A stretch of 56,618 nucleotides of DNA from a virus. This document shows positions 1 through 56,618 of this stretch, in pieces. The position numbers were made by a program, and so were the translations under genes. The DNA is taken from IMG/VR virus record IMGVR_UViG_3300044837_000080, positions 1 to 56,618 of that record. One strand, given 5' to 3'. The notes under the pieces were generated by a model. It saw nothing but the letters and a program-made list of their open reading frames with translations. It did not search any database and was not told the DNA's origin. Positions within the stretch are counted from its first letter, which is position 1. Each line of letters opens with the position of its first letter.

Positions 1-934
1 CATGGCAGCCGGCGTCACGACTGCCACAGCGGTAGGGTTCGCACAGTCCTACGCCGGTCTCTACGGGTGGGCACTGGAACACAAGCTAGCCGGCTGGAAG
101 GCTGAGAGTTTCCCGCTACTGGTGGATGTGTTCATTCTGGTAGGGGAGCTAGGTTTGTTCCTTCTGGCGTTGGATGGTTTCCGACTCCAGGCCAGGAAAG
201 TGCTCTCGTGGACAGATCTCCTGATCCCTGCCGCTGTGGCATCCGCCGGTTGGGGAGTCTCCCTCGTATTCAACATTGGGCACGTAGAGAATGCGTCACG
301 CGGTGACCAGTTCACAGCCGGGATTCCCCCGATCACTGCCATGATCGGTCTCTTTGTTCTGTTCCGTACCATCCACCGATACATGGCAGCCTCAGACCAG
401 AAGGCGAACCAGACCGGTACGGAGCTGGACATCATGGCTCCGGTGTTCGTACCAGCGTCCGAGGTACCGGCACAGAGCCCCGTACCGGCACTGGCACAGC
501 CGGTCGTACCAGCGGTGACCACTCCGGCACCGAGCCCTATACCGGCGGTACAGCCTCCCGTACCAGCACTGGCACAGCTACAGCCTCTCGTGCCGGCTCC
601 GAGCACAGAAGCCGTACCGGCACCCGTACCGACAGCCGTACCGGCTGACGTACCGGCACAGGATCCGGGTACGAACCAGGTACCGGAGCGTGCCAATGGA
701 ACGCCGGCCGGTACGTGGCCGGTACACCACGCGGAATGGAATGCCGGTGTGCGTGAATACCTGAAGTCGATCAAGGGTGGTAACCCGTTGGGTCAACGTC
801 CCCTAGCTGAGCGTATGGGGATGCGTAATCGGGTCCTGGCATCCAAGGTCATCCAGTACGTGAAGACGAACCACGAGGAAGCGGAAAGGATTTACGGTGT
901 CGATCACGACAGTGCATCTGCGTCCACCACCTAA
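1..934 (+). CDS. DUF2637 / SpdB2-like membrane protein (5' end cut by window)
   Basis: Seen: the N-terminal half has about four hydrophobic segments with the SYAGLYGW and PLLVDVFILVGELGLF blocks typical of DUF2637. A long Val-Pro-Ala-rich linker follows (about residues 145-225 of the visible part), then a basic C-terminal domain (PLAERMGMRNRVLASKVIQ) that resembles a small helix-turn-helix. Known: DUF2637/SpdB2 proteins are membrane proteins of Streptomyces and its conjugative plasmids, often next to traB, and are linked to plasmid spread between hyphae. The visible ATG at 2 is internal. The homologous copy at the other end of the window starts 18 codons earlier with a good ribosome site, so the true 5' end is missing here. 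Its end overlaps the downstream FtsK/TraB gene by 38 nt, which suggests translational coupling and joint function. The linker DNA is packed with GTACC, see the separate finding. Confidence 0.8.
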   Translation, partial: MAAGVTTATAVGFAQSYAGLYGWALEHKLAGWKAESFPLLVDVFILVGELGLFLLALDGFRLQARKVLSWTDLLIPAAVASAGWGVSLVFNIGHVENASRGDQFTAGIPPITAMIGLFVLFRTIHRYMAASDQKANQTGTELDIMAPVFVPASEVPAQSPVPALAQPVVPAVTTPAPSPIPAVQPPVPALAQLQPLVPAPSTEAVPAPVPTAVPADVPAQDPGTNQVPERANGTPAGTWPVHHAEWNAGVREYLKSIKGGNPLGQRPLAERMGMRNRVLASKVIQYVKTNHEEAERIYGVDHDSASASTT

Positions 935-2732
935 GCCGATCGGCAAGGGTGGCACGCGTCCGGGTACCAAAGGTAAGGCCGGTACCCGGAAGCCTAAGAC
1001 GCCATACCAGGAAATCAGCTCAGGTGCATTCCGGTACCGGGTCCAGCTCATTCCGTTCGGTGTGGCCGCTCTCGTGGCCGCTGTGGCGGTACTGGTGGCA
1101 CCGTTCCCCGGTGGCACACCGATCCTGGTAGGTACCGCGCTGGCATGTGCCGCTGGACTAGGCCGGTACGCTCGGCAATCCAAACGGCTCAGCACCCTGG
1201 TACCGGCACACTGGAAGGTACCAGGGAGTGGCACACCGGTAGCGCACTGGTACGCGGGCATGTGTGCCACGAGTACGGCGCTGTGGCTCGGCTACGCAAC
1301 CTGGTACGACGTGAAGCCATCCCCGCGTACCATCGCGGTACTGGCACTAGGTACCGCGCTGGTGGCCGCTCCGTTCTGGTACGGCCGGCGCGTCCGAGGT
1401 TCCATCCCGGTACGGTGCCACGACCTGGACCGGCGTACCGCTTCAGCTCGGGTACGTGCCAGCGGCACGCTGGTTAAGGGATGGTACGGCTTCACGGGCT
1501 CGGCAAAACTCGACAGTGCCAAACTGGTATCCGTGGACCATGACCAGTGGTCCGTGTCCCTTCGGGTCCGGCTGAAGTCCGGCCAGTCTTTCGCTGCGAT
1601 CAACCCCAGCGCTATCCGGATGATGGAATCCGCGTACCCGGCAAAGGTGCGTCCGGGCTCGGGACGCGTGACCGCTACCGATGATGCTCAGGTTGTCCAG
1701 ATCAAATTCATACTCTCGGATCCTCACGCGAATCCAGTACCGCCACCGCGTGAAACCCTCTCCGATCGGATCTTGCTCGGACTGTTCGAGACCGGGGATG
1801 ACATCATCTTTTCGCTGGTCAACACCCTGATCGGAGGTATGACCGGAGCCGGTAAGAGTGGCGTCCTGAACATCCTGATCCGGGCTCTTGCCAAGATTCC
1901 GAACGTGGCTCTGATCCTGGTAGACCTGAAGCCGGGAGCCCCTGAATTCACACCATGGCGCAGCGTGGCGCATTCCGTGATCAGCTCCCCGGAAGATCTG
2001 AGTGTGGCATTGGATCAGCTCATGCTCGGGATGCACACCCGTGGCGAGATCATGGCTCGGCGTGGCTGGAAGAAATGGCGTCCTACCAGGTCACAGCCTC
2101 ACGTAGTCGTGATCGTGGACGAGGTCCAAGGGGTCAAGAAAGCCGGCCTAGGCGGGAAGCTGGACACGGCTATCGGGCTGGTTAGGGCGTACGCCATTAC
2201 GTTCGTGGTGGCCACTCAGTACCCAACCGATGCCAACGTGTCCATGACCGTGAAAGAACAGTGCCCACAGAAGATCGGGCTAGCGGTAGAGGATCAGTAC
2301 GGGGAGAATGCCGTATTTGGTCCCCGAGCGGCTCGGCAGGGATGGAATATCTCAGAGATCCCTATGGAGGGATATCTCCTGATTCGGTCCCCTCAGTATC
2401 GGACACCGGTCCGGGGTCGCTCGTACTTCATGGCAGATGAGGACATCCCCGCTGAAGCGGCTCGGCTCGCTGAACAACGGACTGTGATCTCTGAGGACTG
2501 GATGGAACTGGATGCCGGCTCGGGGATGCCCGAAGTGGTAGACGCTGTGGTCATCGAATCGGACCCGGTAGAGACCGTGTTCGGCGTGGTGTGCGGGAAG
2601 TCTGCGATCACGGCTCGGGAGGTAGCAGACCGTTCCGGGCTCCCTCTCCGTACGGTGCAACGGCATCTGAAGGTCCTAATTTCGGGCAACCGAATCGTCA
2701 AGGATTCCGGCGGATATAGCGAGATGCCTTGA
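897..2732 (+). CDS. FtsK/SpoIIIE/TraB-type DNA translocase
   Basis: 611 aa with GTG start after GAAAGGA. Seen: about four N-terminal membrane segments (residues 50-165). An ATPase domain follows with Walker A GGMTGAGKS at 313-321 and Walker B VVVIVDE ending at D408-E409. A C-terminal winged helix (about 560-605, AREVADRSGLPLRTVQRHLK) completes it. Membrane anchor, RecA-like motor and terminal winged helix is the order in FtsK and in Streptomyces plasmid TraB, which moves double-stranded DNA between hyphae after binding short repeats with its winged helix. The direct neighbour is a DUF2637/SpdB2-like protein, as on Streptomyces plasmids, which favours a transfer role over a chromosome-segregation role. 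It could instead help partition or packaging of phage DNA. The motor identity is firm; the transfer role is inferred from context. Confidence 0.88.
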   Translation: MSITTVHLRPPPKPIGKGGTRPGTKGKAGTRKPKTPYQEISSGAFRYRVQLIPFGVAALVAAVAVLVAPFPGGTPILVGTALACAAGLGRYARQSKRLSTLVPAHWKVPGSGTPVAHWYAGMCATSTALWLGYATWYDVKPSPRTIAVLALGTALVAAPFWYGRRVRGSIPVRCHDLDRRTASARVRASGTLVKGWYGFTGSAKLDSAKLVSVDHDQWSVSLRVRLKSGQSFAAINPSAIRMMESAYPAKVRPGSGRVTATDDAQVVQIKFILSDPHANPVPPPRETLSDRILLGLFETGDDIIFSLVNTLIGGMTGAGKSGVLNILIRALAKIPNVALILVDLKPGAPEFTPWRSVAHSVISSPEDLSVALDQLMLGMHTRGEIMARRGWKKWRPTRSQPHVVVIVDEVQGVKKAGLGGKLDTAIGLVRAYAITFVVATQYPTDANVSMTVKEQCPQKIGLAVEDQYGENAVFGPRAARQGWNISEIPMEGYLLIRSPQYRTPVRGRSYFMADEDIPAEAARLAEQRTVISEDWMELDAGSGMPEVVDAVVIESDPVETVFGVVCGKSAITAREVADRSGLPLRTVQRHLKVLISGNRIVKDSGGYSEMP

Positions 2733-2742
2733 CAGCGCCATC

Positions 2743-2819
2743 GCGCCATGATATCGCGCGCACGTACGCGCCTGCGCGCGTAGGGGTCCGATGTCGGGAA
2801 TGGCGCGCGATCATGGCGC
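2743..2819. repeat. Imperfect GC-rich inverted repeat after the translocase gene
   Basis: The left arm at 2743-2760 (GCGCCATGATATCGCGCG) is nearly complementary to 2804-2819 (CGCGCGATCATGGCGC), differing by a 2-nt insertion. The 43 nt between are alternating CG-rich (CGCGCGCACGTACGCGCC). It lies between the translocase stop and a terminator hairpin. It could be a structured 3' end or a protein-binding site; function unknown. Confidence 0.5.
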
Positions 2820-2824
2820 AACCG

Positions 2825-2859
2825 GAATCCCCCGACTTAGCGGTCAAGTCGGGGGATTC
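2825..2859. terminator. Bidirectional terminator hairpin
   Basis: A perfect 14-bp stem (GAATCCCCCGACTT with its complement) around a 7-nt loop. It lies between the converging translocase gene and the leftward small-gene operon, so it can end both transcripts. Confidence 0.75.
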
Positions 2860-2871
2860 GGACAGTGCAAA

Positions 2872-3012
2872 TTAAACGCTGTGCAACAGGGTGACCACGA
2901 GTACAGCAAACGTCGCCGCGATGACCAGGATCAATACCCCGAGCGCTCCGAGGATTCGCCACGTCAACCTGTCTGCCTCTCGGCTGTGCCACATGGGCTT
3001 CTGACTGCTCAT
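2872..3012 (-). CDS. Small single-span membrane protein (46 aa)
   Basis: Short ORF with start ATG at 3012, preceded by a very strong ribosome site (AAGGAAGGGGAAG). The start overlaps the stop of the upstream gene (TAATG), a sign of translational coupling. The product begins MSSQKPMWHSREADRL and has one hydrophobic helix (about residues 22-43, GALGVLILVIAATFAVLVV). It is the last gene of a five-gene leftward operon and is followed by the hairpin at 2825-2859. Function unknown. The operon opens with another single-span membrane protein. Confidence 0.75.
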   Translation of the reverse strand: MSSQKPMWHSREADRLTWRILGALGVLILVIAATFAVLVVTLLHSV

Positions 3013-3191
3013 TACTTCCCCTTCCTTGTGCTCTGTCCCCATGCCTTGACGGCTTTGTCGGCTCGTCCGTGGACTTCCTTCAGCTCAGACGGTGTGAGAG
3101 ACCGGCCTAGATCTTTCTCATGATCCTTAGCCATGTCCTCAGCGATCTTGCGCGCGTGCTCGGAATCCTTACGCGGGGATGTCCAACTCAT
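3012..3191 (-). CDS. Small charged protein (59 aa), unknown
   Basis: Start ATG at 3191 overlaps the stop of the upstream gene (ATGA) and is preceded by GGAAAGGGAAG. A longer upstream reading exists but would run deep into the neighbour. The product is highly charged and helical (SEHARKIAEDMAKDHEKDLG), with no cysteines and no membrane segment. No known domain recognised. Fourth gene of the leftward operon starting at 3929. Confidence 0.72.
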   Translation of the reverse strand: MSWTSPRKDSEHARKIAEDMAKDHEKDLGRSLTPSELKEVHGRADKAVKAWGQSTRKGK

Positions 3192-3580
3192 GACTTCCCT
3201 TTCCCGGTGTCGGTCTGAATGAAAAAGTTGATTCCGGTACGGGAGCGGAGTCCGTACAGCTCGTCTGCCACGGAACGCCGGCTCGGTGTGATCGGGCACG
3301 TTACGTCGATCTCGTCCGGCTCGTCAGCGTTGATCTCGTCCGCGTGCAAGTGCCGGACAGTGATCTCGTACTGGTCGCCATTGCTCATGACCAGGGTCAC
3401 AGCCGGAACGTCCGCGCTGAAGTCCCCGAGCACATCCGAGATCGTAGGGAGATCGGTCCTACCGTCAACGATCGGACGGTCGTGCCAGTCGTGCATGTGA
3501 TCGTGGATGGTTTCCGCGATGGACTCGGCAAGGATCTCGTGTTGCGGCTGGAAGCGGTCCCCGCTGGCGTAGACATCCAT
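3188..3580 (-). CDS. Hypothetical protein (130 aa), paralogue of the upstream 66-aa protein
   Basis: ATG at 3580 preceded by AAGGGCACTGATC, the same leader sequence as the upstream gene. The central part (IAETIHDHM to VTLVMSNGDQYEITVRHLH) lines up with the 66-aa neighbour (ASIREFFQDM to LVLTLEDGSEYRITVQH), so the two are diverged duplicates. An acidic insert (HADEINADEPDEIDV) and a C-terminal extension are extra. It looks like a small alpha/beta protein; function unknown. Confidence 0.75.
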   Translation of the reverse strand: MDVYASGDRFQPQHEILAESIAETIHDHMHDWHDRPIVDGRTDLPTISDVLGDFSADVPAVTLVMSNGDQYEITVRHLHADEINADEPDEIDVTCPITPSRRSVADELYGLRSRTGINFFIQTDTGKGKS

Positions 3581-3582
3581 GA

Positions 3583-3783
3583 TCAGTGCCCTTCTGTGTC
3601 GGTCGGTCCCGTGTGCTGGACCGTGATCCGGTACTCACTGCCGTCTTCAAGGGTGAGGACTAGGGTCTGGTCATCACTCGCGATTTCGCTAAGTACCGGC
3701 TCGGAACCCATGTCCTGGAAGAATTCCCGGATGGACGCTGCGAGCATGTCTGCGAATCTCACATGCCGCTCAATCTTGTCCAC
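3583..3783 (-). CDS. Hypothetical protein (66 aa)
   Basis: A GTG at 3783 is chosen over an upstream ATG at 3840. The GTG sits 2 nt after the preceding stop and has the leader AAGGGCACTGATC, identical to that of the next gene. The ATG has no ribosome site and would overlap the upstream gene by 54 nt. The product (DKIERHVRFADMLAASIREF at the start) is a short homologue of the 130-aa protein encoded next. Function unknown. Confidence 0.68.
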   Translation of the reverse strand: MDKIERHVRFADMLAASIREFFQDMGSEPVLSEIASDDQTLVLTLEDGSEYRITVQHTGPTDTEGH

Positions 3784-3785
3784 GA

Positions 3786-3929
3786 TCAGTGCCCTTGCTT
3801 CAGCGCGGACACGAACAGGAGACCGGCCACGAGTGACCATCCCGCGATCACGGTCCAGATCTTCACTTCCTCAGCGAACCGGTTCAGGGTCCGCTGTGCG
3901 GACCGGTACCGGCGTACGGGGTTCGTCAT
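3786..3929 (-). CDS. Small single-span membrane protein (47 aa), first gene of leftward operon
   Basis: ATG at 3929 with ribosome site GAAGGAAG. The N-terminus is basic (MTNPVRRYRSAQRTLNRF), followed by one membrane helix (about residues 24-43, IWTVIAGWSLVAGLLFVSAL). The basic N-terminus suggests it stays in the cytosol. The promoter at 3958-3986, which carries the phage operator repeat, lies just upstream. Function unknown. Confidence 0.72.
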   Translation of the reverse strand: MTNPVRRYRSAQRTLNRFAEEVKIWTVIAGWSLVAGLLFVSALKQGH

Positions 3930-3957
3930 GTTCCACTTCCTTCTCTTGACTACTCCC

Positions 3958-3986
3958 ATTGTCCCCCGAGTGTGACTAGCTGTCAA
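3958..3986 (-). promoter_or_regulatory. Promoter with operator repeat for the leftward small-gene operon
   Basis: On the minus strand -35 TTGACA (3981-3986), 17-nt spacer, -10 GACAAT (3958-3963). The -35 box begins the repeat TTGAC-AGCTA-GTCAC (3972-3986), the same arrangement as at the repressor gene. Confidence 0.7.
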
Positions 3987-4003
3987 CATCCCTAGCGTGG
4001 ACT

Positions 4004-4215
4004 TTGTACCAGGTACCGAGCCGGCCGGAGCCGTACCGCGTGCCGCTGTGGTCCAGGTACCGAGCCGGTACCGCGTACCGGGTACCAACCCCGAGCCGTA
4101 CCGCGTACCGCTGTGGTTTGGTACCGAGCCCGTACCACCGGAGCCGTACCGCGTACCGCTGTGGTTCGGTGCCGGCTCGGTACGTTCCACCGGACTCCGC
4201 TCGGGTACCGGCATC
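4004..4215. repeat. GTACC-rich repeat cluster with three 33-bp copies
   Basis: I count 15 GTAC in about 215 bp, 14 of them GTACC, where one in 256 bp is expected by chance. Three copies of a 33-bp unit starting GAGCCGTACCGCGT lie at about 4028, 4093 and 4141. ORFs across it on both strands look like repeat translations without good starts, so I treat it as non-coding. The same GTACC density occurs inside the DUF2637 and translocase genes. Possible binding array for the translocase (clt-like) or another protein. Confidence 0.6.
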
Positions 4216-4261
4216 ATTTAACGGTATCCATTGACGAGATCCTTAGCCGGATGGTTGCCGA

Positions 4262-4613
4262 GCAACGTTGCCGAGTTACCTAGCCGGATCAGATCACGTT
4301 GCCGATTGACGGTGCCAACCTACTGAACCCCGAGCCGCTCGGTTGCTTGGCAACGTTGCCGAGTTACCAACCTGGACCGAATCACGTAATCCCTTGACGT
4401 TGCCGCTTGACGCAAATCGAGCCGAGCCGGTAACCGAGCAACGTTGCCGAGTTACGAACCTGGATCAGATTACGTTGCCAATTGACGGTACCAATCTACG
4501 AACCCGAATCTAGTTCGGTAACTGAGCAACGGTGCTGAGTTACCGAGCCGGATTCGATCACGTTGCCGATTGACGGTGCCAACCTACGGAACCGAACCCC
4601 GTTCCGTTATCCG
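4262..4613. repeat. Four-unit 88-bp tandem array, iteron-like
   Basis: GCAACGTTGCCGAGTTAC recurs at 4262, 4350, 4438 and (with two changes) 4526, spaced exactly 88 bp. TTGAC recurs at 4306, 4394, 4482 and 4570 with the same period. The unit core GCAACGTTGC is a perfect palindrome. Units are diverged but their length is strictly kept. Partial units flank the array. The region is AT-richer than its surroundings and has no ORF. An exact period in diverged units points to a protein-binding array such as an origin, a partition site or a transfer locus. Confidence 0.75.
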
Positions 4614-4845
4614 GCAACCGAACCTAGATCATTAGTCGGTCCAGCCGGCGTCATTCCGTAATGGCACTAAATAACGGGATCGGATTTGAGATGGAAATCT
4701 GGCAACCAATACGGGGTCTGACCTGGGCAAACTCCTAGCAGAGGGAGACCCTAGGGGCTGTGCCACTTCGGGGGTCCAAGCCGTTAGCGGGCAACTGAGA
4801 GCCATATAGCGGTATCTCACTCTCGGTATCCATTCCGAGGATGAT
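4614..4845. other. Intergenic stretch without recognised gene
   Basis: About 230 bp between the 88-bp array and the first cassette promoter. I see no ORF with a ribosome site on either strand. It holds a decayed fifth repeat unit at the left edge, the near-palindromic CTAGCAGAGGGAGACCCTAG around 4734-4754, and a GGTATC motif near the promoter. Confidence 0.5.
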
Positions 4846-4874
4846 TTGACGGGATCCCTATCGGGGTGTACTTT
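4846..4874 (+). promoter_or_regulatory. Cassette promoter, half-operator type
   Basis: -35 TTGACG (4846-4851), 17-nt spacer, -10 TACTTT (4869-4874). The left operator half TTGACGGGAT is kept, but the right half GTCA is replaced by CCTA. Drives the gene at 4909. Confidence 0.65.
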
Positions 4875-4908
4875 CAGGATCAATAACTCCACAGTGGAAG
4901 GCAGTCAG

Positions 4909-5136
4909 ATGCCGGAGATCGTTACGTATGACTCTGCCGTTGCCGCTCAGTTCCTCATGATGGGGGATCGGGTAGAGCGCAAAGGACGATTCATGATCGT
5001 GAACAACATCCCCGAGCGTGACCACAGCGGCGGCATGGTGAACGTCGCTCTCGTGGATGAGGACACGGGAACCCTGGTTCCCGATCACATCCCCTACGGG
5101 GTCATGATCCCTCTCGGGTACCCCCTCCCCGCGTGA
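4909..5136 (+). CDS. Hypothetical protein (75 aa)
   Basis: The ATG at 4909 follows GTGGAAGGCAG. It lies about 35 nt after the -10 box, so this mRNA has a short leader. The protein (MPEIVTYDSAVAAQFLMMGD at the start) seems to be a small beta-rich fold: VERKGRFMIVNNI, NVALVDEDTGTLV and YGVMIPLGYPL look like strands. No known domain. It is a single-gene cassette between its own promoter and the hairpin at 5142-5166. Confidence 0.72.
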   Translation: MPEIVTYDSAVAAQFLMMGDRVERKGRFMIVNNIPERDHSGGMVNVALVDEDTGTLVPDHIPYGVMIPLGYPLPA

Positions 5137-5141
5137 CCACC

Positions 5142-5166
5142 GCCCCGAGCCGCTACGGCTCGGGGC
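5142..5166 (+). terminator. Cassette terminator
   Basis: An 11-bp stem GCCCCGAGCCG around the loop CTA, 5 nt after the stop. It has no clear T-run, as is common in actinobacteria. Confidence 0.7.
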
Positions 5167-5190
5167 TGTCTCATGTCCAGGGTCCGGCTC

Positions 5191-5226
5191 CCGGAACGGG
5201 AGCCGGAACGGGAGCCGGAACGGGAG
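5191..5226 (+). repeat. Three tandem copies of a 12-bp unit
   Basis: CCGGAACGGGAG is repeated exactly three times between a terminator and the next promoter. Probably a slippage product; it does not encode anything. Confidence 0.7.
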
Positions 5227-5254
5227 CCGGCTCGGAAACTCATCTGGATATCTA

Positions 5255-5283
5255 TTGACGGGATGATTTCACAGGGTGTACTG
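5255..5283 (+). promoter_or_regulatory. Cassette promoter, half-operator type
   Basis: -35 TTGACG (5255-5260) with a 17-18 nt spacer to GTACTG/TACTGT. The left half TTGACGGGAT is present; the right half is GATTT instead of GTCA. The conserved upstream block CGGAAACTCATCTGGAT precedes it. Confidence 0.65.
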
Positions 5284-5321
5284 TCTAGGTGAATGACAAC
5301 TCCACAGTGAGAGGTAACCAG

Positions 5322-5543
5322 ATGTGCGACACCGGAAACCTTACCCCGGAAACTCTCGGAGACATCCAGCGAGTGGAGATCATCTCCGAGAGCGACGCGC
5401 GAACCTCGTGGTTCTTCTGTAGCGTATGGTTCGACGGATCCGAGTCCGGACGGGAATTCGCGCCGGATGGCTCGGGGACCGGGAAAACGATCAGTGCGGC
5501 TCTGGATGATGCCGTGACAGACGCCATGGATAACCAGGGATAG
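5322..5543 (+). CDS. Hypothetical protein (73 aa)
   Basis: Chosen start is ATG 5322, preceded by GAGAGG. An in-frame GTG at 5289 lies at the predicted transcription start and would give 11 more residues from a leaderless mRNA, so it remains an alternative. The product is acidic and mixed alpha/beta (SWFFCSVWFDGSESGREF, then GKTISAALDDAVTDAMD). It resembles small single-domain phage proteins of unknown role. Single-gene cassette. Confidence 0.7.
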   Translation: MCDTGNLTPETLGDIQRVEIISESDARTSWFFCSVWFDGSESGREFAPDGSGTGKTISAALDDAVTDAMDNQG

Positions 5544-5555
5544 ACCTGAGGACAT

Positions 5556-5582
5556 AGCCCCGAGCCGTAGCGGCTCGGGGCT
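5556..5582 (+). terminator. Cassette terminator
   Basis: A 12-bp stem AGCCCCGAGCCG around the loop TAG, 13 nt after the stop. Confidence 0.7.
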
Positions 5583-5620
5583 GTTCCATGTCCAGGCTCG
5601 GAAACTCATCTGGATACCTA

Positions 5621-5649
5621 TTGACGGGATGTCATCCTGGCACTAGATT
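5621..5649 (+). promoter_or_regulatory. Cassette promoter with full operator
   Basis: -35 TTGACG, 17-nt spacer, -10 TAGATT. The repeat TTGAC-GGGAT-GTCAT (5621-5635) spans the -35 box, and the centre also forms the palindrome GGATGTCATCC. The next ATG is 7 nt after the -10 box. Confidence 0.8.
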
Positions 5650-5656
5650 CTAGGTC

Positions 5657-5902
5657 ATGAGCATTAAGGGATTGACGAGCCGGCAACACGCGGCACTGTC
5701 CACAGCGGCTACCCGTTGGGACCGCTCTCTATCTGAGATTGATATGCGCGTAGTTGGACCCCTGATAGATCGGGGACTGGTGGACGTTATGCGTAGTGAA
5801 GTGTCCTACTACAGCCGGCGTAAGGGATGGTGGGTGACACGCCGCGTGATCACGGACGTAAAGATCAATGAATCCGGAACACGAATCCTGAAAGGGGATT
5901 AG
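5657..5902 (+). CDS. Small winged-helix-like protein (81 aa), leaderless
   Basis: The ATG at 5657 lies 8 nt from the end of the -10 box, where transcription should begin. There is no ribosome site, so the mRNA is predicted to be leaderless. The sequence reads like a small winged helix: LTSRQHAALSTAAT, then a VVGPLIDRGLVDV recognition-type helix, then SYYSRRKGWWVTRRVITDV as the wing. It may bind DNA, but this rests on pattern only. It is followed 5 nt later by the next gene of the same cassette. Confidence 0.75.
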   Translation: MSIKGLTSRQHAALSTAATRWDRSLSEIDMRVVGPLIDRGLVDVMRSEVSYYSRRKGWWVTRRVITDVKINESGTRILKGD

Positions 5903-5907
5903 TAATC

Positions 5908-6132
5908 ATGGCGCGTACCAAAGAACCATGGTCGGCACATCTGGTAGGGATGGGAGGTACCCGGCTGAATGACTCCGGAGAGGGATACACCGTGATCTTT
6001 AGTGTTGTCACGGACCGGGAGCCGGATCGGATGATCTACGTGGACATGTCTCCGGAGAGCGCTCGGAACATGGCAGCGGCTCTGCTGGAAGCTGCCGACC
6101 GTACGGAGCGGTACAACGCAAAGAGAACCTGA
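5908..6132 (+). CDS. Hypothetical protein (74 aa)
   Basis: ATG 5908 with ribosome site GAAAGGGGA, 5 nt after the previous stop, so the two genes form one operon. The protein has a beta-rich start (GYTVIFSVVTDREPDRMIYVDM) and a C-terminal helix (SARNMAAALLEAADRTERY). No family recognised. The cassette ends in the hairpin at 6137-6167. Confidence 0.75.
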   Translation: MARTKEPWSAHLVGMGGTRLNDSGEGYTVIFSVVTDREPDRMIYVDMSPESARNMAAALLEAADRTERYNAKRT

Positions 6133-6136
6133 GGAC

Positions 6137-6167
6137 ACAGCCCCGAGCCGCTCCGGCTCGGGGCTGT
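6137..6167 (+). terminator. Cassette terminator
   Basis: A 14-bp stem ACAGCCCCGAGCCG with loop CTC, right after the stop. Confidence 0.75.
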
Positions 6168-6219
6168 TCCATGTCTGGACCCTGTTCGGAAACTCATCTG
6201 GATTTCTTCCCTGGATGTA

Positions 6220-6248
6220 TTGACGGGATGTCATCCTGGCACTAGGTT
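6220..6248 (+). promoter_or_regulatory. Cassette promoter with full operator
   Basis: -35 TTGACG, 17-nt spacer, -10 TAGGTT; repeat TTGAC-GGGAT-GTCAT at 6220-6234. Unlike 5621, about 100 nt of leader precede the gene. Confidence 0.78.
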
Positions 6249-6353
6249 AGGAGTTACAAAAGCACAACGGCACGGAGCACCGACACTCGGAAGTCTCGGG
6301 TGTACGTGAACCAGACAGACCCGAGCCGATAAACTGAACAGGGGAGATGCACA

Positions 6354-6524
6354 GTGCAGATGAGTAACCGACTGCCGTCCGTAGGCCGCGTGGAAGCCCG
6401 TACTCGGGGGACATGGCGGGATGAGGTACGCGGGGACTACGCATCCGGCAAGTCCGGCTACCGCCGGCGCGTACGCCGGATGGAACGCCGGAACGTCCTT
6501 CGGGAGGTGATGGACGAGAGCTAA
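6354..6524 (+). CDS. Small basic protein (56 aa)
   Basis: Short ORF. GTG 6354 is 8 nt after AGGGGAGA; an in-frame ATG at 6360 is the alternative. The product is strongly basic (SGYRRRVRRMERRNVLREV), with about a quarter Arg/Lys and no hydrophobic core. It may bind nucleic acid or another protein. The approximately 100-nt leader between promoter and start is longer than in neighbouring cassettes. It is followed by a perfect 15-bp terminator hairpin, which supports a real gene. Confidence 0.68.
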   Translation: MQMSNRLPSVGRVEARTRGTWRDEVRGDYASGKSGYRRRVRRMERRNVLREVMDES

Positions 6525-6532
6525 CCCCGGAC

Positions 6533-6565
6533 GAGAGCCCCGAGCCGCTACGGCTCGGGGCTCTC
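6533..6565 (+). terminator. Terminator
   Basis: A perfect 15-bp stem GAGAGCCCCGAGCCG with loop CTA, 8 nt after the stop. Confidence 0.78.
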
Positions 6566-6716
6566 CGGCTTTGAGAGCGTCCCTAGCTAGATCCAATCCC
6601 GTACCCATAAGAGAGGTAAGGTTCAGGCGAGTATGAGGCTTACGAGCAAACTGGAAGTCATGGATACGGACACCGGGAGATAGCCCGGAAGTACCTGAAC
6701 CCCGAGAGCTGAGGAC
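6566..6716. other. Short stretch with only a doubtful 16-codon ORF
   Basis: Between two terminators. It holds GAGAGG at 6611 and an ATG at 6633 opening a 16-codon ORF. The longer open frame reading GEYEAYEQTG to YLNPES has no start codon. Possibly a decayed cassette gene whose stem terminator remains. Confidence 0.4.
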
Positions 6717-6747
6717 ACAGCCCCGAGCCGCTCCGGCTCGGGGCTGT
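6717..6747 (+). terminator. Terminator, copy of 6137-6167
   Basis: Same 14-bp stem ACAGCCCCGAGCCG with loop CTC, preceded by the same TGAGGAC. It belongs to a cassette whose gene is no longer clear. Confidence 0.72.
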
Positions 6748-6799
6748 TCCATGTCCGGGCCGTGATCGGAAACTCACCTGGATTACTGCTCGGGATGTA

Positions 6800-6828
6800 T
6801 TGACGGCTTGTCATCCTGGCATTAGATT
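6800..6828 (+). promoter_or_regulatory. Cassette promoter with full operator
   Basis: -35 TTGACG, 17-nt spacer, -10 TAGATT; repeat TTGAC-GGCTT-GTCAT (6800-6814). Confidence 0.78.
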
Positions 6829-6880
6829 AGGGGACACAACAGCACGTCAACCCCGGATCCCCCAAAGCGAGGTGAGTAAG

Positions 6881-6991
6881 ATGGGACAGAAAGGATGCCC
6901 GCATAGTGACAGTGCCGGCGTGTGTCAGAAGTGCGCCGCTCCGAAGTGCCCGTGTTCCGGACCGCACTGTCAAGGCAAGAAAGGGAAGTAA
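6881..6991 (+). CDS. Cys-rich miniprotein (36 aa)
   Basis: ATG 6881 follows GAGGTGAGTAAG. The product has six cysteines and two histidines in 36 residues (C6, C15, C18, C23, C25, C30), including CQKC and CPCSGPHC, and a basic tail GKKGK. It probably binds one or two zinc ions. First of three genes in this cassette. Function unknown. Confidence 0.72.
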   Translation: MGQKGCPHSDSAGVCQKCAAPKCPCSGPHCQGKKGK

Positions 6992-6995
6992 GATC

Positions 6996-7280
6996 ATGAC
7001 ACGTACCGCGCGTTTGCTTCAGCGAGGCAATGAGGGATTTCAGATCGTGGTGGCCGGTGGTCCGGTGTTCCACGGTCGGGAGGATGGCCGGTGGCCGGTC
7101 ACGTACCGTCCCCGCTACTCCACGGACCCCCGTCCGTTCCTTGGATGGGACTCGGGTTTCCGGTACGCCGGTGGGGAGCTGGAAGCCGTCCCCGGTAACT
7201 CGGGGAAGTCGGTGGAGTGGGACCGCGCGGTGTGTCCGGAGTGTGGTAGCTGGCTCCGGCACTGTACGTGTGACGAGTAA
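6996..7280 (+). CDS. Hypothetical protein with C-terminal Cys cluster (94 aa)
   Basis: ATG 6996 is 4 nt after the previous stop, with AAGGGAAG as ribosome site; longer upstream readings overlap the Cys-rich gene. The body is rich in Gly/Arg/Pro and aromatic residues, and the end is CPECGSWLRHCTCDE, a likely zinc knuckle. No family recognised. Second gene of a three-gene cassette. Confidence 0.75.
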   Translation: MTRTARLLQRGNEGFQIVVAGGPVFHGREDGRWPVTYRPRYSTDPRPFLGWDSGFRYAGGELEAVPGNSGKSVEWDRAVCPECGSWLRHCTCDE

Positions 7281-7315
7281 GAACCAGCACACCGACACAA
7301 CGTGAGGAATGCGCC

Positions 7316-7468
7316 ATGAGTAAGGCCAGTGACAACGCCAAGGTAGACGAGCTGAAGGAAGCCGTCCGTAACCGCGATGGTGCCAAAGCGGCGAAGATCG
7401 TGGAAGAGATCGGGAACAGTAACCCGAAGGCTGCCCGCGACTTCCTAGCCGGCCGGTGGGGCAAGTAA
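7316..7468 (+). CDS. Small helical protein (50 aa)
   Basis: Short ORF. ATG 7316 follows GTGAGGAATG. The product is almost wholly helical and Ala/Lys-rich (VDELKEAVRNRDGAKAAKIVEEIG) and ends LAGRWGK. Third gene of the cassette, 12 nt before the terminator arm. Function unknown. Confidence 0.7.
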   Translation: MSKASDNAKVDELKEAVRNRDGAKAAKIVEEIGNSNPKAARDFLAGRWGK

Positions 7469-7479
7469 CCTCCCGAGCG

Positions 7480-7514
7480 CGAGAGCCCCGATCGGATCAC
7501 GGTCGGGGCTCTCG
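7480..7514 (+). terminator. Cassette terminator
   Basis: A 14-bp stem CGAGAGCCCCGATC with one G-T pair and a 7-nt loop. Confidence 0.72.
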
Positions 7515-7569
7515 TCTGTCCAGGCTCCGGCCGGCTCGGAAACCTATCTGGATTCCTTCCCGAGATCTA

Positions 7570-7598
7570 TTGACGGGATGATTTACTGGCACTAGAGT
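7570..7598 (+). promoter_or_regulatory. Cassette promoter, half-operator type
   Basis: -35 TTGACG, 17-nt spacer, -10 TAGAGT. The left half TTGACGGGAT is followed by GATTT, so the right half-site is missing. The ATG is 7 nt after the -10 box. Confidence 0.75.
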
Positions 7599-7605
7599 CT
7601 AGGAC

Positions 7606-7827
7606 ATGAGCAACCGCAAAGAAATCTATTACGCCGGACACATGGTCTTCATTACGCGTAGGTTCCTGAACAAGGAAACCGGCAAGATGCGAGTCCGGGT
7701 AAAGATCACTAACTTTGCGCGTACCGAAGTGGTGTGTGACGAGTACCACGATTTTGACGACATGCATACCGGAGACACCGCGTACTCAAAGCAGATCAAG
7801 CGATACACGAACCTGGGCATGAGCTAG
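7606..7827 (+). CDS. Hypothetical basic protein (73 aa), leaderless
   Basis: ATG 7606 stands where transcription should start (8 nt past the -10 box) and has no ribosome site, the same arrangement as at 5657. The protein is basic with beta-strand character (MVFITRRFLNKETGKMRVRV, TEVVCDEYHDF) and a C-terminal AYSKQIKRYTNLGMS. No family recognised. Its promoter lacks the right half of the operator, so it may be expressed when the other cassettes are repressed. Confidence 0.75.
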   Translation: MSNRKEIYYAGHMVFITRRFLNKETGKMRVRVKITNFARTEVVCDEYHDFDDMHTGDTAYSKQIKRYTNLGMS

Positions 7828-7854
7828 ACCCGGACCTGAAGAGAGGCAGAGATC

Positions 7855-8007
7855 ATGAGTGAAACCGAAGTGACTGTGACCGTGAACCGGCTGGACCTGG
7901 AAGCATTCCTTGACGACATGGCCGCGCGCCGGCTCCCGGACATGACCACAGCGGATGGAACGGACCGCGTACTGTTGGCTCTCCGTGAGACATACATAGG
8001 GGGCTAG
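7855..8007 (+). CDS. Small acidic protein (50 aa)
   Basis: Short ORF. ATG 7855 has ribosome site GAGAGGCAG. It begins MSETEVTVTVNRLDLEAFLD and ends in a helix (DRVLLALRETYIGG). Second gene of the cassette, followed by the hairpin 8018-8052. Function unknown. Confidence 0.7.
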   Translation: MSETEVTVTVNRLDLEAFLDDMAARRLPDMTTADGTDRVLLALRETYIGG

Positions 8008-8017
8008 TTCCCGAGCA

Positions 8018-8052
8018 CGAGAGCCCCGATCGGATCACGGTCAGGGCTCTCG
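8018..8052 (+). terminator. Cassette terminator
   Basis: Near copy of 7480-7514: stem CGAGAGCCCCGATC with two imperfect pairs. Confidence 0.7.
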
Positions 8053-8098
8053 TCTGTCCAGGCTCGGAAAATCTATCTGGATTCCTTCCCGAGATCTA

Positions 8099-8127
8099 TT
8101 GACGGGATGATTTCCTGGCACTAGATT
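8099..8127 (+). promoter_or_regulatory. Cassette promoter, half-operator type
   Basis: -35 TTGACG, 17-nt spacer, -10 TAGATT; left half-site followed by GATTT. Upstream DNA is almost identical to that of the 7570 promoter. Confidence 0.73.
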
Positions 8128-8170
8128 CAGTATCACAACAGCACGCCGGCACACTGAAGGGGATCAGCTC

Positions 8171-8449
8171 ATGAGCGCACATGCCATCGGAACCATTGGA
8201 TTCCAAAGCTTGACGAGCCGGCCGGAGATCGTGACCCCTAACCGGTTCACGGTCACCTACCAGGTTTCCGGATCCACCGAGTGGATTCTCACTGAAGGGG
8301 AGTACACCACGAACAACCCCGAGAGCCGCGCCAATGAGCACGCTCAGAACCTTCGGACCGTGGGAGCTATCAAGACTCGGGTCAACGCGTTCCATGGTGA
8401 AATCGCGCTGTGGTCCCGTGAGGACTACGCGGTCATGCACGAAAGCTGA
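8171..8449 (+). CDS. Hypothetical protein (92 aa)
   Basis: ATG 8171 preceded by GAAGGGGATCAG, with a leader of about 35 nt. The protein looks like a small alpha/beta fold (PNRFTVTYQVSGSTEWILTE, then HAQNLRTVGAIKTRVNAF). No known domain. Single-gene cassette ended by a 16-bp hairpin. Confidence 0.75.
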   Translation: MSAHAIGTIGFQSLTSRPEIVTPNRFTVTYQVSGSTEWILTEGEYTTNNPESRANEHAQNLRTVGAIKTRVNAFHGEIALWSREDYAVMHES

Positions 8450-8458
8450 ACCCCGAGC

Positions 8459-8495
8459 ACGAGAACCCCGAGCCGCTGTGGCTCGGGGTTCTCGT
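8459..8495 (+). terminator. Cassette terminator
   Basis: A perfect 16-bp stem ACGAGAACCCCGAGCC with a 5-nt loop. Confidence 0.78.
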
Positions 8496-8565
8496 CTGTC
8501 CAGGCTCCGGCCGGCTCGGGACACGGCTCGGGGCGGGAATCCATCCAGGTTTCCGGGTCCAGGGG

Positions 8566-8594
8566 TTGACCAGTAGTCACAACTGGTCTACTAT
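8566..8594 (+). promoter_or_regulatory. Promoter with full operator for the DUF932 gene
   Basis: -35 TTGACC, 17-nt spacer, -10 TACTAT. The repeat TTGAC-CAGTA-GTCAC (8566-8580) overlaps a second inverted repeat CCAGT/ACTGG (8570-8574, 8582-8586). Confidence 0.78.
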
Positions 8595-8636
8595 CGAGAT
8601 AGACAACAGCACGCAGGACCTAGCGAGAGGCACAGC

Positions 8637-9839
8637 ATGTCGGAAGTCCGGAACGTCAATGACCAGTTCAATGCCGAGCGCGTAGCGCAGATGGAACGCG
8701 TGACCGACCGTCTCGCGTACCTGGAAGGGGAAGTGGCGCTCGGGAACATGCGCAAGCGGGATGACGGTCGATTCGAGGTTCTCGGCAACGGTTGGGACCG
8801 TGGCGAGATCTTCGGAGCCAACGGGATGCCGGTATCCGGCCTGGACACCCTATCCAACGGCAAGACGGCCTTCTACTCCAAGGACCTTCCCGCGTGGCAC
8901 GCACTCGGGACTGTGGTCCCCGGTGGACTCCACACCGCCGCTGAGGTTCTCATGGCCGGTGGACTCGCGTACACCGTTGCACAGAAGCCCGTCACGTTCA
9001 CGCCTGAAGGTTCCGCGGAACTGATCACGGTTCCCGGGTCGTTCGTGAACTACCGTACCGACAACGGGCAACCGCTCGGGGTAGTCGGGAAGTTGTACAC
9101 CCCCGTCCAACCCATCCAGGCGTACGGCATGCTGGATGAACTTCTGAACTACGGCATGGTGGCCGAAACCGCCGGATCGTTCAAAGACGGCGCGCGGATG
9201 TTCATCACGGCAAAGATGCCTACTCCGGCAGTCATTGACCCGGACGGCATCGCTGACGAGATTGAGCAGTACATAGCGCTGATCAACTCTCACGATGGAT
9301 CAACCCCGAGCATGGTTCTGGTGACCCCGTGGCGTATCCTCTGCGCGAATACCGCACGATTCGCCATTGCCGGAGCACAGACCAAATGGGCTATCCGGCA
9401 CACCACAAACGTAGCCTCCCGGATGAGTGAAGCGGCAACGTCGCTCGGACTCACACAGTCCTACTACTCAGCTTTTGCCGCTGAGGAAACCGCGCTGGTT
9501 CAGGCGGAATTCAATGGCAAGATGCTGGACAAGCTGATCACTCAGCTTTGGACTCCGGTCAAGGATGAGGACAACAAAACGGCTGCCACAAAGCACGCCA
9601 AGCGGCGCGCGATCATCCACGAGATTTGGGGGATGGAATCCGAGCGCGTAGGGAAGAACGCTTTCGCCGCTGAGAATGCCGTTACCGGGTACATCGATCA
9701 CTACTCGGAACTACGTCCCCGGTCCGCCGCGCTGAAGGGTAACCGTCTCGCGGCTCTCGGGGATGCGGTCATGTCCGAGAGCATGGATGCGATCAAGGAC
9801 CGGACTCACACGCGGCTCATGACCCTGACGAACCGCTAG
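8637..9839 (+). CDS. DUF932 phage/plasmid-like protein (TIGR03299 type)
   Basis: 400 aa; ATG 8637 with GCGAGAGGCAC. Seen: the layout known from the DUF932/TIGR03299 phage and plasmid family, with LPAWHALGTVV near the start, a central NYRTDNGQPLGVVGKLYTPVQ block, and LVTPWRILCANTARFA followed by IRHTTNVASRMSEA. Known: this family is widespread on phages and plasmids; its biochemical role is unsettled. Length and motif order fit a complete member. It has its own operator-controlled promoter and a hairpin 3' end, so it is a stand-alone unit. It probably acts early, but the sequence alone does not show on what. Confidence 0.85.
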   Translation: MSEVRNVNDQFNAERVAQMERVTDRLAYLEGEVALGNMRKRDDGRFEVLGNGWDRGEIFGANGMPVSGLDTLSNGKTAFYSKDLPAWHALGTVVPGGLHTAAEVLMAGGLAYTVAQKPVTFTPEGSAELITVPGSFVNYRTDNGQPLGVVGKLYTPVQPIQAYGMLDELLNYGMVAETAGSFKDGARMFITAKMPTPAVIDPDGIADEIEQYIALINSHDGSTPSMVLVTPWRILCANTARFAIAGAQTKWAIRHTTNVASRMSEAATSLGLTQSYYSAFAAEETALVQAEFNGKMLDKLITQLWTPVKDEDNKTAATKHAKRRAIIHEIWGMESERVGKNAFAAENAVTGYIDHYSELRPRSAALKGNRLAALGDAVMSESMDAIKDRTHTRLMTLTNR

Positions 9840-9845
9840 CACGAT

Positions 9846-9875
9846 CCGGCCGGACTCCGCTCGGGGTCCGGCCGG
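9846..9875 (+). terminator. Terminator after the DUF932 gene
   Basis: A 10-bp stem CCGGCCGGAC with a 10-nt loop. The flanking CTCC/GGGG may extend it. Confidence 0.68.
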
Positions 9876-9925
9876 TACCGTCCCGGAACAGGGACGGGAG
9901 CCCTCTACAGAAAGTAGGTACGGAG

Positions 9926-10093
9926 ATGGGTAAGCATAAGATGTGGGTTCTCAAGACGGGGGACGGTATGGATCCCATCTCGGGGACCGGGGGATCTGCT
10001 CTCGTTCACAGTAAGAAAGACCTGGACCGGCGTAAGGCTGAAGCCAAGAAAGCCGGCGTCCGGATTACGGTGGAAGAGTACAAAGGGGAGTGA
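9926..10093 (+). CDS. Small basic protein (55 aa)
   Basis: Short ORF. ATG 9926 preceded by GTAGGTACGGAG. The product (MGKHKMWVLKTGDGMDPISG at the start) ends in a Lys/Arg-rich helix DLDRRKAEAKKAGVRITVEE. No promoter is obvious, so it may depend on read-through past 9846-9875. It is followed by a perfect 12-bp hairpin. Function unknown. Confidence 0.68.
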   Translation: MGKHKMWVLKTGDGMDPISGTGGSALVHSKKDLDRRKAEAKKAGVRITVEEYKGE

Positions 10094-10113
10094 GAGCGTC
10101 CCTAGCGCATGCT

Positions 10114-10145
10114 CCGGCCGGACCCTGGTTCAGGGGTCCGGCCGG
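10114..10145 (+). terminator. Terminator
   Basis: A 12-bp stem CCGGCCGGACCC with an 8-nt loop. Confidence 0.72.
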
Positions 10146-10268
10146 CTCCGTTGTGCGGGCTCTCGGCTGGATGAGAGCCGCTGTGCCGTACCCGCTGTGC
10201 CTGCCCGCTGTGGTGACTGGGAGCCGGTATCTTTCAGTGAAAGTTACATGGCAAGTATTCTGGATCAG

Positions 10269-10297
10269 TTGCGTTAGACATCCCGGCATGGTTAGAT
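10269..10297 (+). promoter_or_regulatory. Promoter of the TTGCGT class
   Basis: -35 TTGCGT (10269-10274), 17-nt spacer, -10 TTAGAT (10292-10297). It lacks the TTGAC operator half and resembles the promoters at 10798 and 11181. Confidence 0.6.
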
Positions 10298-10303
10298 AAG
10301 GGC

Positions 10304-10528
10304 ATGGCAAACGAAAGAGGTTCAATGATCGAGATCTCGGACCGGTTCAATGGGCGCATGATGGCCATGGCTACCGAAACCGGAGTGCTACAGACCGATC
10401 TGATCATCATCGCGGCAAAGGTCCAAGCCACGATCAACGGGGCATCTAACCTCAGCGCTAGTGGGCAAGCTGCACTGAGTGAGGTTCTGTCACTGATCAC
10501 GGACCGGCGTACCGAGCAAGGATTCTGA
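10304..10528 (+). CDS. Hypothetical helical protein (74 aa)
   Basis: The first ATG (10304) lies 7 nt past the -10 box, as in the leaderless genes. An in-frame ATG at 10325 follows GAAAGAGG and would use a normal ribosome site, so either start is possible. The protein is helical throughout (FNGRMMAMATETGVLQTDLI, QAALSEVLSLITDRRTEQ). No family recognised. A hairpin follows the stop. Confidence 0.7.
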   Translation: MANERGSMIEISDRFNGRMMAMATETGVLQTDLIIIAAKVQATINGASNLSASGQAALSEVLSLITDRRTEQGF

Positions 10529-10539
10529 CATTGATCATG

Positions 10540-10564
10540 GGGGACCGATTGACAATCGGTCCCC
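10540..10564 (+). terminator. Terminator overlapping the next promoter
   Basis: An 11-bp stem GGGGACCGATT with loop GAC. The loop and flanks read ATTGACAAT, so the possible -35 TTGACA of the next gene lies at the tip of this hairpin. Confidence 0.72.
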
Positions 10565-10577
10565 TATCTGATTGGAT
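10549..10577 (+). promoter_or_regulatory. Possible promoter inside the terminator
   Basis: -35 TTGACA (10549-10554), 17-nt spacer, weak -10 TTGGAT. The ATG at 10584 is 7 nt downstream, matching the leaderless pattern. The right operator half is only partly kept (GTC). Confidence 0.45.
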
Positions 10578-10583
10578 ATCCAT

Positions 10584-10754
10584 ATGAGCAACTACGGATC
10601 TTGCACATGGTGCGGACACGAGCTAACCCCGAGTGAGGGTCAACCTTCGGACTCCGCTGAGATCATGCTGGAATGTGCGATCTCGGGATCCGAGGAATGT
10701 ACCGCTGAGTGGTTTACGTGGGAAGCCGTCCTAGGATCCCTCTCCGGCCAGTAG
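10584..10754 (+). CDS. Small zinc-ribbon-like protein (56 aa)
   Basis: ATG 10584 has no ribosome site, so it is probably leaderless; a TTG at 10572 could extend it by four residues. Seen: two Cys pairs, CTWCGHEL near the start and CAISGSEEC about 20 residues later, as in a small zinc ribbon, with Trp residues near the end (EWFTWEAVLG). Function unknown. Confidence 0.68.
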   Translation: MSNYGSCTWCGHELTPSEGQPSDSAEIMLECAISGSEECTAEWFTWEAVLGSLSGQ

Positions 10755-10765
10755 GCACCGAGGTA

Positions 10766-10797
10766 GAGATCCCGATCGGGAAACCGATCGGGGTCTC
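10766..10797 (+). terminator. Terminator
   Basis: A 14-bp stem GAGATCCCGATCGG (one G-T pair) with GAAA tetraloop. TTGCGT of the next promoter follows directly. Confidence 0.75.
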
Positions 10798-10826
10798 TTG
10801 CGTTACGGCTATTCGTATGATTAACT
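10798..10826 (+). promoter_or_regulatory. Promoter of the TTGCGT class
   Basis: -35 TTGCGT, 17-nt spacer (starts TACGG), -10 TTAACT. The leader GGTTCACCTAGCAAGGGAG is shared with the 11181 unit. Confidence 0.65.
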
Positions 10827-10860
10827 GTGTTCAGAAGGTTCACCTAGCAAGGGAGACAAC

Positions 10861-11139
10861 GTGCGGTACTTCGGAGACAACCAGAAGATGGCGCTTAACT
10901 CACTCTCCCGAGCGAGTTACCCCGGTGGTGGCTGGAACATGGGGAGCTACAGCCGTACCGCTCGGATCCTGGAATCCCTGTTCACGCGGGGACTGGTGGA
11001 CAAGGTGACCCCGTCCAACGGTTGGACGGCTGTGATTTACGAGATCAACGGAGCCGGCCGGACCGCGCTGGATGAGATTCAGGAGGAAGCCCAAAGGGAC
11101 TATGACGAGACCGTACGGGACGCGTGGTACGGACGCTGA
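10861..11139 (+). CDS. Small winged-helix protein (92 aa)
   Basis: GTG 10861 with AAGGGAG six nt upstream. The sequence has the order of a winged helix: QKMALNSLSRA, then YSRTARILESLFTRGLVDKV as recognition helix, then AVIYEINGAGRTALDEI as wing and dimer helix. This is close to PadR/MarR-like small regulators. It could regulate the TTGCGT promoters, but nothing in the sequence proves that. Single-gene unit between its promoter and a perfect hairpin. Confidence 0.75.
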   Translation: MRYFGDNQKMALNSLSRASYPGGGWNMGSYSRTARILESLFTRGLVDKVTPSNGWTAVIYEINGAGRTALDEIQEEAQRDYDETVRDAWYGR

Positions 11140-11147
11140 TCCGAGTG

Positions 11148-11181
11148 AGAGACCCCGATCGGGAAATCGATCGGGGTCTCT
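11148..11181 (+). terminator. Terminator
   Basis: A perfect 14-bp stem AGAGACCCCGATCG; its right arm runs into the TTGCGT of the next promoter. Confidence 0.75.
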
Positions 11182-11209
11182 TGCGTTACGGTTATCGGTA
11201 TGGTTTACT
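11181..11209 (+). promoter_or_regulatory. Promoter of the TTGCGT class
   Basis: -35 TTGCGT (11181-11186), 17-nt spacer (starts TACGG), -10 TTTACT. Nearly a copy of the 10798 promoter and leader. Confidence 0.65.
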
Positions 11210-11244
11210 GGTTTCTAGATGGTTCACCTAGTGAGGGAGCGCGA

Positions 11245-11436
11245 GTGTCTGAAGGCCGGAAAGTCAGCAAAGAGGAACGCCGGCAAGCTATCGGCGGTGT
11301 GGTCAACGAGTCCGAGCGCGGACAGTGCGGCTACTGCGGGGACTGGTACGACGTACCGAGCACGGGAGACATGGGAGTCTGCCGAGCGCACGCATGGGCG
11401 CACGTCCACAACACCCTGACGAGTGAGGGTTACTGA
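11245..11436 (+). CDS. Small zinc-binding-like protein (63 aa)
   Basis: GTG 11245 follows GAGGGAGCGCGA, the same spacing as in the twin unit at 10861, so it is preferred over an ATG at 11200 that would sit before the -10 box. Seen: CGYCGDWYDV followed 15 residues later by CRAHAWAH, a CxxC...CxxH pattern typical of small zinc fingers. The N-terminus is charged. Function unknown. Confidence 0.7.
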   Translation: MSEGRKVSKEERRQAIGGVVNESERGQCGYCGDWYDVPSTGDMGVCRAHAWAHVHNTLTSEGY

Positions 11437-11444
11437 GCTGAGCA

Positions 11445-11477
11445 GAGAGCCCCGACCGGTGTCCGGTCGGGGCTCTC
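11445..11477. terminator. Bidirectional terminator
   Basis: A perfect 15-bp stem GAGAGCCCCGACCGG with loop TGT. It lies between the rightward small genes and the converging leftward operon. Confidence 0.78.
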
Positions 11478-11494
11478 GTGTGTTCCGGGCTCGG

Positions 11495-11980
11495 TTACGG
11501 GGTACCGGCCGGCTCTGGATGCGTGCTCGGGGATATGGTCCGGGTCACGGTGTGAGTTGGTCCAGGGACCGCTACCCATTTGGTTACCGTGGGACCGGGG
11601 ACCGGTGTCGGCTTCACAGCTCGCACTGTGACCCTGGTTCTTGGCAGGGTCACGGTAGGACCGGGAGAGAGCACCATGAGTGTACGGACCGAATCAGAGC
11701 CGTCCACCGTTAGTTCAGCGGATGGGGATGCCGAGAGGCTCGGACCAACTAGCCGTACCTCACTCGGGACCCTGAAAACCAGATAGCTACTGATCGCGCA
11801 TACCGTCACCACAAGTCCGGCCACAGCGGCGTACGCGGCTCGGGGTCTACGTCGTGACGGCTCGGGATCCGTGTCCGGCTCGCCCCCTTGCCACGCTCCG
11901 GACTCGTCCCGTGCCAGCATCCCGAAGGCTAGTGTGTCCTCAGGTGGGTTTCCCTTATGTCTGCCAGCGTGCTTGCTCAC
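11495..11980 (-). CDS. Hypothetical single-span membrane protein (161 aa)
   Basis: GTG at 11980 overlaps the stop of the preceding gene (TAGTG) and has GAGAGG upstream; the longer ATG reading from 12049 would overlap that gene. Seen: a charged N-terminal region, one membrane helix at about residues 50-70 (YAAVAGLVVTVCAISSYLVF), then a Thr/Val/Pro-rich outer region (TLPRTRVTVRAVKPTPVPGP). That is the layout of a surface-exposed anchor or lipoprotein-like stalk. Last gene of the leftward operon. A role in superinfection exclusion is possible but not shown. Confidence 0.68.
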   Translation of the reverse strand: MSKHAGRHKGNPPEDTLAFGMLARDESGAWQGGEPDTDPEPSRRRPRAAYAAVAGLVVTVCAISSYLVFRVPSEVRLVGPSLSASPSAELTVDGSDSVRTLMVLSPGPTVTLPRTRVTVRAVKPTPVPGPTVTKWVAVPGPTHTVTRTISPSTHPEPAGTP

Positions 11981-12237
11981 TAGGCTGCCTCTCGGGGATG
12001 GTACTTCCCTTGCTTGATCCCTAGCTGAAGGTTCCCTATGTGGTACCACCCTTCAGTGTTGCCGCACGCATAAACCCTAAGCTTCTCACCGGGGTAGCGG
12101 TTCCGGGATGCGTACCTTGCATCTGCCCTGTTTGTGTACACCATTTTCTGGCAGTGATCGCAGAACCCTACCGAGTGACCTTTGAGTGCGTTACTGGTGG
12201 ACTCCACTCTGTAATGCCGATTCCGAGTGCTGGACAT
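11980..12237 (-). CDS. Zinc-ribbon-like protein (85 aa)
   Basis: ATG 12237 has the strong site AAAGGAAGGTGAGG. Seen: GFCDHCQKMVY in the N-terminal half and KLRVYACGNTEGWYHIGN later, giving CxxC and CxxxxxWxH clusters as in small phage zinc ribbons. It follows a T-tailed terminator, so it would need read-through or a promoter I cannot see. It is coupled to the next gene by a 1-nt overlap. Function unknown. Confidence 0.72.
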   Translation of the reverse strand: MSSTRNRHYRVESTSNALKGHSVGFCDHCQKMVYTNRADARYASRNRYPGEKLRVYACGNTEGWYHIGNLQLGIKQGKYHPREAA

Positions 12238-12278
12238 GTCCTCACCTTCCTTTGAGAATGGGAACGTAAAAACGAACA

Positions 12279-12311
12279 ACGGCTCGGGGTCCAGTATGAA
12301 CCCCGAGCCGT
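12279..12311 (-). terminator. T-tailed terminator of the replication operon
   Basis: A perfect 12-bp stem ACGGCTCGGGGT with 9-nt loop. On the minus strand it is followed by TGTTCGTTTTT, one of the few hairpins here with a clear T-run. Confidence 0.78.
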
Positions 12312-12328
12312 CAGGTTGTGCGGATGAA

Positions 12329-12805
12329 TCAGCTAGCGGCCGGCGCGCTGAACGGATCCCGTTCCTGAGCGGCCTTCCAGTTCTGGTACCAGGTGAGAGC
12401 CTTCGTGCGGTCTGCGCTCGGGTTGGGGAGCGCGTTCAGGACCCAAGCAAACTCACCTTTCTTGCTCGGACCCTTGACGAGCCGGACGGGAACCACCTTC
12501 CCGATCTTGCTCTGAAGCGAGGACACCACGCCTACTTGCCACTGCCACGCGCCGGAGAATTCCTCCCCGGTCAGCTCGGGGTCCAGCGGGCAGTCGATCA
12601 CGTAGACATCCGACTTGACAGCCGGCGACGGCTTGCCAGGAACAGAGTTGACGGTCGGGAAGTTGGGGCTGTACTCCAGTGGCATGAACAGGAGGAGTGC
12701 GCCTTCCAACCGTCCCATCATGTTCTTGTCAATGAAGCTGGAAGATCCGGGATCCTCAAACGGGTCCGGCTCGGTGCCGTTTGCGGTGGCGGTGTTTTCG
12801 GTCAT
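12329..12805 (-). CDS. Possible OB-fold ssDNA-binding protein (158 aa)
   Basis: ATG 12805 preceded by AAGGGAGC. Seen: an acidic N-terminus (EPDPFEDPG), then a beta-rich core (GRLEGALLLFMPLEY, AVKSDVYVIDCPLD, WQWQVGVVSSLQSKIGKVVP, RLVKGPSKKGEFAWVLNALP) and a helical end. This strand pattern and the gene's place next to a RecB-like nuclease and helicase resemble the OB-fold ssDNA-binding proteins of other actinophages. I cannot confirm the fold. If right, it would protect single strands during replication or recombination. Confidence 0.6.
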   Translation of the reverse strand: MTENTATANGTEPDPFEDPGSSSFIDKNMMGRLEGALLLFMPLEYSPNFPTVNSVPGKPSPAVKSDVYVIDCPLDPELTGEEFSGAWQWQVGVVSSLQSKIGKVVPVRLVKGPSKKGEFAWVLNALPNPSADRTKALTWYQNWKAAQERDPFSAPAAS

Positions 12806-12850
12806 GTCATGCTCCCTTGCTTTGATTGGGCTTTGGTACTGGATGCCGGT

Positions 12851-13270
12851 TCAGATTTTCCGTATCGGCATGGGATCTCGGCTATCATTGTACTTGAAAA
12901 ACATGGTCTGAGTCTCTCCGGGCTCCCCTCCCATGTAGGCGCACTCGGGTACCCCGTAGTTGCGATCCGTCACGTCATAGATCGTTGCCGTGACCCCGTT
13001 AGAGAATTCCCACACTTCCCCCGTCTTAGGGATCCGGCGTGGGTTCGTCTCGGGGCTAGGGTTGGCATCCGGCACGGTCGGCATAGCTGAGAGGATGCCT
13101 TCGGTTACCTCGCGCTCAGCGGCTAGCTGTGCCCGTAGCGCTACCGAAGCGGCAAACCACGCATTTTGAACACCGATGGGGAGGTCTTCCCACGCCGGCT
13201 GGAAGTACCCGGTACCGTCCATCACAGCGGCGTATCCAGCGTACGCGGTTTGCGCGTAATCCTCACTCAT
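12851..13270 (-). CDS. Hypothetical protein of the recombination operon (139 aa)
   Basis: ATG 13270 overlaps the nuclease stop (ATGA) and has AAGGGAGATCAG, so the longer reading from 13381 is rejected. Seen: a helical start (MSEDYAQTAYAGYAAVMDGT), WEDLPIGVQNAWFAASVALR, which is common in small actinobacterial proteins, and a C-terminal beta part (GEVWEFSNGVTATIYDVTDR). No domain named. Translational coupling suggests that it works with the nuclease. Confidence 0.7.
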   Translation of the reverse strand: MSEDYAQTAYAGYAAVMDGTGYFQPAWEDLPIGVQNAWFAASVALRAQLAAEREVTEGILSAMPTVPDANPSPETNPRRIPKTGEVWEFSNGVTATIYDVTDRNYGVPECAYMGGEPGETQTMFFKYNDSRDPMPIRKI

Positions 13271-14316
13271 GCGCTGATCTCCCTTGGTGCTGGCACTTGC
13301 GTTTGGATTTGGCGTTGACGTTTGATGCCGAGCCGTTCCAGTTCCTTTGACCACATCCCTAGGTCTGTTGCCTCTCGCCACACTGCCGAGAGATCTTCAG
13401 CTCTGGTAGCGGATTCGATAGCCACGCGGAAACGGGTGTCGTTAACCCATGGTTGGATCAGACTCTTCCCTAGTTTCCGCTTTGCTTTGACTTCCAGTGC
13501 CATCATAGCACACGCGTAACCCTCGTCAATGTCCACGCGGTACAGGTCGCACTTTCCCGAGCCGACCGGAGCATGCATGATCACAGCCATGTGAGGGTTC
13601 ACGGCTTCTGGCATCCGTTGCCATGCCGCGTGTTCCTCACTCCACATCCAGTCCGCACGGGCGTAGATAGCCGTCTGGATAGCGAAGGTGAGGCCGCCGA
13701 AATCCACGGACGCTCCCGTTTTGAGATCCCCGATCAGGAACACTCCGGCGGACTCATCGAATAGGACCCGGTCCAGGCGTCCGCATACCCCGAGCGCTGT
13801 GGAGAGAACTACGCGTTCCATGAGTGCGGGGACCACCTTCAGACCGTTCCGGCTCAGGGTGTCCCGGTACGCGTCCAGATCCCGCATGGTGGCCGGAGAT
13901 AGCCGAGCCTTAGTTAGATCCTCCCCATGGTCCAGACGTTCCGCGTAGGCGTGCTGAGCGGTCCCCAAGTTGGCACCGATCCGAGCGCCGGCGGCATCCT
14001 TGGCTTGCTCCACAATCGCGTTCAGCTCGTCCCGATCCTCACGGACATCCATGGAGTGTGCCAGTGCCGCTAGATCCGGCCGGATGGCGATACCCTTTGC
14101 GGTCATCCGCTGAAGCCACAGATTCAGGTGGTACGGGTCATCCATGATTTTCGCGATGGTTGACGCGCGCTGGTAGAGAGCCGGTTTGCCAGTCTCGGGG
14201 TTGGGAAGGTCATACCATCCCCATTTACCATGCCGGACCTTCTCTCCAGGCCGGTACACTCCCGGTGTACTGGACCCCGTACCGTTGTCCGGATCCGTGA
14301 AGCCATCATCGGTCAT
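13267..14316 (-). CDS. RecB/Cas4-like PD-(D/E)XK exonuclease
   Basis: 349 aa; ATG 14316 with GAAGGGGAACCG and ATGA overlap with the upstream gene. Seen: an upstream helical region, then the nuclease core GRLDRVLFDES, LIGDLKTG and QTAIYARADW, which match the D, D-x-K and Q-x3-Y motifs of the RecB/Cas4 nuclease family. Known: such enzymes digest DNA ends and prepare single strands for phage recombination. The neighbours (helicase, possible ssDNA-binding protein) fit that role. No Fe-S cysteine cluster as in true Cas4 is visible, so the RecB-like name is safer. Confidence 0.82.
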   Translation of the reverse strand: MTDDGFTDPDNGTGSSTPGVYRPGEKVRHGKWGWYDLPNPETGKPALYQRASTIAKIMDDPYHLNLWLQRMTAKGIAIRPDLAALAHSMDVREDRDELNAIVEQAKDAAGARIGANLGTAQHAYAERLDHGEDLTKARLSPATMRDLDAYRDTLSRNGLKVVPALMERVVLSTALGVCGRLDRVLFDESAGVFLIGDLKTGASVDFGGLTFAIQTAIYARADWMWSEEHAAWQRMPEAVNPHMAVIMHAPVGSGKCDLYRVDIDEGYACAMMALEVKAKRKLGKSLIQPWVNDTRFRVAIESATRAEDLSAVWREATDLGMWSKELERLGIKRQRQIQTQVPAPREISA

Positions 14317-14465
14317 GAGCGGTTCCCCTTCAGGCTTTTGATTATGTCCTTTGCGGCTTTCGTGACTTCCTTGTCATGGATGCGCTGTTGCTCCGGACTC
14401 ATGGCATCGAAATCCAGATGTTCGGAAATCAGCCTGTCCAGCCTCTGGTCTGGAGTCTCACTCAT
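14313..14465 (-). CDS. Small helical protein (50 aa)
   Basis: Short ORF. ATG 14465 has GAAGGGGAACCGTTC upstream, nearly the same leader as the next gene, and overlaps both neighbours by 4 nt. It reads MSETPDQRLDRLISEHLDFD then a Lys-rich helix DKEVTKAAKDIIKSLKGN. Function unknown; the coupling supports a real gene. Confidence 0.7.
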   Translation of the reverse strand: MSETPDQRLDRLISEHLDFDAMSPEQQRIHDKEVTKAAKDIIKSLKGNRS

Positions 14466-14713
14466 GAACGGTTCCCCTTCTGTTTCGGGCACATCCCGTA
14501 TTCCCTGTCATACTTGCTTGGACACGTTCCGATCCGTGACCGTACCGAATCTGGACACTCGCACAGGGTACTGGGCTCGGATACGCCGGCGCTCCGTAGA
14601 AGGTCCTGAAGACGGCTCTCCACATACTCGGGTGTGAACCGAACACTGATCTCAGATTCGATACGGGCATAGGCATCCGCTAGGATTTGTTCTAGCTTCT
14701 CATCATCGGTCAC
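14462..14713 (-). CDS. Hypothetical protein with C-terminal Cys motif (83 aa)
   Basis: ATG 14713 overlaps the upstream stop (ATGA). Seen: a helical N-terminal half (EKLEQILADAYARIESEI, VESRLQDLLRSAGV) and then CECPDSVRSRIGTCPSKYD and CPKQKG, with four cysteines that could hold zinc. Part of the helicase-nuclease operon. Function unknown. Confidence 0.7.
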   Translation of the reverse strand: MTDDEKLEQILADAYARIESEISVRFTPEYVESRLQDLLRSAGVSEPSTLCECPDSVRSRIGTCPSKYDREYGMCPKQKGNRS

Positions 14714-15033
14714 TGATCATCACTATCCCAATACCCGAATCCATATCCTGATCTCGGCTCCCGTACGGGCTCGGTGCAGGATTCGCACTCCCATCCACCT
14801 GAGCCGTTAGCCCGGATGGTATCACCTTCACTGATTCCGGAACAGTCCCCGAGATCGCACTCCCCATCGAATCCCGCGATGAACCAGGGGCCGGCTTCGG
14901 ACTCGCGAGGATCCGTGAACGGGTCCGGCTCCCGGATCACGGTGTTAGCTATGATCTCACTCACGAGAGCCTTCCCGGTAGTGATCGGATCCGTTTCCCC
15001 ATAGATCCATATGTGAGTCTCGTCCGTGCTCAT
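14710..15033 (-). CDS. Hypothetical acidic protein with Cys pairs (107 aa)
   Basis: ATG 15033 overlaps the helicase stop (ATGA). Acidic; CDLGDCSG and CESCTEP with a Gly-rich region between them suggest a zinc ribbon (GDTIRANGSGGWECESC is a typical knuckle). The C-terminus is Gly/Tyr-rich. It may be a small partner of the helicase, by context only. Confidence 0.7.
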   Translation of the reverse strand: MSTDETHIWIYGETDPITTGKALVSEIIANTVIREPDPFTDPRESEAGPWFIAGFDGECDLGDCSGISEGDTIRANGSGGWECESCTEPVREPRSGYGFGYWDSDDQ

Positions 15034-16661
15034 GCCCGTATCTTCCTTAGTGGTTTGTCCAGTAGTTGCGACACTTGACGGATGCTAATAGCATCCGATA
15101 GGGATCCCTGTTTCATACCTTCGGTAATCGTAACTCCCATCATCTGGCCAAAGTTCACCATCTTTTCGGAGGGGTCACGCCTACGCCATGTCGCATTCCG
15201 AGCCGTACTGAATTCCAGCTCTGTAGCCTCTTGCTCTATCCATGCCTTACCGGTTTCCAGGTCCACATTACGGTGAGTCCAGCCGTGAACACCTTTGATG
15301 ATCGGTGCTTTGATCGGACGCCACCCTACGTGATACGACTCCGGCTCGGTTCCAGGCCATACGAAATACACATGATCCTTAGTGGTGACGAACCAGATAC
15401 CCATATCGGTCTGAAGCCAATTAGCGCGCGACCGGTGGAAGAGATCCACTTCCAGGTATGAGACCGCGTACCCGCGTAGCGCTGGATTCGCCTGATTGCG
15501 TTCCCGCGTGGCAGCTTCGGTCAGGGACTCCCCCGGACTCATGGTGAGAACACGCTTGCTCGTCAAGTCCACCAGCGATGCCAACCGGTGTTCCTGACTA
15601 GCTCCCACAACATCCAGGACGAGAGCCTGTGTCTTACCGGGGTACGGACGTAGCACTCTCCCCACCATTTGAACGTACAGACCGGAGGAAGTAGTAGGAC
15701 GCGCTATCACTACACACTGAGCCCGTGGCGCGTCGAAACCTTCAGTGAGTACCGCACAGTTGACGAGTATCTGAATCTTCCCGTCCTGGAAGTCCTTCAG
15801 CGTCCGGCGTCTGTCCTCTATCGACTGTGCTCCCCATACCGGAGCGGCATTCAGGCCGGCATCGTTCATAGCTTCAGAGAAAGCCATAGCGGTTTCAACC
15901 GTGGGAGTGAAGACGATACCCGGCATGTCCTTTGCGTGCTCTCCGTACGCGTCCGCTACGAATCCGGGAGCATCCGAGGATAGGAGAGCCTCGCTCAGGC
16001 TACTGATCTGGTAGTCCCCACCGGACATGGCCACTTCGGACAGTGAGAGCCCGTCCACGGTCACGATCTGTCCTCGGACATCACACAGGTACTCGGGGAT
16101 CATGTCCAGGATATCGCGCCGGAAAATGACCTCAGGCCACACGTCCCCGAGTGAGGATGAATCCGAGCGAACCATGGTAGCCGTGAAGCCCACGCACTTA
16201 GTACCCCGTCCGGGGTTCGTGCATCCGAGCGCTCTAAGGATACGCATATAGCCGTCTGCCGTAGCGTGGTGGCACTCGTCCACAATGACCAGACCGACAT
16301 CCCGCGTACCTGTGAGTTTGTCCAGCCGAGCCCATTTACTCAGTGTCTGCACGGACGCCACGATAACGTGGACATCTTCGATCTCGTTACGTTCAGCCTT
16401 GACCACGCCTACATGAAGACTCGGAGAGACTGCCTCCAATTTGGCTACGGTCTGTGTGATCAGCTCGTCACGGTGTACCAGGATCACTATCAGGGATTCG
16501 TGCCGGCGCTCCCACCTGTCTGCCAGATGCGAGAAAATCACGGTCTTACCCGAGCCGGTAGGGAGTACTACGGCTGCCCGTTGTTTGCCCTGGTCAAATG
16601 CCTTAAATATCTCGGCTATGCACTCGTCCTGATACGGACGTGGTTTAAGTAGTTGGGTCAT
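15030..16661 (-). CDS. Superfamily 2 DNA helicase
   Basis: 543 aa from ATG 16661. A longer reading from 16745 is rejected because 16661 overlaps the stop of a small upstream ORF that has the good ribosome site. Seen: Q-motif region RPYQDE (8-13), Walker A PTGSGKT (34-40), DECH box (128-131), FTAT (motif III), and motifs V-VI with EGFDAPRAQCVVIARP and QMVGRVLRP. Known: this is the UvsW/RecG/Rad25-like DEAD/H helicase type found in many phages; it unwinds branched DNA during replication or recombination. The C-terminal 150 residues have no known domain. Head of the leftward replication operon. Confidence 0.9.
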   Translation of the reverse strand: MTQLLKPRPYQDECIAEIFKAFDQGKQRAAVVLPTGSGKTVIFSHLADRWERRHESLIVILVHRDELITQTVAKLEAVSPSLHVGVVKAERNEIEDVHVIVASVQTLSKWARLDKLTGTRDVGLVIVDECHHATADGYMRILRALGCTNPGRGTKCVGFTATMVRSDSSSLGDVWPEVIFRRDILDMIPEYLCDVRGQIVTVDGLSLSEVAMSGGDYQISSLSEALLSSDAPGFVADAYGEHAKDMPGIVFTPTVETAMAFSEAMNDAGLNAAPVWGAQSIEDRRRTLKDFQDGKIQILVNCAVLTEGFDAPRAQCVVIARPTTSSGLYVQMVGRVLRPYPGKTQALVLDVVGASQEHRLASLVDLTSKRVLTMSPGESLTEAATRERNQANPALRGYAVSYLEVDLFHRSRANWLQTDMGIWFVTTKDHVYFVWPGTEPESYHVGWRPIKAPIIKGVHGWTHRNVDLETGKAWIEQEATELEFSTARNATWRRRDPSEKMVNFGQMMGVTITEGMKQGSLSDAISIRQVSQLLDKPLRKIRA

Positions 16662-16768
16662 GAGTGCATCGATCGGAAAATCAGATAGAGACCTAGTCCA
16701 GCTAGGGAGTCCATCATCACAGCGTATGACAGGATGGATATCCATGTCATGATCCGCTTTCGGTCCAC
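16658..16768 (-). CDS. Small membrane protein (36 aa) coupled to the helicase
   Basis: Short ORF. GTG 16768 has the strong site AAGGGAGCACC. The product MDRKRIMTWISILSYAVMMD continues into one hydrophobic helix (SLAGLGLYLIF). The stop TGA overlaps the helicase ATG (ATGA). It explains the missing ribosome site in front of the helicase. A translated leader rather than a functional protein is also possible. Confidence 0.62.
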   Translation of the reverse strand: MDRKRIMTWISILSYAVMMDSLAGLGLYLIFRSMHS

Positions 16769-16790
16769 GGTGCTCCCTTTGGATCTTCAG

Positions 16791-16820
16791 ATGACAACCA
16801 GTCAGTTTCTACTGTACCAT
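16791..16820 (+). promoter_or_regulatory. Operator and probable promoter of the Cro-like gene
   Basis: Repeat TGAC-AACCA-GTCA (16791-16805 with flanks). ATGACA is a possible -35, with TACCAT 18 nt later as -10. A second inverted repeat CATAC-GAG-GTATG (16819-16831) follows. The site lies between the divergent helicase operon and the Cro-like gene and could control both. Confidence 0.6.
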
Positions 16821-16866
16821 ACGAGGTATGTACCAGGTACGCACCTACAGACAGTGAGGATCCCGA

Positions 16867-17076
16867 GTGAGTACGTACGTGAGACACGGATCCGTGCTCC
16901 GGCGCTACCGGCTCCGGGCCGGCTTAACCCAGCTCAGGCTAGCTACGGAGACCGGGATCCCTGTGAGCGCGGTCCGACAGTACGAACATGGCCGGTGTAT
17001 GCCGAGCGCTATCCGTGAGATCGTGCTCATGCTCGCGCTGGACATCCCGCCAATGATCTTGCTTTGGACCCGGTGA
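16867..17076 (+). CDS. Cro-like XRE helix-turn-helix regulator (69 aa)
   Basis: GTG 16867 with GTGAGGATCCCGA. Seen: almost the whole protein is one XRE/Cro-CI helix-turn-helix: GSVLRRYRLRAGLTQLRLA, TGIPVSAVRQYEHGRCMPSA, IREIVLMLALDI. No dimerisation or cleavage domain follows, which fits a Cro-type rather than a CI-type protein. It is divergent from the helicase operon across an operator-like region. It likely binds the phage operators or its own promoter; which one cannot be told from sequence. Confidence 0.82.
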   Translation: MSTYVRHGSVLRRYRLRAGLTQLRLATETGIPVSAVRQYEHGRCMPSAIREIVLMLALDIPPMILLWTR

Positions 17077-17080
17077 AACC

Positions 17081-17407
17081 GTGAACCGTGATAAGGGGAT
17101 GATTCCCGCTGGAAATTTCGATGATGATCAGGTTGCCAGTGCGTACGCCTACGTGATGTTGATCATGGCTAACCCGAGCCTCGCGGATGAGGCTCCGGCG
17201 CTTCAGGGTGCAAACCTGGTTCCCGCCACGATCCGAGCCCGCGTGTCATTCCAGAACGCGTGCATGCGCTGTGGTGAGGTGTCCCGAGTCGCCTACATCC
17301 TGAAGACCCCGAGCGGTCCCCGGTGGCTGGACCTGTGCGCCATGGATGCCCATTACGTACAGCTAGCCGCAAATACTGATCTATCCATGTGGACTAGGGA
17401 GCACTAA
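17081..17407 (+). CDS. Hypothetical protein with CxxC motif (108 aa)
   Basis: GTG 17081, 4 nt after the previous stop; the ribosome site is weak. An ATG at 17099 directly follows AAGGGG and is a less likely start. Seen: a helical first half (DDQVASAYAYVMLIMANPSL), then CMRCGEVSRVAYILKTPSG and LDLCAMDAHY, a CxxC...CxxxxH set that may bind zinc. It precedes the polymerase by 0 nt, so a role in replication is likely by context. Confidence 0.68.
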   Translation: MNRDKGMIPAGNFDDDQVASAYAYVMLIMANPSLADEAPALQGANLVPATIRARVSFQNACMRCGEVSRVAYILKTPSGPRWLDLCAMDAHYVQLAANTDLSMWTREH

Positions 17408-19414
17408 GTGATACCGCTTACACGTCCCCCGGCGCGTATAGCCGAGCAAGGAACCTTCCCGCTCTCCGGCCTGATCGGGGCTCGGTACACCATCGGACGA
17501 GAGGCTATCCAGGACGCAATCCCGGAATTCATGACGCTATCCGATTACTACGCGGTGGACATCGAAACCGCCGGCACGGACGCACGGAAGAAATACGATG
17601 TCAAGTGCGTCACCTTCAGTACGGATGACTGGACCCTAGTCCTAGATCCGCGTGATCCGGCACAGTTTCAGGTATGCCGACGGATGCTCAATTCCGGCAA
17701 ACAACTGGTATTCCACCGGAGCGTATTCGACTTCCCTATCCTGTTTGCTACCGGGCTAGCAGACATCTCGGCTATCGCGAACATATGGGATACCCTTCTG
17801 TGGGCTCGTCTCGCCACACCGGGGGAGCACGCTAACCGTGGCCTGAAGAATTCCGCTAACGATCATCTAGGGATGGATCTGAAGGATCCCCTTCCAGCCA
17901 TGCTGAAAATGCTCGGGATCACGAAATCAGTCTGGTATGAGACTAAGGACCTGGACACGCCGGCATACCGGATCATGGCGGTATCGGACGCCATCCTTAC
18001 CTCTCGGCTCCGGCCGGTCATCCGTCAAGCGGCGTACCGACAGATCACGGCAAACCACCCTTTCTCGTCCTTCGGGGTCACGGGGGAGGAAGCGTGGCGA
18101 CTCGTGGACAGAGAGCAGATCATTAACCGCGTGACGCTGGAACGTACGTGTAGAGGGTTCCGGGTCTCCCCCGAATTCCTGGACACCTATCAGGCTAAGA
18201 CTCGGGAACCCCAAGCTGAGCGCGTGAGGATCCTTACGGCTGAAGGTATCGAACCCGGTAATGGTAGCTCCCTTATGAAGTGGATGAACGCGCGTGATCT
18301 GATTCCCGTGGACTACCCGCGTACCGCTAAGACGAAACAGCCTTCCTCAGCGGCGAAGCATCTGGCGTTCCTAGACCACGACATAGCGCGCATATTCAGC
18401 ACGCACAAGACTTCAGCGCACGATCTCCGCTACATGGAAACCGCTATCGATTCCATGGATGCGGATGGACGCATCCATCCTGAAGCAAACATCCTGGCAG
18501 CCGCTACCGGCCGGATGTCCTACTCCGGAGACTGGCCTATCCACCAGATCCCCGAGCCGGCTCGGGGGATGTTGCTAGCGGATGAGGGCTCCCGGCTTAC
18601 CTCCATTGACTGGGCACAGATCGAATCCGTGCTCATGATGAACATTGCCGGAGAGATCAGCTCCCCATCCAAGGTCCTTCAGCGCTACGAATCCGGAGAG
18701 GATCTCTTTACCACGATCTCTAGCCAGATAGGGCAGTCACGGAAGCACACTAAGACAATCGTCTACGGATCCCTGTTCGGAGAAGGGAATCTGAAACTGG
18801 CAAATGATCTCGGGTTCATAACCTCGGGTGAGTTGCTCAGTATCCAGACCCTTACCGCTGAAGCCCCCGAGGAATCTCCCCTGAAGTGGGCGGACAGTGC
18901 TGCCGAGCATCTAGGCATTACCGGGTACCAGGAAGCCGTGAATATCAAGACGGCTATCTTTGACCAGATGCCGCGTACGCAAATGCTCATGGACAAGCTA
19001 CGCGGTATCGCCAAGGGACATCGGAAAGTGTTCACGGTCTCCGGTCGGATCCTCCCTATCCCCATGGGGAAATGGCGCGGCGTGTGGGGAGTCCAGACCC
19101 ATAAGGGGATCAATTACTACGTTCAGGGTGGCGCATACGACATCCTAGCCGAATCCGTGATCAAGCTAGTGGAAGCCGGACTCGGGGACGCAATCCAGAT
19201 CCTTATGCACGATGAGATTGTGTGTAGCCGGGAAGCGGCACATGACGTGGAACGGATCATGCAAACCCCTCCCGAGCGGCTCGTCATGCTAGCCAAGCGG
19301 ACTCCAGTCCTCCGTACGGACCGCGCGGACTGTTTCGGAGAGTCCTGGACCATGCCGTGTGAGACATGCGGATCCGAGCCGTTCACGGTCTCCCACCCTG
19401 AGGGGAAGTGCTGA
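17408..19414 (+). CDS. polA: DNA polymerase, family A
   Basis: 668 aa from GTG 17408. Seen: a 3'-5' exonuclease domain starting with D51-I-E53 (AVDIETAGTDA), and polymerase motif A DWAQIE (D401). Motif B runs from R445-KHT-K449 to Y453-G454, and motif C is H601-D602-E603 (MHDEIV). No 5' nuclease domain. In motif B the residue that sorts dideoxynucleotides is Tyr, as in T7-type enzymes. The C-terminal tail has a CxxC (MPCETCGSEPF). This is the phage replicase, placed between the regulator and the methyltransferase and prim-pol genes in one rightward operon. Confidence 0.93.
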   Translation: MIPLTRPPARIAEQGTFPLSGLIGARYTIGREAIQDAIPEFMTLSDYYAVDIETAGTDARKKYDVKCVTFSTDDWTLVLDPRDPAQFQVCRRMLNSGKQLVFHRSVFDFPILFATGLADISAIANIWDTLLWARLATPGEHANRGLKNSANDHLGMDLKDPLPAMLKMLGITKSVWYETKDLDTPAYRIMAVSDAILTSRLRPVIRQAAYRQITANHPFSSFGVTGEEAWRLVDREQIINRVTLERTCRGFRVSPEFLDTYQAKTREPQAERVRILTAEGIEPGNGSSLMKWMNARDLIPVDYPRTAKTKQPSSAAKHLAFLDHDIARIFSTHKTSAHDLRYMETAIDSMDADGRIHPEANILAAATGRMSYSGDWPIHQIPEPARGMLLADEGSRLTSIDWAQIESVLMMNIAGEISSPSKVLQRYESGEDLFTTISSQIGQSRKHTKTIVYGSLFGEGNLKLANDLGFITSGELLSIQTLTAEAPEESPLKWADSAAEHLGITGYQEAVNIKTAIFDQMPRTQMLMDKLRGIAKGHRKVFTVSGRILPIPMGKWRGVWGVQTHKGINYYVQGGAYDILAESVIKLVEAGLGDAIQILMHDEIVCSREAAHDVERIMQTPPERLVMLAKRTPVLRTDRADCFGESWTMPCETCGSEPFTVSHPEGKC

Positions 19415-19416
19415 GC

Positions 19417-20154
19417 ATGCAATACATGGGCGGAAAAGCCAAGGTAGCTAAAAGACTGGTTACCGCGATACTGAACGATACTCCCGAGCGTGGTGTGTGG
19501 TTTGAGCCGTTCGTAGGTGGTGCGAACGTTACCGAACACGCGGCGCAGCACTTCACACGATCTATCGGTGCGGATGCTCATACAGACCTAATCATGATGT
19601 GGCAAGCCGTCACGGCTGGATTCAGTCCCCCGGAATACGTGTCTAAGGATCTGTATACGCAACTCAGGAATTCCAGCCCGTCTGCGCTACGCGGATTTGC
19701 CGGCTTCGGTGCATCCTTTGGCGGTAAGTGGTTCGGTGGATACTCCGGAGACCACACAGTGAGAGGAAACCCTAAGTACACATCCGGACAGACAACGTAC
19801 CGCGCGGTAATCAGGCAAGGGGAAGTATTCCGAGCACGTAAAACGGAATTCATACAGGCATCCTTCGGACAGATCACACCACCGGCCGGTACGGTTGTCT
19901 ACTGTGATCCCCCGTACGCCGGAACCACTAAATACACAACGGGACAGTTTGATTATGAACTGTTCTACAAAACCCTGGTTAAGTGGTCCGAATCCGGATG
20001 TGTCGTCTACACATCCGAGTATCAGATACCTAACAGTGTAAACGCTCGGGTGATCTGGTCACGTACAAAATCCATGCCGCTTAGTTCTGAAACAAACACG
20101 CGTAGCGTTACCGAGAAACTATTCCGGATTCTTCCGAGTGGAGAGAATGCGTGA
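19417..20154 (+). CDS. DNA N6-adenine methyltransferase (D12/Dam class)
   Basis: 245 aa. ATG 19417 is about 11 nt after GAGGGGAAG; a GTG at 19408 is too close to it. Seen: YMGGKAKVAKRL (D12-class N-terminus), EPFVGGANV (SAM-binding FxGxG type), and the catalytic DPPY (YCDPPYAGT). Known: D12 enzymes methylate adenine, often in GATC. The window is visibly rich in GATC and GGATCC, so self-methylation against host nucleases is a fair guess. The recognition site cannot be read from sequence. Coupled to the polymerase gene. Confidence 0.88.
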   Translation: MQYMGGKAKVAKRLVTAILNDTPERGVWFEPFVGGANVTEHAAQHFTRSIGADAHTDLIMMWQAVTAGFSPPEYVSKDLYTQLRNSSPSALRGFAGFGASFGGKWFGGYSGDHTVRGNPKYTSGQTTYRAVIRQGEVFRARKTEFIQASFGQITPPAGTVVYCDPPYAGTTKYTTGQFDYELFYKTLVKWSESGCVVYTSEYQIPNSVNARVIWSRTKSMPLSSETNTRSVTEKLFRILPSGENA

Positions 20155-20534
20155 TGGCTAAGCGTCGGATCCTGGTCACATGCCGGCACTGTACTAAGCA
20201 CGCTCCCCACGGTGCCTGCCGGCTCTGTACCCGGTGTTACGGCAAGTGGCTGGACAGTGACCGGTCCCGAGCCGGCGACGGCTCCCCCGTAGTCCCTACT
20301 CCCCTGGATGGCAACCTGAAACGAATCTCGGATGTCAAGCTGGAAAACATGGCAGTCTACTGGGGTCTAACCAGGATCCTTAACGAGGATCCGGAGCGTG
20401 TCCGTATCCGAATCGGTATCAGTGATCGGACTCGGGAACGGTACGAATCAGAACTAAACCGGATAGGATCATCACATCCGGCAATCCCCCGTGCTTGTGA
20501 GTGGCTTCAGGTAGAGGTAAGGGTGGCAGCATGA
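20154..20534 (+). CDS. Hypothetical zinc-finger protein (126 aa)
   Basis: ATG 20154 overlaps the methyltransferase stop (TGATG) and follows GGAGAGAATG. Seen: CRHCTKHAPHGACRLCTRCYGKW at the N-terminus, five Cys and two His that suggest a zinc finger, then a helical region ending in RIGISDRTRERYESEL. That last part could be a helix-turn-helix. It lies between methyltransferase and prim-pol genes with overlaps at both ends. A loader or regulator in replication is possible. Confidence 0.72.
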   Translation: MAKRRILVTCRHCTKHAPHGACRLCTRCYGKWLDSDRSRAGDGSPVVPTPLDGNLKRISDVKLENMAVYWGLTRILNEDPERVRIRIGISDRTRERYESELNRIGSSHPAIPRACEWLQVEVRVAA

Positions 20535-22834
20535 TAGGTGAACTGGATTTCTTCGGGGCAATCGTCGGAAGCGTCGCGGATGGGGAAGTTGGATCCAATT
20601 CCCGTATCGCTAAAGCGCTGATCCGTGCGGGGTTCGCTGTGCTCATTATTGAGCCTCTCGGCAAGCAGCCACTCTGTATCCTCACCACAGCGCAGAAAAA
20701 GAGCGCTGACGTAGCGGCACAGGACGCAGCACGGGAAGCCGGGAATCCCTCGTGGGAACGTAAGCGTCACGCGTGTGGGGTCTACCACGCTCTCACGGAT
20801 GAGAAGGATCTCACGCGGAAAGTGGTCAAGGACGCGCTAGCCAATGGCGCTAACCTCGCTGTGGCTCCCGGTAAGGGGAGTCGAGAGATCCTGATCGTGG
20901 ACGTGGACACCGCTGAGGAACGTCGCGCGTTCCTGAAGGACTGGGCAGCCGGGTCACAGACGCTCGTCACCGGAGCCGAGCCGGAGCCGCTCTCCGTACC
21001 CATGACCGTGACCAGTCCAGGCACCATGTCCACGACCGTCAACGGAGAGGAAGTGTGGGCGCATAAGGACGGGGGGCACTATTATTTCGGGCTCCCGGAC
21101 GGGATCACACTCCCGGACCGGACCGGGAAACTCACCTACTGCTCATGCCACGGGTACCGGCAGCCGGCCGGCGGATGCGTGTCCGCATGGGTCGCCTACT
21201 GGGGAAGCGGCTACGTCCTGATTCCCCCGAGCGTCCGCAAGGAAGGCGCCTACCGTCTCACCGGGGAGGCTCAGGACGCGCCACGGTGGCTACTGGAGAG
21301 GCTCTCGGACTACGCGGTCAACGTCGCATCCGGACCGGGCTCGGGGAGCCTGAGCACGTTCACGGATGACCCTATCGACGCGTGGTCATCCGGGATCACT
21401 TGGGAAGAGATCCTTACCGATGACCGCTCGGGACCCATGACCCCGTACGACCATGACTCATGCGGCTGCCCAACCTTCACCCGTGCTAACGGGGCAAGCC
21501 ATGGGAAGTCGGCTACCGGCCATGAGATCGGGTGCTCACAGTACGACACATCACGCGGGCATGGTCCCATCCACATCTGGACCGATGCTATCGGCGCGTC
21601 AACCATGTCAAAGCTGAGTTACGTTGCTCGGTTCTGGTATGAGGACAACATGGGTACCGCTATGCGGGAATTGAATCTGGCAGCCATGCGTGAGGAAACC
21701 GAACTAGATGATTTCGGGGATGTGCCGGAGTCGGTAAAAAAAGGCGTGGCCACTACTGAGGTAGTGGCTTTCACTGACTCTGCTCTGTCCCTGGTAGAGG
21801 ATCCGTTCGCGCCTATTGACTGGTACGTGCTTTCACAGACGGATTTCAGTAATGCGGACATGCTCCCCGGTATGCTTCTGGAACGTGGGCAGCAAATCTC
21901 ACTGGTAGCTGAAGGCAAGGCCGGCAAATCTCTGGTCATGTTTGAGTGGTGTGTGAAGGCGATTAACGGGGATCCCTTCCTGAACGATGCCCAAACCGAG
22001 CCGCTTACCATCCTGTATCTGGATGGGGAGAACAGTCAGAAAGACTTGTGGAGTCGCGCACAGTCTGTAGGGGCAGATGTCCAGATCCTTAACCGGCAAC
22101 TCAAGTACCTGTCTTTCCCACCGTTCAAACCGCTGGATTCCAATGATGGCGCGCTTCAGGTGATGGCGCTGGTAGACAAGTACGATCCGGACGTGGTCAT
22201 TATCGACACCGTATCGCGGTTCATCAAAGGCAAGGAAAACGACTCGGACACATGGCTTGCGCTGTACCGCGTACTCCACAAGAGACTCAAAGCGCGGAAC
22301 ATCGCGGGTATCCGCCTGGACCACTTCGGGATGGACACCGAGCGTGGCGCGCGTGGTAGTTCGGCAAAGTCACAGGACATTGATCATGTGTGGGAGCTGA
22401 TCGTGGGGGAGGAAACCGAGACCCCTGGAACGGACCATGTTCAGCTAGACACCTTCCTCACGCTGAAACGCACCTTCACCCGTACCGGGCTCGGACCGGG
22501 TCTGATCCCGATCAAGCGAACCGGCCGGCAAACCCTGGACCGGCGGTCATGGCTACCCGGCTTCACGTCTCACACAATGGCAGACCCTATGGAATTGCCG
22601 GATCTCGGTAATTCCGCCACAGCGCGTGAACTTCCGGACCCCGTGATCATGGCGGAGATTACCGCTTATCTAAGCACTCTGAATGAGGGTGTTTCTGGCC
22701 GGAGAATTGTGGACCAACTGGAAAAGAACGCGTCCCGAGTACGGCTAGCGATCAAAGAGTTGATCAAGGGTGAGTACATCACGGGGACCCCTCATACCTT
22801 GATCATGAACTACCAACCGGCCATCGAAAACTAG
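20531..22834 (+). CDS. Bifunctional primase-polymerase / RecA-like helicase
   Basis: 767 aa; ATG 20531 overlaps the upstream stop (ATGA). Seen: an N-terminal prim-pol domain (about 25-260) with the metal-binding DVD at D124-V-D126 and SGYVLIPPSVRKEGAYR typical of this family. A RecA-like ATPase follows with Walker A EGKAGKS (461-467) and Walker B VVIIDT (D559), as in RepA/KaiC-like replicative helicases. A winged helix at the C-terminus (SGRRIVDQLEKNASRVRLAI) ends the protein. Known: such fused proteins prime and unwind at phage and plasmid origins. An iteron-like repeat patch begins at its stop codon, which strengthens the initiator role. Confidence 0.88.
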   Translation: MIGELDFFGAIVGSVADGEVGSNSRIAKALIRAGFAVLIIEPLGKQPLCILTTAQKKSADVAAQDAAREAGNPSWERKRHACGVYHALTDEKDLTRKVVKDALANGANLAVAPGKGSREILIVDVDTAEERRAFLKDWAAGSQTLVTGAEPEPLSVPMTVTSPGTMSTTVNGEEVWAHKDGGHYYFGLPDGITLPDRTGKLTYCSCHGYRQPAGGCVSAWVAYWGSGYVLIPPSVRKEGAYRLTGEAQDAPRWLLERLSDYAVNVASGPGSGSLSTFTDDPIDAWSSGITWEEILTDDRSGPMTPYDHDSCGCPTFTRANGASHGKSATGHEIGCSQYDTSRGHGPIHIWTDAIGASTMSKLSYVARFWYEDNMGTAMRELNLAAMREETELDDFGDVPESVKKGVATTEVVAFTDSALSLVEDPFAPIDWYVLSQTDFSNADMLPGMLLERGQQISLVAEGKAGKSLVMFEWCVKAINGDPFLNDAQTEPLTILYLDGENSQKDLWSRAQSVGADVQILNRQLKYLSFPPFKPLDSNDGALQVMALVDKYDPDVVIIDTVSRFIKGKENDSDTWLALYRVLHKRLKARNIAGIRLDHFGMDTERGARGSSAKSQDIDHVWELIVGEETETPGTDHVQLDTFLTLKRTFTRTGLGPGLIPIKRTGRQTLDRRSWLPGFTSHTMADPMELPDLGNSATARELPDPVIMAEITAYLSTLNEGVSGRRIVDQLEKNASRVRLAIKELIKGEYITGTPHTLIMNYQPAIEN

Positions 22835-22976
22835 TGCGTCCCATGATCACGGACGCGCGTCCCGGACGCACTCAGGGTGGGTGCGTCCCGGTGCGTCCTA
22901 CCCGAAGGGGACGCACCGAATCGGGACGCACCCCTAACCCCGGTCCGGACGCAAGGTGCGTCCGGGACGCACTCGG
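22834..22976. repeat. TGCGTCC inverted/direct repeat patch, candidate origin
   Basis: About eleven copies of GTGCGTCC, GGGACGCAC or close forms in 143 bp, in both orientations, directly after the prim-pol/helicase gene. Clustered short repeats beside the initiator gene are typical of replication origins. The patch is also open in one frame (see next entry). Confidence 0.65.
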
Positions 22977-23043
22977 ACCCGGAACCAGAACCAGACCCCT
23001 ACCTGACAACGATCAAGACCCGAGCCCCGAGCGGAGAGTGTGA
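22834..23043 (+). CDS. Doubtful ORF across the repeat patch (69 aa)
   Basis: GTG 22834 overlaps the prim-pol stop (TAGTG), and its TGA overlaps the GTG of the resolvase gene. Both junctions look like those of real coupled genes. The product is a low-complexity Arg/Pro/Thr-rich string without a fold, produced by the DNA repeats. It may serve only to carry ribosomes to the resolvase start. Confidence 0.35.
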   Translation: MRPMITDARPGRTQGGCVPVRPTRRGRTESGRTPNPGPDARCVRDALGPGTRTRPLPDNDQDPSPERRV

Positions 23044-23552
23044 AAGTGAAAGCGTCCTTTGAACACATGGGAACGTTCATCGTTCCAGGTGACCCCGAGC
23101 AGGCCGGCAGTAAAAACGGATTCGCTATTCATAGGGGATCCAAAGCAAAAGGCAATAGGGAATTCACGGGACGCGTCGCTGTGGTGGACACGAACGAAAA
23201 GAACCTGAAGGGATGGCGAGCCGCTGTGGGGGAAGCGGTCCGGCCGGACGGTCGGCCCGTGCTCCCCGAGCCGCTGAGTGGTCCCCTAGCGGTCTGGTTT
23301 CGCTTCTCCATAGTCCGGCCTAGGTCTGTGCCTAAAACTCGCCTGTGGCCGTCTGTGCGGCCGGACACGACCAAGTATGTCCGTGGCACTGAAGACGCTT
23401 GTACGGATCACGGGCTGTGGCGTGACGACGCGCTGATCATCTGGCAGTCGGCGAGTAAGGCGTACGTCGGCTCGCATCATCCGGACGGCACTCCGGCCCT
23501 GGACATTCCCGGATGCCAGATCGACGTGTATCGGCTCAGCTCCGGTAGTTGA
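23040..23552 (+). CDS. RusA-like Holliday junction resolvase
   Basis: 170 aa; GTG 23040 with GCGGAGAG. Seen: the RusA pattern, with a start FIVPGDPEQAGSKNGF, then FRFSIVRPRSVPKTRLWP, then RPDTTKYVRGTEDACT with DHGLWRDDALII, where RusA enzymes hold their catalytic Asp residues. Known: RusA cuts four-way DNA junctions, letting a phage resolve recombination or replication intermediates. Last gene of the rightward replication operon; the next gene has its own promoter. Confidence 0.82.
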   Translation: MKVKASFEHMGTFIVPGDPEQAGSKNGFAIHRGSKAKGNREFTGRVAVVDTNEKNLKGWRAAVGEAVRPDGRPVLPEPLSGPLAVWFRFSIVRPRSVPKTRLWPSVRPDTTKYVRGTEDACTDHGLWRDDALIIWQSASKAYVGSHHPDGTPALDIPGCQIDVYRLSSGS

Positions 23553-23577
23553 CAAATCGTCAACTGCGTACCACAGT
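23549..23577 (+). promoter_or_regulatory. Promoter with perfect palindromic operator
   Basis: -35 TTGACA, 17-nt spacer, weak -10 CACAGT. The perfect palindrome GTTGAC-AAATC-GTCAAC at 23548-23564 covers the -35 box and the stop codon of the resolvase gene. Drives the gene at 23612. Confidence 0.7.
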
Positions 23578-23611
23578 GGCTATCAACGGATCCCCAAGGG
23601 AAGGTCAAGAG

Positions 23612-24055
23612 ATGCCCAAATCGGACACGGTGCGCATTACGGACGGAACCCCTCAGGTTTACATCCCCGATCACGGATGGGTCCGGTATCCGATCACGGC
23701 AGAGAAGCTGATCGCACACGCGCTGGAGAACGGATGGGGAACCGATGACGGTATCCCGGTGCGGCGTGCCGGCTCGGGTGACTTTTTCATCCGGGTACTG
23801 GTAGGGCGGGAGCCCGGATTCCTTCCCGGATCCGATCGGGAGACTCATCCAGACGGGGGATGGTGTGAAGGTCACCACTTCCACATCGTGTGGTTTTTCA
23901 ACCCCGAGACACAGCGGTGGATAGCTAGCAACATCTTCCACCGGTCCACGGGTTTCGACGGGTGGCAATCCCCCGAGTACGTGTCAGCGGCTAGTAAGTG
24001 CATAGGTCGTAACCCTGCCAAGATACCTACTCAGTACGCTGAAGCGCGTAACTGA
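23612..24055 (+). CDS. Hypothetical protein (147 aa)
   Basis: ATG 23612 with AAGGGAAGGTCAAGAG; the reading from 23549 would start inside the promoter. The protein is rich in aromatic residues and beta-strand patterns (PQVYIPDHGWVRYPI, WCEGHHFHIVWFFNPETQRW). CEGHHFHIVWF holds a His-rich patch that could bind metal. No family recognised. Under direct operator control. Confidence 0.73.
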   Translation: MPKSDTVRITDGTPQVYIPDHGWVRYPITAEKLIAHALENGWGTDDGIPVRRAGSGDFFIRVLVGREPGFLPGSDRETHPDGGWCEGHHFHIVWFFNPETQRWIASNIFHRSTGFDGWQSPEYVSAASKCIGRNPAKIPTQYAEARN

Positions 24056-24171
24056 TGAACGCACACGCGCGGTGTGCAAAGCAGATACAGAAGCAGGTAC
24101 AGACTCCACGCCGGCCTAAAGATCCGGATCCCCCAACGAACCCCGTGACCGGTAAACCGATGAAATTCTGA
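24055..24171 (+). CDS. Small basic protein (38 aa), tentative
   Basis: Short ORF whose ATG overlaps the upstream stop (TGATG). It reads MNAHARCAKQIQKQVQTPRR and then a Pro-rich tail ending GKPMKF. It has no own ribosome site, so it would depend on coupling. A hairpin (24176-24214) follows. Tentative. Confidence 0.45.
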   Translation: MNAHARCAKQIQKQVQTPRRPKDPDPPTNPVTGKPMKF

Positions 24172-24175
24172 TCTC

Positions 24176-24214
24176 GGATCCCCTACTTTGGTTCACTAGC
24201 CGGGTAGGGGATCC
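24176..24214 (+). promoter_or_regulatory. Hairpin in the leader of the next gene
   Basis: A perfect 11-bp stem GGATCCCCTAC around a 17-nt loop holding TGGTTCACTAG, a motif like the GGTTCACCTAG leader of the units at 10798 and 11181. It could be a terminator or a control leader. Confidence 0.5.
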
Positions 24215-24234
24215 GGTTCCATGAGAGGAAGCCC

Positions 24235-24597
24235 ATGCGTGACATATCCCCGGAACAGTTCATGAGAGCAGTCACGGAGATACCCGAGCAAGCCATGTGT
24301 TATCACGGCTCGGGTACGGAGCTGTGTCCCCCGGACGAGAACCACACCGAGCCGATATTCATGGTTCAGCTCGTGGGACACGTCGTGTTCACGGACGGTC
24401 CGGACGAGCCAGAGAGCCCCGAGCCCGTGAACATCCCGGACGCTCAGGTGATCAACTACCGGGTCATGTTCACGGTGGACCAAATGGCGCAAGTGATAGA
24501 CGACATCACGGAAGCCTACCGGAACTACCTTACGGCAACTAACCCGCTAGCTGTGCTGATGACCGATCTCGGACTGTTCCCCGAGACTGGTAAGTGA
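24235..24597 (+). CDS. Hypothetical acidic protein (120 aa)
   Basis: ATG 24235 with GAGAGGAAGCCC. Acidic and Pro/Glu-rich in the middle (DGPDEPESPEPVNIPDAQV), with a helical C-terminal half (VDQMAQVIDDITEAYRNYL). No domain recognised. It ends just before a 16-bp hairpin shared with the converging repressor gene. Confidence 0.73.
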   Translation: MRDISPEQFMRAVTEIPEQAMCYHGSGTELCPPDENHTEPIFMVQLVGHVVFTDGPDEPESPEPVNIPDAQVINYRVMFTVDQMAQVIDDITEAYRNYLTATNPLAVLMTDLGLFPETGK

Positions 24598-24602
24598 CGT
24601 GA

Positions 24603-24644
24603 GAAAGCCGGATGACCTCAGCGTGTCCAGGTCATCCGGCTTTC
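24603..24644. terminator. Bidirectional terminator
   Basis: A perfect 16-bp stem GAAAGCCGGATGACCT with a 10-nt loop, flanked by T/A-rich arm ends. It separates the rightward operon from the leftward repressor gene. Confidence 0.8.
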
Positions 24645-24652
24645 GCGTGCGT

Positions 24653-24934
24653 TCATCCGGCAGAGTTAGCGGGTTCAATTTTGACAACGTACGTAGAACC
24701 ATCCTCCCGAGTCCGGATCTCACGGAACGGGAAAACGTGCTCATTCAGGTACCTACCAAAGGATTCCGAACCGCCTTCCAAAGCGCGCATGGCCGGCGTG
24801 GTCTCCAGATCGAAAGCGTCAAGGATCTTGACGAACAGACCGAAAGACGGCTTTCGCTTTCCGTTCCTCAGGTAGGACACGTAGCTAGCCGTCCGGCCTA
24901 TGCGCTCCCCGAAAGCCTGATTAGTCATGTTCAT
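24653..24934 (-). CDS. XRE-family repressor, leaderless (93 aa)
   Basis: Start ATG 24934, 7 nt past the -10 box and without ribosome site, so leaderless, like lambda cI made from its maintenance promoter. An upstream in-frame ATG at 24970 lies inside the -35 box and is rejected. Seen: an XRE helix-turn-helix (NQAFGERIGRTASYVSYLRN, GKRKPSFGLFVKILDAFDLE), then a short C-terminal part with FREIRTREDGSTYVVKIEP. The repeat TTGAC-GTGGT-GTCAC sits on its own promoter, which suggests autoregulation. The same repeat occurs at promoters across the window, so this is the best candidate for the phage's master repressor. The Cro-like protein at 16867 is the alternative binder. Confidence 0.83.
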   Translation of the reverse strand: MNMTNQAFGERIGRTASYVSYLRNGKRKPSFGLFVKILDAFDLETTPAMRALEGGSESFGRYLNEHVFPFREIRTREDGSTYVVKIEPANSAG

Positions 24935-24940
24935 AAGGCC

Positions 24941-24970
24941 AGTATGCGCGGTAAGGTGACACCACGTCAA
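24941..24970 (-). promoter_or_regulatory. Repressor promoter with operator
   Basis: Minus strand: -35 TTGACG (24965-24970), 18-nt spacer, -10 CATACT (24941-24946). The operator GTGAC-ACCAC-GTCAA lies at 24956-24970. The rightward operon begins at 24985, so a protein bound here could act on both directions. Confidence 0.75.
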
Positions 24971-24984
24971 CGTAAGGACATAGC

Positions 24985-25296
24985 ATGAGGCACGAACACG
25001 GGCTAGCGTCGGGAACCGTTGACACCCTGGACACCCTCTCGGGGCGAGTAGCCAACCTGACGAACCAGGTAACCCAAGCGGTCACGGTGTCCGTGACCAC
25101 ACTCGGGAGACTCTCCGGAGCCTACATGGACCGACATGTGAGAGCGAAAGCGCTAGATGCCGCTGTGGCTCTCGCTAACGGAGATCGTAAGTACGGCATC
25201 CAGGCATGGTCACTGGATGAGATTCTACGGCAAGCGGCATGGTTCGAAGAGTACATCCATACGGGAAAGGTGTCACAGACCAATGCCAAGATTTAA
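24985..25296 (+). CDS. Hypothetical protein, first gene right of the repressor (103 aa)
   Basis: ATG 24985 with GTAAGGACATAGC. Seen: a Thr/Val-rich heptad-like N-terminus (TVDTLDTLSGRVANLTNQVT, TLGRLSGAYM), possibly coiled coil, then a helical domain (AKALDAAVALANGDRKYGIQ, LDEILRQAAWFEEYI). It is placed where an early rightward regulator often lies, but there is no DNA-binding motif. Its end overlaps the next gene by 14 nt. Confidence 0.72.
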   Translation: MRHEHGLASGTVDTLDTLSGRVANLTNQVTQAVTVSVTTLGRLSGAYMDRHVRAKALDAAVALANGDRKYGIQAWSLDEILRQAAWFEEYIHTGKVSQTNAKI

Positions 25297-25828
25297 GGGT
25301 GAGATCGGTATCGGGGACGTGCTCGTCACACGCGAGGGACCATGGTACGTGTCCCTGGCAATCAGGCTCGGGGCTCGGCTCATGGGTAGGCCGGCCTACT
25401 GCAATCACGCCATCGTGGTACACCACCTGGACCACAACGGGGTCTGGTGGGGGATAGAGGGACGTCCAGGCGGTGTCGGATGGCGTGACCTTACCGAGCC
25501 GCTGAAGTGGGCCATGACCAATGCGAATAACCAGCAACCTAAAACGGAAACTCAGCGGCTCCTTATCGCGACCGCTATGGAATCCATGCTGAATGTTGCC
25601 TATGACTGGGGAGGTATCCTCACGGATGCTCAGCGGGCAGTGCATGGGTTCTGGCAGTCGGCAGATGAGTGGAGCTACGGACAGAAGCCTTCAGCCGTAG
25701 TCTGCAGCTCGCTAGCGGACTGGGCATACGAGCAAGTCAACATGCCGAATCCGGGAGGGCAAGCAAAGACCCGGCTTACCACGCCCGGAGATTGGGATGC
25801 TTTCATGCTATGGGAGGAATGGAAATGA
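25283..25828 (+). CDS. Papain-like (permuted NlpC/P60, YiiX-like) hydrolase
   Basis: 181 aa; ATG 25283 with GAAAGGTGTC upstream. The reading from 25157 is out of step with the neighbour and has no ribosome site. Seen: IGIGDVLVTREG at the start, CNHAIVVHH in the first half and VVCSSLADWAYE in the second. The His-before-Cys order marks the circularly permuted NlpC/P60 group (YiiX/LRAT-like), whose members cut peptide or acyl bonds. It is far from the lysis genes and close to the repressor, so a role other than host lysis is likely. Substrate unknown. Confidence 0.72.
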   Translation: MPRFKGEIGIGDVLVTREGPWYVSLAIRLGARLMGRPAYCNHAIVVHHLDHNGVWWGIEGRPGGVGWRDLTEPLKWAMTNANNQQPKTETQRLLIATAMESMLNVAYDWGGILTDAQRAVHGFWQSADEWSYGQKPSAVVCSSLADWAYEQVNMPNPGGQAKTRLTTPGDWDAFMLWEEWK

Positions 25829-25956
25829 CCCCGGACTCCAAGTGGACCACGCGCATTACCAATGCCACCATGATTGCGATATGCGCGGTCATGTTCTCGT
25901 TGGCTCTCGGGTGCCTGATCGGTGTGTACGCACTAGCACGGGCAGTGTTCGGATGA
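25825..25956 (+). CDS. Small membrane protein (43 aa)
   Basis: Short ORF; ATG 25825 overlaps the hydrolase stop (ATGA) with GGGAGGAATGG upstream. One membrane helix (about residues 14-40, TMIAICAVMFSLALGCLIGV). Coupling to the hydrolase suggests a joint role, for example as anchor. Function unknown. Confidence 0.72.
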   Translation: MTPDSKWTTRITNATMIAICAVMFSLALGCLIGVYALARAVFG

Positions 25957-26438
25957 GGAAGAACCGAGAGAACCACAACCGCGATATCGTCATGTCGAAA
26001 GTTCAGACGGATATCCATGATCTGATCCTGGATTCGGAGATGTCCCTAGCTGAAGCCATCCAGGTACTCAGCACGGTATCCCTAAGCCTCGCATCTCGTA
26101 TGGTGAGAGCGGAGAGGGACATCCGTAAGGCCCTGGACCTCCCCGAGTCGGAACGCGCTGAAGGACTCCGTAAGGCCCTGGACCTCCCCGAGCCGGCTCC
26201 CGAGCCGGATCTGTGGCTAGCCGAAATGGCCCACACAAAGGGTGCTTCAGATACCCAAACGACTAACCGGATCCATATCGTGTCCATAGTCTTTCATGGC
26301 TATACGGATCTGTACGGGGGAGATACGTCTAGTGTGGTGTGCACATGCGGGGACACTCTGGTAAACCAGACTACCCACCTGACTATCTCGGATCTGCAGC
26401 TAGCCGAGATGAAACACCGGAGAGAATCCTGTGACTAA
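25953..26438 (+). CDS. Hypothetical protein with internal repeat (161 aa)
   Basis: ATG 25953 overlaps the upstream stop (ATGA); ATG 25992 is an alternative that drops 13 residues. Seen: a helical first part, then RKALDLPES and RKALDLPEP, an internal duplication that is nearly exact in DNA (24 bp, repeated after 45 bp). The C-terminal part has CTCGDTLVNQTTH. No family recognised. Confidence 0.68.
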   Translation: MRKNRENHNRDIVMSKVQTDIHDLILDSEMSLAEAIQVLSTVSLSLASRMVRAERDIRKALDLPESERAEGLRKALDLPEPAPEPDLWLAEMAHTKGASDTQTTNRIHIVSIVFHGYTDLYGGDTSSVVCTCGDTLVNQTTHLTISDLQLAEMKHRRESCD

Positions 26439-26616
26439 GATCGGTATCTGGATTCTTAGACGCCTATTCGGCCTACGCTCTCGTACCTTCCATGAGGACA
26501 TCCGGGCTGAAGCGCGACGCATGTCTGCACTCAGTGATGACGAGTGGGCGCGGCACATGGTCGCATATGGGTACCGCGTACGCGGGTCACAGGGGAACCC
26601 AAACCATGACCACTAA
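26431..26616 (+). CDS. Small basic protein (61 aa)
   Basis: GTG 26431 with GGAGAGAATCCT. N-terminal amphipathic stretch (MTKIGIWILRRLFGLRSRTF) and a charged helix (EDIRAEARRMSALSDDEWAR). No family recognised. Overlaps the ends of both neighbours. Confidence 0.68.
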   Translation: MTKIGIWILRRLFGLRSRTFHEDIRAEARRMSALSDDEWARHMVAYGYRVRGSQGNPNHDH

Positions 26617-27337
26617 CGGGAATCCTACAAACGTTGATACTCAGGACTGTACCGGGAACCATTGCCATAGGCCACGTTCCCCACGTCAAGAGGGATCCCG
26701 TAATGATGCGGGTATCCCGCTTGCCTGTCACCGGCCTTCGGGATGGGGGACGGCTAACGCATCCCTCATGACCGCTGAAGGGAAATCCTTTGCGTGCAAG
26801 CTTCACGGGGGACGTACACCGGGGTCTATCTCGTCTGGCCAAACGGAACGGGCTCGGCAAGCCGTTGCTACCTATGGCGGCCCCGTGGACGTGGAACCGC
26901 TTCAGGCTTTGCTAGACGAGGTACACCGATCAGCCGGACATGTGGCGTGGCTCGGGACCGCTATCGCGAACCTGGATTCGGACGAGCTGACGTGGGGTCT
27001 AGCTGAAGAGAATGTCCAGCCTGATATCTGGTTGGAAGATGGGCAACGGGTACTGAGTCAGATATCTGAAAAGTATAAAGCCGGCGCGGCTGTGCTTATC
27101 CAGATGTATATGGCTGAACGCAAGCAACTCGTCTCAGTATCCAAGGAAGCCATCGCGGCCGGCGCGTCCGAACGTATGGTTTCCTTGTATGAGAATGTGT
27201 ATGCTGAAGTCGGTAACGAGTTCGTGGACCTGATCGGCAGGGTGCTGGAGAGGCTGGATCTCACTCCGGCACAGCGCGCTGAAGTCCCTAACGCTGTGGT
27301 TACCGAGCTGCGGATTCTTACAGAAGGGGAATCATGA
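26606..27337 (+). CDS. Probable terminase small subunit (243 aa)
   Basis: ATG 26606 with AGGGGAACC; longer readings overlap the previous gene. Seen: a Cys/His-rich N-terminus ending in CKLHGGRTPGS, and a helical C-terminal half (DVEPLQALLDEVHRSAGHVA, ERMVSLYENVYAEVGNEFVD). This CxxHGG start followed by a helical body is the usual look of small terminase or terminase-like proteins in actinophages. Known: the small subunit binds the packaging site. It is 5.5 kb from the large subunit with a leftward gene block between, which is unusual. Moderate certainty. Confidence 0.65.
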   Translation: MTTNGNPTNVDTQDCTGNHCHRPRSPRQEGSRNDAGIPLACHRPSGWGTANASLMTAEGKSFACKLHGGRTPGSISSGQTERARQAVATYGGPVDVEPLQALLDEVHRSAGHVAWLGTAIANLDSDELTWGLAEENVQPDIWLEDGQRVLSQISEKYKAGAAVLIQMYMAERKQLVSVSKEAIAAGASERMVSLYENVYAEVGNEFVDLIGRVLERLDLTPAQRAEVPNAVVTELRILTEGES

Positions 27338-27699
27338 AACTGTTCAGGGTCACGCGGACGAAATCCCTAGTCCTCAGCGGGTTTGCCGGTGGTATGGGTC
27401 TAGCCGTACTCATGACCGGAGACCCGTACGGACTCGTGGGAGTGTGCGCCGGTATGGGGATGTACTTCACAACGGAACCCGAGCCGGAGCGCTTCAGCGC
27501 CACCCTGGAAGAGAGGGAGTGCCCCTCGGGAGGTTCGCTCCCCGAGTACGAACCCCGAGCGGACGAGATGCCTATCCGGAGTCCATTGTCTGTAGGCCGT
27601 GTGGTCCCGTGTGGGAACCCTGATAGCCATGACCCGCACTACTCCGGGGACCGGTACCAGCACATGACCCTGTGTTCCGGGAAGGGAACAGACGCGTGA
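27334..27699 (+). CDS. Hypothetical membrane-associated protein (121 aa)
   Basis: ATG 27334 overlaps the upstream stop (ATGA). Seen: a hydrophobic N-terminal region (LVLSGFAGGMGLAVLMTGDP, GLVGVCAGMGMYF) that could make two helices, an acidic Pro-rich middle, and PCGNPDSHDPHYSG with a final Cys. That last motif recurs in small actinophage proteins. Function unknown. Confidence 0.7.
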   Translation: MKLFRVTRTKSLVLSGFAGGMGLAVLMTGDPYGLVGVCAGMGMYFTTEPEPERFSATLEERECPSGGSLPEYEPRADEMPIRSPLSVGRVVPCGNPDSHDPHYSGDRYQHMTLCSGKGTDA

Positions 27700-27986
27700 C
27701 AGAATTTGAGCTGATCAGCCTTGCAGCTATCCGGACACTGGAGATCTTGGATACTTCGGACCTGGAAGCCGGCCACTACCATGAGATCAAACACTCGGGA
27801 GGTATGGCGCTGGTTCAGGTCTACACAGCGGACGGGATGCTGATCCCTTTCCCCGGTCCAGGTCCGGCACTGAAGCAAATCCCCGGACTCGTCACGATCC
27901 CCAAGTTGAATGCGGACTATTACCCGCTGAAGGTCGTGCTAGTGGGCAACCCAAACTATCCTTATACGAGGGATGGACTCGGATGA
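27696..27986 (+). CDS. Hypothetical protein (96 aa)
   Basis: GTG 27696 overlaps the upstream stop (GTGA) with GAAGGGAACAG. Seen: a mixed fold with HYHEIKHSGGMALVQVYTAD and a Pro-rich segment PFPGPGPALKQIPG. No family recognised. Confidence 0.7.
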   Translation: MTEFELISLAAIRTLEILDTSDLEAGHYHEIKHSGGMALVQVYTADGMLIPFPGPGPALKQIPGLVTIPKLNADYYPLKVVLVGNPNYPYTRDGLG

Positions 27987-28423
27987 GCTACTGGACCTTT
28001 GTTACGCATCTGGAAGATATCCAATTCATTAACGCATTCCTGAATGAGCGCGCGTGTCCACGGTGCTGGAATGAAGTAGAGGAAGCGGATATGGGTTTCC
28101 TGTGTACCGTATGCGGTACGCATATGTTCAGTGACCCTGGACATGGTCTAAGGGTAAGCGTTCCCCTACCGGTAACCCCGATCCCGAGCCCGCGTGACGT
28201 ATCCAGGTACGCCGCTGGTGGCATGGTAACCCCGTACACTAGCTATGCGGTCCCCGGTGTGTTCATAGGATTTTCAGCGGCTCCCGAGCTGATTGCCACG
28301 CGGGAAGGCGTACGTAACCTCATGGATGCTATCCGAGCCGGTGGTGAGGTAACCATGTCCGCACCCGAGATACGCGCGCTTACGGATGACATGGCGCGGC
28401 CAGTCAGAAGGGACGTGACATGA
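27983..28423 (+). CDS. Hypothetical zinc-ribbon protein (146 aa)
   Basis: ATG 27983 overlaps the upstream stop (ATGA). Seen: CPRCWNEVEEADMGFLCTVC, a clear CxxC...CxxC zinc ribbon at about residues 25-45, then a Pro-rich linker and a helical end (ATREGVRNLMDAIRAGGEVT). Function unknown. Confidence 0.73.
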   Translation: MSYWTFVTHLEDIQFINAFLNERACPRCWNEVEEADMGFLCTVCGTHMFSDPGHGLRVSVPLPVTPIPSPRDVSRYAAGGMVTPYTSYAVPGVFIGFSAAPELIATREGVRNLMDAIRAGGEVTMSAPEIRALTDDMARPVRRDVT

Positions 28424-28602
28424 GGATCCCCGAGACTCAGTGCCAGTGCTCAGGGTTCCCTGACTGCCCATGCCTAGCTCAGATGACCGCTGAGGATCTC
28501 CGGTGTGACACATGCCGGAGATCCTCAGCGGGATCATCATCCCCGCTTGGGATCCCCTTCAGGGTCCGGACGTGTGGGCGCACTCCCCTGAGCGCGGTGT
28601 GA
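28420..28602 (+). CDS. Cys-rich small protein (60 aa)
   Basis: ATG 28420 overlaps the upstream stop (ATGA). Seen: seven cysteines in the first 35 residues or so (CQCSGFPDCPC, CDTC), then a Ser/Arg-rich end. The perfect 17-bp inverted repeat 28487-28531 lies inside the gene, so the second half may be less constrained. Possible zinc protein; function unknown. Confidence 0.58.
   Translation: MRIPETQCQCSGFPDCPCLAQMTAEDLRCDTCRRSSAGSSSPLGIPFRVRTCGRTPLSAV
28487..28531. repeat. Perfect 17-bp inverted repeat inside a gene
   Basis: CCGCTGAGGATCTCCGG at 28487-28503 is exactly complementary to 28515-28531. The 11-nt loop TGTGACACATG can pair further (TGTG with CACA). It is the strongest stem in a coding region of this window. 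Confidence 0.8.
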
Positions 28603-28712
28603 TGAACCCGAAGGAAGCCGGACATCACGTTATCCTGGTACCGGGGGAGCTACGGGAGATACGGCACACACCGGATGGCATCCTGGAAACCATCCAAGGG
28701 AGATCAGTATGA
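28602..28712 (+). CDS. Small protein (36 aa), start uncertain
   Basis: ATG 28602 overlaps the stop of the previous gene (TGATG). The same frame is open from an ATG at 28512, which would give 66 aa starting MPEILSGIIIPAWDPLQG but overlap the previous gene by 91 nt and start in the right arm region of the inverted repeat. The product has HHVILVPGELREIRHTPDG. No family recognised. Confidence 0.5.
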   Translation: MNPKEAGHHVILVPGELREIRHTPDGILETIQGRSV

Positions 28713-28993
28713 TTCGGAAGTGCGACGGCTCGGACCCTAACCTGAGTATGTACCGGGATCCTGAAGGCCGGCCTACCGTCCGGCGCGTGGACGGGGAGAC
28801 TGTCATCCCGTGCTCATGTGGACGCACGTTCGATGATGTGAACCAGAGCACCATTTACCCACATCACCGGATCCACTCCCATGTGTGCAAGCTGTGTGGT
28901 CTAGCGGTACTCATCCCCGGTACCGGGGAATGGGTCCAGCCGGACATGCCGGACTTCCCGCCGATACCGGAGTGCCAGCACGAATCATGGTAA
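28709..28993 (+). CDS. Hypothetical zinc-binding protein (94 aa)
   Basis: ATG 28709 overlaps the upstream stop (ATGA) and has AAGGGAGATCAG. Seen: CSCGRTFDDV and CKLCGLAVL about 25 residues apart with HHRIHSH between, so a zinc ribbon or treble clef is likely. Last gene of the rightward block; four hairpins follow. Confidence 0.72.
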   Translation: MIRKCDGSDPNLSMYRDPEGRPTVRRVDGETVIPCSCGRTFDDVNQSTIYPHHRIHSHVCKLCGLAVLIPGTGEWVQPDMPDFPPIPECQHESW

Positions 28994-29013
28994 CCTCCCG
29001 GACGTGGGAAGCC

Positions 29014-29058
29014 CACAGAGCCCCGACCGTGAACCGCGCTCCCGGTCGGGGCTCTGTG
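29014..29058. terminator. Terminator 1 of a stacked set
   Basis: A 16-bp stem CACAGAGCCCCGACCG with 13-nt loop after the last rightward gene. Confidence 0.75.
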
Positions 29059-29073
29059 CTGTAGCGTGACCCC

Positions 29074-29116
29074 GAGCCCCGTCCGCGATTCCACCACTCG
29101 TCCTAGGACGGGGCTC
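29074..29116. terminator. Hairpin 2 of a stacked set
   Basis: An 11-bp stem GAGCCCCGTCC with 21-nt loop; same arms as hairpin 3. Confidence 0.6.
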
Positions 29117-29165
29117 CCTAACGTGCTCGGTAGACTGCCGCAGTGGTGCAGCCACGCCACAGCCC

Positions 29166-29200
29166 GAGCCCCGTCCGTGAGTCCACCCCGGACGGGGCTC
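29166..29200. terminator. Hairpin 3 of a stacked set
   Basis: An 11-bp stem GAGCCCCGTCC with 13-nt loop; arms identical to hairpin 2, so the unit is duplicated. Confidence 0.6.
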
Positions 29201-29220
29201 CGGGTACGCTACCGTGGCGC

Positions 29221-29234
29221 GTATCGGCCGATAC
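29221..29234. repeat. Perfect 14-bp palindrome
   Basis: GTATCGGCCGATAC between stacked hairpins; possible protein-binding site in a gene-free stretch. Confidence 0.55.
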
Positions 29235-29242
29235 TGAATGAC

Positions 29243-29279
29243 GAGAGCCCCCGTACCGGGTTACCGATCGGGGGCTCTC
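29243..29279. terminator. Hairpin 4 of a stacked set, terminator of the leftward arm
   Basis: An 11-bp stem GAGAGCCCCCG with 15-nt loop, 18 nt past the stop of the leftward gene at 29297. Confidence 0.7.
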
Positions 29280-29296
29280 TGCCGTTCCGGGATCCT

Positions 29297-29689
29297 TCAG
29301 GCTGCCATCCTTGCGAGGCTCTGAAGGTGGGCCATGTCGATCATGTAGACGGCTGCCCTGTGATAGCAGCGGACGCCACCCTGACCGGCCTTACATGAGC
29401 ACTCCCGAACGTTCGTATAGTAGACGCTCGTCACGCTCTCCCCCGTCTTAGCGTCCGTCTTGACGCTCGTCACGCGGTAGGTGTCTCCGGCGTAGTGAGC
29501 GATGGCGCGGTCCCGGATCAGCTCAGCGGCCTTACGAACCTGGTAAGGCTTGAAGATCCGGGTGATCTCCAGAGCGATCCGGTTCATCTCGGCGCGGCAC
29601 GCGCGACCGGCAGGGATCCCGGTCCGAGCGGACTCGCGGAGACTACGCGCTGAGGTAATCACTCGCTGGCACCGGATGCACTTTGTCAT
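29297..29689 (-). CDS. SWIM-type zinc-finger protein (130 aa)
   Basis: ATG 29689 with GAGAGGGAGCC. Seen: an N-terminal treble-clef-like part (KCIRCQRVITSARSLRESAR ... GRACRAEM), as in DUF6011-type phage proteins. A C-terminal SWIM finger follows (CSCKAGQGGVRCYHRAAV, pattern CxC...CxH). Known: SWIM fingers bind DNA or proteins. It has its own promoter (29724-29752), which carries a degenerate operator. The role in the phage is unknown. Confidence 0.75.
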   Translation of the reverse strand: MTKCIRCQRVITSARSLRESARTGIPAGRACRAEMNRIALEITRIFKPYQVRKAAELIRDRAIAHYAGDTYRVTSVKTDAKTGESVTSVYYTNVRECSCKAGQGGVRCYHRAAVYMIDMAHLQSLARMAA

Positions 29690-29723
29690 TTTGGGGGCTC
29701 CCTCTCGCTTGTCTTGTGACTCC

Positions 29724-29752
29724 AGTATATGGCCCGTGTGACAGTCTGTCTA
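29724..29752 (-). promoter_or_regulatory. Leftward promoter with degenerate operator
   Basis: -35 TAGACA (29747-29752), 17-nt spacer, -10 TATACT (29724-29729), the best -10 box here. Repeat TAGAC-AGACT-GTCAC (29738-29752) with one changed base in the left half. Confidence 0.75.
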
Positions 29753-29794
29753 CTGATCTGGATAACCGATCTAAGAAATCATGCAAGCAAAGAA

Positions 29795-29819
29795 CCCCGA
29801 GCCGTGATCCGGCTCGGGG
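29795..29819 (-). terminator. Cassette terminator
   Basis: Stem CCCCGAGCC with 7-nt loop after the gene ending at 29837; followed leftward on the minus strand by TTCTTTGCTTGCATGATTTC. Confidence 0.7.
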
Positions 29820-29836
29820 CTCTCGGGGATGTCCGT

Positions 29837-30073
29837 TCAGGATGTGACTTCCGTCAGCATGGCCATGACCACAGACCCCACGTTAGCTCCCAGGACATCC
29901 CGCGTACGGAGGTAACCACGCTTCACGTACTCATCCGCTGTGCTGTAAATGCGGACATCCCAGCAATCCCCGGTAGTTTGGCGGTGTGTCTCCACACGGT
30001 AGTTAAGCGTGCCCGCCGCGATGATTGCGGATTCTAGTGTGATGTTCTGGCCGGCGGTTCCGTTTGTCTTCAT
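29837..30073 (-). CDS. Hypothetical protein (78 aa), leaderless, MKTNGTAGQN start
   Basis: ATG 30073 is 7 nt past the -10 box and lacks a ribosome site. An ATG at 30079, two codons upstream, would lie before the expected transcript start. Its first ten residues MKTNGTAGQN are identical to the next cassette's gene. The rest (ESAIIAAGTLNYRVETHRQT, DCWDVRIYSTADEYVKRGYL) is unrelated to that gene. Function unknown. Confidence 0.75.
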   Translation of the reverse strand: MKTNGTAGQNITLESAIIAAGTLNYRVETHRQTTGDCWDVRIYSTADEYVKRGYLRTRDVLGANVGSVVMAMLTEVTS

Positions 30074-30079
30074 GCCCAT

Positions 30080-30108
30080 AGACTAGTGCCAGGATGACAT
30101 CCCGTCAA
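30080..30108 (-). promoter_or_regulatory. Leftward cassette promoter with full operator
   Basis: -35 TTGACG (30103-30108), 17-nt spacer, -10 TAGTCT (30080-30085); repeat ATGAC-ATCCC-GTCAA at 30094-30108. Confidence 0.8.
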
Positions 30109-30150
30109 TACATATGGATAGCCAACCTAAGAAATCATGCAAGCAAAGAA

Positions 30151-30175
30151 CCCCGAGCCGGATCACGGCTCGGGG
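30151..30175 (-). terminator. Cassette terminator
   Basis: A 10-bp stem CCCCGAGCCG with 5-nt loop after the gene ending at 30192. Confidence 0.7.
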
Positions 30176-30191
30176 CTCTCGGGGATGCCGG

Positions 30192-30605
30192 CTAGCGGGC
30201 ATCCCAAGCTGCCACATCCGAGCCACAGCGCGCGGCGAACCAGCGCTCCCCTTCTCCGGTGTTCGTGATCCCGGCATCCGTCATCTCGCCTAGTAGCGCT
30301 GTGAAATCCCACGGGCTAAGCGAGGTGAGGTACGCGCGCTGAGTGGCGTTGATCCGGTAGCCGTCCACATGCTTGTCCCATGAACTAACCGCGTACCGGC
30401 CGGCGTTCAGGATGTCACTCGTAGCCACGGGGTAGTAACCAGGGTAGTTATTCGAGTTAGTGATGATCTCGATAACCTCACGGTTCACGTTCTGCTTGCC
30501 CGCGATGAGAGGGTGCTTACGGAATTGCCGGGTACGGGGTCCAATGTGCATCATCTTACGGAGCGTGTCTGTGAGGTTCTGGCCGGCGGTTCCGTTTGTC
30601 TTCAT
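30192..30605 (-). CDS. Hypothetical protein (137 aa), leaderless, MKTNGTAGQN start
   Basis: ATG 30605, 7 nt past the -10 box, no ribosome site. The first ten residues match the gene at 29837; the body differs: basic helical start (RKMMHIGPRTRQFRKHPL), then NSNNYPGYYPVATSDILNAG and NATQRAYLTSLSPWDFTALL. A small regulatory or enzyme-inhibiting protein is possible, but nothing identifies it. Confidence 0.75.
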   Translation of the reverse strand: MKTNGTAGQNLTDTLRKMMHIGPRTRQFRKHPLIAGKQNVNREVIEIITNSNNYPGYYPVATSDILNAGRYAVSSWDKHVDGYRINATQRAYLTSLSPWDFTALLGEMTDAGITNTGEGERWFAARCGSDVAAWDAR

Positions 30606-30611
30606 GCCTAT

Positions 30612-30640
30612 AGACTAGTGCCAGAATGACATCCCGTCAA
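30612..30640 (-). promoter_or_regulatory. Leftward cassette promoter with full operator
   Basis: -35 TTGACG (30635-30640), 17-nt spacer, -10 TAGTCT; repeat ATGAC-ATCCC-GTCAA at 30626-30640. Confidence 0.8.
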
Positions 30641-30680
30641 TACATCCTGATAACCGATCCAAGAAATCATGCAAGCAAAG

Positions 30681-30709
30681 AGCCCCGAGCCGTGATCCGG
30701 CTCGGGGCT
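30681..30709 (-). terminator. Cassette terminator
   Basis: An 11-bp stem AGCCCCGAGCC with 7-nt loop after the gene ending at 30724. Confidence 0.7.
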
Positions 30710-30723
30710 CTCGGGGATGCCGG

Positions 30724-30954
30724 CTACAGCACAGACGAAGGATCCCCCACCCATGTGCGTACTGTGCTACCGGCGCGGTATGTGCGGCACGGTGAGATGC
30801 TGTTGTCATCCCATGTGATCTCTACCAAGTCGGAAAGTCCTACGGGTCGGTCTATGTACCGAACGTTAGTCACGCGGACGAATCCGGGGATACCGCACCG
30901 TGTGTCAAGGATATCTCCGGGGATCAGGCTATCGGCGCTAACTTCGGTAATCAT
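30724..30954 (-). CDS. Hypothetical beta-barrel-like protein (76 aa)
   Basis: ATG 30954 with GAGAGGGAGCCC. The leader and ribosome site match those of the gene at 29297. The protein reads like an SH3-type barrel: SADSLIPGDILDTR, GFVRVTNVRYIDRP, LVEITWDDNSISPC. No specific family. It uses the second promoter type (TAGACA/TATACT) with a normal leader. Confidence 0.73.
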   Translation of the reverse strand: MITEVSADSLIPGDILDTRCGIPGFVRVTNVRYIDRPVGLSDLVEITWDDNSISPCRTYRAGSTVRTWVGDPSSVL

Positions 30955-30985
30955 TTGGGCTCCCTCTCGCTTGGCTTGTGACTCC

Positions 30986-31014
30986 AGTATATGGCCCGTG
31001 TGATAGTCTGTCTA
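30986..31014 (-). promoter_or_regulatory. Leftward promoter with degenerate operator
   Basis: -35 TAGACA (31009-31014), 17-nt spacer, -10 TATACT. Near copy of the 29724 promoter but the right half reads ATCA. Confidence 0.73.
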
Positions 31015-31053
31015 CTGATCTGGATAACCGATCTAAGAAATCATGCAAGCAAA

Positions 31054-31082
31054 AACCCCGAGCCGGGATCCGGCTCGGGGTT
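31054..31082 (-). terminator. Cassette terminator
   Basis: A 12-bp stem AACCCCGAGCCG with 5-nt loop after the gene ending at 31096. Confidence 0.72.
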
Positions 31083-31095
31083 CGCTCGGGGAAGT

Positions 31096-31437
31096 TCAGA
31101 CCATGACGTGTGCGGTCTGATCTCCCACGGTCAAGGTGAACCGGGAAGTCTCGGAACTCGGCTCGGAGCCATCCCGGTACGTGACGGTAACGGGATGCTT
31201 CACGCCTTCAGAGTCGATCAGCGTGCGGGACAGTGAATCTTGCCGGCTAGGGTCGCATCCCGAGATCACGTCGTAGGCGACACTGGCAAACTCCTTGGCG
31301 TAGTCGCCTAGGGTTCCGGCAACCAGGTAGCCGCTGATTGTGAAGGCGTACCGTGTGGGCTCTCCGGGAGTCTCCAGAACGATGCCCATGTCTACTACGG
31401 TTACCAGGGTTTCGGCGGTGTGTCCGTTTGTGTTCAT
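31096..31437 (-). CDS. Hypothetical protein (113 aa), leaderless
   Basis: ATG 31437, 7 nt past the -10 box, no ribosome site. N-terminus MNTNGHTAETL is a variant of the MKTNGTAGQN start of the two cassettes to the left. The body is beta-rich (YAFTISGYLVAGTLGDYAKE, VTVTYRDGSE, RFTLTVGDQTAHVMV), possibly an immunoglobulin-like or other beta sandwich. Function unknown. Confidence 0.73.
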   Translation of the reverse strand: MNTNGHTAETLVTVVDMGIVLETPGEPTRYAFTISGYLVAGTLGDYAKEFASVAYDVISGCDPSRQDSLSRTLIDSEGVKHPVTVTYRDGSEPSSETSRFTLTVGDQTAHVMV

Positions 31438-31443
31438 ACCCGT

Positions 31444-31472
31444 AGGCTAATGCCTGGATGACATCCCGTCAA
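31444..31472 (-). promoter_or_regulatory. Leftward cassette promoter with full operator
   Basis: -35 TTGACG (31467-31472), 17-nt spacer, -10 TAGCCT (31444-31449); repeat ATGAC-ATCCC-GTCAA at 31458-31472. Confidence 0.78.
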
Positions 31473-31498
31473 TACATCCCGGTATCTGATCCAATAAG

Positions 31499-31527
31499 AA
31501 AACCCCGAGCCGCTACGGCTCGGGGTT
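31499..31527 (-). terminator. Cassette terminator
   Basis: A 12-bp stem AACCCCGAGCCG with loop CTA after the gene ending at 31542. Confidence 0.75.
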
Positions 31528-31541
31528 CGCTCGGGGAGGGA

Positions 31542-31748
31542 TCAGGTTTCGATGCTCAGGACGGGAGCCGCGCCGGCGTACGTGCCCGCGTAGTCGTTGA
31601 ACAGACCGAGCGCGAGAGCCGGAGAGAGGAACCGGTTATCCGAAGCGGTGTTCCGGAGAGCGTTGAACCGGCGCACGATGTAGGATCCCCTGTCCTGGAT
31701 CAGGGTAACGGTAGTGATGTCCCCGGTAGCCTTCGCAATTTCCCGCAC
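31542..31748 (-). CDS. Small paralogue A (68 aa)
   Basis: GTG 31748 with ACGGAAGGCACAAC, the same leader as paralogue B; the reading from 31844 would start upstream of the promoter. Shares TVTLIQDRGSYIVRR and FNDYAGTYAGAAPVLSIET with the genes at 31897 and, weaker, 32196. Probably a small alpha/beta fold. Function unknown. Promoter at 31786-31814. Confidence 0.73.
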   Translation of the reverse strand: MREIAKATGDITTVTLIQDRGSYIVRRFNALRNTASDNRFLSPALALGLFNDYAGTYAGAAPVLSIET

Positions 31749-31785
31749 GTTGTGCCTTCCGTAGTTCCCGCTTGCCTGTGACTCC

Positions 31786-31814
31786 AGTATATGGCCGGTG
31801 TGACATCCCGTCAA
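31786..31814 (-). promoter_or_regulatory. Leftward promoter, hybrid of the two cassette types
   Basis: -35 TTGACG (31809-31814) as in the leaderless type, -10 TATACT (31786-31791) as in the TAGACA type, 17-nt spacer; repeat GTGAC-ATCCC-GTCAA at 31800-31814. Confidence 0.77.
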
Positions 31815-31853
31815 TACATCTGAATAACCGATCCAAGAAATCATGCAAGCAAA

Positions 31854-31882
31854 GAACCCCGAGCCGTAGCGGCTCGGGGTTC
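31854..31882 (-). terminator. Cassette terminator
   Basis: A 13-bp stem GAACCCCGAGCCG with loop TAG after the gene ending at 31897. Confidence 0.75.
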
Positions 31883-31896
31883 GCTCGGGGGAGGGA

Positions 31897-32109
31897 TCAG
31901 GTTTCGATGCTCAGGACGGGAGCCGCGCCGGCGTAAGCCATGGCGTAATCGTTGTACTCAGCGAGTGCCGTATCCGGGCTCTCGTGGCGAGTCTGTACCG
32001 CACTCCCGGTCTGCGAGTTGATCCGGCGCACGATGTAAATCCCCTTGATTTCCAGAAGGGTAACCGAGACGGGGGATACCTTACCCATGACCTTTTCGAT
32101 GACCCGCAC
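31897..32109 (-). CDS. Small paralogue B (70 aa)
   Basis: GTG 32109 with GGAAGGCACAAC. Ends YNDYAMAYAGAAPVLSIET, almost the same as paralogue A, and shares VTLLEIKGIYIVRR. The middle has diverged. Tandem duplication is clear. Function unknown. Confidence 0.73.
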   Translation of the reverse strand: MRVIEKVMGKVSPVSVTLLEIKGIYIVRRINSQTGSAVQTRHESPDTALAEYNDYAMAYAGAAPVLSIET

Positions 32110-32146
32110 GTTGTGCCTTCCGTAGTTCCCGCTTGCTTGTGGCTTC

Positions 32147-32175
32147 AGTCTGCCCTAGGGATGCCAGGATGTCAA
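32147..32175 (-). promoter_or_regulatory. Leftward promoter with degenerate operator
   Basis: -35 TTGACA (32170-32175), 17-nt spacer, -10 CAGACT (32147-32152). The right half-site reads GGCA instead of GTCA. Confidence 0.65.
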
Positions 32176-32195
32176 CCCCGATAATGATCCCGCTA

Positions 32196-32450
32196 TCAGA
32201 TCAGCGCCGGCATGGTGGCGAGCGGCTCGGCATCCGCGTGAACCTCAGCGAGGAAGTTATAGACCCTGAGCGCGGTCACCTTGTCCACGTACCCGTGTTC
32301 GCTACCACCGGTACCCGTGATCTCGGTACGCCGGACAAGGAACCGGTTCCGGGTAGCCAGTGCGGGATGAATCTGGATCAGGGTTACCGTGACGCTCTCT
32401 CCCACAGCCTGAGCTAGCACGTTGCTCCGTACCGTTCCGACGCTCGTCAT
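32196..32450 (-). CDS. Small paralogue C (84 aa)
   Basis: ATG 32450 preceded by GGGAGTGCGGC. Keeps VTVTLIQ and FLVRR of paralogues A and B with an insert between them, and a similar end (ALRVYNFLAEVHADAEPLAT). Oldest-looking of the three copies. First gene of the leftward arm, driven from the divergent operator at 32494-32510. Confidence 0.72.
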   Translation of the reverse strand: MTSVGTVRSNVLAQAVGESVTVTLIQIHPALATRNRFLVRRTEITGTGGSEHGYVDKVTALRVYNFLAEVHADAEPLATMPALI

Positions 32451-32480
32451 TGCCGCACTCCCTACCTTGGATGTGATTCC

Positions 32481-32509
32481 AGTATCGCATCCGGTTGACA
32501 GGTAGTCAA
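32481..32509 (-). promoter_or_regulatory. Leftward promoter of the divergent pair
   Basis: -35 TTGACT (32504-32509), 17-nt spacer, -10 GATACT (32481-32486). The perfect palindrome GTTGAC-AGGTA-GTCAAC (32494-32510) holds the -35 boxes of both directions. Confidence 0.73.
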
Positions 32510-32523
32510 CGCATCCCGGTATT
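32495..32523 (+). promoter_or_regulatory. Possible rightward promoter of the divergent pair
   Basis: -35 TTGACA (32495-32500), 17-nt spacer, -10 GGTATT (32518-32523), using the other half of the same palindrome. It would read into the terminase and late genes. Confidence 0.5.
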
Positions 32524-32863
32524 TGGCATCCCGGTATTACGTAGTACCGGCCATGCCCGTACGGGTTACTCTGGTACGGACGTAGGGGTCTCTCCGGAGC
32601 GAGGGTATCCAGCCGGGTACGGACGTGAGGGTTACCCGGTGTCCGGGCTCGGGGTCTCTCCGGCACGAACGGTACCCATAGGCCGGTGTTTAAGGACCCC
32701 GAGCGCGACGGTTACGTCCGGCCTACTCCCACGTTTACGGCTGCCAGGAAGCCGTCCCGCGTGGACACCCCCACGCTTACACCGGTCTCGGTGCCGTAGA
32801 TAGACACCTGAGTACGGTACTACATACGACAATCTCGGTGATCATGAACGTGGGGATGACCCG
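32524..32863. other. Gene-free stretch before the large terminase
   Basis: About 340 bp without a credible gene; ORFs here are Arg/Pro/Gly-rich without ribosome sites. It holds GGGGTCTCTCCGG twice (about 32587 and 32656), the direct repeat GCATCCCGGTATT just upstream (32511 and about 32527), and several GGTACGGACGT-type repeats. The place beside the terminase gene makes it a candidate packaging site. Confidence 0.5.
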
Positions 32864-34561
32864 GTGTCCAGGCTCGGGGAGCTGATCCGTCCTTATCCTG
32901 TAGGCATGTCCCCCGTTGTGAGTCCCGTCCGGGGCATCGCTCAGGCCATGCTGAAGCGATACGAGCCGGAGCCGCTCCCCGAGCGCCGGTGGCCTACTCC
33001 CGGTGCTCTCGCTAAGGCTCTGGACCCGAGCACGGTCCAGACGCCGGCGCTGGACCTGATAGACCGTGAACTGGTAGCGCTCATGGATGACCCGGACTCC
33101 CCTAACCGGCTCATTATTTCGATGCCACCACAGGAAGGGAAGTCCAGCCGGGTATCCCAACGGTTCCCGGAATGGTTGCTAGATCATAATCCTGATCTGC
33201 GTATCGCAATCATTAGCTACTCGGATGACTTGGCTCGGGGTTGGGGAGCCGCTATCAAGATGGATGTCTTGACGCATAACGGGATTGAATCCGCTGTGGA
33301 TCTGAAGATCACGCTACGCGAGGACTCCAAAGCGGCCGGACGGTGGAACATCCGGGGACACAAGGGATCTGTCTTCTGTGCTGGAATTGGAGGATCCGTT
33401 ACTGGCAAACCCGTGGACATTTTCATTATCGATGATCCGATCAAGGATCTAGAACAGGCACAATCAAGCATCTACCGGGATCGATTCCGTAAGTTCTGGC
33501 AAGCCGTTGCCATCCCCCGACTCGGACCCTCAGCGCGCTGTGTGGTCATCCAAACCCGTTGGCACGAGGATGATGCTGCCGGTTGGCTTCAGGTCAACGA
33601 GCCGGACAAATGGCGCGTGATCAACATCCCGGCTCAGGCCGGCGTGGAAGAAACCACCGAGGATGTCCACGGGAGGAAGGTAACCAGATGGGTACCGACT
33701 TCCGAGCCCGATCCACTCGGGAGGCAGCCGGGCGAATACATGATCTCTGCCCGTGGCGCTCGGGATTGGGCAGGGATCCGGCGTGACGTTGGCTCCTATG
33801 TTTGGTCGGCTCTGTACCAAGGGCGTCCGGCTCCGGCTGCCGGCGGTCTGTTCAAACGCGCCAACCTTCGGTACTGGCAAGTGATGCCGCGTGACATCTC
33901 GTGGCACGGTCTGCTGAACGGGATGCGTGTTGATCTCGGTGGACGTGTCGTCATGCTTGATCAGTGCTGGAGATTCCTTACGGTTGACCTAGCGGCAAGC
34001 ACCAAGACATCCGCTGACTGGACCGTTGCCGGAGCGTTTGCCATATCTCCAGATGGGGATCTCATCCTACTTGACGGCATCCGGGTACGTGTAGAGGAAT
34101 CCAACCATTGGAATGCCATCCGGCCACTACGTGAAAAGTGGTCTGCAGATGTGGTCTACGTAGAGTCCCGGATGTTCGGTACCACCATGGTTTACGAAGC
34201 CGGCCGGTCGGGTGTCCCCATCCAGGAACTGAAAGCGGATACTGACAAACTGACACGCGCGCTCCCGGCTACTGCCCGATCCGAGAATGGACGGCTGTGG
34301 CTGCCACCGGTCACGTCCTATCCTGAGGTTCTGACCTGGGTAAATGAGCTGGTATCGTTCCCCAACGCATCTCATGACGATTGTGTTGACGTAATCAGCT
34401 ATGCTGCCCGTGTAAGTGCTGCGAATTGGTTGTCACAAACTGACACGCAGTCACTTACCCGGAATAGACCCAAGGTTAACAACCGGTCAATTGAAAACGC
34501 TTATGAATCCGCTACTGGGTACGCGGGTACGGAATCAAATTACGAAACCATGCAATGGTGA
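32864..34561 (+). CDS. terL: Terminase large subunit
   Basis: 565 aa from GTG 32864 (GGGGA eight nt upstream); an ATG at 32906 is an alternative. Seen: Walker A PPQEGKS (88-94) after LIISM, Walker B FIIDDP (D190-D191), and a C-terminal RNase H-like nuclease with the Asp of LTVDLAAS (D375), DVVYVESR and the late Asp pair in ASHDDCVDV. Known: ATP-driven packaging motor plus nuclease that cuts the concatemer. It opens the structural gene block. Confidence 0.93.
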   Translation: MSRLGELIRPYPVGMSPVVSPVRGIAQAMLKRYEPEPLPERRWPTPGALAKALDPSTVQTPALDLIDRELVALMDDPDSPNRLIISMPPQEGKSSRVSQRFPEWLLDHNPDLRIAIISYSDDLARGWGAAIKMDVLTHNGIESAVDLKITLREDSKAAGRWNIRGHKGSVFCAGIGGSVTGKPVDIFIIDDPIKDLEQAQSSIYRDRFRKFWQAVAIPRLGPSARCVVIQTRWHEDDAAGWLQVNEPDKWRVINIPAQAGVEETTEDVHGRKVTRWVPTSEPDPLGRQPGEYMISARGARDWAGIRRDVGSYVWSALYQGRPAPAAGGLFKRANLRYWQVMPRDISWHGLLNGMRVDLGGRVVMLDQCWRFLTVDLAASTKTSADWTVAGAFAISPDGDLILLDGIRVRVEESNHWNAIRPLREKWSADVVYVESRMFGTTMVYEAGRSGVPIQELKADTDKLTRALPATARSENGRLWLPPVTSYPEVLTWVNELVSFPNASHDDCVDVISYAARVSAANWLSQTDTQSLTRNRPKVNNRSIENAYESATGYAGTESNYETMQW

Positions 34562-34576
34562 GAAAGGGGAGCGTCT

Positions 34577-36706
34577 GTGGCAATAACCAGCGCTCCCCGC
34601 ACAGCTCCCGGATACATGTCGGAACAGCCCGGTGTATTCGGTAACACCGTATTTGATATCCTGGAAACCATCCCGGATCTGGTATGGCCTGGATCGGTTC
34701 AAACGTTCGCAAAGATGCGGACTGATCCTCAGCTAGCCGCTGTGTTGAATGCGTACACACTTCCACTCCGGCAAGCATCCAAGCATGTAGACCCGGCTGG
34801 ATGTAGTGACGAGGTAGTCCAGCTAGTTTCGGATGACCTCGGGATTCCCATCCTAGGATCCGGTGACGAGCCCGGTCCAGCGCGTAGGCGTGGTGTGAAT
34901 TTCGATGACCATTTCCGGCTCGCTCTCCTGAGTCTCGTATTCGGGCACATGCCGTTCGCTCTCCGATTCGATATCCTCGGATCCCCACAGCGGGCGCGTC
35001 TAGCTGAGCTAGGCGAACGTATGCCTAGCACCATTACGCAGATGTTCACTAACGATGATGGCAGCCTGAAGGACATCATCCAATTCGGGAACATGACCCC
35101 GATCCCGGCTAGTAATCTGGTCTGGTACGTGCATGAGCGCGAGGGTGCCGCGTGGCAGGGTAAGTCAATGCTCCGGCCGGCGTACGGAGCATGGCTTCTG
35201 AAGCACGAGATGTGGCGCGTACTGGCGACTGGTAACCGGCGCTTCAGTATGGGAGTCCCCAACGTAACCGCTCCGGTCGGTGGCACTCCCCAACAGGTAG
35301 AGCAAGCGGCCTTGCTCGCATCATCCATGCGCGTAGGGGACCAAGCCGGTATCGGGCTCCCGGACGGTTTCAAGCTGGAACTGACAGGGATCACGGGATC
35401 CGTTCCGGACACGTTGGCATTCATCCGGTATCTGGATGGTTGCATGGCGCAAATGGCATTGGCATCTGTGCTTAACCTGGATGCGTCCCCCAACGGGTCA
35501 CGGGCTCTCGGCGCGACTTTCGTAGATCTGTTGCTCTCATCCCTGAACGGCATTGGTAAGGAACTAGCGGGCACGCTTACCGGGCTAGCCGTCCGGATGA
35601 CCGATTACAATTTCGGGGAAGATGAACCAGCGCCGCGTATCGTGATCGGGGATGCCGGATCCCGTCCTGAGGTGACATCCCTCACAATTAGTGATCTCAT
35701 GAAAGTCGGGGCAGTCTCCCCAGATCCGGCGCTGGAAGAATGGGTCCGAGAGCGTTGGAACATGCCGGAACGCGAGGATGACCCCGAGCCCGTACCGGTT
35801 CCCGCACTTCCCCCGGACGCCATTGGTACGCCGCCGGCTGTGCCCCCGGTCCCGGATGTTCCCCCGGTCCCCATGCCGGAGCCAGTGAAGGCGTCCCGGA
35901 AGCGTACGCGTACCCGAGTAGGTGTCCAGACCGGGATCCGAGCCGCCACGGTTGGACACCGGGATTTGACCATGGTGGAAGCCGTGTCTCAGGTGAACCC
36001 CGAGACCATAGATGTTCAGTGGACCTCAGCGCTTACGGCACTGGTGGCAGGGTGGACGGCTATCAGTGCGGCACAGCGCGCGGACATCACGGATCAGATC
36101 AAGGCAGCCGTCAAAGCTGATGACATGGAAGCACTCGCGGCTATCACGGTAGATATCGGGGACGGTACCGAGCTACTGACAGACGCCATGCGAGCCATGT
36201 CTGAAGATGCCGCTAAGGAAGCCAAGCGGGAAGCCAAAGATCAGGGCGTAACGGTTACCGGTGAAGTGATCGATACCGAGCGGCTCGGATCCATCGCGGC
36301 AACTGTAGTAGCCATCATGGGATCAGGGTTTGCCGGCGCGGCTGCCCGTGAAGCGCTACGGGTCTGGAGTCCAGGTAGCAAGGGTTCCGATATCGCGGCA
36401 CTGGTGGATACCCATCTCGGTAGCCTCTCGGATGCGTACCTGAAGGATCAGCTAGGCCACGCGCTATCGTCGGCTCAGAATGCGGCACGTATGGCGGTAA
36501 TGAACGCTGGACCTAAAGCGGATTACTACTCATCTGAAATTCTAGATGAGGCTACCTGTGACCCTTGCCGAGGTATGGACGGTACCAAATTCAAGGATGC
36601 GGATGCCGCTAGCGAGGCTTACGCATCTGGCGGGTACATCCGGTGTCTAGGTCGAGAACGTTGTCGGGGTATTGTCGTTGCCGTTTACGCGGACGTGACT
36701 AAGTGA
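34577..36706 (+). CDS. Portal (DUF935/Mu gp29-like) fused to a MuF-type C-terminal domain
   Basis: 709 aa; GTG 34577 with GAAAGGGGAGC. Seen: DPQLAAVLNAYTLPLRQASK and FGHMPFALRF near the start, as in Mu gp29-like portals. A Pro-rich linker follows (about 405-440: PAVPPVPDVPPVP), then a second domain with MNAGPKADYYSSEILDEATC, DPCRGMDGTKF and GGYIRCLGRERCRG. That is the MuF/SPP1 gp7-like head morphogenesis pattern. The two roles are usually on separate genes, so this is a fusion. The portal forms the DNA-entry ring; MuF proteins enter the head in small numbers. Confidence 0.85.
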   Translation: MAITSAPRTAPGYMSEQPGVFGNTVFDILETIPDLVWPGSVQTFAKMRTDPQLAAVLNAYTLPLRQASKHVDPAGCSDEVVQLVSDDLGIPILGSGDEPGPARRRGVNFDDHFRLALLSLVFGHMPFALRFDILGSPQRARLAELGERMPSTITQMFTNDDGSLKDIIQFGNMTPIPASNLVWYVHEREGAAWQGKSMLRPAYGAWLLKHEMWRVLATGNRRFSMGVPNVTAPVGGTPQQVEQAALLASSMRVGDQAGIGLPDGFKLELTGITGSVPDTLAFIRYLDGCMAQMALASVLNLDASPNGSRALGATFVDLLLSSLNGIGKELAGTLTGLAVRMTDYNFGEDEPAPRIVIGDAGSRPEVTSLTISDLMKVGAVSPDPALEEWVRERWNMPEREDDPEPVPVPALPPDAIGTPPAVPPVPDVPPVPMPEPVKASRKRTRTRVGVQTGIRAATVGHRDLTMVEAVSQVNPETIDVQWTSALTALVAGWTAISAAQRADITDQIKAAVKADDMEALAAITVDIGDGTELLTDAMRAMSEDAAKEAKREAKDQGVTVTGEVIDTERLGSIAATVVAIMGSGFAGAAAREALRVWSPGSKGSDIAALVDTHLGSLSDAYLKDQLGHALSSAQNAARMAVMNAGPKADYYSSEILDEATCDPCRGMDGTKFKDADAASEAYASGGYIRCLGRERCRGIVVAVYADVTK

Positions 36707-38193
36707 CCACTCCGCTTACGGTGCCCACAGCGCCGGCGCTTTCCAGCATTCAGAATGTCGAGATAGCGCAGACTGGTACCTGGAAGATATCCACCGGAAC
36801 GGCAACGTTCACCACAGAAGATTTTCACGCCGCTGTGGCCGCGCTGGACTGCCCTGCCATTCGGAGACCCATCCTGAAGCTAGGCCATGTTGATCCCCGC
36901 TTTGATGGGGAGCCCGCAGTGGGATGGATTGACAATCTAGCGGTCAACGCCAATGGCGTGACGGTGCTCGGGGATTACGTGGGGATGCCTGGATGGCTCG
37001 GACCCGTAATCGCTAGTGCATATCCCGATCGCAGTATGGAAGCGTGTTGGAATTTCAAATGCCAGATCGGGCATACGCATCCATTCGTTATCACTGCCGT
37101 TGCACTGCTCGGGGTTAAACCACCTGGAATAGGCACACTGGATAGCCTTCAGGACGTAGCCACTTTGTATGGCGTAGCGGCATCCGTTGACGAGTCCAAT
37201 AACGGATTCTCATTGATTGTCCACGCAAAGGGAGCCGAACCCATGCCTAATCCAGAGCCGCGTATCATCGCGGCTGGAATCTCCACAGAAGATATCCGGC
37301 GCGAGTACTACGAGGAAGCGGCGAGTCCATCCACATGGATCACATGCTTTGAGCTGGACCCGCTTCAGCTCATCGTGATGGATGATGCAAGCGGGGATAT
37401 CTCCCGGATCCCCATCACGATCAACGGAACCGAATTCACCTTCGGGGACCCCGTTCCGGTAGTGATTCAGTACGTGGATTCTGGCGTGAACCCGCTGAAC
37501 GCATCCGCTCTCGTCTACGCATCCCGAGCCGAATCCCGACCGGCCACGCGTACCGAACCCGTTCTCACCGAACGGCAGTGGAGTGATGTCAACCCTAACC
37601 CCAACCCTGACACGGCTCTCACGCCGGCTCAGGCCATCGCGAAAGTGCACAAAGCGGCATCCCAAGTAGGGACACCGGAAACAGATCAGGGAGGTTCCCC
37701 CGTGAACCGAGAGAAGATGCGGGAAGCGTTGGGACTCTCCCCCGACGCTACCGACACTGAAGTCGCAACGGCTTTCGCCGCTTCGCTTCAGACCGCCACC
37801 CCGGCGGCCCCCGTGACCCCGAGCCTCACTGAGGTGACGGCATCTACGCGCGTGCCGGACGGCATGATGGTCGTGGACGCGTCCGTGATCTCCAGTCTTC
37901 AGGATCAGGCACGCAAGGGAGAGGCTGCCTTTGCCGAGATTCAGAAGAACCGGCGTGACACCGTGATCAGTGCCGCGATCAGTTCCGGCAAGTTCCCGCC
38001 GGCGCGTAAGGAACATTACGAGGGGATGTGGGCTGCAGACCCGGTCGGGGCTGAAGCCACGATCAACAATCTCGCGGCCGGACTGGTTCCCGTCAACGCA
38101 GCGTCCGGGTACCCCGGTACCGGCTCGGAGACTTTCGAGCAAGACGAGACGTACTACGCGCTTTACCCCGAGATGAGGCCGGCCAATGCCTGA
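36703..38193 (+). CDS. Capsid maturation protease/scaffold (Mu gpI-like)
   Basis: 496 aa; GTG 36703 overlaps the portal stop (GTGA). Seen: FHAAVAALDCPAIRRPILKL, GHVDPRFDGEPAVGWIDNL and DRSMEACWNF, the pattern of the Mu I-type prohead protease. A long Ala/Thr/Pro-rich scaffold-like second half follows with helix KNRRDTVISAAISSGKFPPA. Known: such proteins shape the prohead and cut themselves and capsid parts. It stands directly before decoration and capsid genes. Confidence 0.8.
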   Translation: MTTPLTVPTAPALSSIQNVEIAQTGTWKISTGTATFTTEDFHAAVAALDCPAIRRPILKLGHVDPRFDGEPAVGWIDNLAVNANGVTVLGDYVGMPGWLGPVIASAYPDRSMEACWNFKCQIGHTHPFVITAVALLGVKPPGIGTLDSLQDVATLYGVAASVDESNNGFSLIVHAKGAEPMPNPEPRIIAAGISTEDIRREYYEEAASPSTWITCFELDPLQLIVMDDASGDISRIPITINGTEFTFGDPVPVVIQYVDSGVNPLNASALVYASRAESRPATRTEPVLTERQWSDVNPNPNPDTALTPAQAIAKVHKAASQVGTPETDQGGSPVNREKMREALGLSPDATDTEVATAFAASLQTATPAAPVTPSLTEVTASTRVPDGMMVVDASVISSLQDQARKGEAAFAEIQKNRRDTVISAAISSGKFPPARKEHYEGMWAADPVGAEATINNLAAGLVPVNAASGYPGTGSETFEQDETYYALYPEMRPANA

Positions 38194-38560
38194 TTACACT
38201 CCGGTATTCCTTCCGGGACAGATCTACACTACTCAGGCATCCGCCGCGATCACTGGTGGACAGCTGGTGGAAGTCTCGGGATCGGGCACTGTCGCGCCGG
38301 CGGCTCTCAACTCTGTCAAGGTCGTTGGCATGGCCGCTCGGGATGCCGCTTCAGGTTCCAAGCTGCCGGTCATCCTTGACAAGGTAGTCCACGAGTCGGT
38401 TTCTGCAGGCGGCTCTACTGCCGGGGATTCTCTCGGCTCGGGTGCCGCTGGAACGGTCGCGACTGTGGCCGCTGCGGTTGGTGCGGCTGCAGGTACCCGG
38501 ATCGGTATCGCTCTCACTACGGCTATCGACGCAGCGGTCATTCGCTGGGTTGCACTCTAA
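38186..38560 (+). CDS. Head decoration/cement protein (DUF2190-like)
   Basis: 124 aa; ATG 38186 overlaps the protease gene by 8 nt. Seen: FLPGQIYTTQASAAITGGQL, VAPAALNSVKVVGMAARDA, and a Gly/Ala-rich beta body; this is the usual small cement protein before the capsid gene. It would sit on the outer capsid surface and stabilise it. Confidence 0.75.
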   Translation: MPDYTPVFLPGQIYTTQASAAITGGQLVEVSGSGTVAPAALNSVKVVGMAARDAASGSKLPVILDKVVHESVSAGGSTAGDSLGSGAAGTVATVAAAVGAAAGTRIGIALTTAIDAAVIRWVAL

Positions 38561-38577
38561 GAAGGGAGTGACTTAAC

Positions 38578-39507
38578 GTGCCGCATACTTATCCCGCTGC
38601 GCCGCCTACCATTGCCAGTAATGTACTGACAATCTCGCGGTTCCTGAACAGTCCTCCGACCGTTCAGAGGCAGTTGCGTACCATCGCTCAGCAGCGTTTC
38701 ATCGCGGATGTTCTGCTCTCGGGACGTTACGAGACCGCCGGCGGAGCCATTCTTTACGAGCAGTCCGAGAGCATCTACACGGACAAGGCTCCGGAAGCCA
38801 TCGCGGCCGGTGCGGAGTACCCGCGCTCTACTGCGTCCCCCGGTCCCGCCGCTATCGCCGGCGTGGTCAAGTGGGGGCAGGATGTCCCGATCACTGACGA
38901 GCATGTCCACCGGTACGGGCGGCGCGCTGTGGACGTGTCTCTCCTGAAGATCGTCAACTTCCTGGTCAAACAGGTTGACGCGGTGGCACTCGCAGTCATC
39001 GCGGCTGCCGCTACACAGACTGCTGCCGCCACGGTGGCATGGTCCACGGTCGCTACGGCTGATCCCCTTCTGGACCTCATGAAGGGTGCCGCTGCGATCC
39101 GGGCTAACGACATGGGTTTTGACCCTGACGTTGCCGTGATGTCGGATCTCGCCTACGCGTACCTGGTTTCCAACCCGAAGATCATCTCGGGTCTTCAGCG
39201 CGAGTCGGATACCAGCGTCACGCGCTCGGGAACCAGCGGAGTCCTCTCCGTTGCCGGCATGAAGATCCTCCCGACGAACAACCTACCGACTGCCGGGAAC
39301 GTGTTCCTCGTGGACACCACGCAGTGTGGTGGACTGGCGTACGAGCGGCTGGAAAGCCCTGAGTACCAGGGTGATCCGTCGAACGGTGTGGAGTCATGGG
39401 TCCGGCGTGACCCTGAAGCCAACGATCAGTGGCTCGTCCGTGGCCGTCGCCCGGTGGTTCCGATCGTTCAGGAACCGCTCTCTCTGTACAAGATCACGGG
39501 AGTCTGA
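38578..39507 (+). CDS. Major capsid protein
   Basis: 309 aa; GTG 38578 with GAAGGGAGTGAC. Seen: EYPRSTASPGPAAIAGVVKW followed by GQDVPITDEHVHRYGRRAVD, a long Ala-rich helix, AVMSDLAYAYLVSNP, and FLVDTTQCGGLAYERLESPE. These match HK97-fold capsid proteins of actinophages in order and length. It follows protease and decoration genes as expected. No N-terminal scaffold is visible, because the protease-scaffold gene provides it. Confidence 0.85.
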   Translation: MPHTYPAAPPTIASNVLTISRFLNSPPTVQRQLRTIAQQRFIADVLLSGRYETAGGAILYEQSESIYTDKAPEAIAAGAEYPRSTASPGPAAIAGVVKWGQDVPITDEHVHRYGRRAVDVSLLKIVNFLVKQVDAVALAVIAAAATQTAAATVAWSTVATADPLLDLMKGAAAIRANDMGFDPDVAVMSDLAYAYLVSNPKIISGLQRESDTSVTRSGTSGVLSVAGMKILPTNNLPTAGNVFLVDTTQCGGLAYERLESPEYQGDPSNGVESWVRRDPEANDQWLVRGRRPVVPIVQEPLSLYKITGV

Positions 39508-39510
39508 TCC

Positions 39511-39849
39511 ATGAGTGATCAGGTGGTATGGGCAGCTCTGTCTGTCACGCATCCCGAGACCGGAGAGGATCTCATTGTCAAACGAGATGACTTCCTCCCG
39601 GACTGGACCGATAGCTTCACGGCTTTCGCTCTCCGGACCACCGGAGCCACGCGGCATGTCCAGGACGGTCCGGCGCTCCCCGAGCCGGAGCCGGACAACG
39701 TTCCGGCCTTCAGCACGGAACAGATCACGCGTCCGAGCACGAGTGACACTGTCGACGTGTGGCGCGCGTACGCGGTCAACCAGGGACTACCCGCTGAGGA
39801 AGCCAATAAGGCGACCAAAGCCGATCTCATCTCTCGCTACCGGTCATGA
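39511..39849 (+). CDS. Head protein with C-terminal HeH-like domain (112 aa)
   Basis: ATG 39511, 4 nt after the capsid stop. Seen: an N-terminal beta part (WAALSVTHPETGEDLIVKRD), an acidic Pro-rich linker, and a C-terminal helix-extended-helix type segment (DTVDVWRAYAVNQGLPAEEA, TKADLISRY). Such segments occur in small head proteins of siphoviruses. Exact role unknown. Confidence 0.7.
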   Translation: MSDQVVWAALSVTHPETGEDLIVKRDDFLPDWTDSFTAFALRTTGATRHVQDGPALPEPEPDNVPAFSTEQITRPSTSDTVDVWRAYAVNQGLPAEEANKATKADLISRYRS

Positions 39850-39853
39850 GAAC

Positions 39854-39893
39854 GTGATCCGGTAACTGTTCCCCCGTTCGGTTACCGGATCAC
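39854..39893 (+). terminator. Hairpin inside the structural operon
   Basis: A perfect 13-bp stem GTGATCCGGTAAC with 14-nt loop, between the capsid and the next head gene. It may lower downstream expression after the highly made capsid protein. Confidence 0.7.
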
Positions 39894-39913
39894 TCTCGGA
39901 AAGGGAAACACTC

Positions 39914-40291
39914 ATGGCCACACTCGCTAGCACTACTCCCCCGATGATCTCCCGGAATTCTGCCCTAGGTGCCAGCGCCGGTCAACAGGTTGGATACGTT
40001 GCCGCTAACGCTGGTGGGGACATGGTCCCGCTGAGCGGTCAAGCTGTTCTGTTCTCTATCAAGACAACGGGCACGGCAGTCACGGCGACCCTGGATAGCG
40101 TGGCTCCGAGTAGCTACGGGACCAATGTCGATATCACCATGGTTCTAGCGGCTACCGATGAACAGCACATTCTGATTAAGAACGATGGCCGGATGGATCA
40201 GGGCAGCGTCAACGCCGGACTCATGGCTATCACCTACTCCGGTACGCCTACCGGCGCGAGCATCCGAGCAACTATTATTCCGGGGATCTGA
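39914..40291 (+). CDS. Hypothetical head protein (125 aa)
   Basis: ATG 39914 with GGAAAGGGAAACACTC. Seen: a Ser/Thr/Gly-rich beta protein (GDMVPLSGQAVLFSIKTTGT, AVTATLDSVAPSSYGTNVDI, ADEQHILIKNDGRM-like region). It resembles small outer capsid or decoration proteins. Between capsid and connector genes. Confidence 0.65.
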   Translation: MATLASTTPPMISRNSALGASAGQQVGYVAANAGGDMVPLSGQAVLFSIKTTGTAVTATLDSVAPSSYGTNVDITMVLAATDEQHILIKNDGRMDQGSVNAGLMAITYSGTPTGASIRATIIPGI

Positions 40292-40292
40292 C

Positions 40293-40616
40293 ATGTCCTT
40301 TGATGACCAGATCGACAACACAAAGAATGCTGACCTGAAGCGTCGGATCCGGCTCGCTTCGATCATTGCCGCTATCGACGTGCAAGGGGAAGCCGTAGCG
40401 GACATGACTCCGGCGGTCTATGCCAAGCGTGCGGCTCTGGCGAATAAGGTCATCCAGACTGCCGGACTCGGGACTCCCGGTGACGATGTCAATCAGATGT
40501 TCACATGGGCAGTCTGCTCTAATGTCGCCATCACTGCCGATAGCCCGGATGGCGACATCCAATTCTCTGTCAACACCGTATGGTCCGACTGTGCCGGCGT
40601 AACGGGAACCGACTAA
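40293..40616 (+). CDS. Hypothetical head-tail protein (107 aa)
   Basis: ATG 40293, 1 nt after the previous stop. Seen: charged helical N-terminal part (FDDQIDNTKNADLKRRIRLA, YAKRAALANKVIQTAG) and WAVCSNVAITADSPDGDIQF. Such small helical proteins often are head-tail adaptors or completion proteins. No family named. Confidence 0.68.
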   Translation: MSFDDQIDNTKNADLKRRIRLASIIAAIDVQGEAVADMTPAVYAKRAALANKVIQTAGLGTPGDDVNQMFTWAVCSNVAITADSPDGDIQFSVNTVWSDCAGVTGTD

Positions 40617-41047
40617 TGACAGCTACCTGGACCCCGACACTACTTCAGGTTGCCGCGTGCATCCCGTCGCGTACGGTCAACCAGTCAGATCCGGGTAGCG
40701 ACCGTCACCTGAATACGTTCACTGTGGACACGGTACCCACAGCGGTACAAGCACAGGTCCGGATAGACAGCGCGGTGGAGAGTGTCATTAATGCCGTGTC
40801 CACTCTCCCGACGCTACTGGAATCAGCGGCACACAGTGCGGCTACATGGCGTGCGGCTGCAGATATCGAATTGGTATACCCGGACCGTACCGCCGATATC
40901 GACATCTATACGAAACTGAACGAGCGCGCCGAAAAAGAATGGAAACTATTCCTGGAGAAAGCCGAATCAGTAGGCGGTAGTTCGGAAGCCGTCAATCCAG
41001 CGTGGTATATGCCCGATCCGGTTTCATGGGGCGATACAGATCTTTAG
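40616..41047 (+). CDS. Putative head-tail connector (143 aa)
   Basis: ATG 40616 overlaps the upstream stop (TAATG). Seen: WTPTLLQVAACIPSRTVNQS at the start, Ala-rich helices, ADIELVYPDRTADIDIYTKL and a C-terminal YMPDPVSWGDTDL. The helical Ala-rich middle and its place between capsid and tail genes fit a gp6/gp15-like adaptor. Moderate certainty. Confidence 0.65.
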   Translation: MTATWTPTLLQVAACIPSRTVNQSDPGSDRHLNTFTVDTVPTAVQAQVRIDSAVESVINAVSTLPTLLESAAHSAATWRAAADIELVYPDRTADIDIYTKLNERAEKEWKLFLEKAESVGGSSEAVNPAWYMPDPVSWGDTDL

Positions 41048-41058
41048 GAGATTCTGTT

Positions 41059-41382
41059 ATGGGAACTGATACCTATCCGTACATTGCAACCGAGAACATC
41101 TACGCGGGTACCGTACTGGCCTACGTCCCCGGCGACCCTGTGCCCGAAGAGAACGCACTCCGGCTCGGCTACGTGGATGCCGGCTCGGTTGTCCCCCGAG
41201 CGGAGTACGACCCTGCCGATCCCGTGGCTGAAGGTCAACCGCTGAAGCGTGGTGACATGCCTCCCCATCTGGTCTCTCCCGAGTCCGTGACCGTGCTGAC
41301 TCCCGAGTCCGCTCCGGCTACTACGGTCACTGTCGAGCCCGCTAAGACGGCTACCAAGTCTGCCACTAAGGCGAGTACCTGA
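41059..41382 (+). CDS. Hypothetical protein (107 aa)
   Basis: ATG 41059 with TTTAGGAGATTCTG, a very good site; the reading from 41002 overlaps the neighbour. Seen: ENIYAGTVLAYVPGDPVPEE, Pro/Val-rich, and a Lys/Thr/Ala-rich tail (EPAKTATKSATKAS). Low-complexity tail suggests a flexible virion part. Confidence 0.68.
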   Translation: MGTDTYPYIATENIYAGTVLAYVPGDPVPEENALRLGYVDAGSVVPRAEYDPADPVAEGQPLKRGDMPPHLVSPESVTVLTPESAPATTVTVEPAKTATKSATKAST

Positions 41383-41383
41383 G

Positions 41384-41653
41384 ATGGATAAGGACACGAT
41401 GCTGAAAATCCCAACCCTGGGTGATCGTGTGAAGTACGTGGGGAAGCTAGGCGCGAGTTCCCCGCGTGTTGCTTTCGTCACAAGCTCGTATCTGGATGTC
41501 CAGCCGGGTACGGATCTGATTCCGCTCAGTTCCCCCATGCACGTTTACCTTTGGGTGTTCACTCCCCGAAGTGTGGGATTCCCCGAGAGCGATGTCCCGT
41601 ACGATCCCGAAGGTGCTCCGGGTACCTGGTCATGGTTTTCGGATAAGGACTGA
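41384..41653 (+). CDS. Hypothetical head-tail joining protein (89 aa)
   Basis: ATG 41384, 1 nt after the previous stop; a weak site lies within the upstream gene end. Beta-rich (RVKYVGKLGASSPRVAFVTS, PMHVYLWVFTPRSVGFPESD). The size and place suit a small head-tail joining protein, by context only. Confidence 0.65.
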   Translation: MDKDTMLKIPTLGDRVKYVGKLGASSPRVAFVTSSYLDVQPGTDLIPLSSPMHVYLWVFTPRSVGFPESDVPYDPEGAPGTWSWFSDKD

Positions 41654-41655
41654 TC

Positions 41656-41883
41656 ATGGCGCACAGAGATGATGCCCTAGCGGCACAACCACAGACGGCA
41701 TCCGTTCAGGTTCAACTCGTGGATATGGAACCTGTGCTAGGTCTGGTGGCCGCTGTGTCGTCTTTCTGTGCCCTGATTACCCCTGAGCAGTATCAGGCCA
41801 TGACCACTAATCAAGTGGAAGCGCTCGGCATGGCTCAGGGCATTCTATGGCGTCTGAGTCATTCACGACCTGAGGTGAAGTGA
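41656..41883 (+). CDS. Hypothetical protein (75 aa)
   Basis: ATG 41656, 2 nt after the previous stop. Helical, with LVDMEPVLGLVAAVSSFCAL and QYQAMTTNQVEALGMAQGIL. No family recognised. Its stop overlaps the next start (TGATG). Confidence 0.65.
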   Translation: MAHRDDALAAQPQTASVQVQLVDMEPVLGLVAAVSSFCALITPEQYQAMTTNQVEALGMAQGILWRLSHSRPEVK

Positions 41884-42317
41884 TGGCAGTAGGCGGCCGG
41901 CTTCAGTGGTACCAAGCTGCACTAGATGAACTACTCCTATCCGTGGATGGACCCCTAGGTATGTACCTCGGACACCTAGCCGAGATCGTAACCCAAGGTG
42001 CAAAGCGTAGATGTCCGGTATCCCCGGACGGCTCGCATGGTAGACCTTCAGGCTACACGCGGTCTCAGATTGGATGGGAGATCGGGACAGATTCCTATGG
42101 TCCGTATGCCTACGTGATGTCTCCGGCCATGAGTCCTACCGGCTACCCGATCGGTTATGGCCTGGAGATTGGTACTGCACCGCACGTTATCAAGTCTCAC
42201 GGACTGTATCCGCTGAAGGACAAATACGGTCGCGTATTCGGACAGAAGGTCAACCATCCCGGAACCCTTCCACAGCCGTACCTACGTCCGGCACTCGATG
42301 ACATTCGGGGTATGTGA
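41883..42317 (+). CDS. HK97 gp10-like neck/tail completion protein (144 aa)
   Basis: ATG 41883. Seen: GGRLQWYQAALDELLLSVDG, AEIVTQGAKRRCPVSPDG (helix with the TQGAKRxCPV pattern), GWEIGTDSYGPYAYVM, and the end GTLPQPYLRPALDDIRG. These are the landmarks of the HK97 gp10/minor tail family that joins head and tail. Certainty is good for family, moderate for exact role. Confidence 0.75.
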   Translation: MAVGGRLQWYQAALDELLLSVDGPLGMYLGHLAEIVTQGAKRRCPVSPDGSHGRPSGYTRSQIGWEIGTDSYGPYAYVMSPAMSPTGYPIGYGLEIGTAPHVIKSHGLYPLKDKYGRVFGQKVNHPGTLPQPYLRPALDDIRGM

Positions 42318-42736
42318 TGGCTCTGGATGCAAAGGGGATAGTCCGTGACTGGATCAATACCCGTACCTGGGATCTGGTAGGACCCGGTAACCCTCTGGCT
42401 AACGGTGCCCACCTGAAGCGGCTCCGGGGTCCGGCTACCGGCGCGTACCTCAGGCTTACCACGATCGGGGGAGGCTCGGCATTGACGGCAGAGAACCCCG
42501 TCCACCGAGCCCGGCTATCCGCCACGATCTACGCCGCTTCACAGGGTGCCGCTGATAACGCCGCTGTGGCGTATGCATCCCTACTGGAGACCTTCATAGG
42601 GAAGCCGGTTCCCATGGGTGATTACCGGTGTCTGATTGTGGATAACCTCAGCGGACCCGTTCAGATAGACGATTCCGAATCCACTAAAGAGCAGTATCGG
42701 TGTCTGGTAGACGCTGATTTCTATCTGACCGTTTAG
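42317..42736 (+). CDS. Tail terminator-like protein (139 aa)
   Basis: ATG 42317 overlaps the upstream stop (TGATG). Seen: KGIVRDWINTRTWDLVGPGN, RLTTIGGGSALTAENPVHRA, LSATIYAASQGAADNAAVAY and FIGKPVPMG. Size, fold pattern and position between gp10-like and tail tube genes fit a tail terminator (gpU-like), which caps the finished tail. Confidence 0.7.
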   Translation: MALDAKGIVRDWINTRTWDLVGPGNPLANGAHLKRLRGPATGAYLRLTTIGGGSALTAENPVHRARLSATIYAASQGAADNAAVAYASLLETFIGKPVPMGDYRCLIVDNLSGPVQIDDSESTKEQYRCLVDADFYLTV

Positions 42737-42758
42737 GACGGTCGGGAAGGTATCCCCC

Positions 42759-43340
42759 ATGCCCGCTATCACAGTCAATATCGGATCCATTGCTCTCGGA
42801 CCGGGGTTCCTCTACTGGGCTCCACTACTGACATCACTCCCGACCAACACCGTTGCCGGCTCGGTGTTCACGGACGTGTGGCCTGGAGCGTGGCTGCCGT
42901 TCGGTGCCACGGATGACGGCTCGGAATTCTCATTCAAGCCGACTACCGAGAACGTGGAAGTCGCAGAGTATAACGATCCCGTCGCCATCGTGTCCACGAG
43001 TCGAGAGATCTCCATTACGTTCGCACTCGCCAACGTCAACGCTACGAACCTCAAGCGGGTCCTTAACGGTGGTACGAATACCGTCACGGGATCCGGCGCT
43101 ACCACCTTGACCGCGTACACTCCCCCGTCTGTCGGTGGTGAGGTTCGTGGCATGGTCGGCTGGGAAGCTCAGGACTCTACCGAGCGTCTCGTGATGGAAC
43201 AGTGTTTCCAGACCGGGGAAGTCAAGGTGACCCGTAAGAAGGGTGCGGCGAAAGCTACCCTTCCCGTGGAATTCCACGCTGAGGTACCGGCCGGTGGGCA
43301 GCCGTTCCGACAGTGGTTCGCTGGCGTGTCCCGAGCCTGA
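42759..43340 (+). CDS. Major tail (tube) protein
   Basis: 193 aa; ATG 42759 with GGTCGGGAAGGTATCCCCC. Seen: a beta-rich protein with FKPTTENVEVAEYNDPVAIV, SREISITFALANVNATNLKR and ATLPVEFHAEVPAGGQPFR, the usual order of siphovirus tube proteins. It is followed by the frameshifted tail chaperones and the tape measure gene, which fixes its identity by context. Confidence 0.83.
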   Translation: MPAITVNIGSIALGPGFLYWAPLLTSLPTNTVAGSVFTDVWPGAWLPFGATDDGSEFSFKPTTENVEVAEYNDPVAIVSTSREISITFALANVNATNLKRVLNGGTNTVTGSGATTLTAYTPPSVGGEVRGMVGWEAQDSTERLVMEQCFQTGEVKVTRKKGAAKATLPVEFHAEVPAGGQPFRQWFAGVSRA

Positions 43341-43380
43341 TCCATCACATACGTTCACGAATCTTTAGGAGATTCAGAAC

Positions 43381-43965
43381 ATGGCACAGGAAGTACAGAC
43401 GGTAACGTTCTTCAAGGAAGTCGTACCGGATATTGGCTGGACAGGTAGTGACCCGGAGCCGGGCGGGCACATCCTAGGCGAGAGGTTGAACGCCATTGCG
43501 GACGCGTACCCTCTCACTCCGGACGAAGCCGCTGAGGAACAGGCGCACGCCTTCCAGGCACAGTCTGAAGGCGTAGATGTCACGGACAATGTGACCGCCG
43601 CATGGGGGAAGTCCTACCCGATCGGGAAAAAGATCGGACTCATGCCGCTGATGCGATTCGCTCATGCTGCGAAAAAGGGCATGGATACGAGCGACATGGA
43701 AGCGCTTGCGGCTATCTATGACATGCTGAAGGATTGCATCCACCCGGATCAGTGGGAGCGATTCGAGCTGGAAGCCACAGAAGCATGTGCGGACGCTGAG
43801 CAACTCATGCCGATTGTGGGGGACGTTATCGCGATGATTTCGGCACGCCCTACACAGCCGCCTATCGACTCATCGAATGGGCGGAATCCAATTACGCCAG
43901 ACTCGACGGGTACGCAATCCGACAGGGCTCGGGCAATGGGTCTGGTTCCGGTATCGGAATTGTAG
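43381..43965 (+). CDS. Tail assembly chaperone, short form (gpG-like)
   Basis: 194 aa; ATG 43381 with TTTAGGAGATTCAGAAC. Mostly helical (GERLNAIADAYPLTPDEAAE, FAHAAKKGMDTSDMEALAAI, EATEACADAEQLMPIVG). The gene between tail tube and tape measure in siphoviruses is the chaperone that coats the tape measure protein. It has a second form made by a -1 shift at GGGGG (43818-43822), see next entry. Confidence 0.82.
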   Translation: MAQEVQTVTFFKEVVPDIGWTGSDPEPGGHILGERLNAIADAYPLTPDEAAEEQAHAFQAQSEGVDVTDNVTAAWGKSYPIGKKIGLMPLMRFAHAAKKGMDTSDMEALAAIYDMLKDCIHPDQWERFELEATEACADAEQLMPIVGDVIAMISARPTQPPIDSSNGRNPITPDSTGTQSDRARAMGLVPVSEL

Positions 43966-44129
43966 GGTTGAATGCTCGGCAACTCTGTAACCTCGTCTAC
44001 GCTGTGCTAACCCATGAAGCGGACGAGGATCAGCTAGCGGAGATAGACGCTGAACTGGATGCGCCACTATTCGGGTATGAGATAGCGGCACAGCTCAAAG
44101 TAGACCGATTGTTGAAAGGTGGTGTCTAA
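43381..44129 (+). CDS. Tail assembly chaperone, -1 frameshift form (gpGT-like, about 249 aa)
   Basis: In the -1 frame, codons are open from 43800 (just after TGA 43797-43799) to TAA 44127-44129. There is no start codon suited to a separate gene, and its stop overlaps the tape measure ATG (TAATG). The run GTGGGGGAC offers the slip site: the ribosome reads GGG at 43819-43821 and can re-pair one base back. The fused tail starts with GRYRDDFGTPYTAAYRLIEW. Known: nearly all siphoviruses make a G/GT pair this way. The exact slip point is inferred. Confidence 0.75.
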
Positions 44130-47100
44130 TGGTCGCGCTTGCTACGGCATTTGTGGCCATTAGGCCGGACACTTCACAATTCCAGCGGGATGCCGCTAGG
44201 GATCTGGGCTCGGCCGGACAATCGGCCGGTACCCAATTCGGTACCTCGTTCACGCGCGAGTCCGGTACCCGGATGCGTCAAGGCCATACCCAAACGAATA
44301 CAGACCTGAGCCGGCAAAGCGAGGAAGGTGGACGAACCTCAGGACGCCGGTTCGGTTCCGGCTTCAGTGGCGGGATGGGGAACATAGGTAAGACGGTCGG
44401 TGCCGCTTTCGCCGGCGCGGCATTGGCTCAGGGGCTCTCGGCTGCCCTGGACCTTACGGCTGCCACAGCGAAACTGAAGGCTCAGCTAGGTCTAACTCAG
44501 GTCGAGTCACAGCGCATAGGTAGCGTGGCCGGCAAACTGTACGCCGGCGCGTATGGCGAAAGCATGTCCGAAGTCAATGACGCTATTTCATCTGTGGTCC
44601 AGAACATGGATGGTTTGCGTGGCGCATCTTCAGCGGCACTGCAAGAGACCACAGCGCGTGCTATCACTGTCGGTCAAGTGCTCGGGGAAGATGTGGGAGC
44701 GGTCACCACATCCGTTAGTCAGATCATGCGTACCGGACTTGCGAAGAGTAGCAAGGAAGCCTTTGATATCATCACGTTCGGTGCTCAGCACGGGGCGCAC
44801 TCGTCACAGGACTTGCTAGACACGTTCAAAGAATACGGCACTCAGTTCCGTAAATTGGGTTTGGATGGACAGACCGCACTAGGTCTGATTCAACAGGGTT
44901 TGCAGGGTGGCGCGCGTGACTCGGATCTGGTAGCGGACTCCATTAAGGAATTCAGCATCCGAGCCGTTGACGGATCTAAGCTAACCTCTCAGGGATTCAA
45001 GTCCCTTGGGTTGGATGCTAAGGCCATGGCTGAACAAATCGGCGGTGGCGGTAAGGGTGCGTCCATTGGACTGCAATCCGTCCTGGACAAACTACGTGGT
45101 ATTAAGGACCCGATCAAGCAAGCGCAGATAGCCACGTCACTATTCGGTACCCAAGCTGAGGACATGGGTAAGGCACTCTTCAGCCTGAATCCGTCTACGG
45201 CTATCAGCTCCCTAGGCAAACTGGCCGGCGCTACGGATGCCGCTGGTAAGGCTCTCGGGGAGACACCTCAGGCTAAGTTCACGGCATTCAAACGTGGCCT
45301 GGAATTGAACCTGACTACGTTCATATCAGAGAAGGTTATCCCGGTACTCTCGTGGTTTGGTAGCGCGCTCGGGACCGCTTTCGGTTTCCTCTCCAGCTCC
45401 GGTACCGGAGCGAGCATCCTACGCGGCGCATTGCTCGGGGCTGTGACGGCTATCGTACTCGTGACGGCTGCCACAAAACTATGGTCAATCTATCAAACAG
45501 TCCTGAACGTGGCCATGGATGCCAACCCTATCGGGCTGATTGTCATTGCCATAGCGGCTCTGGTGGGAGCTGTGATCCTTGCCTACCAGCACAGTAAGAC
45601 ATTCCGAGATATCGTCCAAGGTGCATGGTCCGGGATCCAAGCGGCTGCCACAGCCGCATGGGCTTTCCTAAAGCCCATCTTCCAGGGTATCTATACGTTC
45701 GTCACTGTGAACATGATCCCTGTTTGGAGTCTGTTTGCCGCGTATTTCAAACTGGTTTGGAAAGTCGTATCAACTGAGCTGAAGATAGCTTGGATAGTCA
45801 TCCAGATCATTTTCAAAGCCATTGTGTTCTACGTGACGAATTTCATTATTCCCGGATTCAAACTTCTGTGGTCTGCAGTCAAATTGATCTGGTCTGGAAT
45901 TAAGGTAGCTATCTCGGTTGCATGGGCAGCTATCAAAATCATCTGGAAAGCCATCCAGGTTTACATTGACGTTTTGAAATTCGCCTTCCAGGTATGGTGG
46001 GCTCTGATCAAATTCGTCTGGGGTGGCATCCGGATAGCCATATCAGCGGCTTGGAATTTCATCAAACCAATTTTCACCGCAATCAAAAACACACTGGCTA
46101 CCGTTCTTGGTCCTGCGTTCAGCGCCATAAAGACGGTTATCAGTGTCGTATGGGGAGCTATAAAGCTTGCCATATCCTCAGCGTGGTCCAGTATCAAGGT
46201 CACTTTCAACGCGCTAAAGACCGGCGTCAATGCAATCAAGACGGCTTTCTCCATTGCCATGGATGCTATCAAATCCATCTGGAATGGACTGAAGGCTGCC
46301 ACGAAAGCGCCGGTATCGTTTGTCGTCAATACGGTCTATATGAACGGCATCCGGCGCGTGTGGGAAGGTGTCCGGGGCGTAGTGCCTGGACTCCCCGCAC
46401 TCCCGAGTGTCAAGTTTGCCGCCGGCGGTATCTTCCCCGGATACTCACCTGGATACGACAACCTAGCGGTTCCCATGGCGGCATTCTCTGGTGGGGAAGG
46501 TGTGCTCCGGCCTGAGGTTACTAAGGCCATCGGACCCCGATTCATTTACGGATCCAATAAGGCAGCCATGTCCGGTGGTGTCGGGGGAGTGCTGAAGTTC
46601 CTCGGAGGATTCGGGGATCCGGGAGGTACCGGGATACCCGGCTACGCTACCGGTGGTATCGTTCAGCGGTTCTCTGGTGGTGGCATTCTCGGATCCATTA
46701 AGAATGTCCTGTCTAAACCAGTGAACATCGTGAAACATCTCGGAAGCACCATCATTTCCAAGGGTGTTGACTTTTTCGCGAAACAGATTCTAGACCCGAT
46801 TACGAATCAGATCCCCCACGGGGGAGCGCCGTGGATGTCTGCCCTTTCCTACATGCCTGAGCAGATGATTAAGGGATTCCTGAACTTCATTAAGACAACG
46901 GTTTCCCCGAAGATATTCGGGGGAGCTAGCTCCGTTGTCAGTGCGGCTCGGAAGTGGCTAGGGACCCCGTACTCATGGGGCGGTGGCGGTCCCGCTGGAC
47001 CGTCTTACGGCATCGCTCAGGGAGCCCATACCCTAGGGTTTGACTGTTCCGGCCTTACTGAGAACGCGTGGTGGAACGGCGACCATATAGATATCGGTGG

Positions 47101-47527
47101 CACTACGGTGCCGCAGTGGTCTAACTCGTCCCCGATCGGTGGGCCCAAAGCCGGCGCTCTCGCCTTCCCAAGCGGTCCCGGTGTTCACGTCATGCTCGGT
47201 TCGGATAAGCCGGGATATGTCATCCAGGCACCCCATACCGGCGCGTATGTAGAGGAAGTCAAACGGTCGTCTGGTAACTGGCGGTGGCCTAAGTCTGCGA
47301 AATTCGACAGTGGCGGATTCCTGGAACGTGGGATATTCAACGGCACGTCAGACCCCGAGCCCGTTCTGACTGGTCAACAGTGGAGTGACATTCACACGCT
47401 AGCCTCTCGGGGTTCCCAACCTCAGCAAATCGGACCGTTCAATGTGACTGGACTTCCGACCATGCCGTCAGAGAAACAGATCACTAATGCGGTAGACCGC
47501 GCGTTGACGCTTAACGGGAAGTGGTGA
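44129..47527 (+). CDS. Tape measure protein with C-terminal NlpC/P60 peptidase
   Basis: 1132 aa; ATG 44129. Seen: a tape-measure N-terminus, IMRTGLAKSSKEAFDIITFG, long helical and hydrophobic stretches (about 430-760, many IKxxWxxIK-type repeats such as AAIKIIWKAIQVYI and SAIKTVISVVWGAIKLAIS), and a C-terminal NlpC/P60 domain. That domain has GFDCSGL (Cys973), GVHVMLG (His1020) and a following YVIQAPHTGAYV. Known: the length sets the tail length (about 0.15 nm per residue, so about 170 nm); the peptidase part opens peptidoglycan during DNA entry. The last 60 residues follow the enzyme domain. Confidence 0.92.
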   Translation: MVALATAFVAIRPDTSQFQRDAARDLGSAGQSAGTQFGTSFTRESGTRMRQGHTQTNTDLSRQSEEGGRTSGRRFGSGFSGGMGNIGKTVGAAFAGAALAQGLSAALDLTAATAKLKAQLGLTQVESQRIGSVAGKLYAGAYGESMSEVNDAISSVVQNMDGLRGASSAALQETTARAITVGQVLGEDVGAVTTSVSQIMRTGLAKSSKEAFDIITFGAQHGAHSSQDLLDTFKEYGTQFRKLGLDGQTALGLIQQGLQGGARDSDLVADSIKEFSIRAVDGSKLTSQGFKSLGLDAKAMAEQIGGGGKGASIGLQSVLDKLRGIKDPIKQAQIATSLFGTQAEDMGKALFSLNPSTAISSLGKLAGATDAAGKALGETPQAKFTAFKRGLELNLTTFISEKVIPVLSWFGSALGTAFGFLSSSGTGASILRGALLGAVTAIVLVTAATKLWSIYQTVLNVAMDANPIGLIVIAIAALVGAVILAYQHSKTFRDIVQGAWSGIQAAATAAWAFLKPIFQGIYTFVTVNMIPVWSLFAAYFKLVWKVVSTELKIAWIVIQIIFKAIVFYVTNFIIPGFKLLWSAVKLIWSGIKVAISVAWAAIKIIWKAIQVYIDVLKFAFQVWWALIKFVWGGIRIAISAAWNFIKPIFTAIKNTLATVLGPAFSAIKTVISVVWGAIKLAISSAWSSIKVTFNALKTGVNAIKTAFSIAMDAIKSIWNGLKAATKAPVSFVVNTVYMNGIRRVWEGVRGVVPGLPALPSVKFAAGGIFPGYSPGYDNLAVPMAAFSGGEGVLRPEVTKAIGPRFIYGSNKAAMSGGVGGVLKFLGGFGDPGGTGIPGYATGGIVQRFSGGGILGSIKNVLSKPVNIVKHLGSTIISKGVDFFAKQILDPITNQIPHGGAPWMSALSYMPEQMIKGFLNFIKTTVSPKIFGGASSVVSAARKWLGTPYSWGGGGPAGPSYGIAQGAHTLGFDCSGLTENAWWNGDHIDIGGTTVPQWSNSSPIGGPKAGALAFPSGPGVHVMLGSDKPGYVIQAPHTGAYVEEVKRSSGNWRWPKSAKFDSGGFLERGIFNGTSDPEPVLTGQQWSDIHTLASRGSQPQQIGPFNVTGLPTMPSEKQITNAVDRALTLNGKW

Positions 47528-47530
47528 CCC

Positions 47531-48871
47531 ATGCCCGCTGTCACTACGATCACGGATCCCTTCGGGGTTGACTGGCCGCTGGATGGTTCAGATGGGCTGT
47601 GGGAAGGTGCGGGTAAGAAAGGTTTCCACGGGGTTCTCTATCAGCACTACCGGGATGAGAGCCCGTTTGTACCCGGTGCCTTCTGGCGTGGGGTCCGAGC
47701 ACTCTCCCGAGAGCTACTGATCCCTGTAGTCATCCGGAACGTGGATCGGGATCAGTTGCTCGCCACACGTCGCGCCCTCGCTAAAGCCGTGTCCCCCATC
47801 CACGGGGAGTGCATTCTTACCAGCGCATGGCCGGACGGTTCCGTGAGACGGATTCGGGCTCGGTACGTGGACGGTATGGACGCCGGCCTTCAGGGTCCAG
47901 GCGAGTACGGCATAACCGTCATGAAATACAGCATGAGGTTCATAGCGGATGACCCGTATATGTTCGGGGACTCACTTGACACTACCTGGTCTCTAGCGGC
48001 TCAGACCCGTACTGAGCTACCGATCCCCGGAGCGGATACGTTCTATGAAGTGGTGTCCTCACCACTCCTGACGAGTAACACACCGGGTACGCCGCTGAAC
48101 AGTAACACAGGCTTTGAAGTCAACACAGCTAACTGGACCGGTAATGGCGGCACCCTTTCCCGAGATACCGCCACATTCAAAAACGGAGTAGCTTCAGCGA
48201 AGCTGATCCCGGACGGGGTGTCAGCCAATGGCCGGATAGACTCGGACCGGTATGCCGTGACTCCCGGCATTCCGTATGTGGCTTCAGGGTGGCTCGCCTG
48301 TGCAACGTCCCGGTTCCTGAATCTAGATGTGAACTGGTACGATGCTGGTGGCGCGTATATCTCCACTTCCAGTAGTGGCATTGGCGTGACGGCTAACGTG
48401 TTCACCTACCTGTCTGAGGTAGTAACATCCCCCGTTAATGCCGTAGCGGCAACCATCATCCCGACCGTTGCCAGTACGCCACCGGCAACAGACATCCTGT
48501 GGGCAGATGATGTGATCCTGAGCCGCGCCGGCGGTGTATCCCTCACTAACCCCGGTGACGTGGACACGTACCCGGAATGGGCATTCAGCGGTCCTTTTAC
48601 TTCCATTATCGCCACGAATAACATAACCGGTAAAACGTACACCATCATCCATACGGCTGCCACAACCGCTAACAGTCTGTACCTGAATACCGATCCGGGT
48701 AACTCGTATCTCGTGGATGAGAGCGGCATTAACCGGTGGGATAAGTTGGTAGGTGGATATCAGCTATGGCCCATGGTGTCAGGGGATAACCCCGTGAACC
48801 TGGTCATGACCGGAGTAGATACCAATTCAGCGGCTACCTTGTCATTCAATCCACTTTATGAGGCAGACTAA
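47531..48871 (+). CDS. Distal tail protein (Dit-like) with carbohydrate-binding-like insert
   Basis: 446 aa; ATG 47531, 3 nt after the tape measure stop. Seen: DPFGVDWPLDGSDGLWEGAG, GAFWRGVRALSRELLIPVVI and PIHGECILTSAWPDGSVRRI, an actinophage Dit pattern. A middle domain (about 190-335, GFEVNTANWTGNGGTLSRDT, FKNGVASAKLIP, YVASGWLACATSRFLNLDVN) looks like a carbohydrate-binding jelly roll. The usual Dit C-terminal half (LYLNTDPGNSYLVDESGINR) closes it. The insert may touch the host surface. Confidence 0.78.
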   Translation: MPAVTTITDPFGVDWPLDGSDGLWEGAGKKGFHGVLYQHYRDESPFVPGAFWRGVRALSRELLIPVVIRNVDRDQLLATRRALAKAVSPIHGECILTSAWPDGSVRRIRARYVDGMDAGLQGPGEYGITVMKYSMRFIADDPYMFGDSLDTTWSLAAQTRTELPIPGADTFYEVVSSPLLTSNTPGTPLNSNTGFEVNTANWTGNGGTLSRDTATFKNGVASAKLIPDGVSANGRIDSDRYAVTPGIPYVASGWLACATSRFLNLDVNWYDAGGAYISTSSSGIGVTANVFTYLSEVVTSPVNAVAATIIPTVASTPPATDILWADDVILSRAGGVSLTNPGDVDTYPEWAFSGPFTSIIATNNITGKTYTIIHTAATTANSLYLNTDPGNSYLVDESGINRWDKLVGGYQLWPMVSGDNPVNLVMTGVDTNSAATLSFNPLYEAD

Positions 48872-49185
48872 TGAGCGTGTTTGCGTCCCTTCAGGAAGCT
48901 ACCGAGCCCGGTCCCGGTGAGGGTAGGCAGCTAGCCAAGATGACCGCACACCACACCATGTCGGTATTCCTCAGCGCGCCGGCCATTACGTGTGTGGTGT
49001 ATCTGGAAGGCTCCCACGATGGGGACAACTGGATGCGGATTGCGACCATGGCTAGCTACCTCGGAGGGTTCACCGGGACACAACCGACCGGCGGACTCAT
49101 GGCCTGGATACGTGCGAACCTCGCTGAACTGAACGGGGAAGGCGTTACGGTAACGGCGACCATAGCTAGTGCGGATGACATATGA
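48871..49185 (+). CDS. Hypothetical tail protein (104 aa)
   Basis: ATG 48871 overlaps the upstream stop (TAATG). Beta-rich: HHTMSVFLSAPAITCVVYLE, GSHDGDNWMRIATMA. It resembles small beta-sandwich proteins at tail tips. Between Dit-like and gp37-like genes. Role unknown. Confidence 0.68.
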   Translation: MSVFASLQEATEPGPGEGRQLAKMTAHHTMSVFLSAPAITCVVYLEGSHDGDNWMRIATMASYLGGFTGTQPTGGLMAWIRANLAELNGEGVTVTATIASADDI

Positions 49186-50342
49186 GCATCCCCACAGCGG
49201 GCGCGCCTTACCAGATCCTTGTCAGGAATGCAGCGCGACGCCGCGTAGGCGAAGTAACCCGATTGACCGCGCTTACCTTGACTCCGGTGTTCAATGGCGT
49301 TGGGGGTTTCTCTATCACCCTGCCGGCGGATGACCCTAAATCGTCTCTGCTCTCTCCCGGTGGATGGCTTCAGTTCCTCTCGGAGGATTCCGAGATCACG
49401 TCAGGGCAGATACGCGGTATCAAGCTGATCAAGGATGATAGCAATCCTTTCTCGGGAACCTTCACTATCTACGGGCCCACATCCGAGCAAGTGATAGCGG
49501 ATAGGCTCGCTTTCCCAGTCCCCACCCTGCCGGCTGCCATCCAGTCCGGAGCTGAGTACGACATACGCTCGGGAGCCGCTGAGACGGTTATCAAAGGGTA
49601 CGTCAGTGCCAATACCAAACCTAGTGCCGGAGCCGGATTCCCCAGGAGCACGGCTGGACTCATCATTGAACCGGACCTAGGTCGCGGGGATCCCGTCTCG
49701 GCTAGTGCTCGGATGAATAACCTACTGGACCTGATCACTACATTGGCACAGTCTGTAGGGCTCGGATTTCGGGTGTCATTCAATACCTTGGATCAACTCG
49801 TCTTCAGTGTGTACGAACCTACCGACCGATCAGGCTCGGCTAAATTTGGTACTGAGCTAGGGAACCTGGTTTCTTTTGAACAGACCACCGAAGCGGCTAA
49901 AACCAATGTGGCGATAGTCGGGGGAAGCGGTTCGGGAACCGCGCGAGTGTTCCGAGAGGTAGCCGATACGCCTTCACAAACGGCATGGGCTAACCGGACT
50001 GAATCGTTTGTGGACCAACAGGACACCGCTACCACTACGGAACTAGATCAGGCCGGCGTGTCGGAACTGGTCACTAACGGACCTATATCCGGTGTGACAA
50101 TCAAGACTATTGACACACCTAAACTGAGGTTCTCCCGTGATTACTTCCTTGGGGATGTGGTGTCCATCCCGGAAGCCAACGTAACGGATGTGCTCCGGAC
50201 TCTCACCATTACCTGGTCTGCAGATGCCGGTCAATCGGTAGAGACCACAGTCGGAACGGCATCCATGACCGGCACTAGAAAGATGATTCAGATGCTCGCT
50301 TTGCTTAATGCCAAGGTGTCGCTACTCCAGACGAATACGTGA
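49182..50342 (+). CDS. Tail tip protein (siphovirus gp37/Tal-like)
   Basis: 386 aa; ATG 49182 overlaps the upstream stop (ATGA). Seen: ALTLTPVFNGVGGFSITLPA and GGWLQFLSEDSEITSGQIRG near the start, NNLLDLITTLAQSVGLGFRV in the middle, and LGDVVSIPEANVTDVLRTLT later. This fits the ReqiPepy6 gp37-like family of actinophage tail proteins. It probably forms the tail hub with the Dit-like protein. Confidence 0.78.
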   Translation: MSIPTAGAPYQILVRNAARRRVGEVTRLTALTLTPVFNGVGGFSITLPADDPKSSLLSPGGWLQFLSEDSEITSGQIRGIKLIKDDSNPFSGTFTIYGPTSEQVIADRLAFPVPTLPAAIQSGAEYDIRSGAAETVIKGYVSANTKPSAGAGFPRSTAGLIIEPDLGRGDPVSASARMNNLLDLITTLAQSVGLGFRVSFNTLDQLVFSVYEPTDRSGSAKFGTELGNLVSFEQTTEAAKTNVAIVGGSGSGTARVFREVADTPSQTAWANRTESFVDQQDTATTTELDQAGVSELVTNGPISGVTIKTIDTPKLRFSRDYFLGDVVSIPEANVTDVLRTLTITWSADAGQSVETTVGTASMTGTRKMIQMLALLNAKVSLLQTNT

Positions 50343-50351
50343 GGTACCGAT

Positions 50352-51392
50352 ATGGCTACTGAAACCGCTGTGCCGTTTGTGGGCTCCCCTATCGCTACGT
50401 CCCAACAGTACCGGGATAGGTATTCACTGGTTCAGCCGGACATGATCGATGGCGGTACCGCGCTAGCGGTCACTAACTCCGCTAACACAGCCGTGTCCAT
50501 CGCCAATGGTGGCGCTATCATCCAGGCCGCTCGGTACGATCTCACGGCTGGACCACTCGTACTCGCTGTGGCTACCAATGCGGCCGGCTCTAACCGATTC
50601 GATATCGTGTGTCTCACCTACGACGCCACGCATAGTCCGGTGGTGTACCTGAGGATCGTTCAGGGTACCGCCGGAGCCGGACTCCCCGCATTGACCAATA
50701 GTGCATCCGGGGTATGGGACTTCCCCATCGCGCATTACGAAAAGCAAACCGGAACCAATCTCATTATCAACATCCGTGACCGGCGTAAGTTTGCGGATGG
50801 CGCTGGACAGACGGTTGGACTGGATGACACTACCGGCACGCTCGGTGTTGGATGGTTCCCGCCGGCACCACGTATCGGTCAAGTGCAAAGGTTCTGGCCT
50901 TCAGGTAATTCGTATGTGTGGGATGGAACCGCGTGGTCTGTCAATGCCGTCACTCTATGGCACTCGGCAGACCAGACCGTGAACAACAATGCGACCCTGG
51001 TAAACATCACGGGGCTATCCGCGCCACTAGCGGCAACGGGCAAATACGTATTTGAGTCATTCATTGTGTACGACTCTGTGACGAACGTTCCGGATATGAA
51101 GATAGCCGTGAACTGTCCGGCTGCCGCCACCATGCACTGGGTTCCTAATGGGTTGGACCCCACTTCCACTACGCGCGTAGGTGCCATAGATTTCCGTGAC
51201 GCGCTCGGAGCTGGATTCTTCACTACGGGAACCACTGGGGGATCTCTTCAGACAATCATCTCGCCTAAGGGGATAGTCCGTACCGGTGGCACGGCCGGCA
51301 CACTTGACATGCAATTCGCACAGTCCACGGCGACTGCCGAGAATACCGTGCTACGCGCTGACTCGTATATGCGCGTTACTCGGATAGGGTGA
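50352..51392 (+). CDS. Minor tail / receptor-binding candidate (346 aa)
   Basis: ATG 50352 with GTGAGGTACCGAT. Seen: FVGSPIATSQQYRDRYSLVQ, a beta-rich N-terminal half with SGVWDFPIAHYEKQTGTNL and NIRDRRKFADGAG, and a C-terminal beta domain starting about residue 195 (WHSADQTVNNNATLVNITG). The N-terminal part is common in Streptomyces phage minor tail proteins; the C-terminal domain may bind the host receptor. It is the last virion gene before lysis. Confidence 0.75.
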   Translation: MATETAVPFVGSPIATSQQYRDRYSLVQPDMIDGGTALAVTNSANTAVSIANGGAIIQAARYDLTAGPLVLAVATNAAGSNRFDIVCLTYDATHSPVVYLRIVQGTAGAGLPALTNSASGVWDFPIAHYEKQTGTNLIINIRDRRKFADGAGQTVGLDDTTGTLGVGWFPPAPRIGQVQRFWPSGNSYVWDGTAWSVNAVTLWHSADQTVNNNATLVNITGLSAPLAATGKYVFESFIVYDSVTNVPDMKIAVNCPAAATMHWVPNGLDPTSTTRVGAIDFRDALGAGFFTTGTTGGSLQTIISPKGIVRTGGTAGTLDMQFAQSTATAENTVLRADSYMRVTRIG

Positions 51393-51432
51393 CGTTCAGC
51401 TAGCACGCATGATGTTGTCTGGAGAGGGTTAA

Positions 51433-51669
51433 GTGTGGACTACCGCGCCGGTATGGATGCGAATAGCGAGGGACGCGCTATGCCTATGCGTAGGGTTGGG
51501 AGGGATAGTGTACCTGGCACTTACCGATTCCACGAACGCATTCAGTTGGACGGTAATGGTGAGTCTGACCGGGGTTCCCGGCATATCGTCGGCGGTGGCT
51601 CTCCTGATAGGACGCTCCCAACCTGGTATTACGGAGGAATCCTCACAGCCATCGGATTTGTCCTCTTGA
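51433..51669 (+). CDS. Holin-like membrane protein 1 (78 aa)
   Basis: GTG 51433 with GGAGAGGGTTAA. Seen: two membrane helices (ALCLCVGLGGIVYLALT and TVMVSLTGVPGISSAVALLI) with a Thr/Asn-rich turn between and a charged Ser-rich C-terminal tail. This is the usual class II holin layout. It lies directly before two more membrane proteins and the lysin. A second ORF overlaps it in another frame. Confidence 0.72.
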   Translation: MWTTAPVWMRIARDALCLCVGLGGIVYLALTDSTNAFSWTVMVSLTGVPGISSAVALLIGRSQPGITEESSQPSDLSS

Positions 51670-51704
51670 TCGTGACACTCATTTACTCGGGTAGGTACCA
51701 CTAA
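51435..51704 (+). CDS. Overlapping ORF with C-terminal membrane helix (89 aa)
   Basis: Opens 2 nt after the holin GTG in another frame and runs to a stop that overlaps the next ATG (TAATG). The first 60 residues are Arg/Gly-rich and look like a frame shadow, but the end (YYGGILTAIGFVLLIVTLIY) is a clear membrane helix lying mostly past the holin stop. Either a separate small product from an internal start or a frameshift form of the holin. Tentative. Confidence 0.4.
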   Translation: MDYRAGMDANSEGRAMPMRRVGRDSVPGTYRFHERIQLDGNGESDRGSRHIVGGGSPDRTLPTWYYGGILTAIGFVLLIVTLIYSGRYH

Positions 51705-51958
51705 TGGCAAAGGAAATATCAGGGAGACTGATTGCGTACCTACTCATCATGTCCTGTGCCGCGCCGGCACTGATAGGCATCTTCGGAGTGCTCTACACGA
51801 GTTACGCTATTCGGCAGAGTAACCAGAAGATGTGCCACGTTCTGAACACGATCTATAATCCGGCTCCGGTCCAGAACACTCCGGCCAATCCAAGGGGGCT
51901 GCAGTTCCAGAAGGATTTGCAACAGCTCCGGCTAGACTACAGATGTGAGGGCAAGTGA
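51704..51958 (+). CDS. Small membrane protein of the lysis block (84 aa)
   Basis: ATG 51704. Seen: one N-terminal membrane helix (IAYLLIMSCAAPALIGIFGV, with a possible extension), then a hydrophilic outer part with Pro and helix QKDLQQLRLDYRCEG. This layout suits a holin partner, antiholin or spanin-like protein. Its end overlaps the lysin GTG (GTGA). Confidence 0.7.
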   Translation: MAKEISGRLIAYLLIMSCAAPALIGIFGVLYTSYAIRQSNQKMCHVLNTIYNPAPVQNTPANPRGLQFQKDLQQLRLDYRCEGK

Positions 51959-52884
51959 CCACGTTCGGTCTGGACTACGCTTATGGGCAGCCAAGCGTAA
52001 AGACCATGAAGGCGACCAAGGATAGCGCCGGACGAGCCGTCACGTTCGTCTGCCGGTATCTCTCCCACAGCGCTGGAAAGAACCTCACGCGCAAAGAGGC
52101 AGACACCCTGACCGCCGGCGGTATCTGGATGGCTGTGGTATGGGAAACCACAGCCGATCGGGCTCTGTCCGGTAAGGCCGGAGGTATCGCGGACGCAAAG
52201 GAAGCGCTCCGGCAAGCTACCGTGTGTGGAATGCCGGATGACCGTCCCATCTATTTCGCTGTGGATTGGGACGCGTCCGCTTCACAGCAGAGCGCCATTA
52301 ACCAGTACCTCATCGGATGTGCATCCGTGCTCGGGGTTGACCGCGTAGGACTGTACGCGGGATATGGTCCCATCACGCGCGCTTTCTCTGCAGGGGTCAT
52401 TGCATGGGGGTGGCAGACTTACGCGTGGTCCGGTGGGGAGCTGAGCACTAAGGCGCAGCTTTACCAGTACTCTAACGGGCACACAGTCGGGGGAATCGGC
52501 TGTGACTACAATCACGGACTACACGACGATTTCGGGCAATGGAAAGTGGGCGAATCATTCATGGCTATCAGTGATGCCGACGCGCTGAAGATCGCGAAAG
52601 CGGTATGGGGAACGGACAACATCATCCCGGCTGCCGACAGTGGCGCGAATCCGGCTAATGCGTTCTGGGCTCCCTCGTTCCACGTCTCGGACATGGGCAC
52701 TCGGGTCCGAGCGCTTCAGAAGGCTCTCACGGGCTCGTCCGGCTCGGTGGACACGTCCGCTGTGGTAGCCGGTGTTCTGGCCGGACTGAATCCCACAGCG
52801 CTAGCGGATGCCATCGCTACGCAGATGGGACCGGACGTAGCGGCAAGCGTCCTGGATGCGCTGAAGGCTCGTCTAGAGTCCTGA
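51955..52884 (+). CDS. Endolysin with DUF1906 glycoside-hydrolase-like domain
   Basis: 309 aa; GTG 51955. Seen: FGLDYAYGQPSVKTMKATKD at the start, FVCRYLSHSAGKNLTRKEAD, WMAVVWETTADRALSG, PIYFAVDWDAS and QTYAWSGGELSTKAQLYQY. These mark the DUF1906 (Rv2525c-like) TIM-barrel family of actinobacterial cell-wall hydrolases. The C-terminal part (about 240-309) has a VRALQKALTG stretch like a peptidoglycan-binding helix and a helical end. It would cut the wall once the holin opens the membrane. Confidence 0.85.
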   Translation: MTTFGLDYAYGQPSVKTMKATKDSAGRAVTFVCRYLSHSAGKNLTRKEADTLTAGGIWMAVVWETTADRALSGKAGGIADAKEALRQATVCGMPDDRPIYFAVDWDASASQQSAINQYLIGCASVLGVDRVGLYAGYGPITRAFSAGVIAWGWQTYAWSGGELSTKAQLYQYSNGHTVGGIGCDYNHGLHDDFGQWKVGESFMAISDADALKIAKAVWGTDNIIPAADSGANPANAFWAPSFHVSDMGTRVRALQKALTGSSGSVDTSAVVAGVLAGLNPTALADAIATQMGPDVAASVLDALKARLES

Positions 52885-52934
52885 TAGCCATCCCATTAAT
52901 CATCCTGGATGTTCCAGGTGGAAGGGATCCTCAG

Positions 52935-53144
52935 ATGTCAGCATGGCTCGCACAGCGCGCGAAAGCGCTATCGGCTACGCTCGGAGCGCTGGTTACGGCT
53001 CTACTCGCTAACGGAGATCTTTTCGTGAGCAACGTTAATCACTGGTGGCCTATCGTCTCGGCTATCCTCACAGCCGCTCTCGTCTACCGGGTACCGAACC
53101 AGGTACCGGCCACGTCCCCCGAGCCGGCGGGTAAGGACGCGTAA
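52935..53144 (+). CDS. Holin (69 aa)
   Basis: ATG 52935 with GTGGAAGGGATCCTCAG. Seen: two membrane helices (LSATLGALVTALLANGDLFV and WWPIVSAILTAALVYRVP) and a short charged tail (EPAGKDA). This is the common holin type of Streptomyces phages, right after the lysin. Last rightward gene of the late block. Confidence 0.78.
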   Translation: MSAWLAQRAKALSATLGALVTALLANGDLFVSNVNHWWPIVSAILTAALVYRVPNQVPATSPEPAGKDA

Positions 53145-53158
53145 CCTCAGCTCATGCC

Positions 53159-53190
53159 GAGAGCCCCGACCGTACGCGGTCGGGGCTCTC
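53159..53190. terminator. Terminator of the late block
   Basis: A perfect 14-bp stem GAGAGCCCCGACCG with loop TACG. Also ends the converging gene at 53199. Confidence 0.8.
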
Positions 53191-53198
53191 TGTTGCGC

Positions 53199-53390
53199 TC
53201 AGGGGATCAGGGTTACTGCCGACTCGGGAACCCACCGGGGATATCCACTCTTCGTGGATCCGTAGCCGTTCTGTGAGTTGGTGTCCTGGACCATGTAACC
53301 ATCCTGCCGGTACTTCCGTTCCGAGCGGATGATGGTAGCGGTTCCGAAACCCACCTTGACTAGCGTGCCACTTGCGATCTCATTTGCCAT
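53199..53390 (-). CDS. Hypothetical protein (63 aa), leaderless
   Basis: ATG 53390 is 7 nt past the -10 box and has no ribosome site. The protein begins MANEIASGTLVKVGFGTATI and has YMVQDTNSQNGYGSTKSGYP, looking like a small beta barrel. A cassette like those at 29.8-31.5 kb, but at the far end of the late genes. Confidence 0.72.
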   Translation of the reverse strand: MANEIASGTLVKVGFGTATIIRSERKYRQDGYMVQDTNSQNGYGSTKSGYPRWVPESAVTLIP

Positions 53391-53396
53391 GCCTTG

Positions 53397-53425
53397 ATAC
53401 TGACATCCCGGTGACCTCTTGTCAA
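53397..53425 (-). promoter_or_regulatory. Leftward promoter with full operator
   Basis: -35 TTGACA (53420-53425), 17-nt spacer, -10 CAGTAT (53397-53402); repeat GTGAC-CTCTT-GTCAA at 53411-53425. Confidence 0.75.
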
Positions 53426-53454
53426 CCCATCCAGATATCCCACCTGGAATGACG

Positions 53455-53485
53455 AGAGCCCCGACCGTGGGAACGATCGGGGCTC
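53455..53485. terminator. Hairpin
   Basis: A 13-bp stem GAGCCCCGACCGT with one mismatch and 5-nt loop. Confidence 0.6.
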
Positions 53486-53637
53486 GGGTGCCAGCAGGTC
53501 ATATCCAGGAAGTTCCATCACCGCGCGTCATGCACTCACCACCTTTGTATGCCGGAGATCCCGCACCATTGATTTCATCATACGGGCTCTCGCCTGATCC
53601 GGGTACCTAGCGTGAGGGGAACATCACCCTTACGCCA

Positions 53638-53670
53638 GAGAGCCCGGACCCTGATCGGGTCCGGGCTCTC
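53638..53670. terminator. Terminator of the leftward gene at 53721
   Basis: A perfect 14-bp stem GAGAGCCCGGACCC with 5-nt loop TGATC, 50 nt past the stop. Confidence 0.72.
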
Positions 53671-53720
53671 ACTGATCGGCTGTGCCCGTGCGTTGTGCCC
53701 GCACTCGCACCGATCATGTC

Positions 53721-54248
53721 TTACGGGTTGACAACGGCGACCTTACCGGACTTCCCGGAAGTAGCGGAAGCGGTAGCCGCCGGAGCCTGGAAAGGGTCCG
53801 TGACCGGAGCCGGCGCGGCCGGCGCGTCCGAAGCCTGAGCCGAAACGGTAGCGGGGGCATCCTCAGCGGGCTTGTCCGTTGCCAGGAACACAACCCACAC
53901 ATCCGTACCGGGAGTGACCTTGGGGGCAACGGTCTCTCCGGTGGCCTTGACCCTGGTCGGCTTCAGGTCCTTCAGCGGGATGACATCATCGGTGCTAGCG
54001 GTCCCCGGTGACTTGCTCAGAACCTGGACCGTGACACTCCAGCCGTGACGGGTGGCCGCACGACGGATCAGACGCTCGGCATCCGGCGCGTCCTTGGCGC
54101 TCATGGGGAGTGCCTGAGCCTTGCCGGCGCTGTGGGAGAGGGAGAGGTGACCCTCCAGTGGGTTCGTGTTCGGCTGCCGTCCGCGTGCCGACTTCAGGAT
54201 CTCGGCGGGCTCCGGCTTAGCCTCTGCGAGCCAGTTCAGATCTTCCAT
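53721..54248 (-). CDS. Hypothetical protein with Ala/Pro-rich tail (175 aa)
   Basis: ATG 54248 with the strong site AACGGAGGAACG. Seen: ordered N-terminal part (MEDLNWLAEAKPEPAEILKS, APDAERLIRRAATRHGWSVT, VQVLSKSPG) and a long Ala/Pro/Thr-rich disordered tail ending SGKSGKVAVVNP. The N-terminal part may fold as a small alpha/beta domain. Abundant-protein features (good ribosome site, separate transcription unit) suggest strong expression. Function unknown. Confidence 0.73.
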   Translation of the reverse strand: MEDLNWLAEAKPEPAEILKSARGRQPNTNPLEGHLSLSHSAGKAQALPMSAKDAPDAERLIRRAATRHGWSVTVQVLSKSPGTASTDDVIPLKDLKPTRVKATGETVAPKVTPGTDVWVVFLATDKPAEDAPATVSAQASDAPAAPAPVTDPFQAPAATASATSGKSGKVAVVNP

Positions 54249-54315
54249 GATTCGTTCCTCCGTTTGTACCGCTGATTTGACTGCCTAGTTCGATTACCTG
54301 AACAGTACCCCATGA

Positions 54316-54978
54316 TTAGACCTTAGGCAACACCGTGCCGACTAGTTCAGCGATGATGCCCACTACGAACACCGGAACCATCACCCAACGCTCAAACGGT
54401 CCGTTCGTCCTGAACAAACCTAGTTTGAAATTACGCTGATCAACCGGCCAGAGGATCGGGCATCCCTGAAGAGTGACCACGTCCCCGAGCACATGCACGA
54501 GGCACCCGAGTACCAGCGCCGGCGGTACGATCCCGAGCGGTACGTGTGTGAAGGACACGATCCAGATCACTACCGGGATAGGTGCCAGATCATCCAGCCA
54601 TCCCGGTATCCCGAGTAGCCGAATCGGTCCAGCGAACGTAAGTACCATCACGCCGCACAGGAACACCTGAGCCATGAAGCCGGTCCGGTACGTGACTGCC
54701 GTCTGTGCTAGTACCCCGAGCACAGCGATACCGAGAATCGAGTGTGTACCTCTCCGGTGTCCCCCGGTAAGAGCGCTCATGATCCAACAGAATGCGCGCG
54801 TGATCGGTCCGAAGGAATTGGACACCGTTGATCTAGGGTGATCAATGTCCGGGAGGAGTGCCGCTCCGGTACAGACGGCTACGCCGGCACACGCTTCAGG
54901 TACCGGCATGTGTACCAGGTACGCGGCAACACCGATCCCCACAGCGGCTCCCGAGAGCGCGTGTGATCTCCCCATCAT
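54316..54978 (-). CDS. YdjM/DUF457-like membrane-bound metal-dependent hydrolase (220 aa)
   Basis: ATG 54978 overlaps the upstream stop (ATGA). Seen: MMGRSHALSGAAVGIGVAAY with the first His, LLPDIDHPRSTVSNSFGPIT with an Asp-x-Asp-His, GGHRRGTHSILG with the next His set, and a later HVLGDVVT; five to six membrane helices. These are the metal-binding landmarks of the YdjM family (LexA-controlled membrane hydrolases in E. coli). Found on several actinophages; the substrate is unknown. It may alter the host envelope in the prophage state. Confidence 0.82.
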   Translation of the reverse strand: MMGRSHALSGAAVGIGVAAYLVHMPVPEACAGVAVCTGAALLPDIDHPRSTVSNSFGPITRAFCWIMSALTGGHRRGTHSILGIAVLGVLAQTAVTYRTGFMAQVFLCGVMVLTFAGPIRLLGIPGWLDDLAPIPVVIWIVSFTHVPLGIVPPALVLGCLVHVLGDVVTLQGCPILWPVDQRNFKLGLFRTNGPFERWVMVPVFVVGIIAELVGTVLPKV

Positions 54979-55406
54979 GGGAGCGTCATCGGTTCCAGTG
55001 ACCAGAACAGGATCACAGCCGGAGTGTCTTCAGGCATCCCCATGTCCACCAGGACTACCGATCTCAGGTGATCTAGGATCTCCGCTCGGCTCCGGGAGGA
55101 TGTCTCCGCAATGGGCATGACGTAGTTACGCGTAACGGTCTGAGTATCCATGCCGGTATGGCTGTACTGGAGAGTGATCACCGCGTGGTACTCGGTCACG
55201 GGAACCGCGTACCTGATCTCACCACGTGCCACCCTTCCCGCCCATTCCAGGATGATGCCTTCTACGGGACGTTCATCCCCCGAGAGACCAGGCATGAGAT
55301 CGAGTAGGCCGCCTACCAGACGGTTATACCGTTTTTGTACCTCCCTAAGTTCCACTAGTTCCTGTGCCTGGTACTCGATTCGTGAATCTCTGCCGTCCGG
55401 TGCCAT
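54975..55406 (-). CDS. Hypothetical protein (143 aa)
   Basis: ATG 55406 with ACGGAGAGCAC. Seen: a long N-terminal helix (EYQAQELVELREVQKRYNRL), then an alpha/beta part (RYAVPVTEYHAVITLQYSHT, SRSRAEILDHLRSVVLVDMG). A perfect palindrome (55421-55437) lies directly upstream of the ribosome site. First gene of a leftward pair with the YdjM-like protein. Confidence 0.72.
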   Translation of the reverse strand: MAPDGRDSRIEYQAQELVELREVQKRYNRLVGGLLDLMPGLSGDERPVEGIILEWAGRVARGEIRYAVPVTEYHAVITLQYSHTGMDTQTVTRNYVMPIAETSSRSRAEILDHLRSVVLVDMGMPEDTPAVILFWSLEPMTLP

Positions 55407-55420
55407 GTGCTCTCCGTTCC

Positions 55421-55437
55421 GGTTCCGAATCGGAACC
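55421..55437 (-). promoter_or_regulatory. Perfect 17-bp palindrome before the leftward pair
   Basis: GGTTCCGA-A-TCGGAACC, about 15 nt upstream of the ATG at 55406. A second inverted repeat, TACCACT/AGTGGTA (55459-55465, 55475-55481), lies further up. They differ from the TTGAC operator, so another regulator may act here. Confidence 0.6.
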
Positions 55438-55492
55438 TACTTACGTTCCCTTGATCGTTACCACTCTGGTACACAGTGGTACGCATCTAAGC

Positions 55493-55521
55493 TTGACAGT
55501 TAGTCAGCGGTACGTCAAGCT
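55493..55521 (+). promoter_or_regulatory. Rightward promoter with operator for the transfer-like operon
   Basis: -35 TTGACA (55493-55498), 17-nt spacer, weak -10 CAAGCT (55516-55521). Operator TTGAC-AGTTA-GTCAG (55493-55507) lies inside a wider repeat AAGCTTGAC/GTCAAGCTT (55489-55497, 55514-55522). The ATG follows 7 nt later. Confidence 0.62.
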
Positions 55522-55527
55522 TGGTAT

Positions 55528-55806
55528 ATGGCACACGACATGGAACCGTTCCGGAAAAACGTACCGGACACGTACCCCGAGCCTCACGGCGAGTGGTACG
55601 CGGCTCAGGTAGCGGACGTGCCTTCATGGATGGAAGCTCGTCCCACGTACCACGCTGATGACAAGATCGGGAAGGTGTGGTCTGACGTGATGGTCTGGCC
55701 GCGCCGGCTCGCTATCGCGTTCCTATGGATCACAGATGTCTGGTGGAAGTCCGGGATAGCCGTCCTGATCGTGGTCATCCTCACTCTGATGTACCAGCAT
55801 CGCTAA
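55528..55806 (+). CDS. Small membrane protein before the DUF2637 gene (92 aa), leaderless
   Basis: ATG 55528 has no ribosome site and lies where transcription should begin. Seen: a hydrophilic N-terminal part (MEPFRKNVPDTYPEPHGEWY, SWMEARPTYHADDKIGKVW) and a C-terminal membrane helix (WKSGIAVLIVVILTLMYQ), with a possible amphipathic or second helix (RLAIAFLWITDVWW) before it. On Streptomyces plasmids, small Spd membrane proteins sit in just this place before SpdB2 and TraB. By analogy it may help DNA spread; by sequence alone it is unknown. Confidence 0.72.
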   Translation: MAHDMEPFRKNVPDTYPEPHGEWYAAQVADVPSWMEARPTYHADDKIGKVWSDVMVWPRRLAIAFLWITDVWWKSGIAVLIVVILTLMYQHR

Positions 55807-55836
55807 CGTGCCAGAACGGCACAAGGAAGGAACGTC

Positions 55837-56618
55837 ATGCAAGTAGGCCGGATTTCTCGCAACATCACACGCGGGATAACCGTAGGGATCATGGCAGCCG
55901 GCGTCACGACTGCCACAGCGGTAGGGTTCGCACAGTCCTACGCCGGTCTCTACGGTTGGGCCGGCGAACACAAGCTCTCCGGCTGGAAGGCGCAAAGTTT
56001 CCCGCTACTGGTGGACGTATTCATCCTGGTAGGGGAGCTAGGTCTGTTCCTTCTGGCGCTGGATGGTTTCCGACTCCAGGCTAAGAAAGTGCTCTCGTGG
56101 ACAGATCTCTTGATCCCAGCCGCTGTGGCATCCGCTGGTTGGGGAGTCTCCCTCGTGTTCAACATTGGGCACGTAGAGAACGCGTCACGCGGTGACCAGT
56201 TCACAGCCGGGATTCCCCCGATCACTGCCATGATCGGGCTCTTCGTTCTGTTCCGTACCATCCATCGCTACATGGCAGCCTCTGATCGGAAGGCGAACCA
56301 GTCCGGTACGGAGCTGGACATCATGGCTCCGGTGTTCGTGCCAGTGAACGGGGTACCGGCACAGAGCCCCGTACCAGCACTGGCACAGCCGGTCGTGCCA
56401 GCGGTGACCACTCCGGCACCGAGCCCTATACCGGCGGTACAGCCTCCCGTACCAGCACTGGCACAGCTACAGCCTCTCGTGCCGGCTCCGAGCACAGAAG
56501 CCGTACCGACAGCCGTACCGGCTGACGTACCGGCACAGGATCCGGGTACGAACCAGGTACCGGAGCGTGCCAATGGAACGCCGGCCGGTACGTGGCCGGT
56601 ACACCACGCGGAATGGAA
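55837..56618 (+). CDS. DUF2637 / SpdB2-like membrane protein, second copy (3' end cut)
   Basis: ATG 55837 with AAGGAAGGAACGTC; the product starts MQVGRISRNITRGITVGIMA and shows the true N-terminus of this family, with the same four membrane segments and Val-Pro-Ala linker as the copy at 1-934. From 55890 to the window end it aligns with 1-741, with about 37 base changes by hand count and one 12-bp deletion in the linker. Most changes lie in the first 500 bp and many are silent. It may be the same gene from a sister variant (circular genome) or a true second copy. Confidence 0.82.
   Translation, partial: MQVGRISRNITRGITVGIMAAGVTTATAVGFAQSYAGLYGWAGEHKLSGWKAQSFPLLVDVFILVGELGLFLLALDGFRLQAKKVLSWTDLLIPAAVASAGWGVSLVFNIGHVENASRGDQFTAGIPPITAMIGLFVLFRTIHRYMAASDRKANQSGTELDIMAPVFVPVNGVPAQSPVPALAQPVVPAVTTPAPSPIPAVQPPVPALAQLQPLVPAPSTEAVPTAVPADVPAQDPGTNQVPERANGTPAGTWPVHHAEW

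Follow-up and report, generated by a model that had tools for sequence, protein, structure and literature searches.

Dispersed palindromes built into phage -35 boxes as probable operators for a small XRE repressor of the phage itself

The window, by which we mean the whole 56,618-nt stretch of DNA analysed here, from a virus of actinobacteria, carries two genes for small helix-turn-helix (HTH) proteins, XRE-1 and the "Cro-like" XRE-2, together with dispersed copies of an inverted repeat, TTGAC-N5-GTCA. These features and the related promoters are as follows, in order of position.

3971-3987, minus strand: candidate operator/promoter of a leftward small-gene run (3929-2872); weak -10 GACAAT at 17 nt
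5255-5283, plus strand: sister promoter without operator, TTGACGGGATGATTT...TACTGT
5620-5636, plus strand: candidate operator/promoter TTGACGGGATGTCA; -10 TAGATT at 17 nt
6219-6235, plus strand: candidate operator/promoter; -10 TAGGTT at 17 nt
6799-6815, plus strand: candidate operator/promoter; -10 TAGATT at 17 nt
7570-7598, plus strand: sister promoter without operator, TTGACGGGATGATTT...TAGAGT
8099-8127, plus strand: sister promoter without operator, TTGACGGGATGATTT...TAGATT
8565-8581, plus strand: candidate operator/promoter of the DUF932 gene 8637-9839; -10 TACTAT at 17 nt
16790-16806, plus strand: candidate operator core TGACAACCAGTCA before XRE-2; counterparts at L002:6653 and L003:2006
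16867-17076, plus strand: XRE-2, 69 aa, "Cro-like"; HTH_3, E 4.5e-9
23548-23564, plus strand: candidate operator, perfect 17-bp palindrome before gene 23612-24055; -10 CACAGT at 17 nt; counterparts in L001, L002 and L003
24653-24934, minus strand: XRE-1 (93 aa), the proposed repressor; HTH_3 domain that lacks the usual first helix; apparently leaderless start
24956-24970, minus strand: candidate operator TTGACGTGGTGTCA, overlying the XRE-1 promoter's -35; -10 CATACT at 18 nt, ATG 6 nt beyond
29737-29753, minus strand: degenerate candidate operator TGAC-N5-GTCT before gene 29587-29297; L001, L002 and L003 have exact sites at this position
30093-30109, minus strand: candidate operator/promoter; -10 TAGTCT at 17 nt
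30625-30641, minus strand: candidate operator/promoter; -10 TAGTCT at 17 nt
31000-31014, minus strand: degenerate candidate operator TGAT-N5-GTCT, two mismatches, within promoter cassette repeat D2
31457-31473, minus strand: candidate operator/promoter; -10 TAGCCT at 17 nt
31799-31815, minus strand: candidate operator/promoter; -10 TATACT at 17 nt
32160-32176, minus strand: degenerate candidate operator TTGACATCCTGGCA, one mismatch in 8 arm bases
32494-32510, minus strand: candidate operator, perfect 17-bp palindrome; minus-strand -10 GATACT at 17 nt
34441-34453, strand not assigned: TGAC-N5-GTCA of uncertain status in the terminase gene (3' end)
53410-53426, minus strand: candidate operator before gene 53390-53199; no clear -10
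55492-55508, plus strand: candidate operator before gene 55528-55806; no clear -10

An exact scan of the whole window for TTGAC-N5-GTCA returned 16 strand-wise matches at 14 distinct places, compared with a mean of 0.46 and a maximum of 3 in 100 dinucleotide shuffles of the window, which bears out the genome-wide repeat claimed in an earlier note on this DNA. The site coordinates given there were all correct to within 1 nt, and we recovered both of its perfect 17-bp palindromes as well as its three degenerate forms, those at 29738 and 32161 carrying one mismatch to the eight arm bases and that at 31000 two. The site at 16791, however, is TGAC-N5-GTCA only (GATGACaaccaGTCAGT) and not a TTGAC site, and the exact TGAC-N5-GTCA site inside the terminase gene had been omitted. 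The latter may follow from a conserved D-x-Q-S peptide of the terminase, and relatives also have similar sites at the 3' end of this gene. The shorter core, TGAC-N5-GTCA, occurs at 16 places in the window, and when the spacer was varied from 0 to 13 nt only the 5-nt spacing was enriched, the others giving 0-3 places. An equal rate in genes and promoters had been named beforehand as the outcome that would speak against the claim; instead, 15 of the 16 sites lie outside the genes as predicted in our own analysis, in a window that is only 21.5% intergenic (binomial p = 1.3e-9).

A -10 box at 17-18 nt, said to follow nearly all of the sites, was confirmed for most: about 10 of the 14 show a clear TAnnnT or CAnnnT, two are weaker (GATACT and GACAAT), and no convincing box was found at 53411 and 55493. 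Among 69 oriented sites, 40 have a T[AT]nnnT core at 17 or 18 nt, with 0.9 per spacing elsewhere. One family of duplicated promoter cassettes accounts for seven sites, so that the 14 are not all independent; outside this family, spacers and flanks are unrelated to one another. Four window promoters belonging to this family lack the operator, and the sister promoters retain TTGACGGGAT and a -10 box without GTCA, indicating that a promoter can do without the right arm.

One of the sites overlies the promoter of XRE-1 itself, as the earlier note had stated and as expected of an autoregulated phage repressor acting on many promoters. XRE-1 matches Pfam HTH_3 (PF01381; E 2.7e-6, 27.7 bits against a cut-off of 23) from profile position 9 onward, and the complete five-helix XRE domain that includes helix 1 is not found in it; its AlphaFold model is helical with a pLDDT of 82, residues 11-60 exceeding 90. 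The short N-terminus is common to several XRE-1 homologues, and in the relative L001 a stop codon directly precedes the start codon. Both the CATACT box and the ATG behind it are conserved in L001, L002 and L003, and the XRE-1 mRNA looks leaderless. Sequence and fold searches of the PDB with XRE-1 gave generic XRE matches only. Among the nearest folds were the restriction-modification controller (C) proteins C.BclI, C.AhdI and C.Kpn2I, which like XRE-1 are small XRE autoregulators; these fold matches are, however, weak (E > 0.09), and no restriction-modification genes are tied to XRE-1.

Comparison with related phages, which the earlier note had proposed, revealed that the sites occupy the same promoters in the three IMG/VR relatives L001-L003, which were retrieved by a primase query. 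Across the footprints of the window and these relatives, 144 of 144 arm positions are identical, while the spacer is identical at 31/90 (34%) and the flanks at 264/720 (37%). A single-sequence query with XRE-1 against viral contigs found no relative, and megablast against the phage collection turned up no closely related DNA. XRE-1 homologues are present in L001-L003 and in phages of Microbacterium, Micrococcus, Curtobacterium, Arthrobacter and Streptomyces, the protein ranging from 77 to 101 aa. The Microbacterium and Micrococcus phages with a homologue have 5-10 sites per 40-kb genome. By individual genome, TGAC-N5-GTCA occurs at 10 places in Theresita, 10 in Olihed, 8 in Milani and 6 in Goodman, intergenic in 10/10 cases for Olihed and 7/8 for Milani, and TTGAC-N5-GTCA at 8 places in Sucha, 6 in FireCastle, 5 in Jera, 3 in Huntingdon and 1 in BigMack. 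In Milani, Goodman, Theresita, Olihed and Parvaparticeps, as in L001-L003 and the window itself, the XRE-1 gene's own promoter carries the operator, exact or with one mismatch, and its start codon lies 6-8 nt past the -10. The association is looser in Arthrobacter phages, where the homologue is accompanied by only 1-4 sites, and no clear site was seen at the annotated start of the homologue in Joann and HunterDalle. Conversely, eight control actinophages (463 kb), a small and phylogenetically unmatched set, contained no such site, and two whole-genome searches that did match the positive genomes found no XRE-1 homologue in them. The contigs L004-L006, which share replication genes at 34-45%, likewise showed neither a match to XRE-1 nor a clear surplus of sites.

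The Streptomyces phages Hiyaa, Galactica and Keanu (Hiyaavirus) have the XRE-1 homologue and no TGAC excess. Here, the homologue's promoter has another palindrome, with unchanged geometry, ACTaGCG-N5-CGCaAGT (TTGCG-N5-CGCAA). We identified this operator by reading Hiyaa's own XRE promoter; a blind count of overrepresented 4-bp palindromes in Hiyaa did not reveal it. TTGCG-N5-CGCA occurs at 13 places in Hiyaa (10 in intergenic gaps), 14 in Galactica and 8 in Keanu, compared with 0-1 in ten other phages, and the -10 box again follows at 17-18 nt. The operator and the XRE protein thus change together across phages. These comparisons, together with the co-occurrence of homologues and sites, uphold the choice of the 24653-24934 protein as the regulator, and control of many dispersed promoters by one phage-encoded regulator, with XRE-1 as the candidate, is well supported by the genome comparisons. 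We consider it likely that the sites are operators of XRE-1 and serve to shut off early and accessory genes along with the XRE-1 gene itself.

It is unlikely that XRE-2 rather than XRE-1 is the main binder, or that the two share operators as a CI/Cro pair. XRE-2 is a standard HTH_3 protein whose gene heads the DNA polymerase/primase gene run, and the site that the earlier note placed at this gene does lie ahead of it; both the site and the protein are conserved in L002 and L003. However, no XRE-2 homologue was detected in Milani, Goodman, Theresita or Olihed, Microbacterium and Micrococcus phages that have the sites and an XRE-1 homologue, and L001, whose contig is partial, has sites and no XRE-2. 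In the lineage of the window itself, XRE-2, being another HTH protein, could bind these sites too.

Many dispersed operators recall temperate actinophage systems, and the earlier note had XRE-1 acting on all sites in a lysogen. Regulation of many promoters by a single phage protein is supported, whereas the lysogen does not fit what we found: the window gave no Pfam match to tyrosine integrase (PF00589), serine recombinase (PF00239) or ParA (PF13614), so that none of the integration or partition genes expected alongside a temperate immunity repressor was found. The FtsK/SpoIIIE and DUF2637 proteins of the window recall actinomycete plasmids and the genes at 24.9 kb are arranged divergently, but Hiyaa carries FtsK too. 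Alignment queries with the primase and XRE-1 had no match among the bacterial genomes sampled and thus revealed neither a host nor a prophage. The contig ends overlap in two pieces, with no single-block exact terminal repeat. The literature describes other carriers of this regulon as lytic, namely the cluster EJ Microbacterium phages, reported without temperate features (PMC7302621), and the Arthrobacter cluster AK phages (PMC11468179). An integrated or plasmid prophage with XRE-1 as its immunity repressor, in the manner of L5 or phiC31, is accordingly improbable.

phiC31 is a temperate phage with an integrase, whose long repressor recognizes conserved inverted repeats. Its likeness to the present system lies in one phage repressor with many dispersed palindromic sites at actinophage early promoters; here, unlike phiC31, the protein has 77-101 aa, the phages lack an integrase and an operator arm is the -35 box itself. 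The stoperators of mycobacteriophage L5 and cluster A are also genome-wide sites for one repressor, but are asymmetric, monomer-bound and stop elongation (PMC9283540, PMC6550527). The sites described here are palindromes over promoters, and their position (15 of 16 intergenic) differs from that of L5-type sites, which are oriented with transcription inside and between genes.

A further candidate binder is the host developmental regulator BldD, through which the phage would read the host's c-di-GMP state. BldD is likewise an XRE protein, and its pseudo-palindrome TNAC-N5-GTNA, with the same half-site spacing, includes TGAC-N5-GTCA as an exact subset (PMC4151990); every TGAC-N5-GTCA site of the window fits this box. 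BldD is, however, a host protein with a c-di-GMP-binding C-terminal domain, whereas XRE-1 has 93 aa, and the PDB sequence search with XRE-1 did not retrieve it. BldD is reported throughout sporulating actinomycetes, whereas the sites are commonest in phages of Microbacterium and Micrococcus, hosts that are not known to sporulate. The joint change of protein and operator in Hiyaavirus also argues against it, since these are phages of Streptomyces, where BldD exists, and TTGCG-N5-CGCAA does not fit the box. With the operator accompanying the phage XRE and its promoter, we set BldD aside as very improbable. Least credible of all is that the palindrome is merely a strong promoter consensus or a product of duplicated cassettes, with no operator function: its left arm is indeed the -35 hexamer and seven window copies duplicate one cassette, but sister promoters do without GTCA, the arms are invariant between relatives while the flanks are not, the controls lack such a site, and the arms become TTGCG/CGCAA in another genus at constant geometry.

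With XRE-1 as the regulator, a dimer would read the arms TTGAC/GTCAA across a free 5-bp spacer. The left arm doubles as the -35 hexamer in a promoter of the host's sigma-70 type, placing the operator centre within the -35/-10 spacer, so that XRE-1 binding should block RNA polymerase. During infection, host polymerase would fire these strong early promoters, the one in front of XRE-1 among them; the leaderless XRE-1 mRNA would be translated at once, and the accumulating protein would then turn off early and accessory genes and, by negative feedback, its own gene. We infer dimer binding, repression, its timing and a role in early shut-off during the lytic cycle from this arrangement, reading the direction of regulation from the position of the sites; an autoregulated shut-off of this kind is the likeliest role. 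The Aca autorepressors of anti-CRISPR operons offer a parallel, being small HTH proteins that repress their own early operon through an inverted repeat in the core promoter (PMC9410906); Aca acts on one operon per phage, whereas here up to about 15 promoters are concerned and no anti-CRISPR link is shown.

Intergenic inverted repeats in lytic actinophages have long been reported without a function or binder (PMC4351075, PMC7302621). Cluster O has TGTTCGG-N3-CCGAACA (PMC4351075) and cluster EG has GATCAACC-N2-GGTTGATC (PMC7302621); no such repeats are described for cluster EJ in PMC7302621. The cluster O and EG repeats are likewise many, short and intergenic in phages without known lysogeny, but differ in sequence and spacing and have no regulator or function assigned. 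We found no earlier report on these phages or sites in a literature search that covered few subscription journals. Taken together, these observations point to a built-in early-gene off-switch, present also in phages thought never to be dormant. We lean, somewhat beyond even chances, towards a broader reading in which an undescribed layer of regulation is common to lytic actinophages from several genera. Its repressor would be a minimal XRE protein that lacks helix 1 and is translated from a leaderless mRNA under its own control, with an operator fused into the -35 of nearly all early promoters; the operator arms could be swapped together at every promoter, from TTGAC to TTGCG, at constant geometry. 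Such a layer would switch off early genes genome-wide in the absence of lysogeny, and superinfecting phages that share the operator type could be denied early expression.

The proposed protein-operator pair, with its matched change in another genus, occurs in isolated, sequenced and easily grown phages. The timing of their early genes can thus be tested directly, and the pair provides a natural series from which the protein-DNA specificity of an HTH protein of very small size could be read. A repressor with many operators need not imply a temperate phage, a point of practical use wherever sequence serves to tell lytic from temperate phages.

In the 56.6-kb window, the palindrome TTGAC-N5-GTCA occurs at 14 places against 0.46 in shuffled sequence, the comparison proposed in the earlier note, and its core TGAC-N5-GTCA at 16, while the same TGAC/GTCA arms with spacers of 0–4 and 6–13 nt gave 0–3 matches each. 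By our own gene calls, 15 of the 16 core sites, those in duplicated cassettes being non-independent, are intergenic (intergenic share of the window, 21.5%; p = 1.3e-9), so that an equal rate within genes and at promoters, which the note had named as contrary to its regulon, did not arise. The coordinates it listed are correct to within 1 base; however, 16791 carries the 13-bp core only, and a core site in the terminase gene was missed. The features concerned are:

24653-24934, minus strand: XRE-1, a 93-aa HTH_3 protein, the proposed repressor
16867-17076, plus strand: XRE-2, a 69-aa "Cro-like" HTH_3 protein
34441: core site TGAC-N5-GTCA within the terminase gene

A conserved D-x-Q-S peptide, rather than regulation, may lie behind retention of the 34441 site. 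At the terminase gene 3' end in the contig of the relative L003, two operators stand nearly back to back (L010:10369-10395).

Of 69 oriented sites in the window, in its relatives and in isolated phages, 40 have a T[AT]nnnT core separated from the TTGACN hexamer by 17 or 18 nt (mean at other spacings, 0.9), and about 10 of 14 window sites have a clear -10 at this distance. From this spacing, the predicted operator footprint would span approximately -36 to -22, where a bound protein is expected to block polymerase rather than assist it.

That the XRE protein binds these operators is best supported by the Streptomyces Hiyaavirus phages Hiyaa, Galactica and Keanu, which encode an XRE-1 homologue and have just 1–2 TGAC sites per 81–83 kb. 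Their regulator's own promoter reads ACTaGCG-N5-CGCaAGT. From this promoter alone we predicted a genome-wide TTGCG-N5-CGCA set, which was then found at 13, 14 and 8 places, respectively, and at 0–1 in ten other phages; a -10 again lies at 17–18 nt, and 10 of the 13 Hiyaa sites fall in gaps between annotated genes. This matched change of protein and operator supports the note's choice of regulator. The host regulator BldD, whose box TNAC-N5-GTNA accommodates the window sites, is a poorer candidate, since the Hiyaa sites do not match that box though Streptomyces has BldD.

XRE-1 homologues were found in Hiyaavirus and Microbacterium phages and, through these, in Micrococcus, Curtobacterium and Arthrobacter phages. 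TGAC-N5-GTCA occurs 10 times in Theresita and Olihed, 8 in Milani, 6 in Goodman, 4 in Joann, 3 in Parvaparticeps and 2 in HunterDalle (expected, 0.8–0.9), and TTGAC-N5-GTCA at 8 places in Sucha, 6 in FireCastle, 5 in Jera, 3 in Huntingdon and 1 in BigMack. Eight control actinophages (463 kb in total) have no TTGAC-N5-GTCA, and neither the Milani protein nor a window-family profile, used to search whole genomes, revealed an XRE-1 homologue in any of them, while every positive genome searched in the same way was recovered. This co-occurrence is weakest in the Arthrobacter group: sites are few, and Joann and HunterDalle lack a clear operator at the annotated regulator start. The Joann XRE promoter region, upstream of 21381, contains CTTGC-N7-GCAAG, resembling the Hiyaa arms; the genome's few remaining sites are of TGAC type.

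A primase query identified three IMG/VR relatives, L001–L003 (53–56% identity), with sites at the window-equivalent promoters of XRE-1, the gene after RusA, XRE-2 (compared in L002 and L003, the partial L001 contig lacking this region) and the gene at 29.3 kb. Arm positions at orthologous sites are identical in 144/144 comparisons, whereas spacers agree at 34% and flanks at 37%. In the more distant L004–L006, no XRE-1 match and no clear site excess were found. In the window's own lineage, XRE-2 may share operators with XRE-1.

The XRE-1 promoter carries the operator over its -35 and the -10 CATACT in all four genomes; since the ATG follows 6–7 nt past this -10, the mRNA should be leaderless. 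The HTH_3 match starts past the usual first helix, and in L001 a stop codon immediately precedes the start, so the short N-terminus is genuine there. The AlphaFold model shows confident helices (overall pLDDT 82).

Near-identical terminator-like hairpins (CCCCGAGCC...GGCTCGGGG; >12) separate single-gene cassettes at 5129-8499, 11434-11503 and 29781-31890, each cassette with its own promoter. The cassette-family promoters 5255, 7570, 8099 and 4846 lack the right operator arm and are predicted to escape the repressor. In a gene-poor region, an 88-bp unit in tandem (4260-4593, 3.8 copies) may act as an origin of replication or in partition. At 2-2732, an FtsK/SpoIIIE translocase adjoins a DUF2637 protein, a plasmid-like pair; the Hiyaa annotation also includes an FtsK translocase. 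The record lists no end repeats, but positions 1-300 match 55890-56189 (93%) and 624-741 are identical to 56501-56618. The contig probably closes as a circle of ~55.9 kb with a polymorphic overlap and, because its ends overlap, is probably near complete.

In the window, operators precede XRE-1, the DUF932 gene and the replication gene run behind XRE-2, as well as many of the small accessory genes arranged as terminator-promoter-gene cassettes; none accompanies the genes for structural proteins and lysis (35–53 kb). The regulon may serve lysogeny, as the note supposed, or a plasmid-like carrier state, but no tyrosine integrase, resolvase-type recombinase or ParA was matched by Pfam in the contig, and phages of clusters EJ (without temperate features; PMC7302621) and AK (PMC11468179) are described as lytic. 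Given these absences, the lytic relatives and targets that lie outside the structural and lysis genes, the likeliest role, as read from sequence, would be to switch off early and accessory genes, under autoregulation, in the course of lytic growth.
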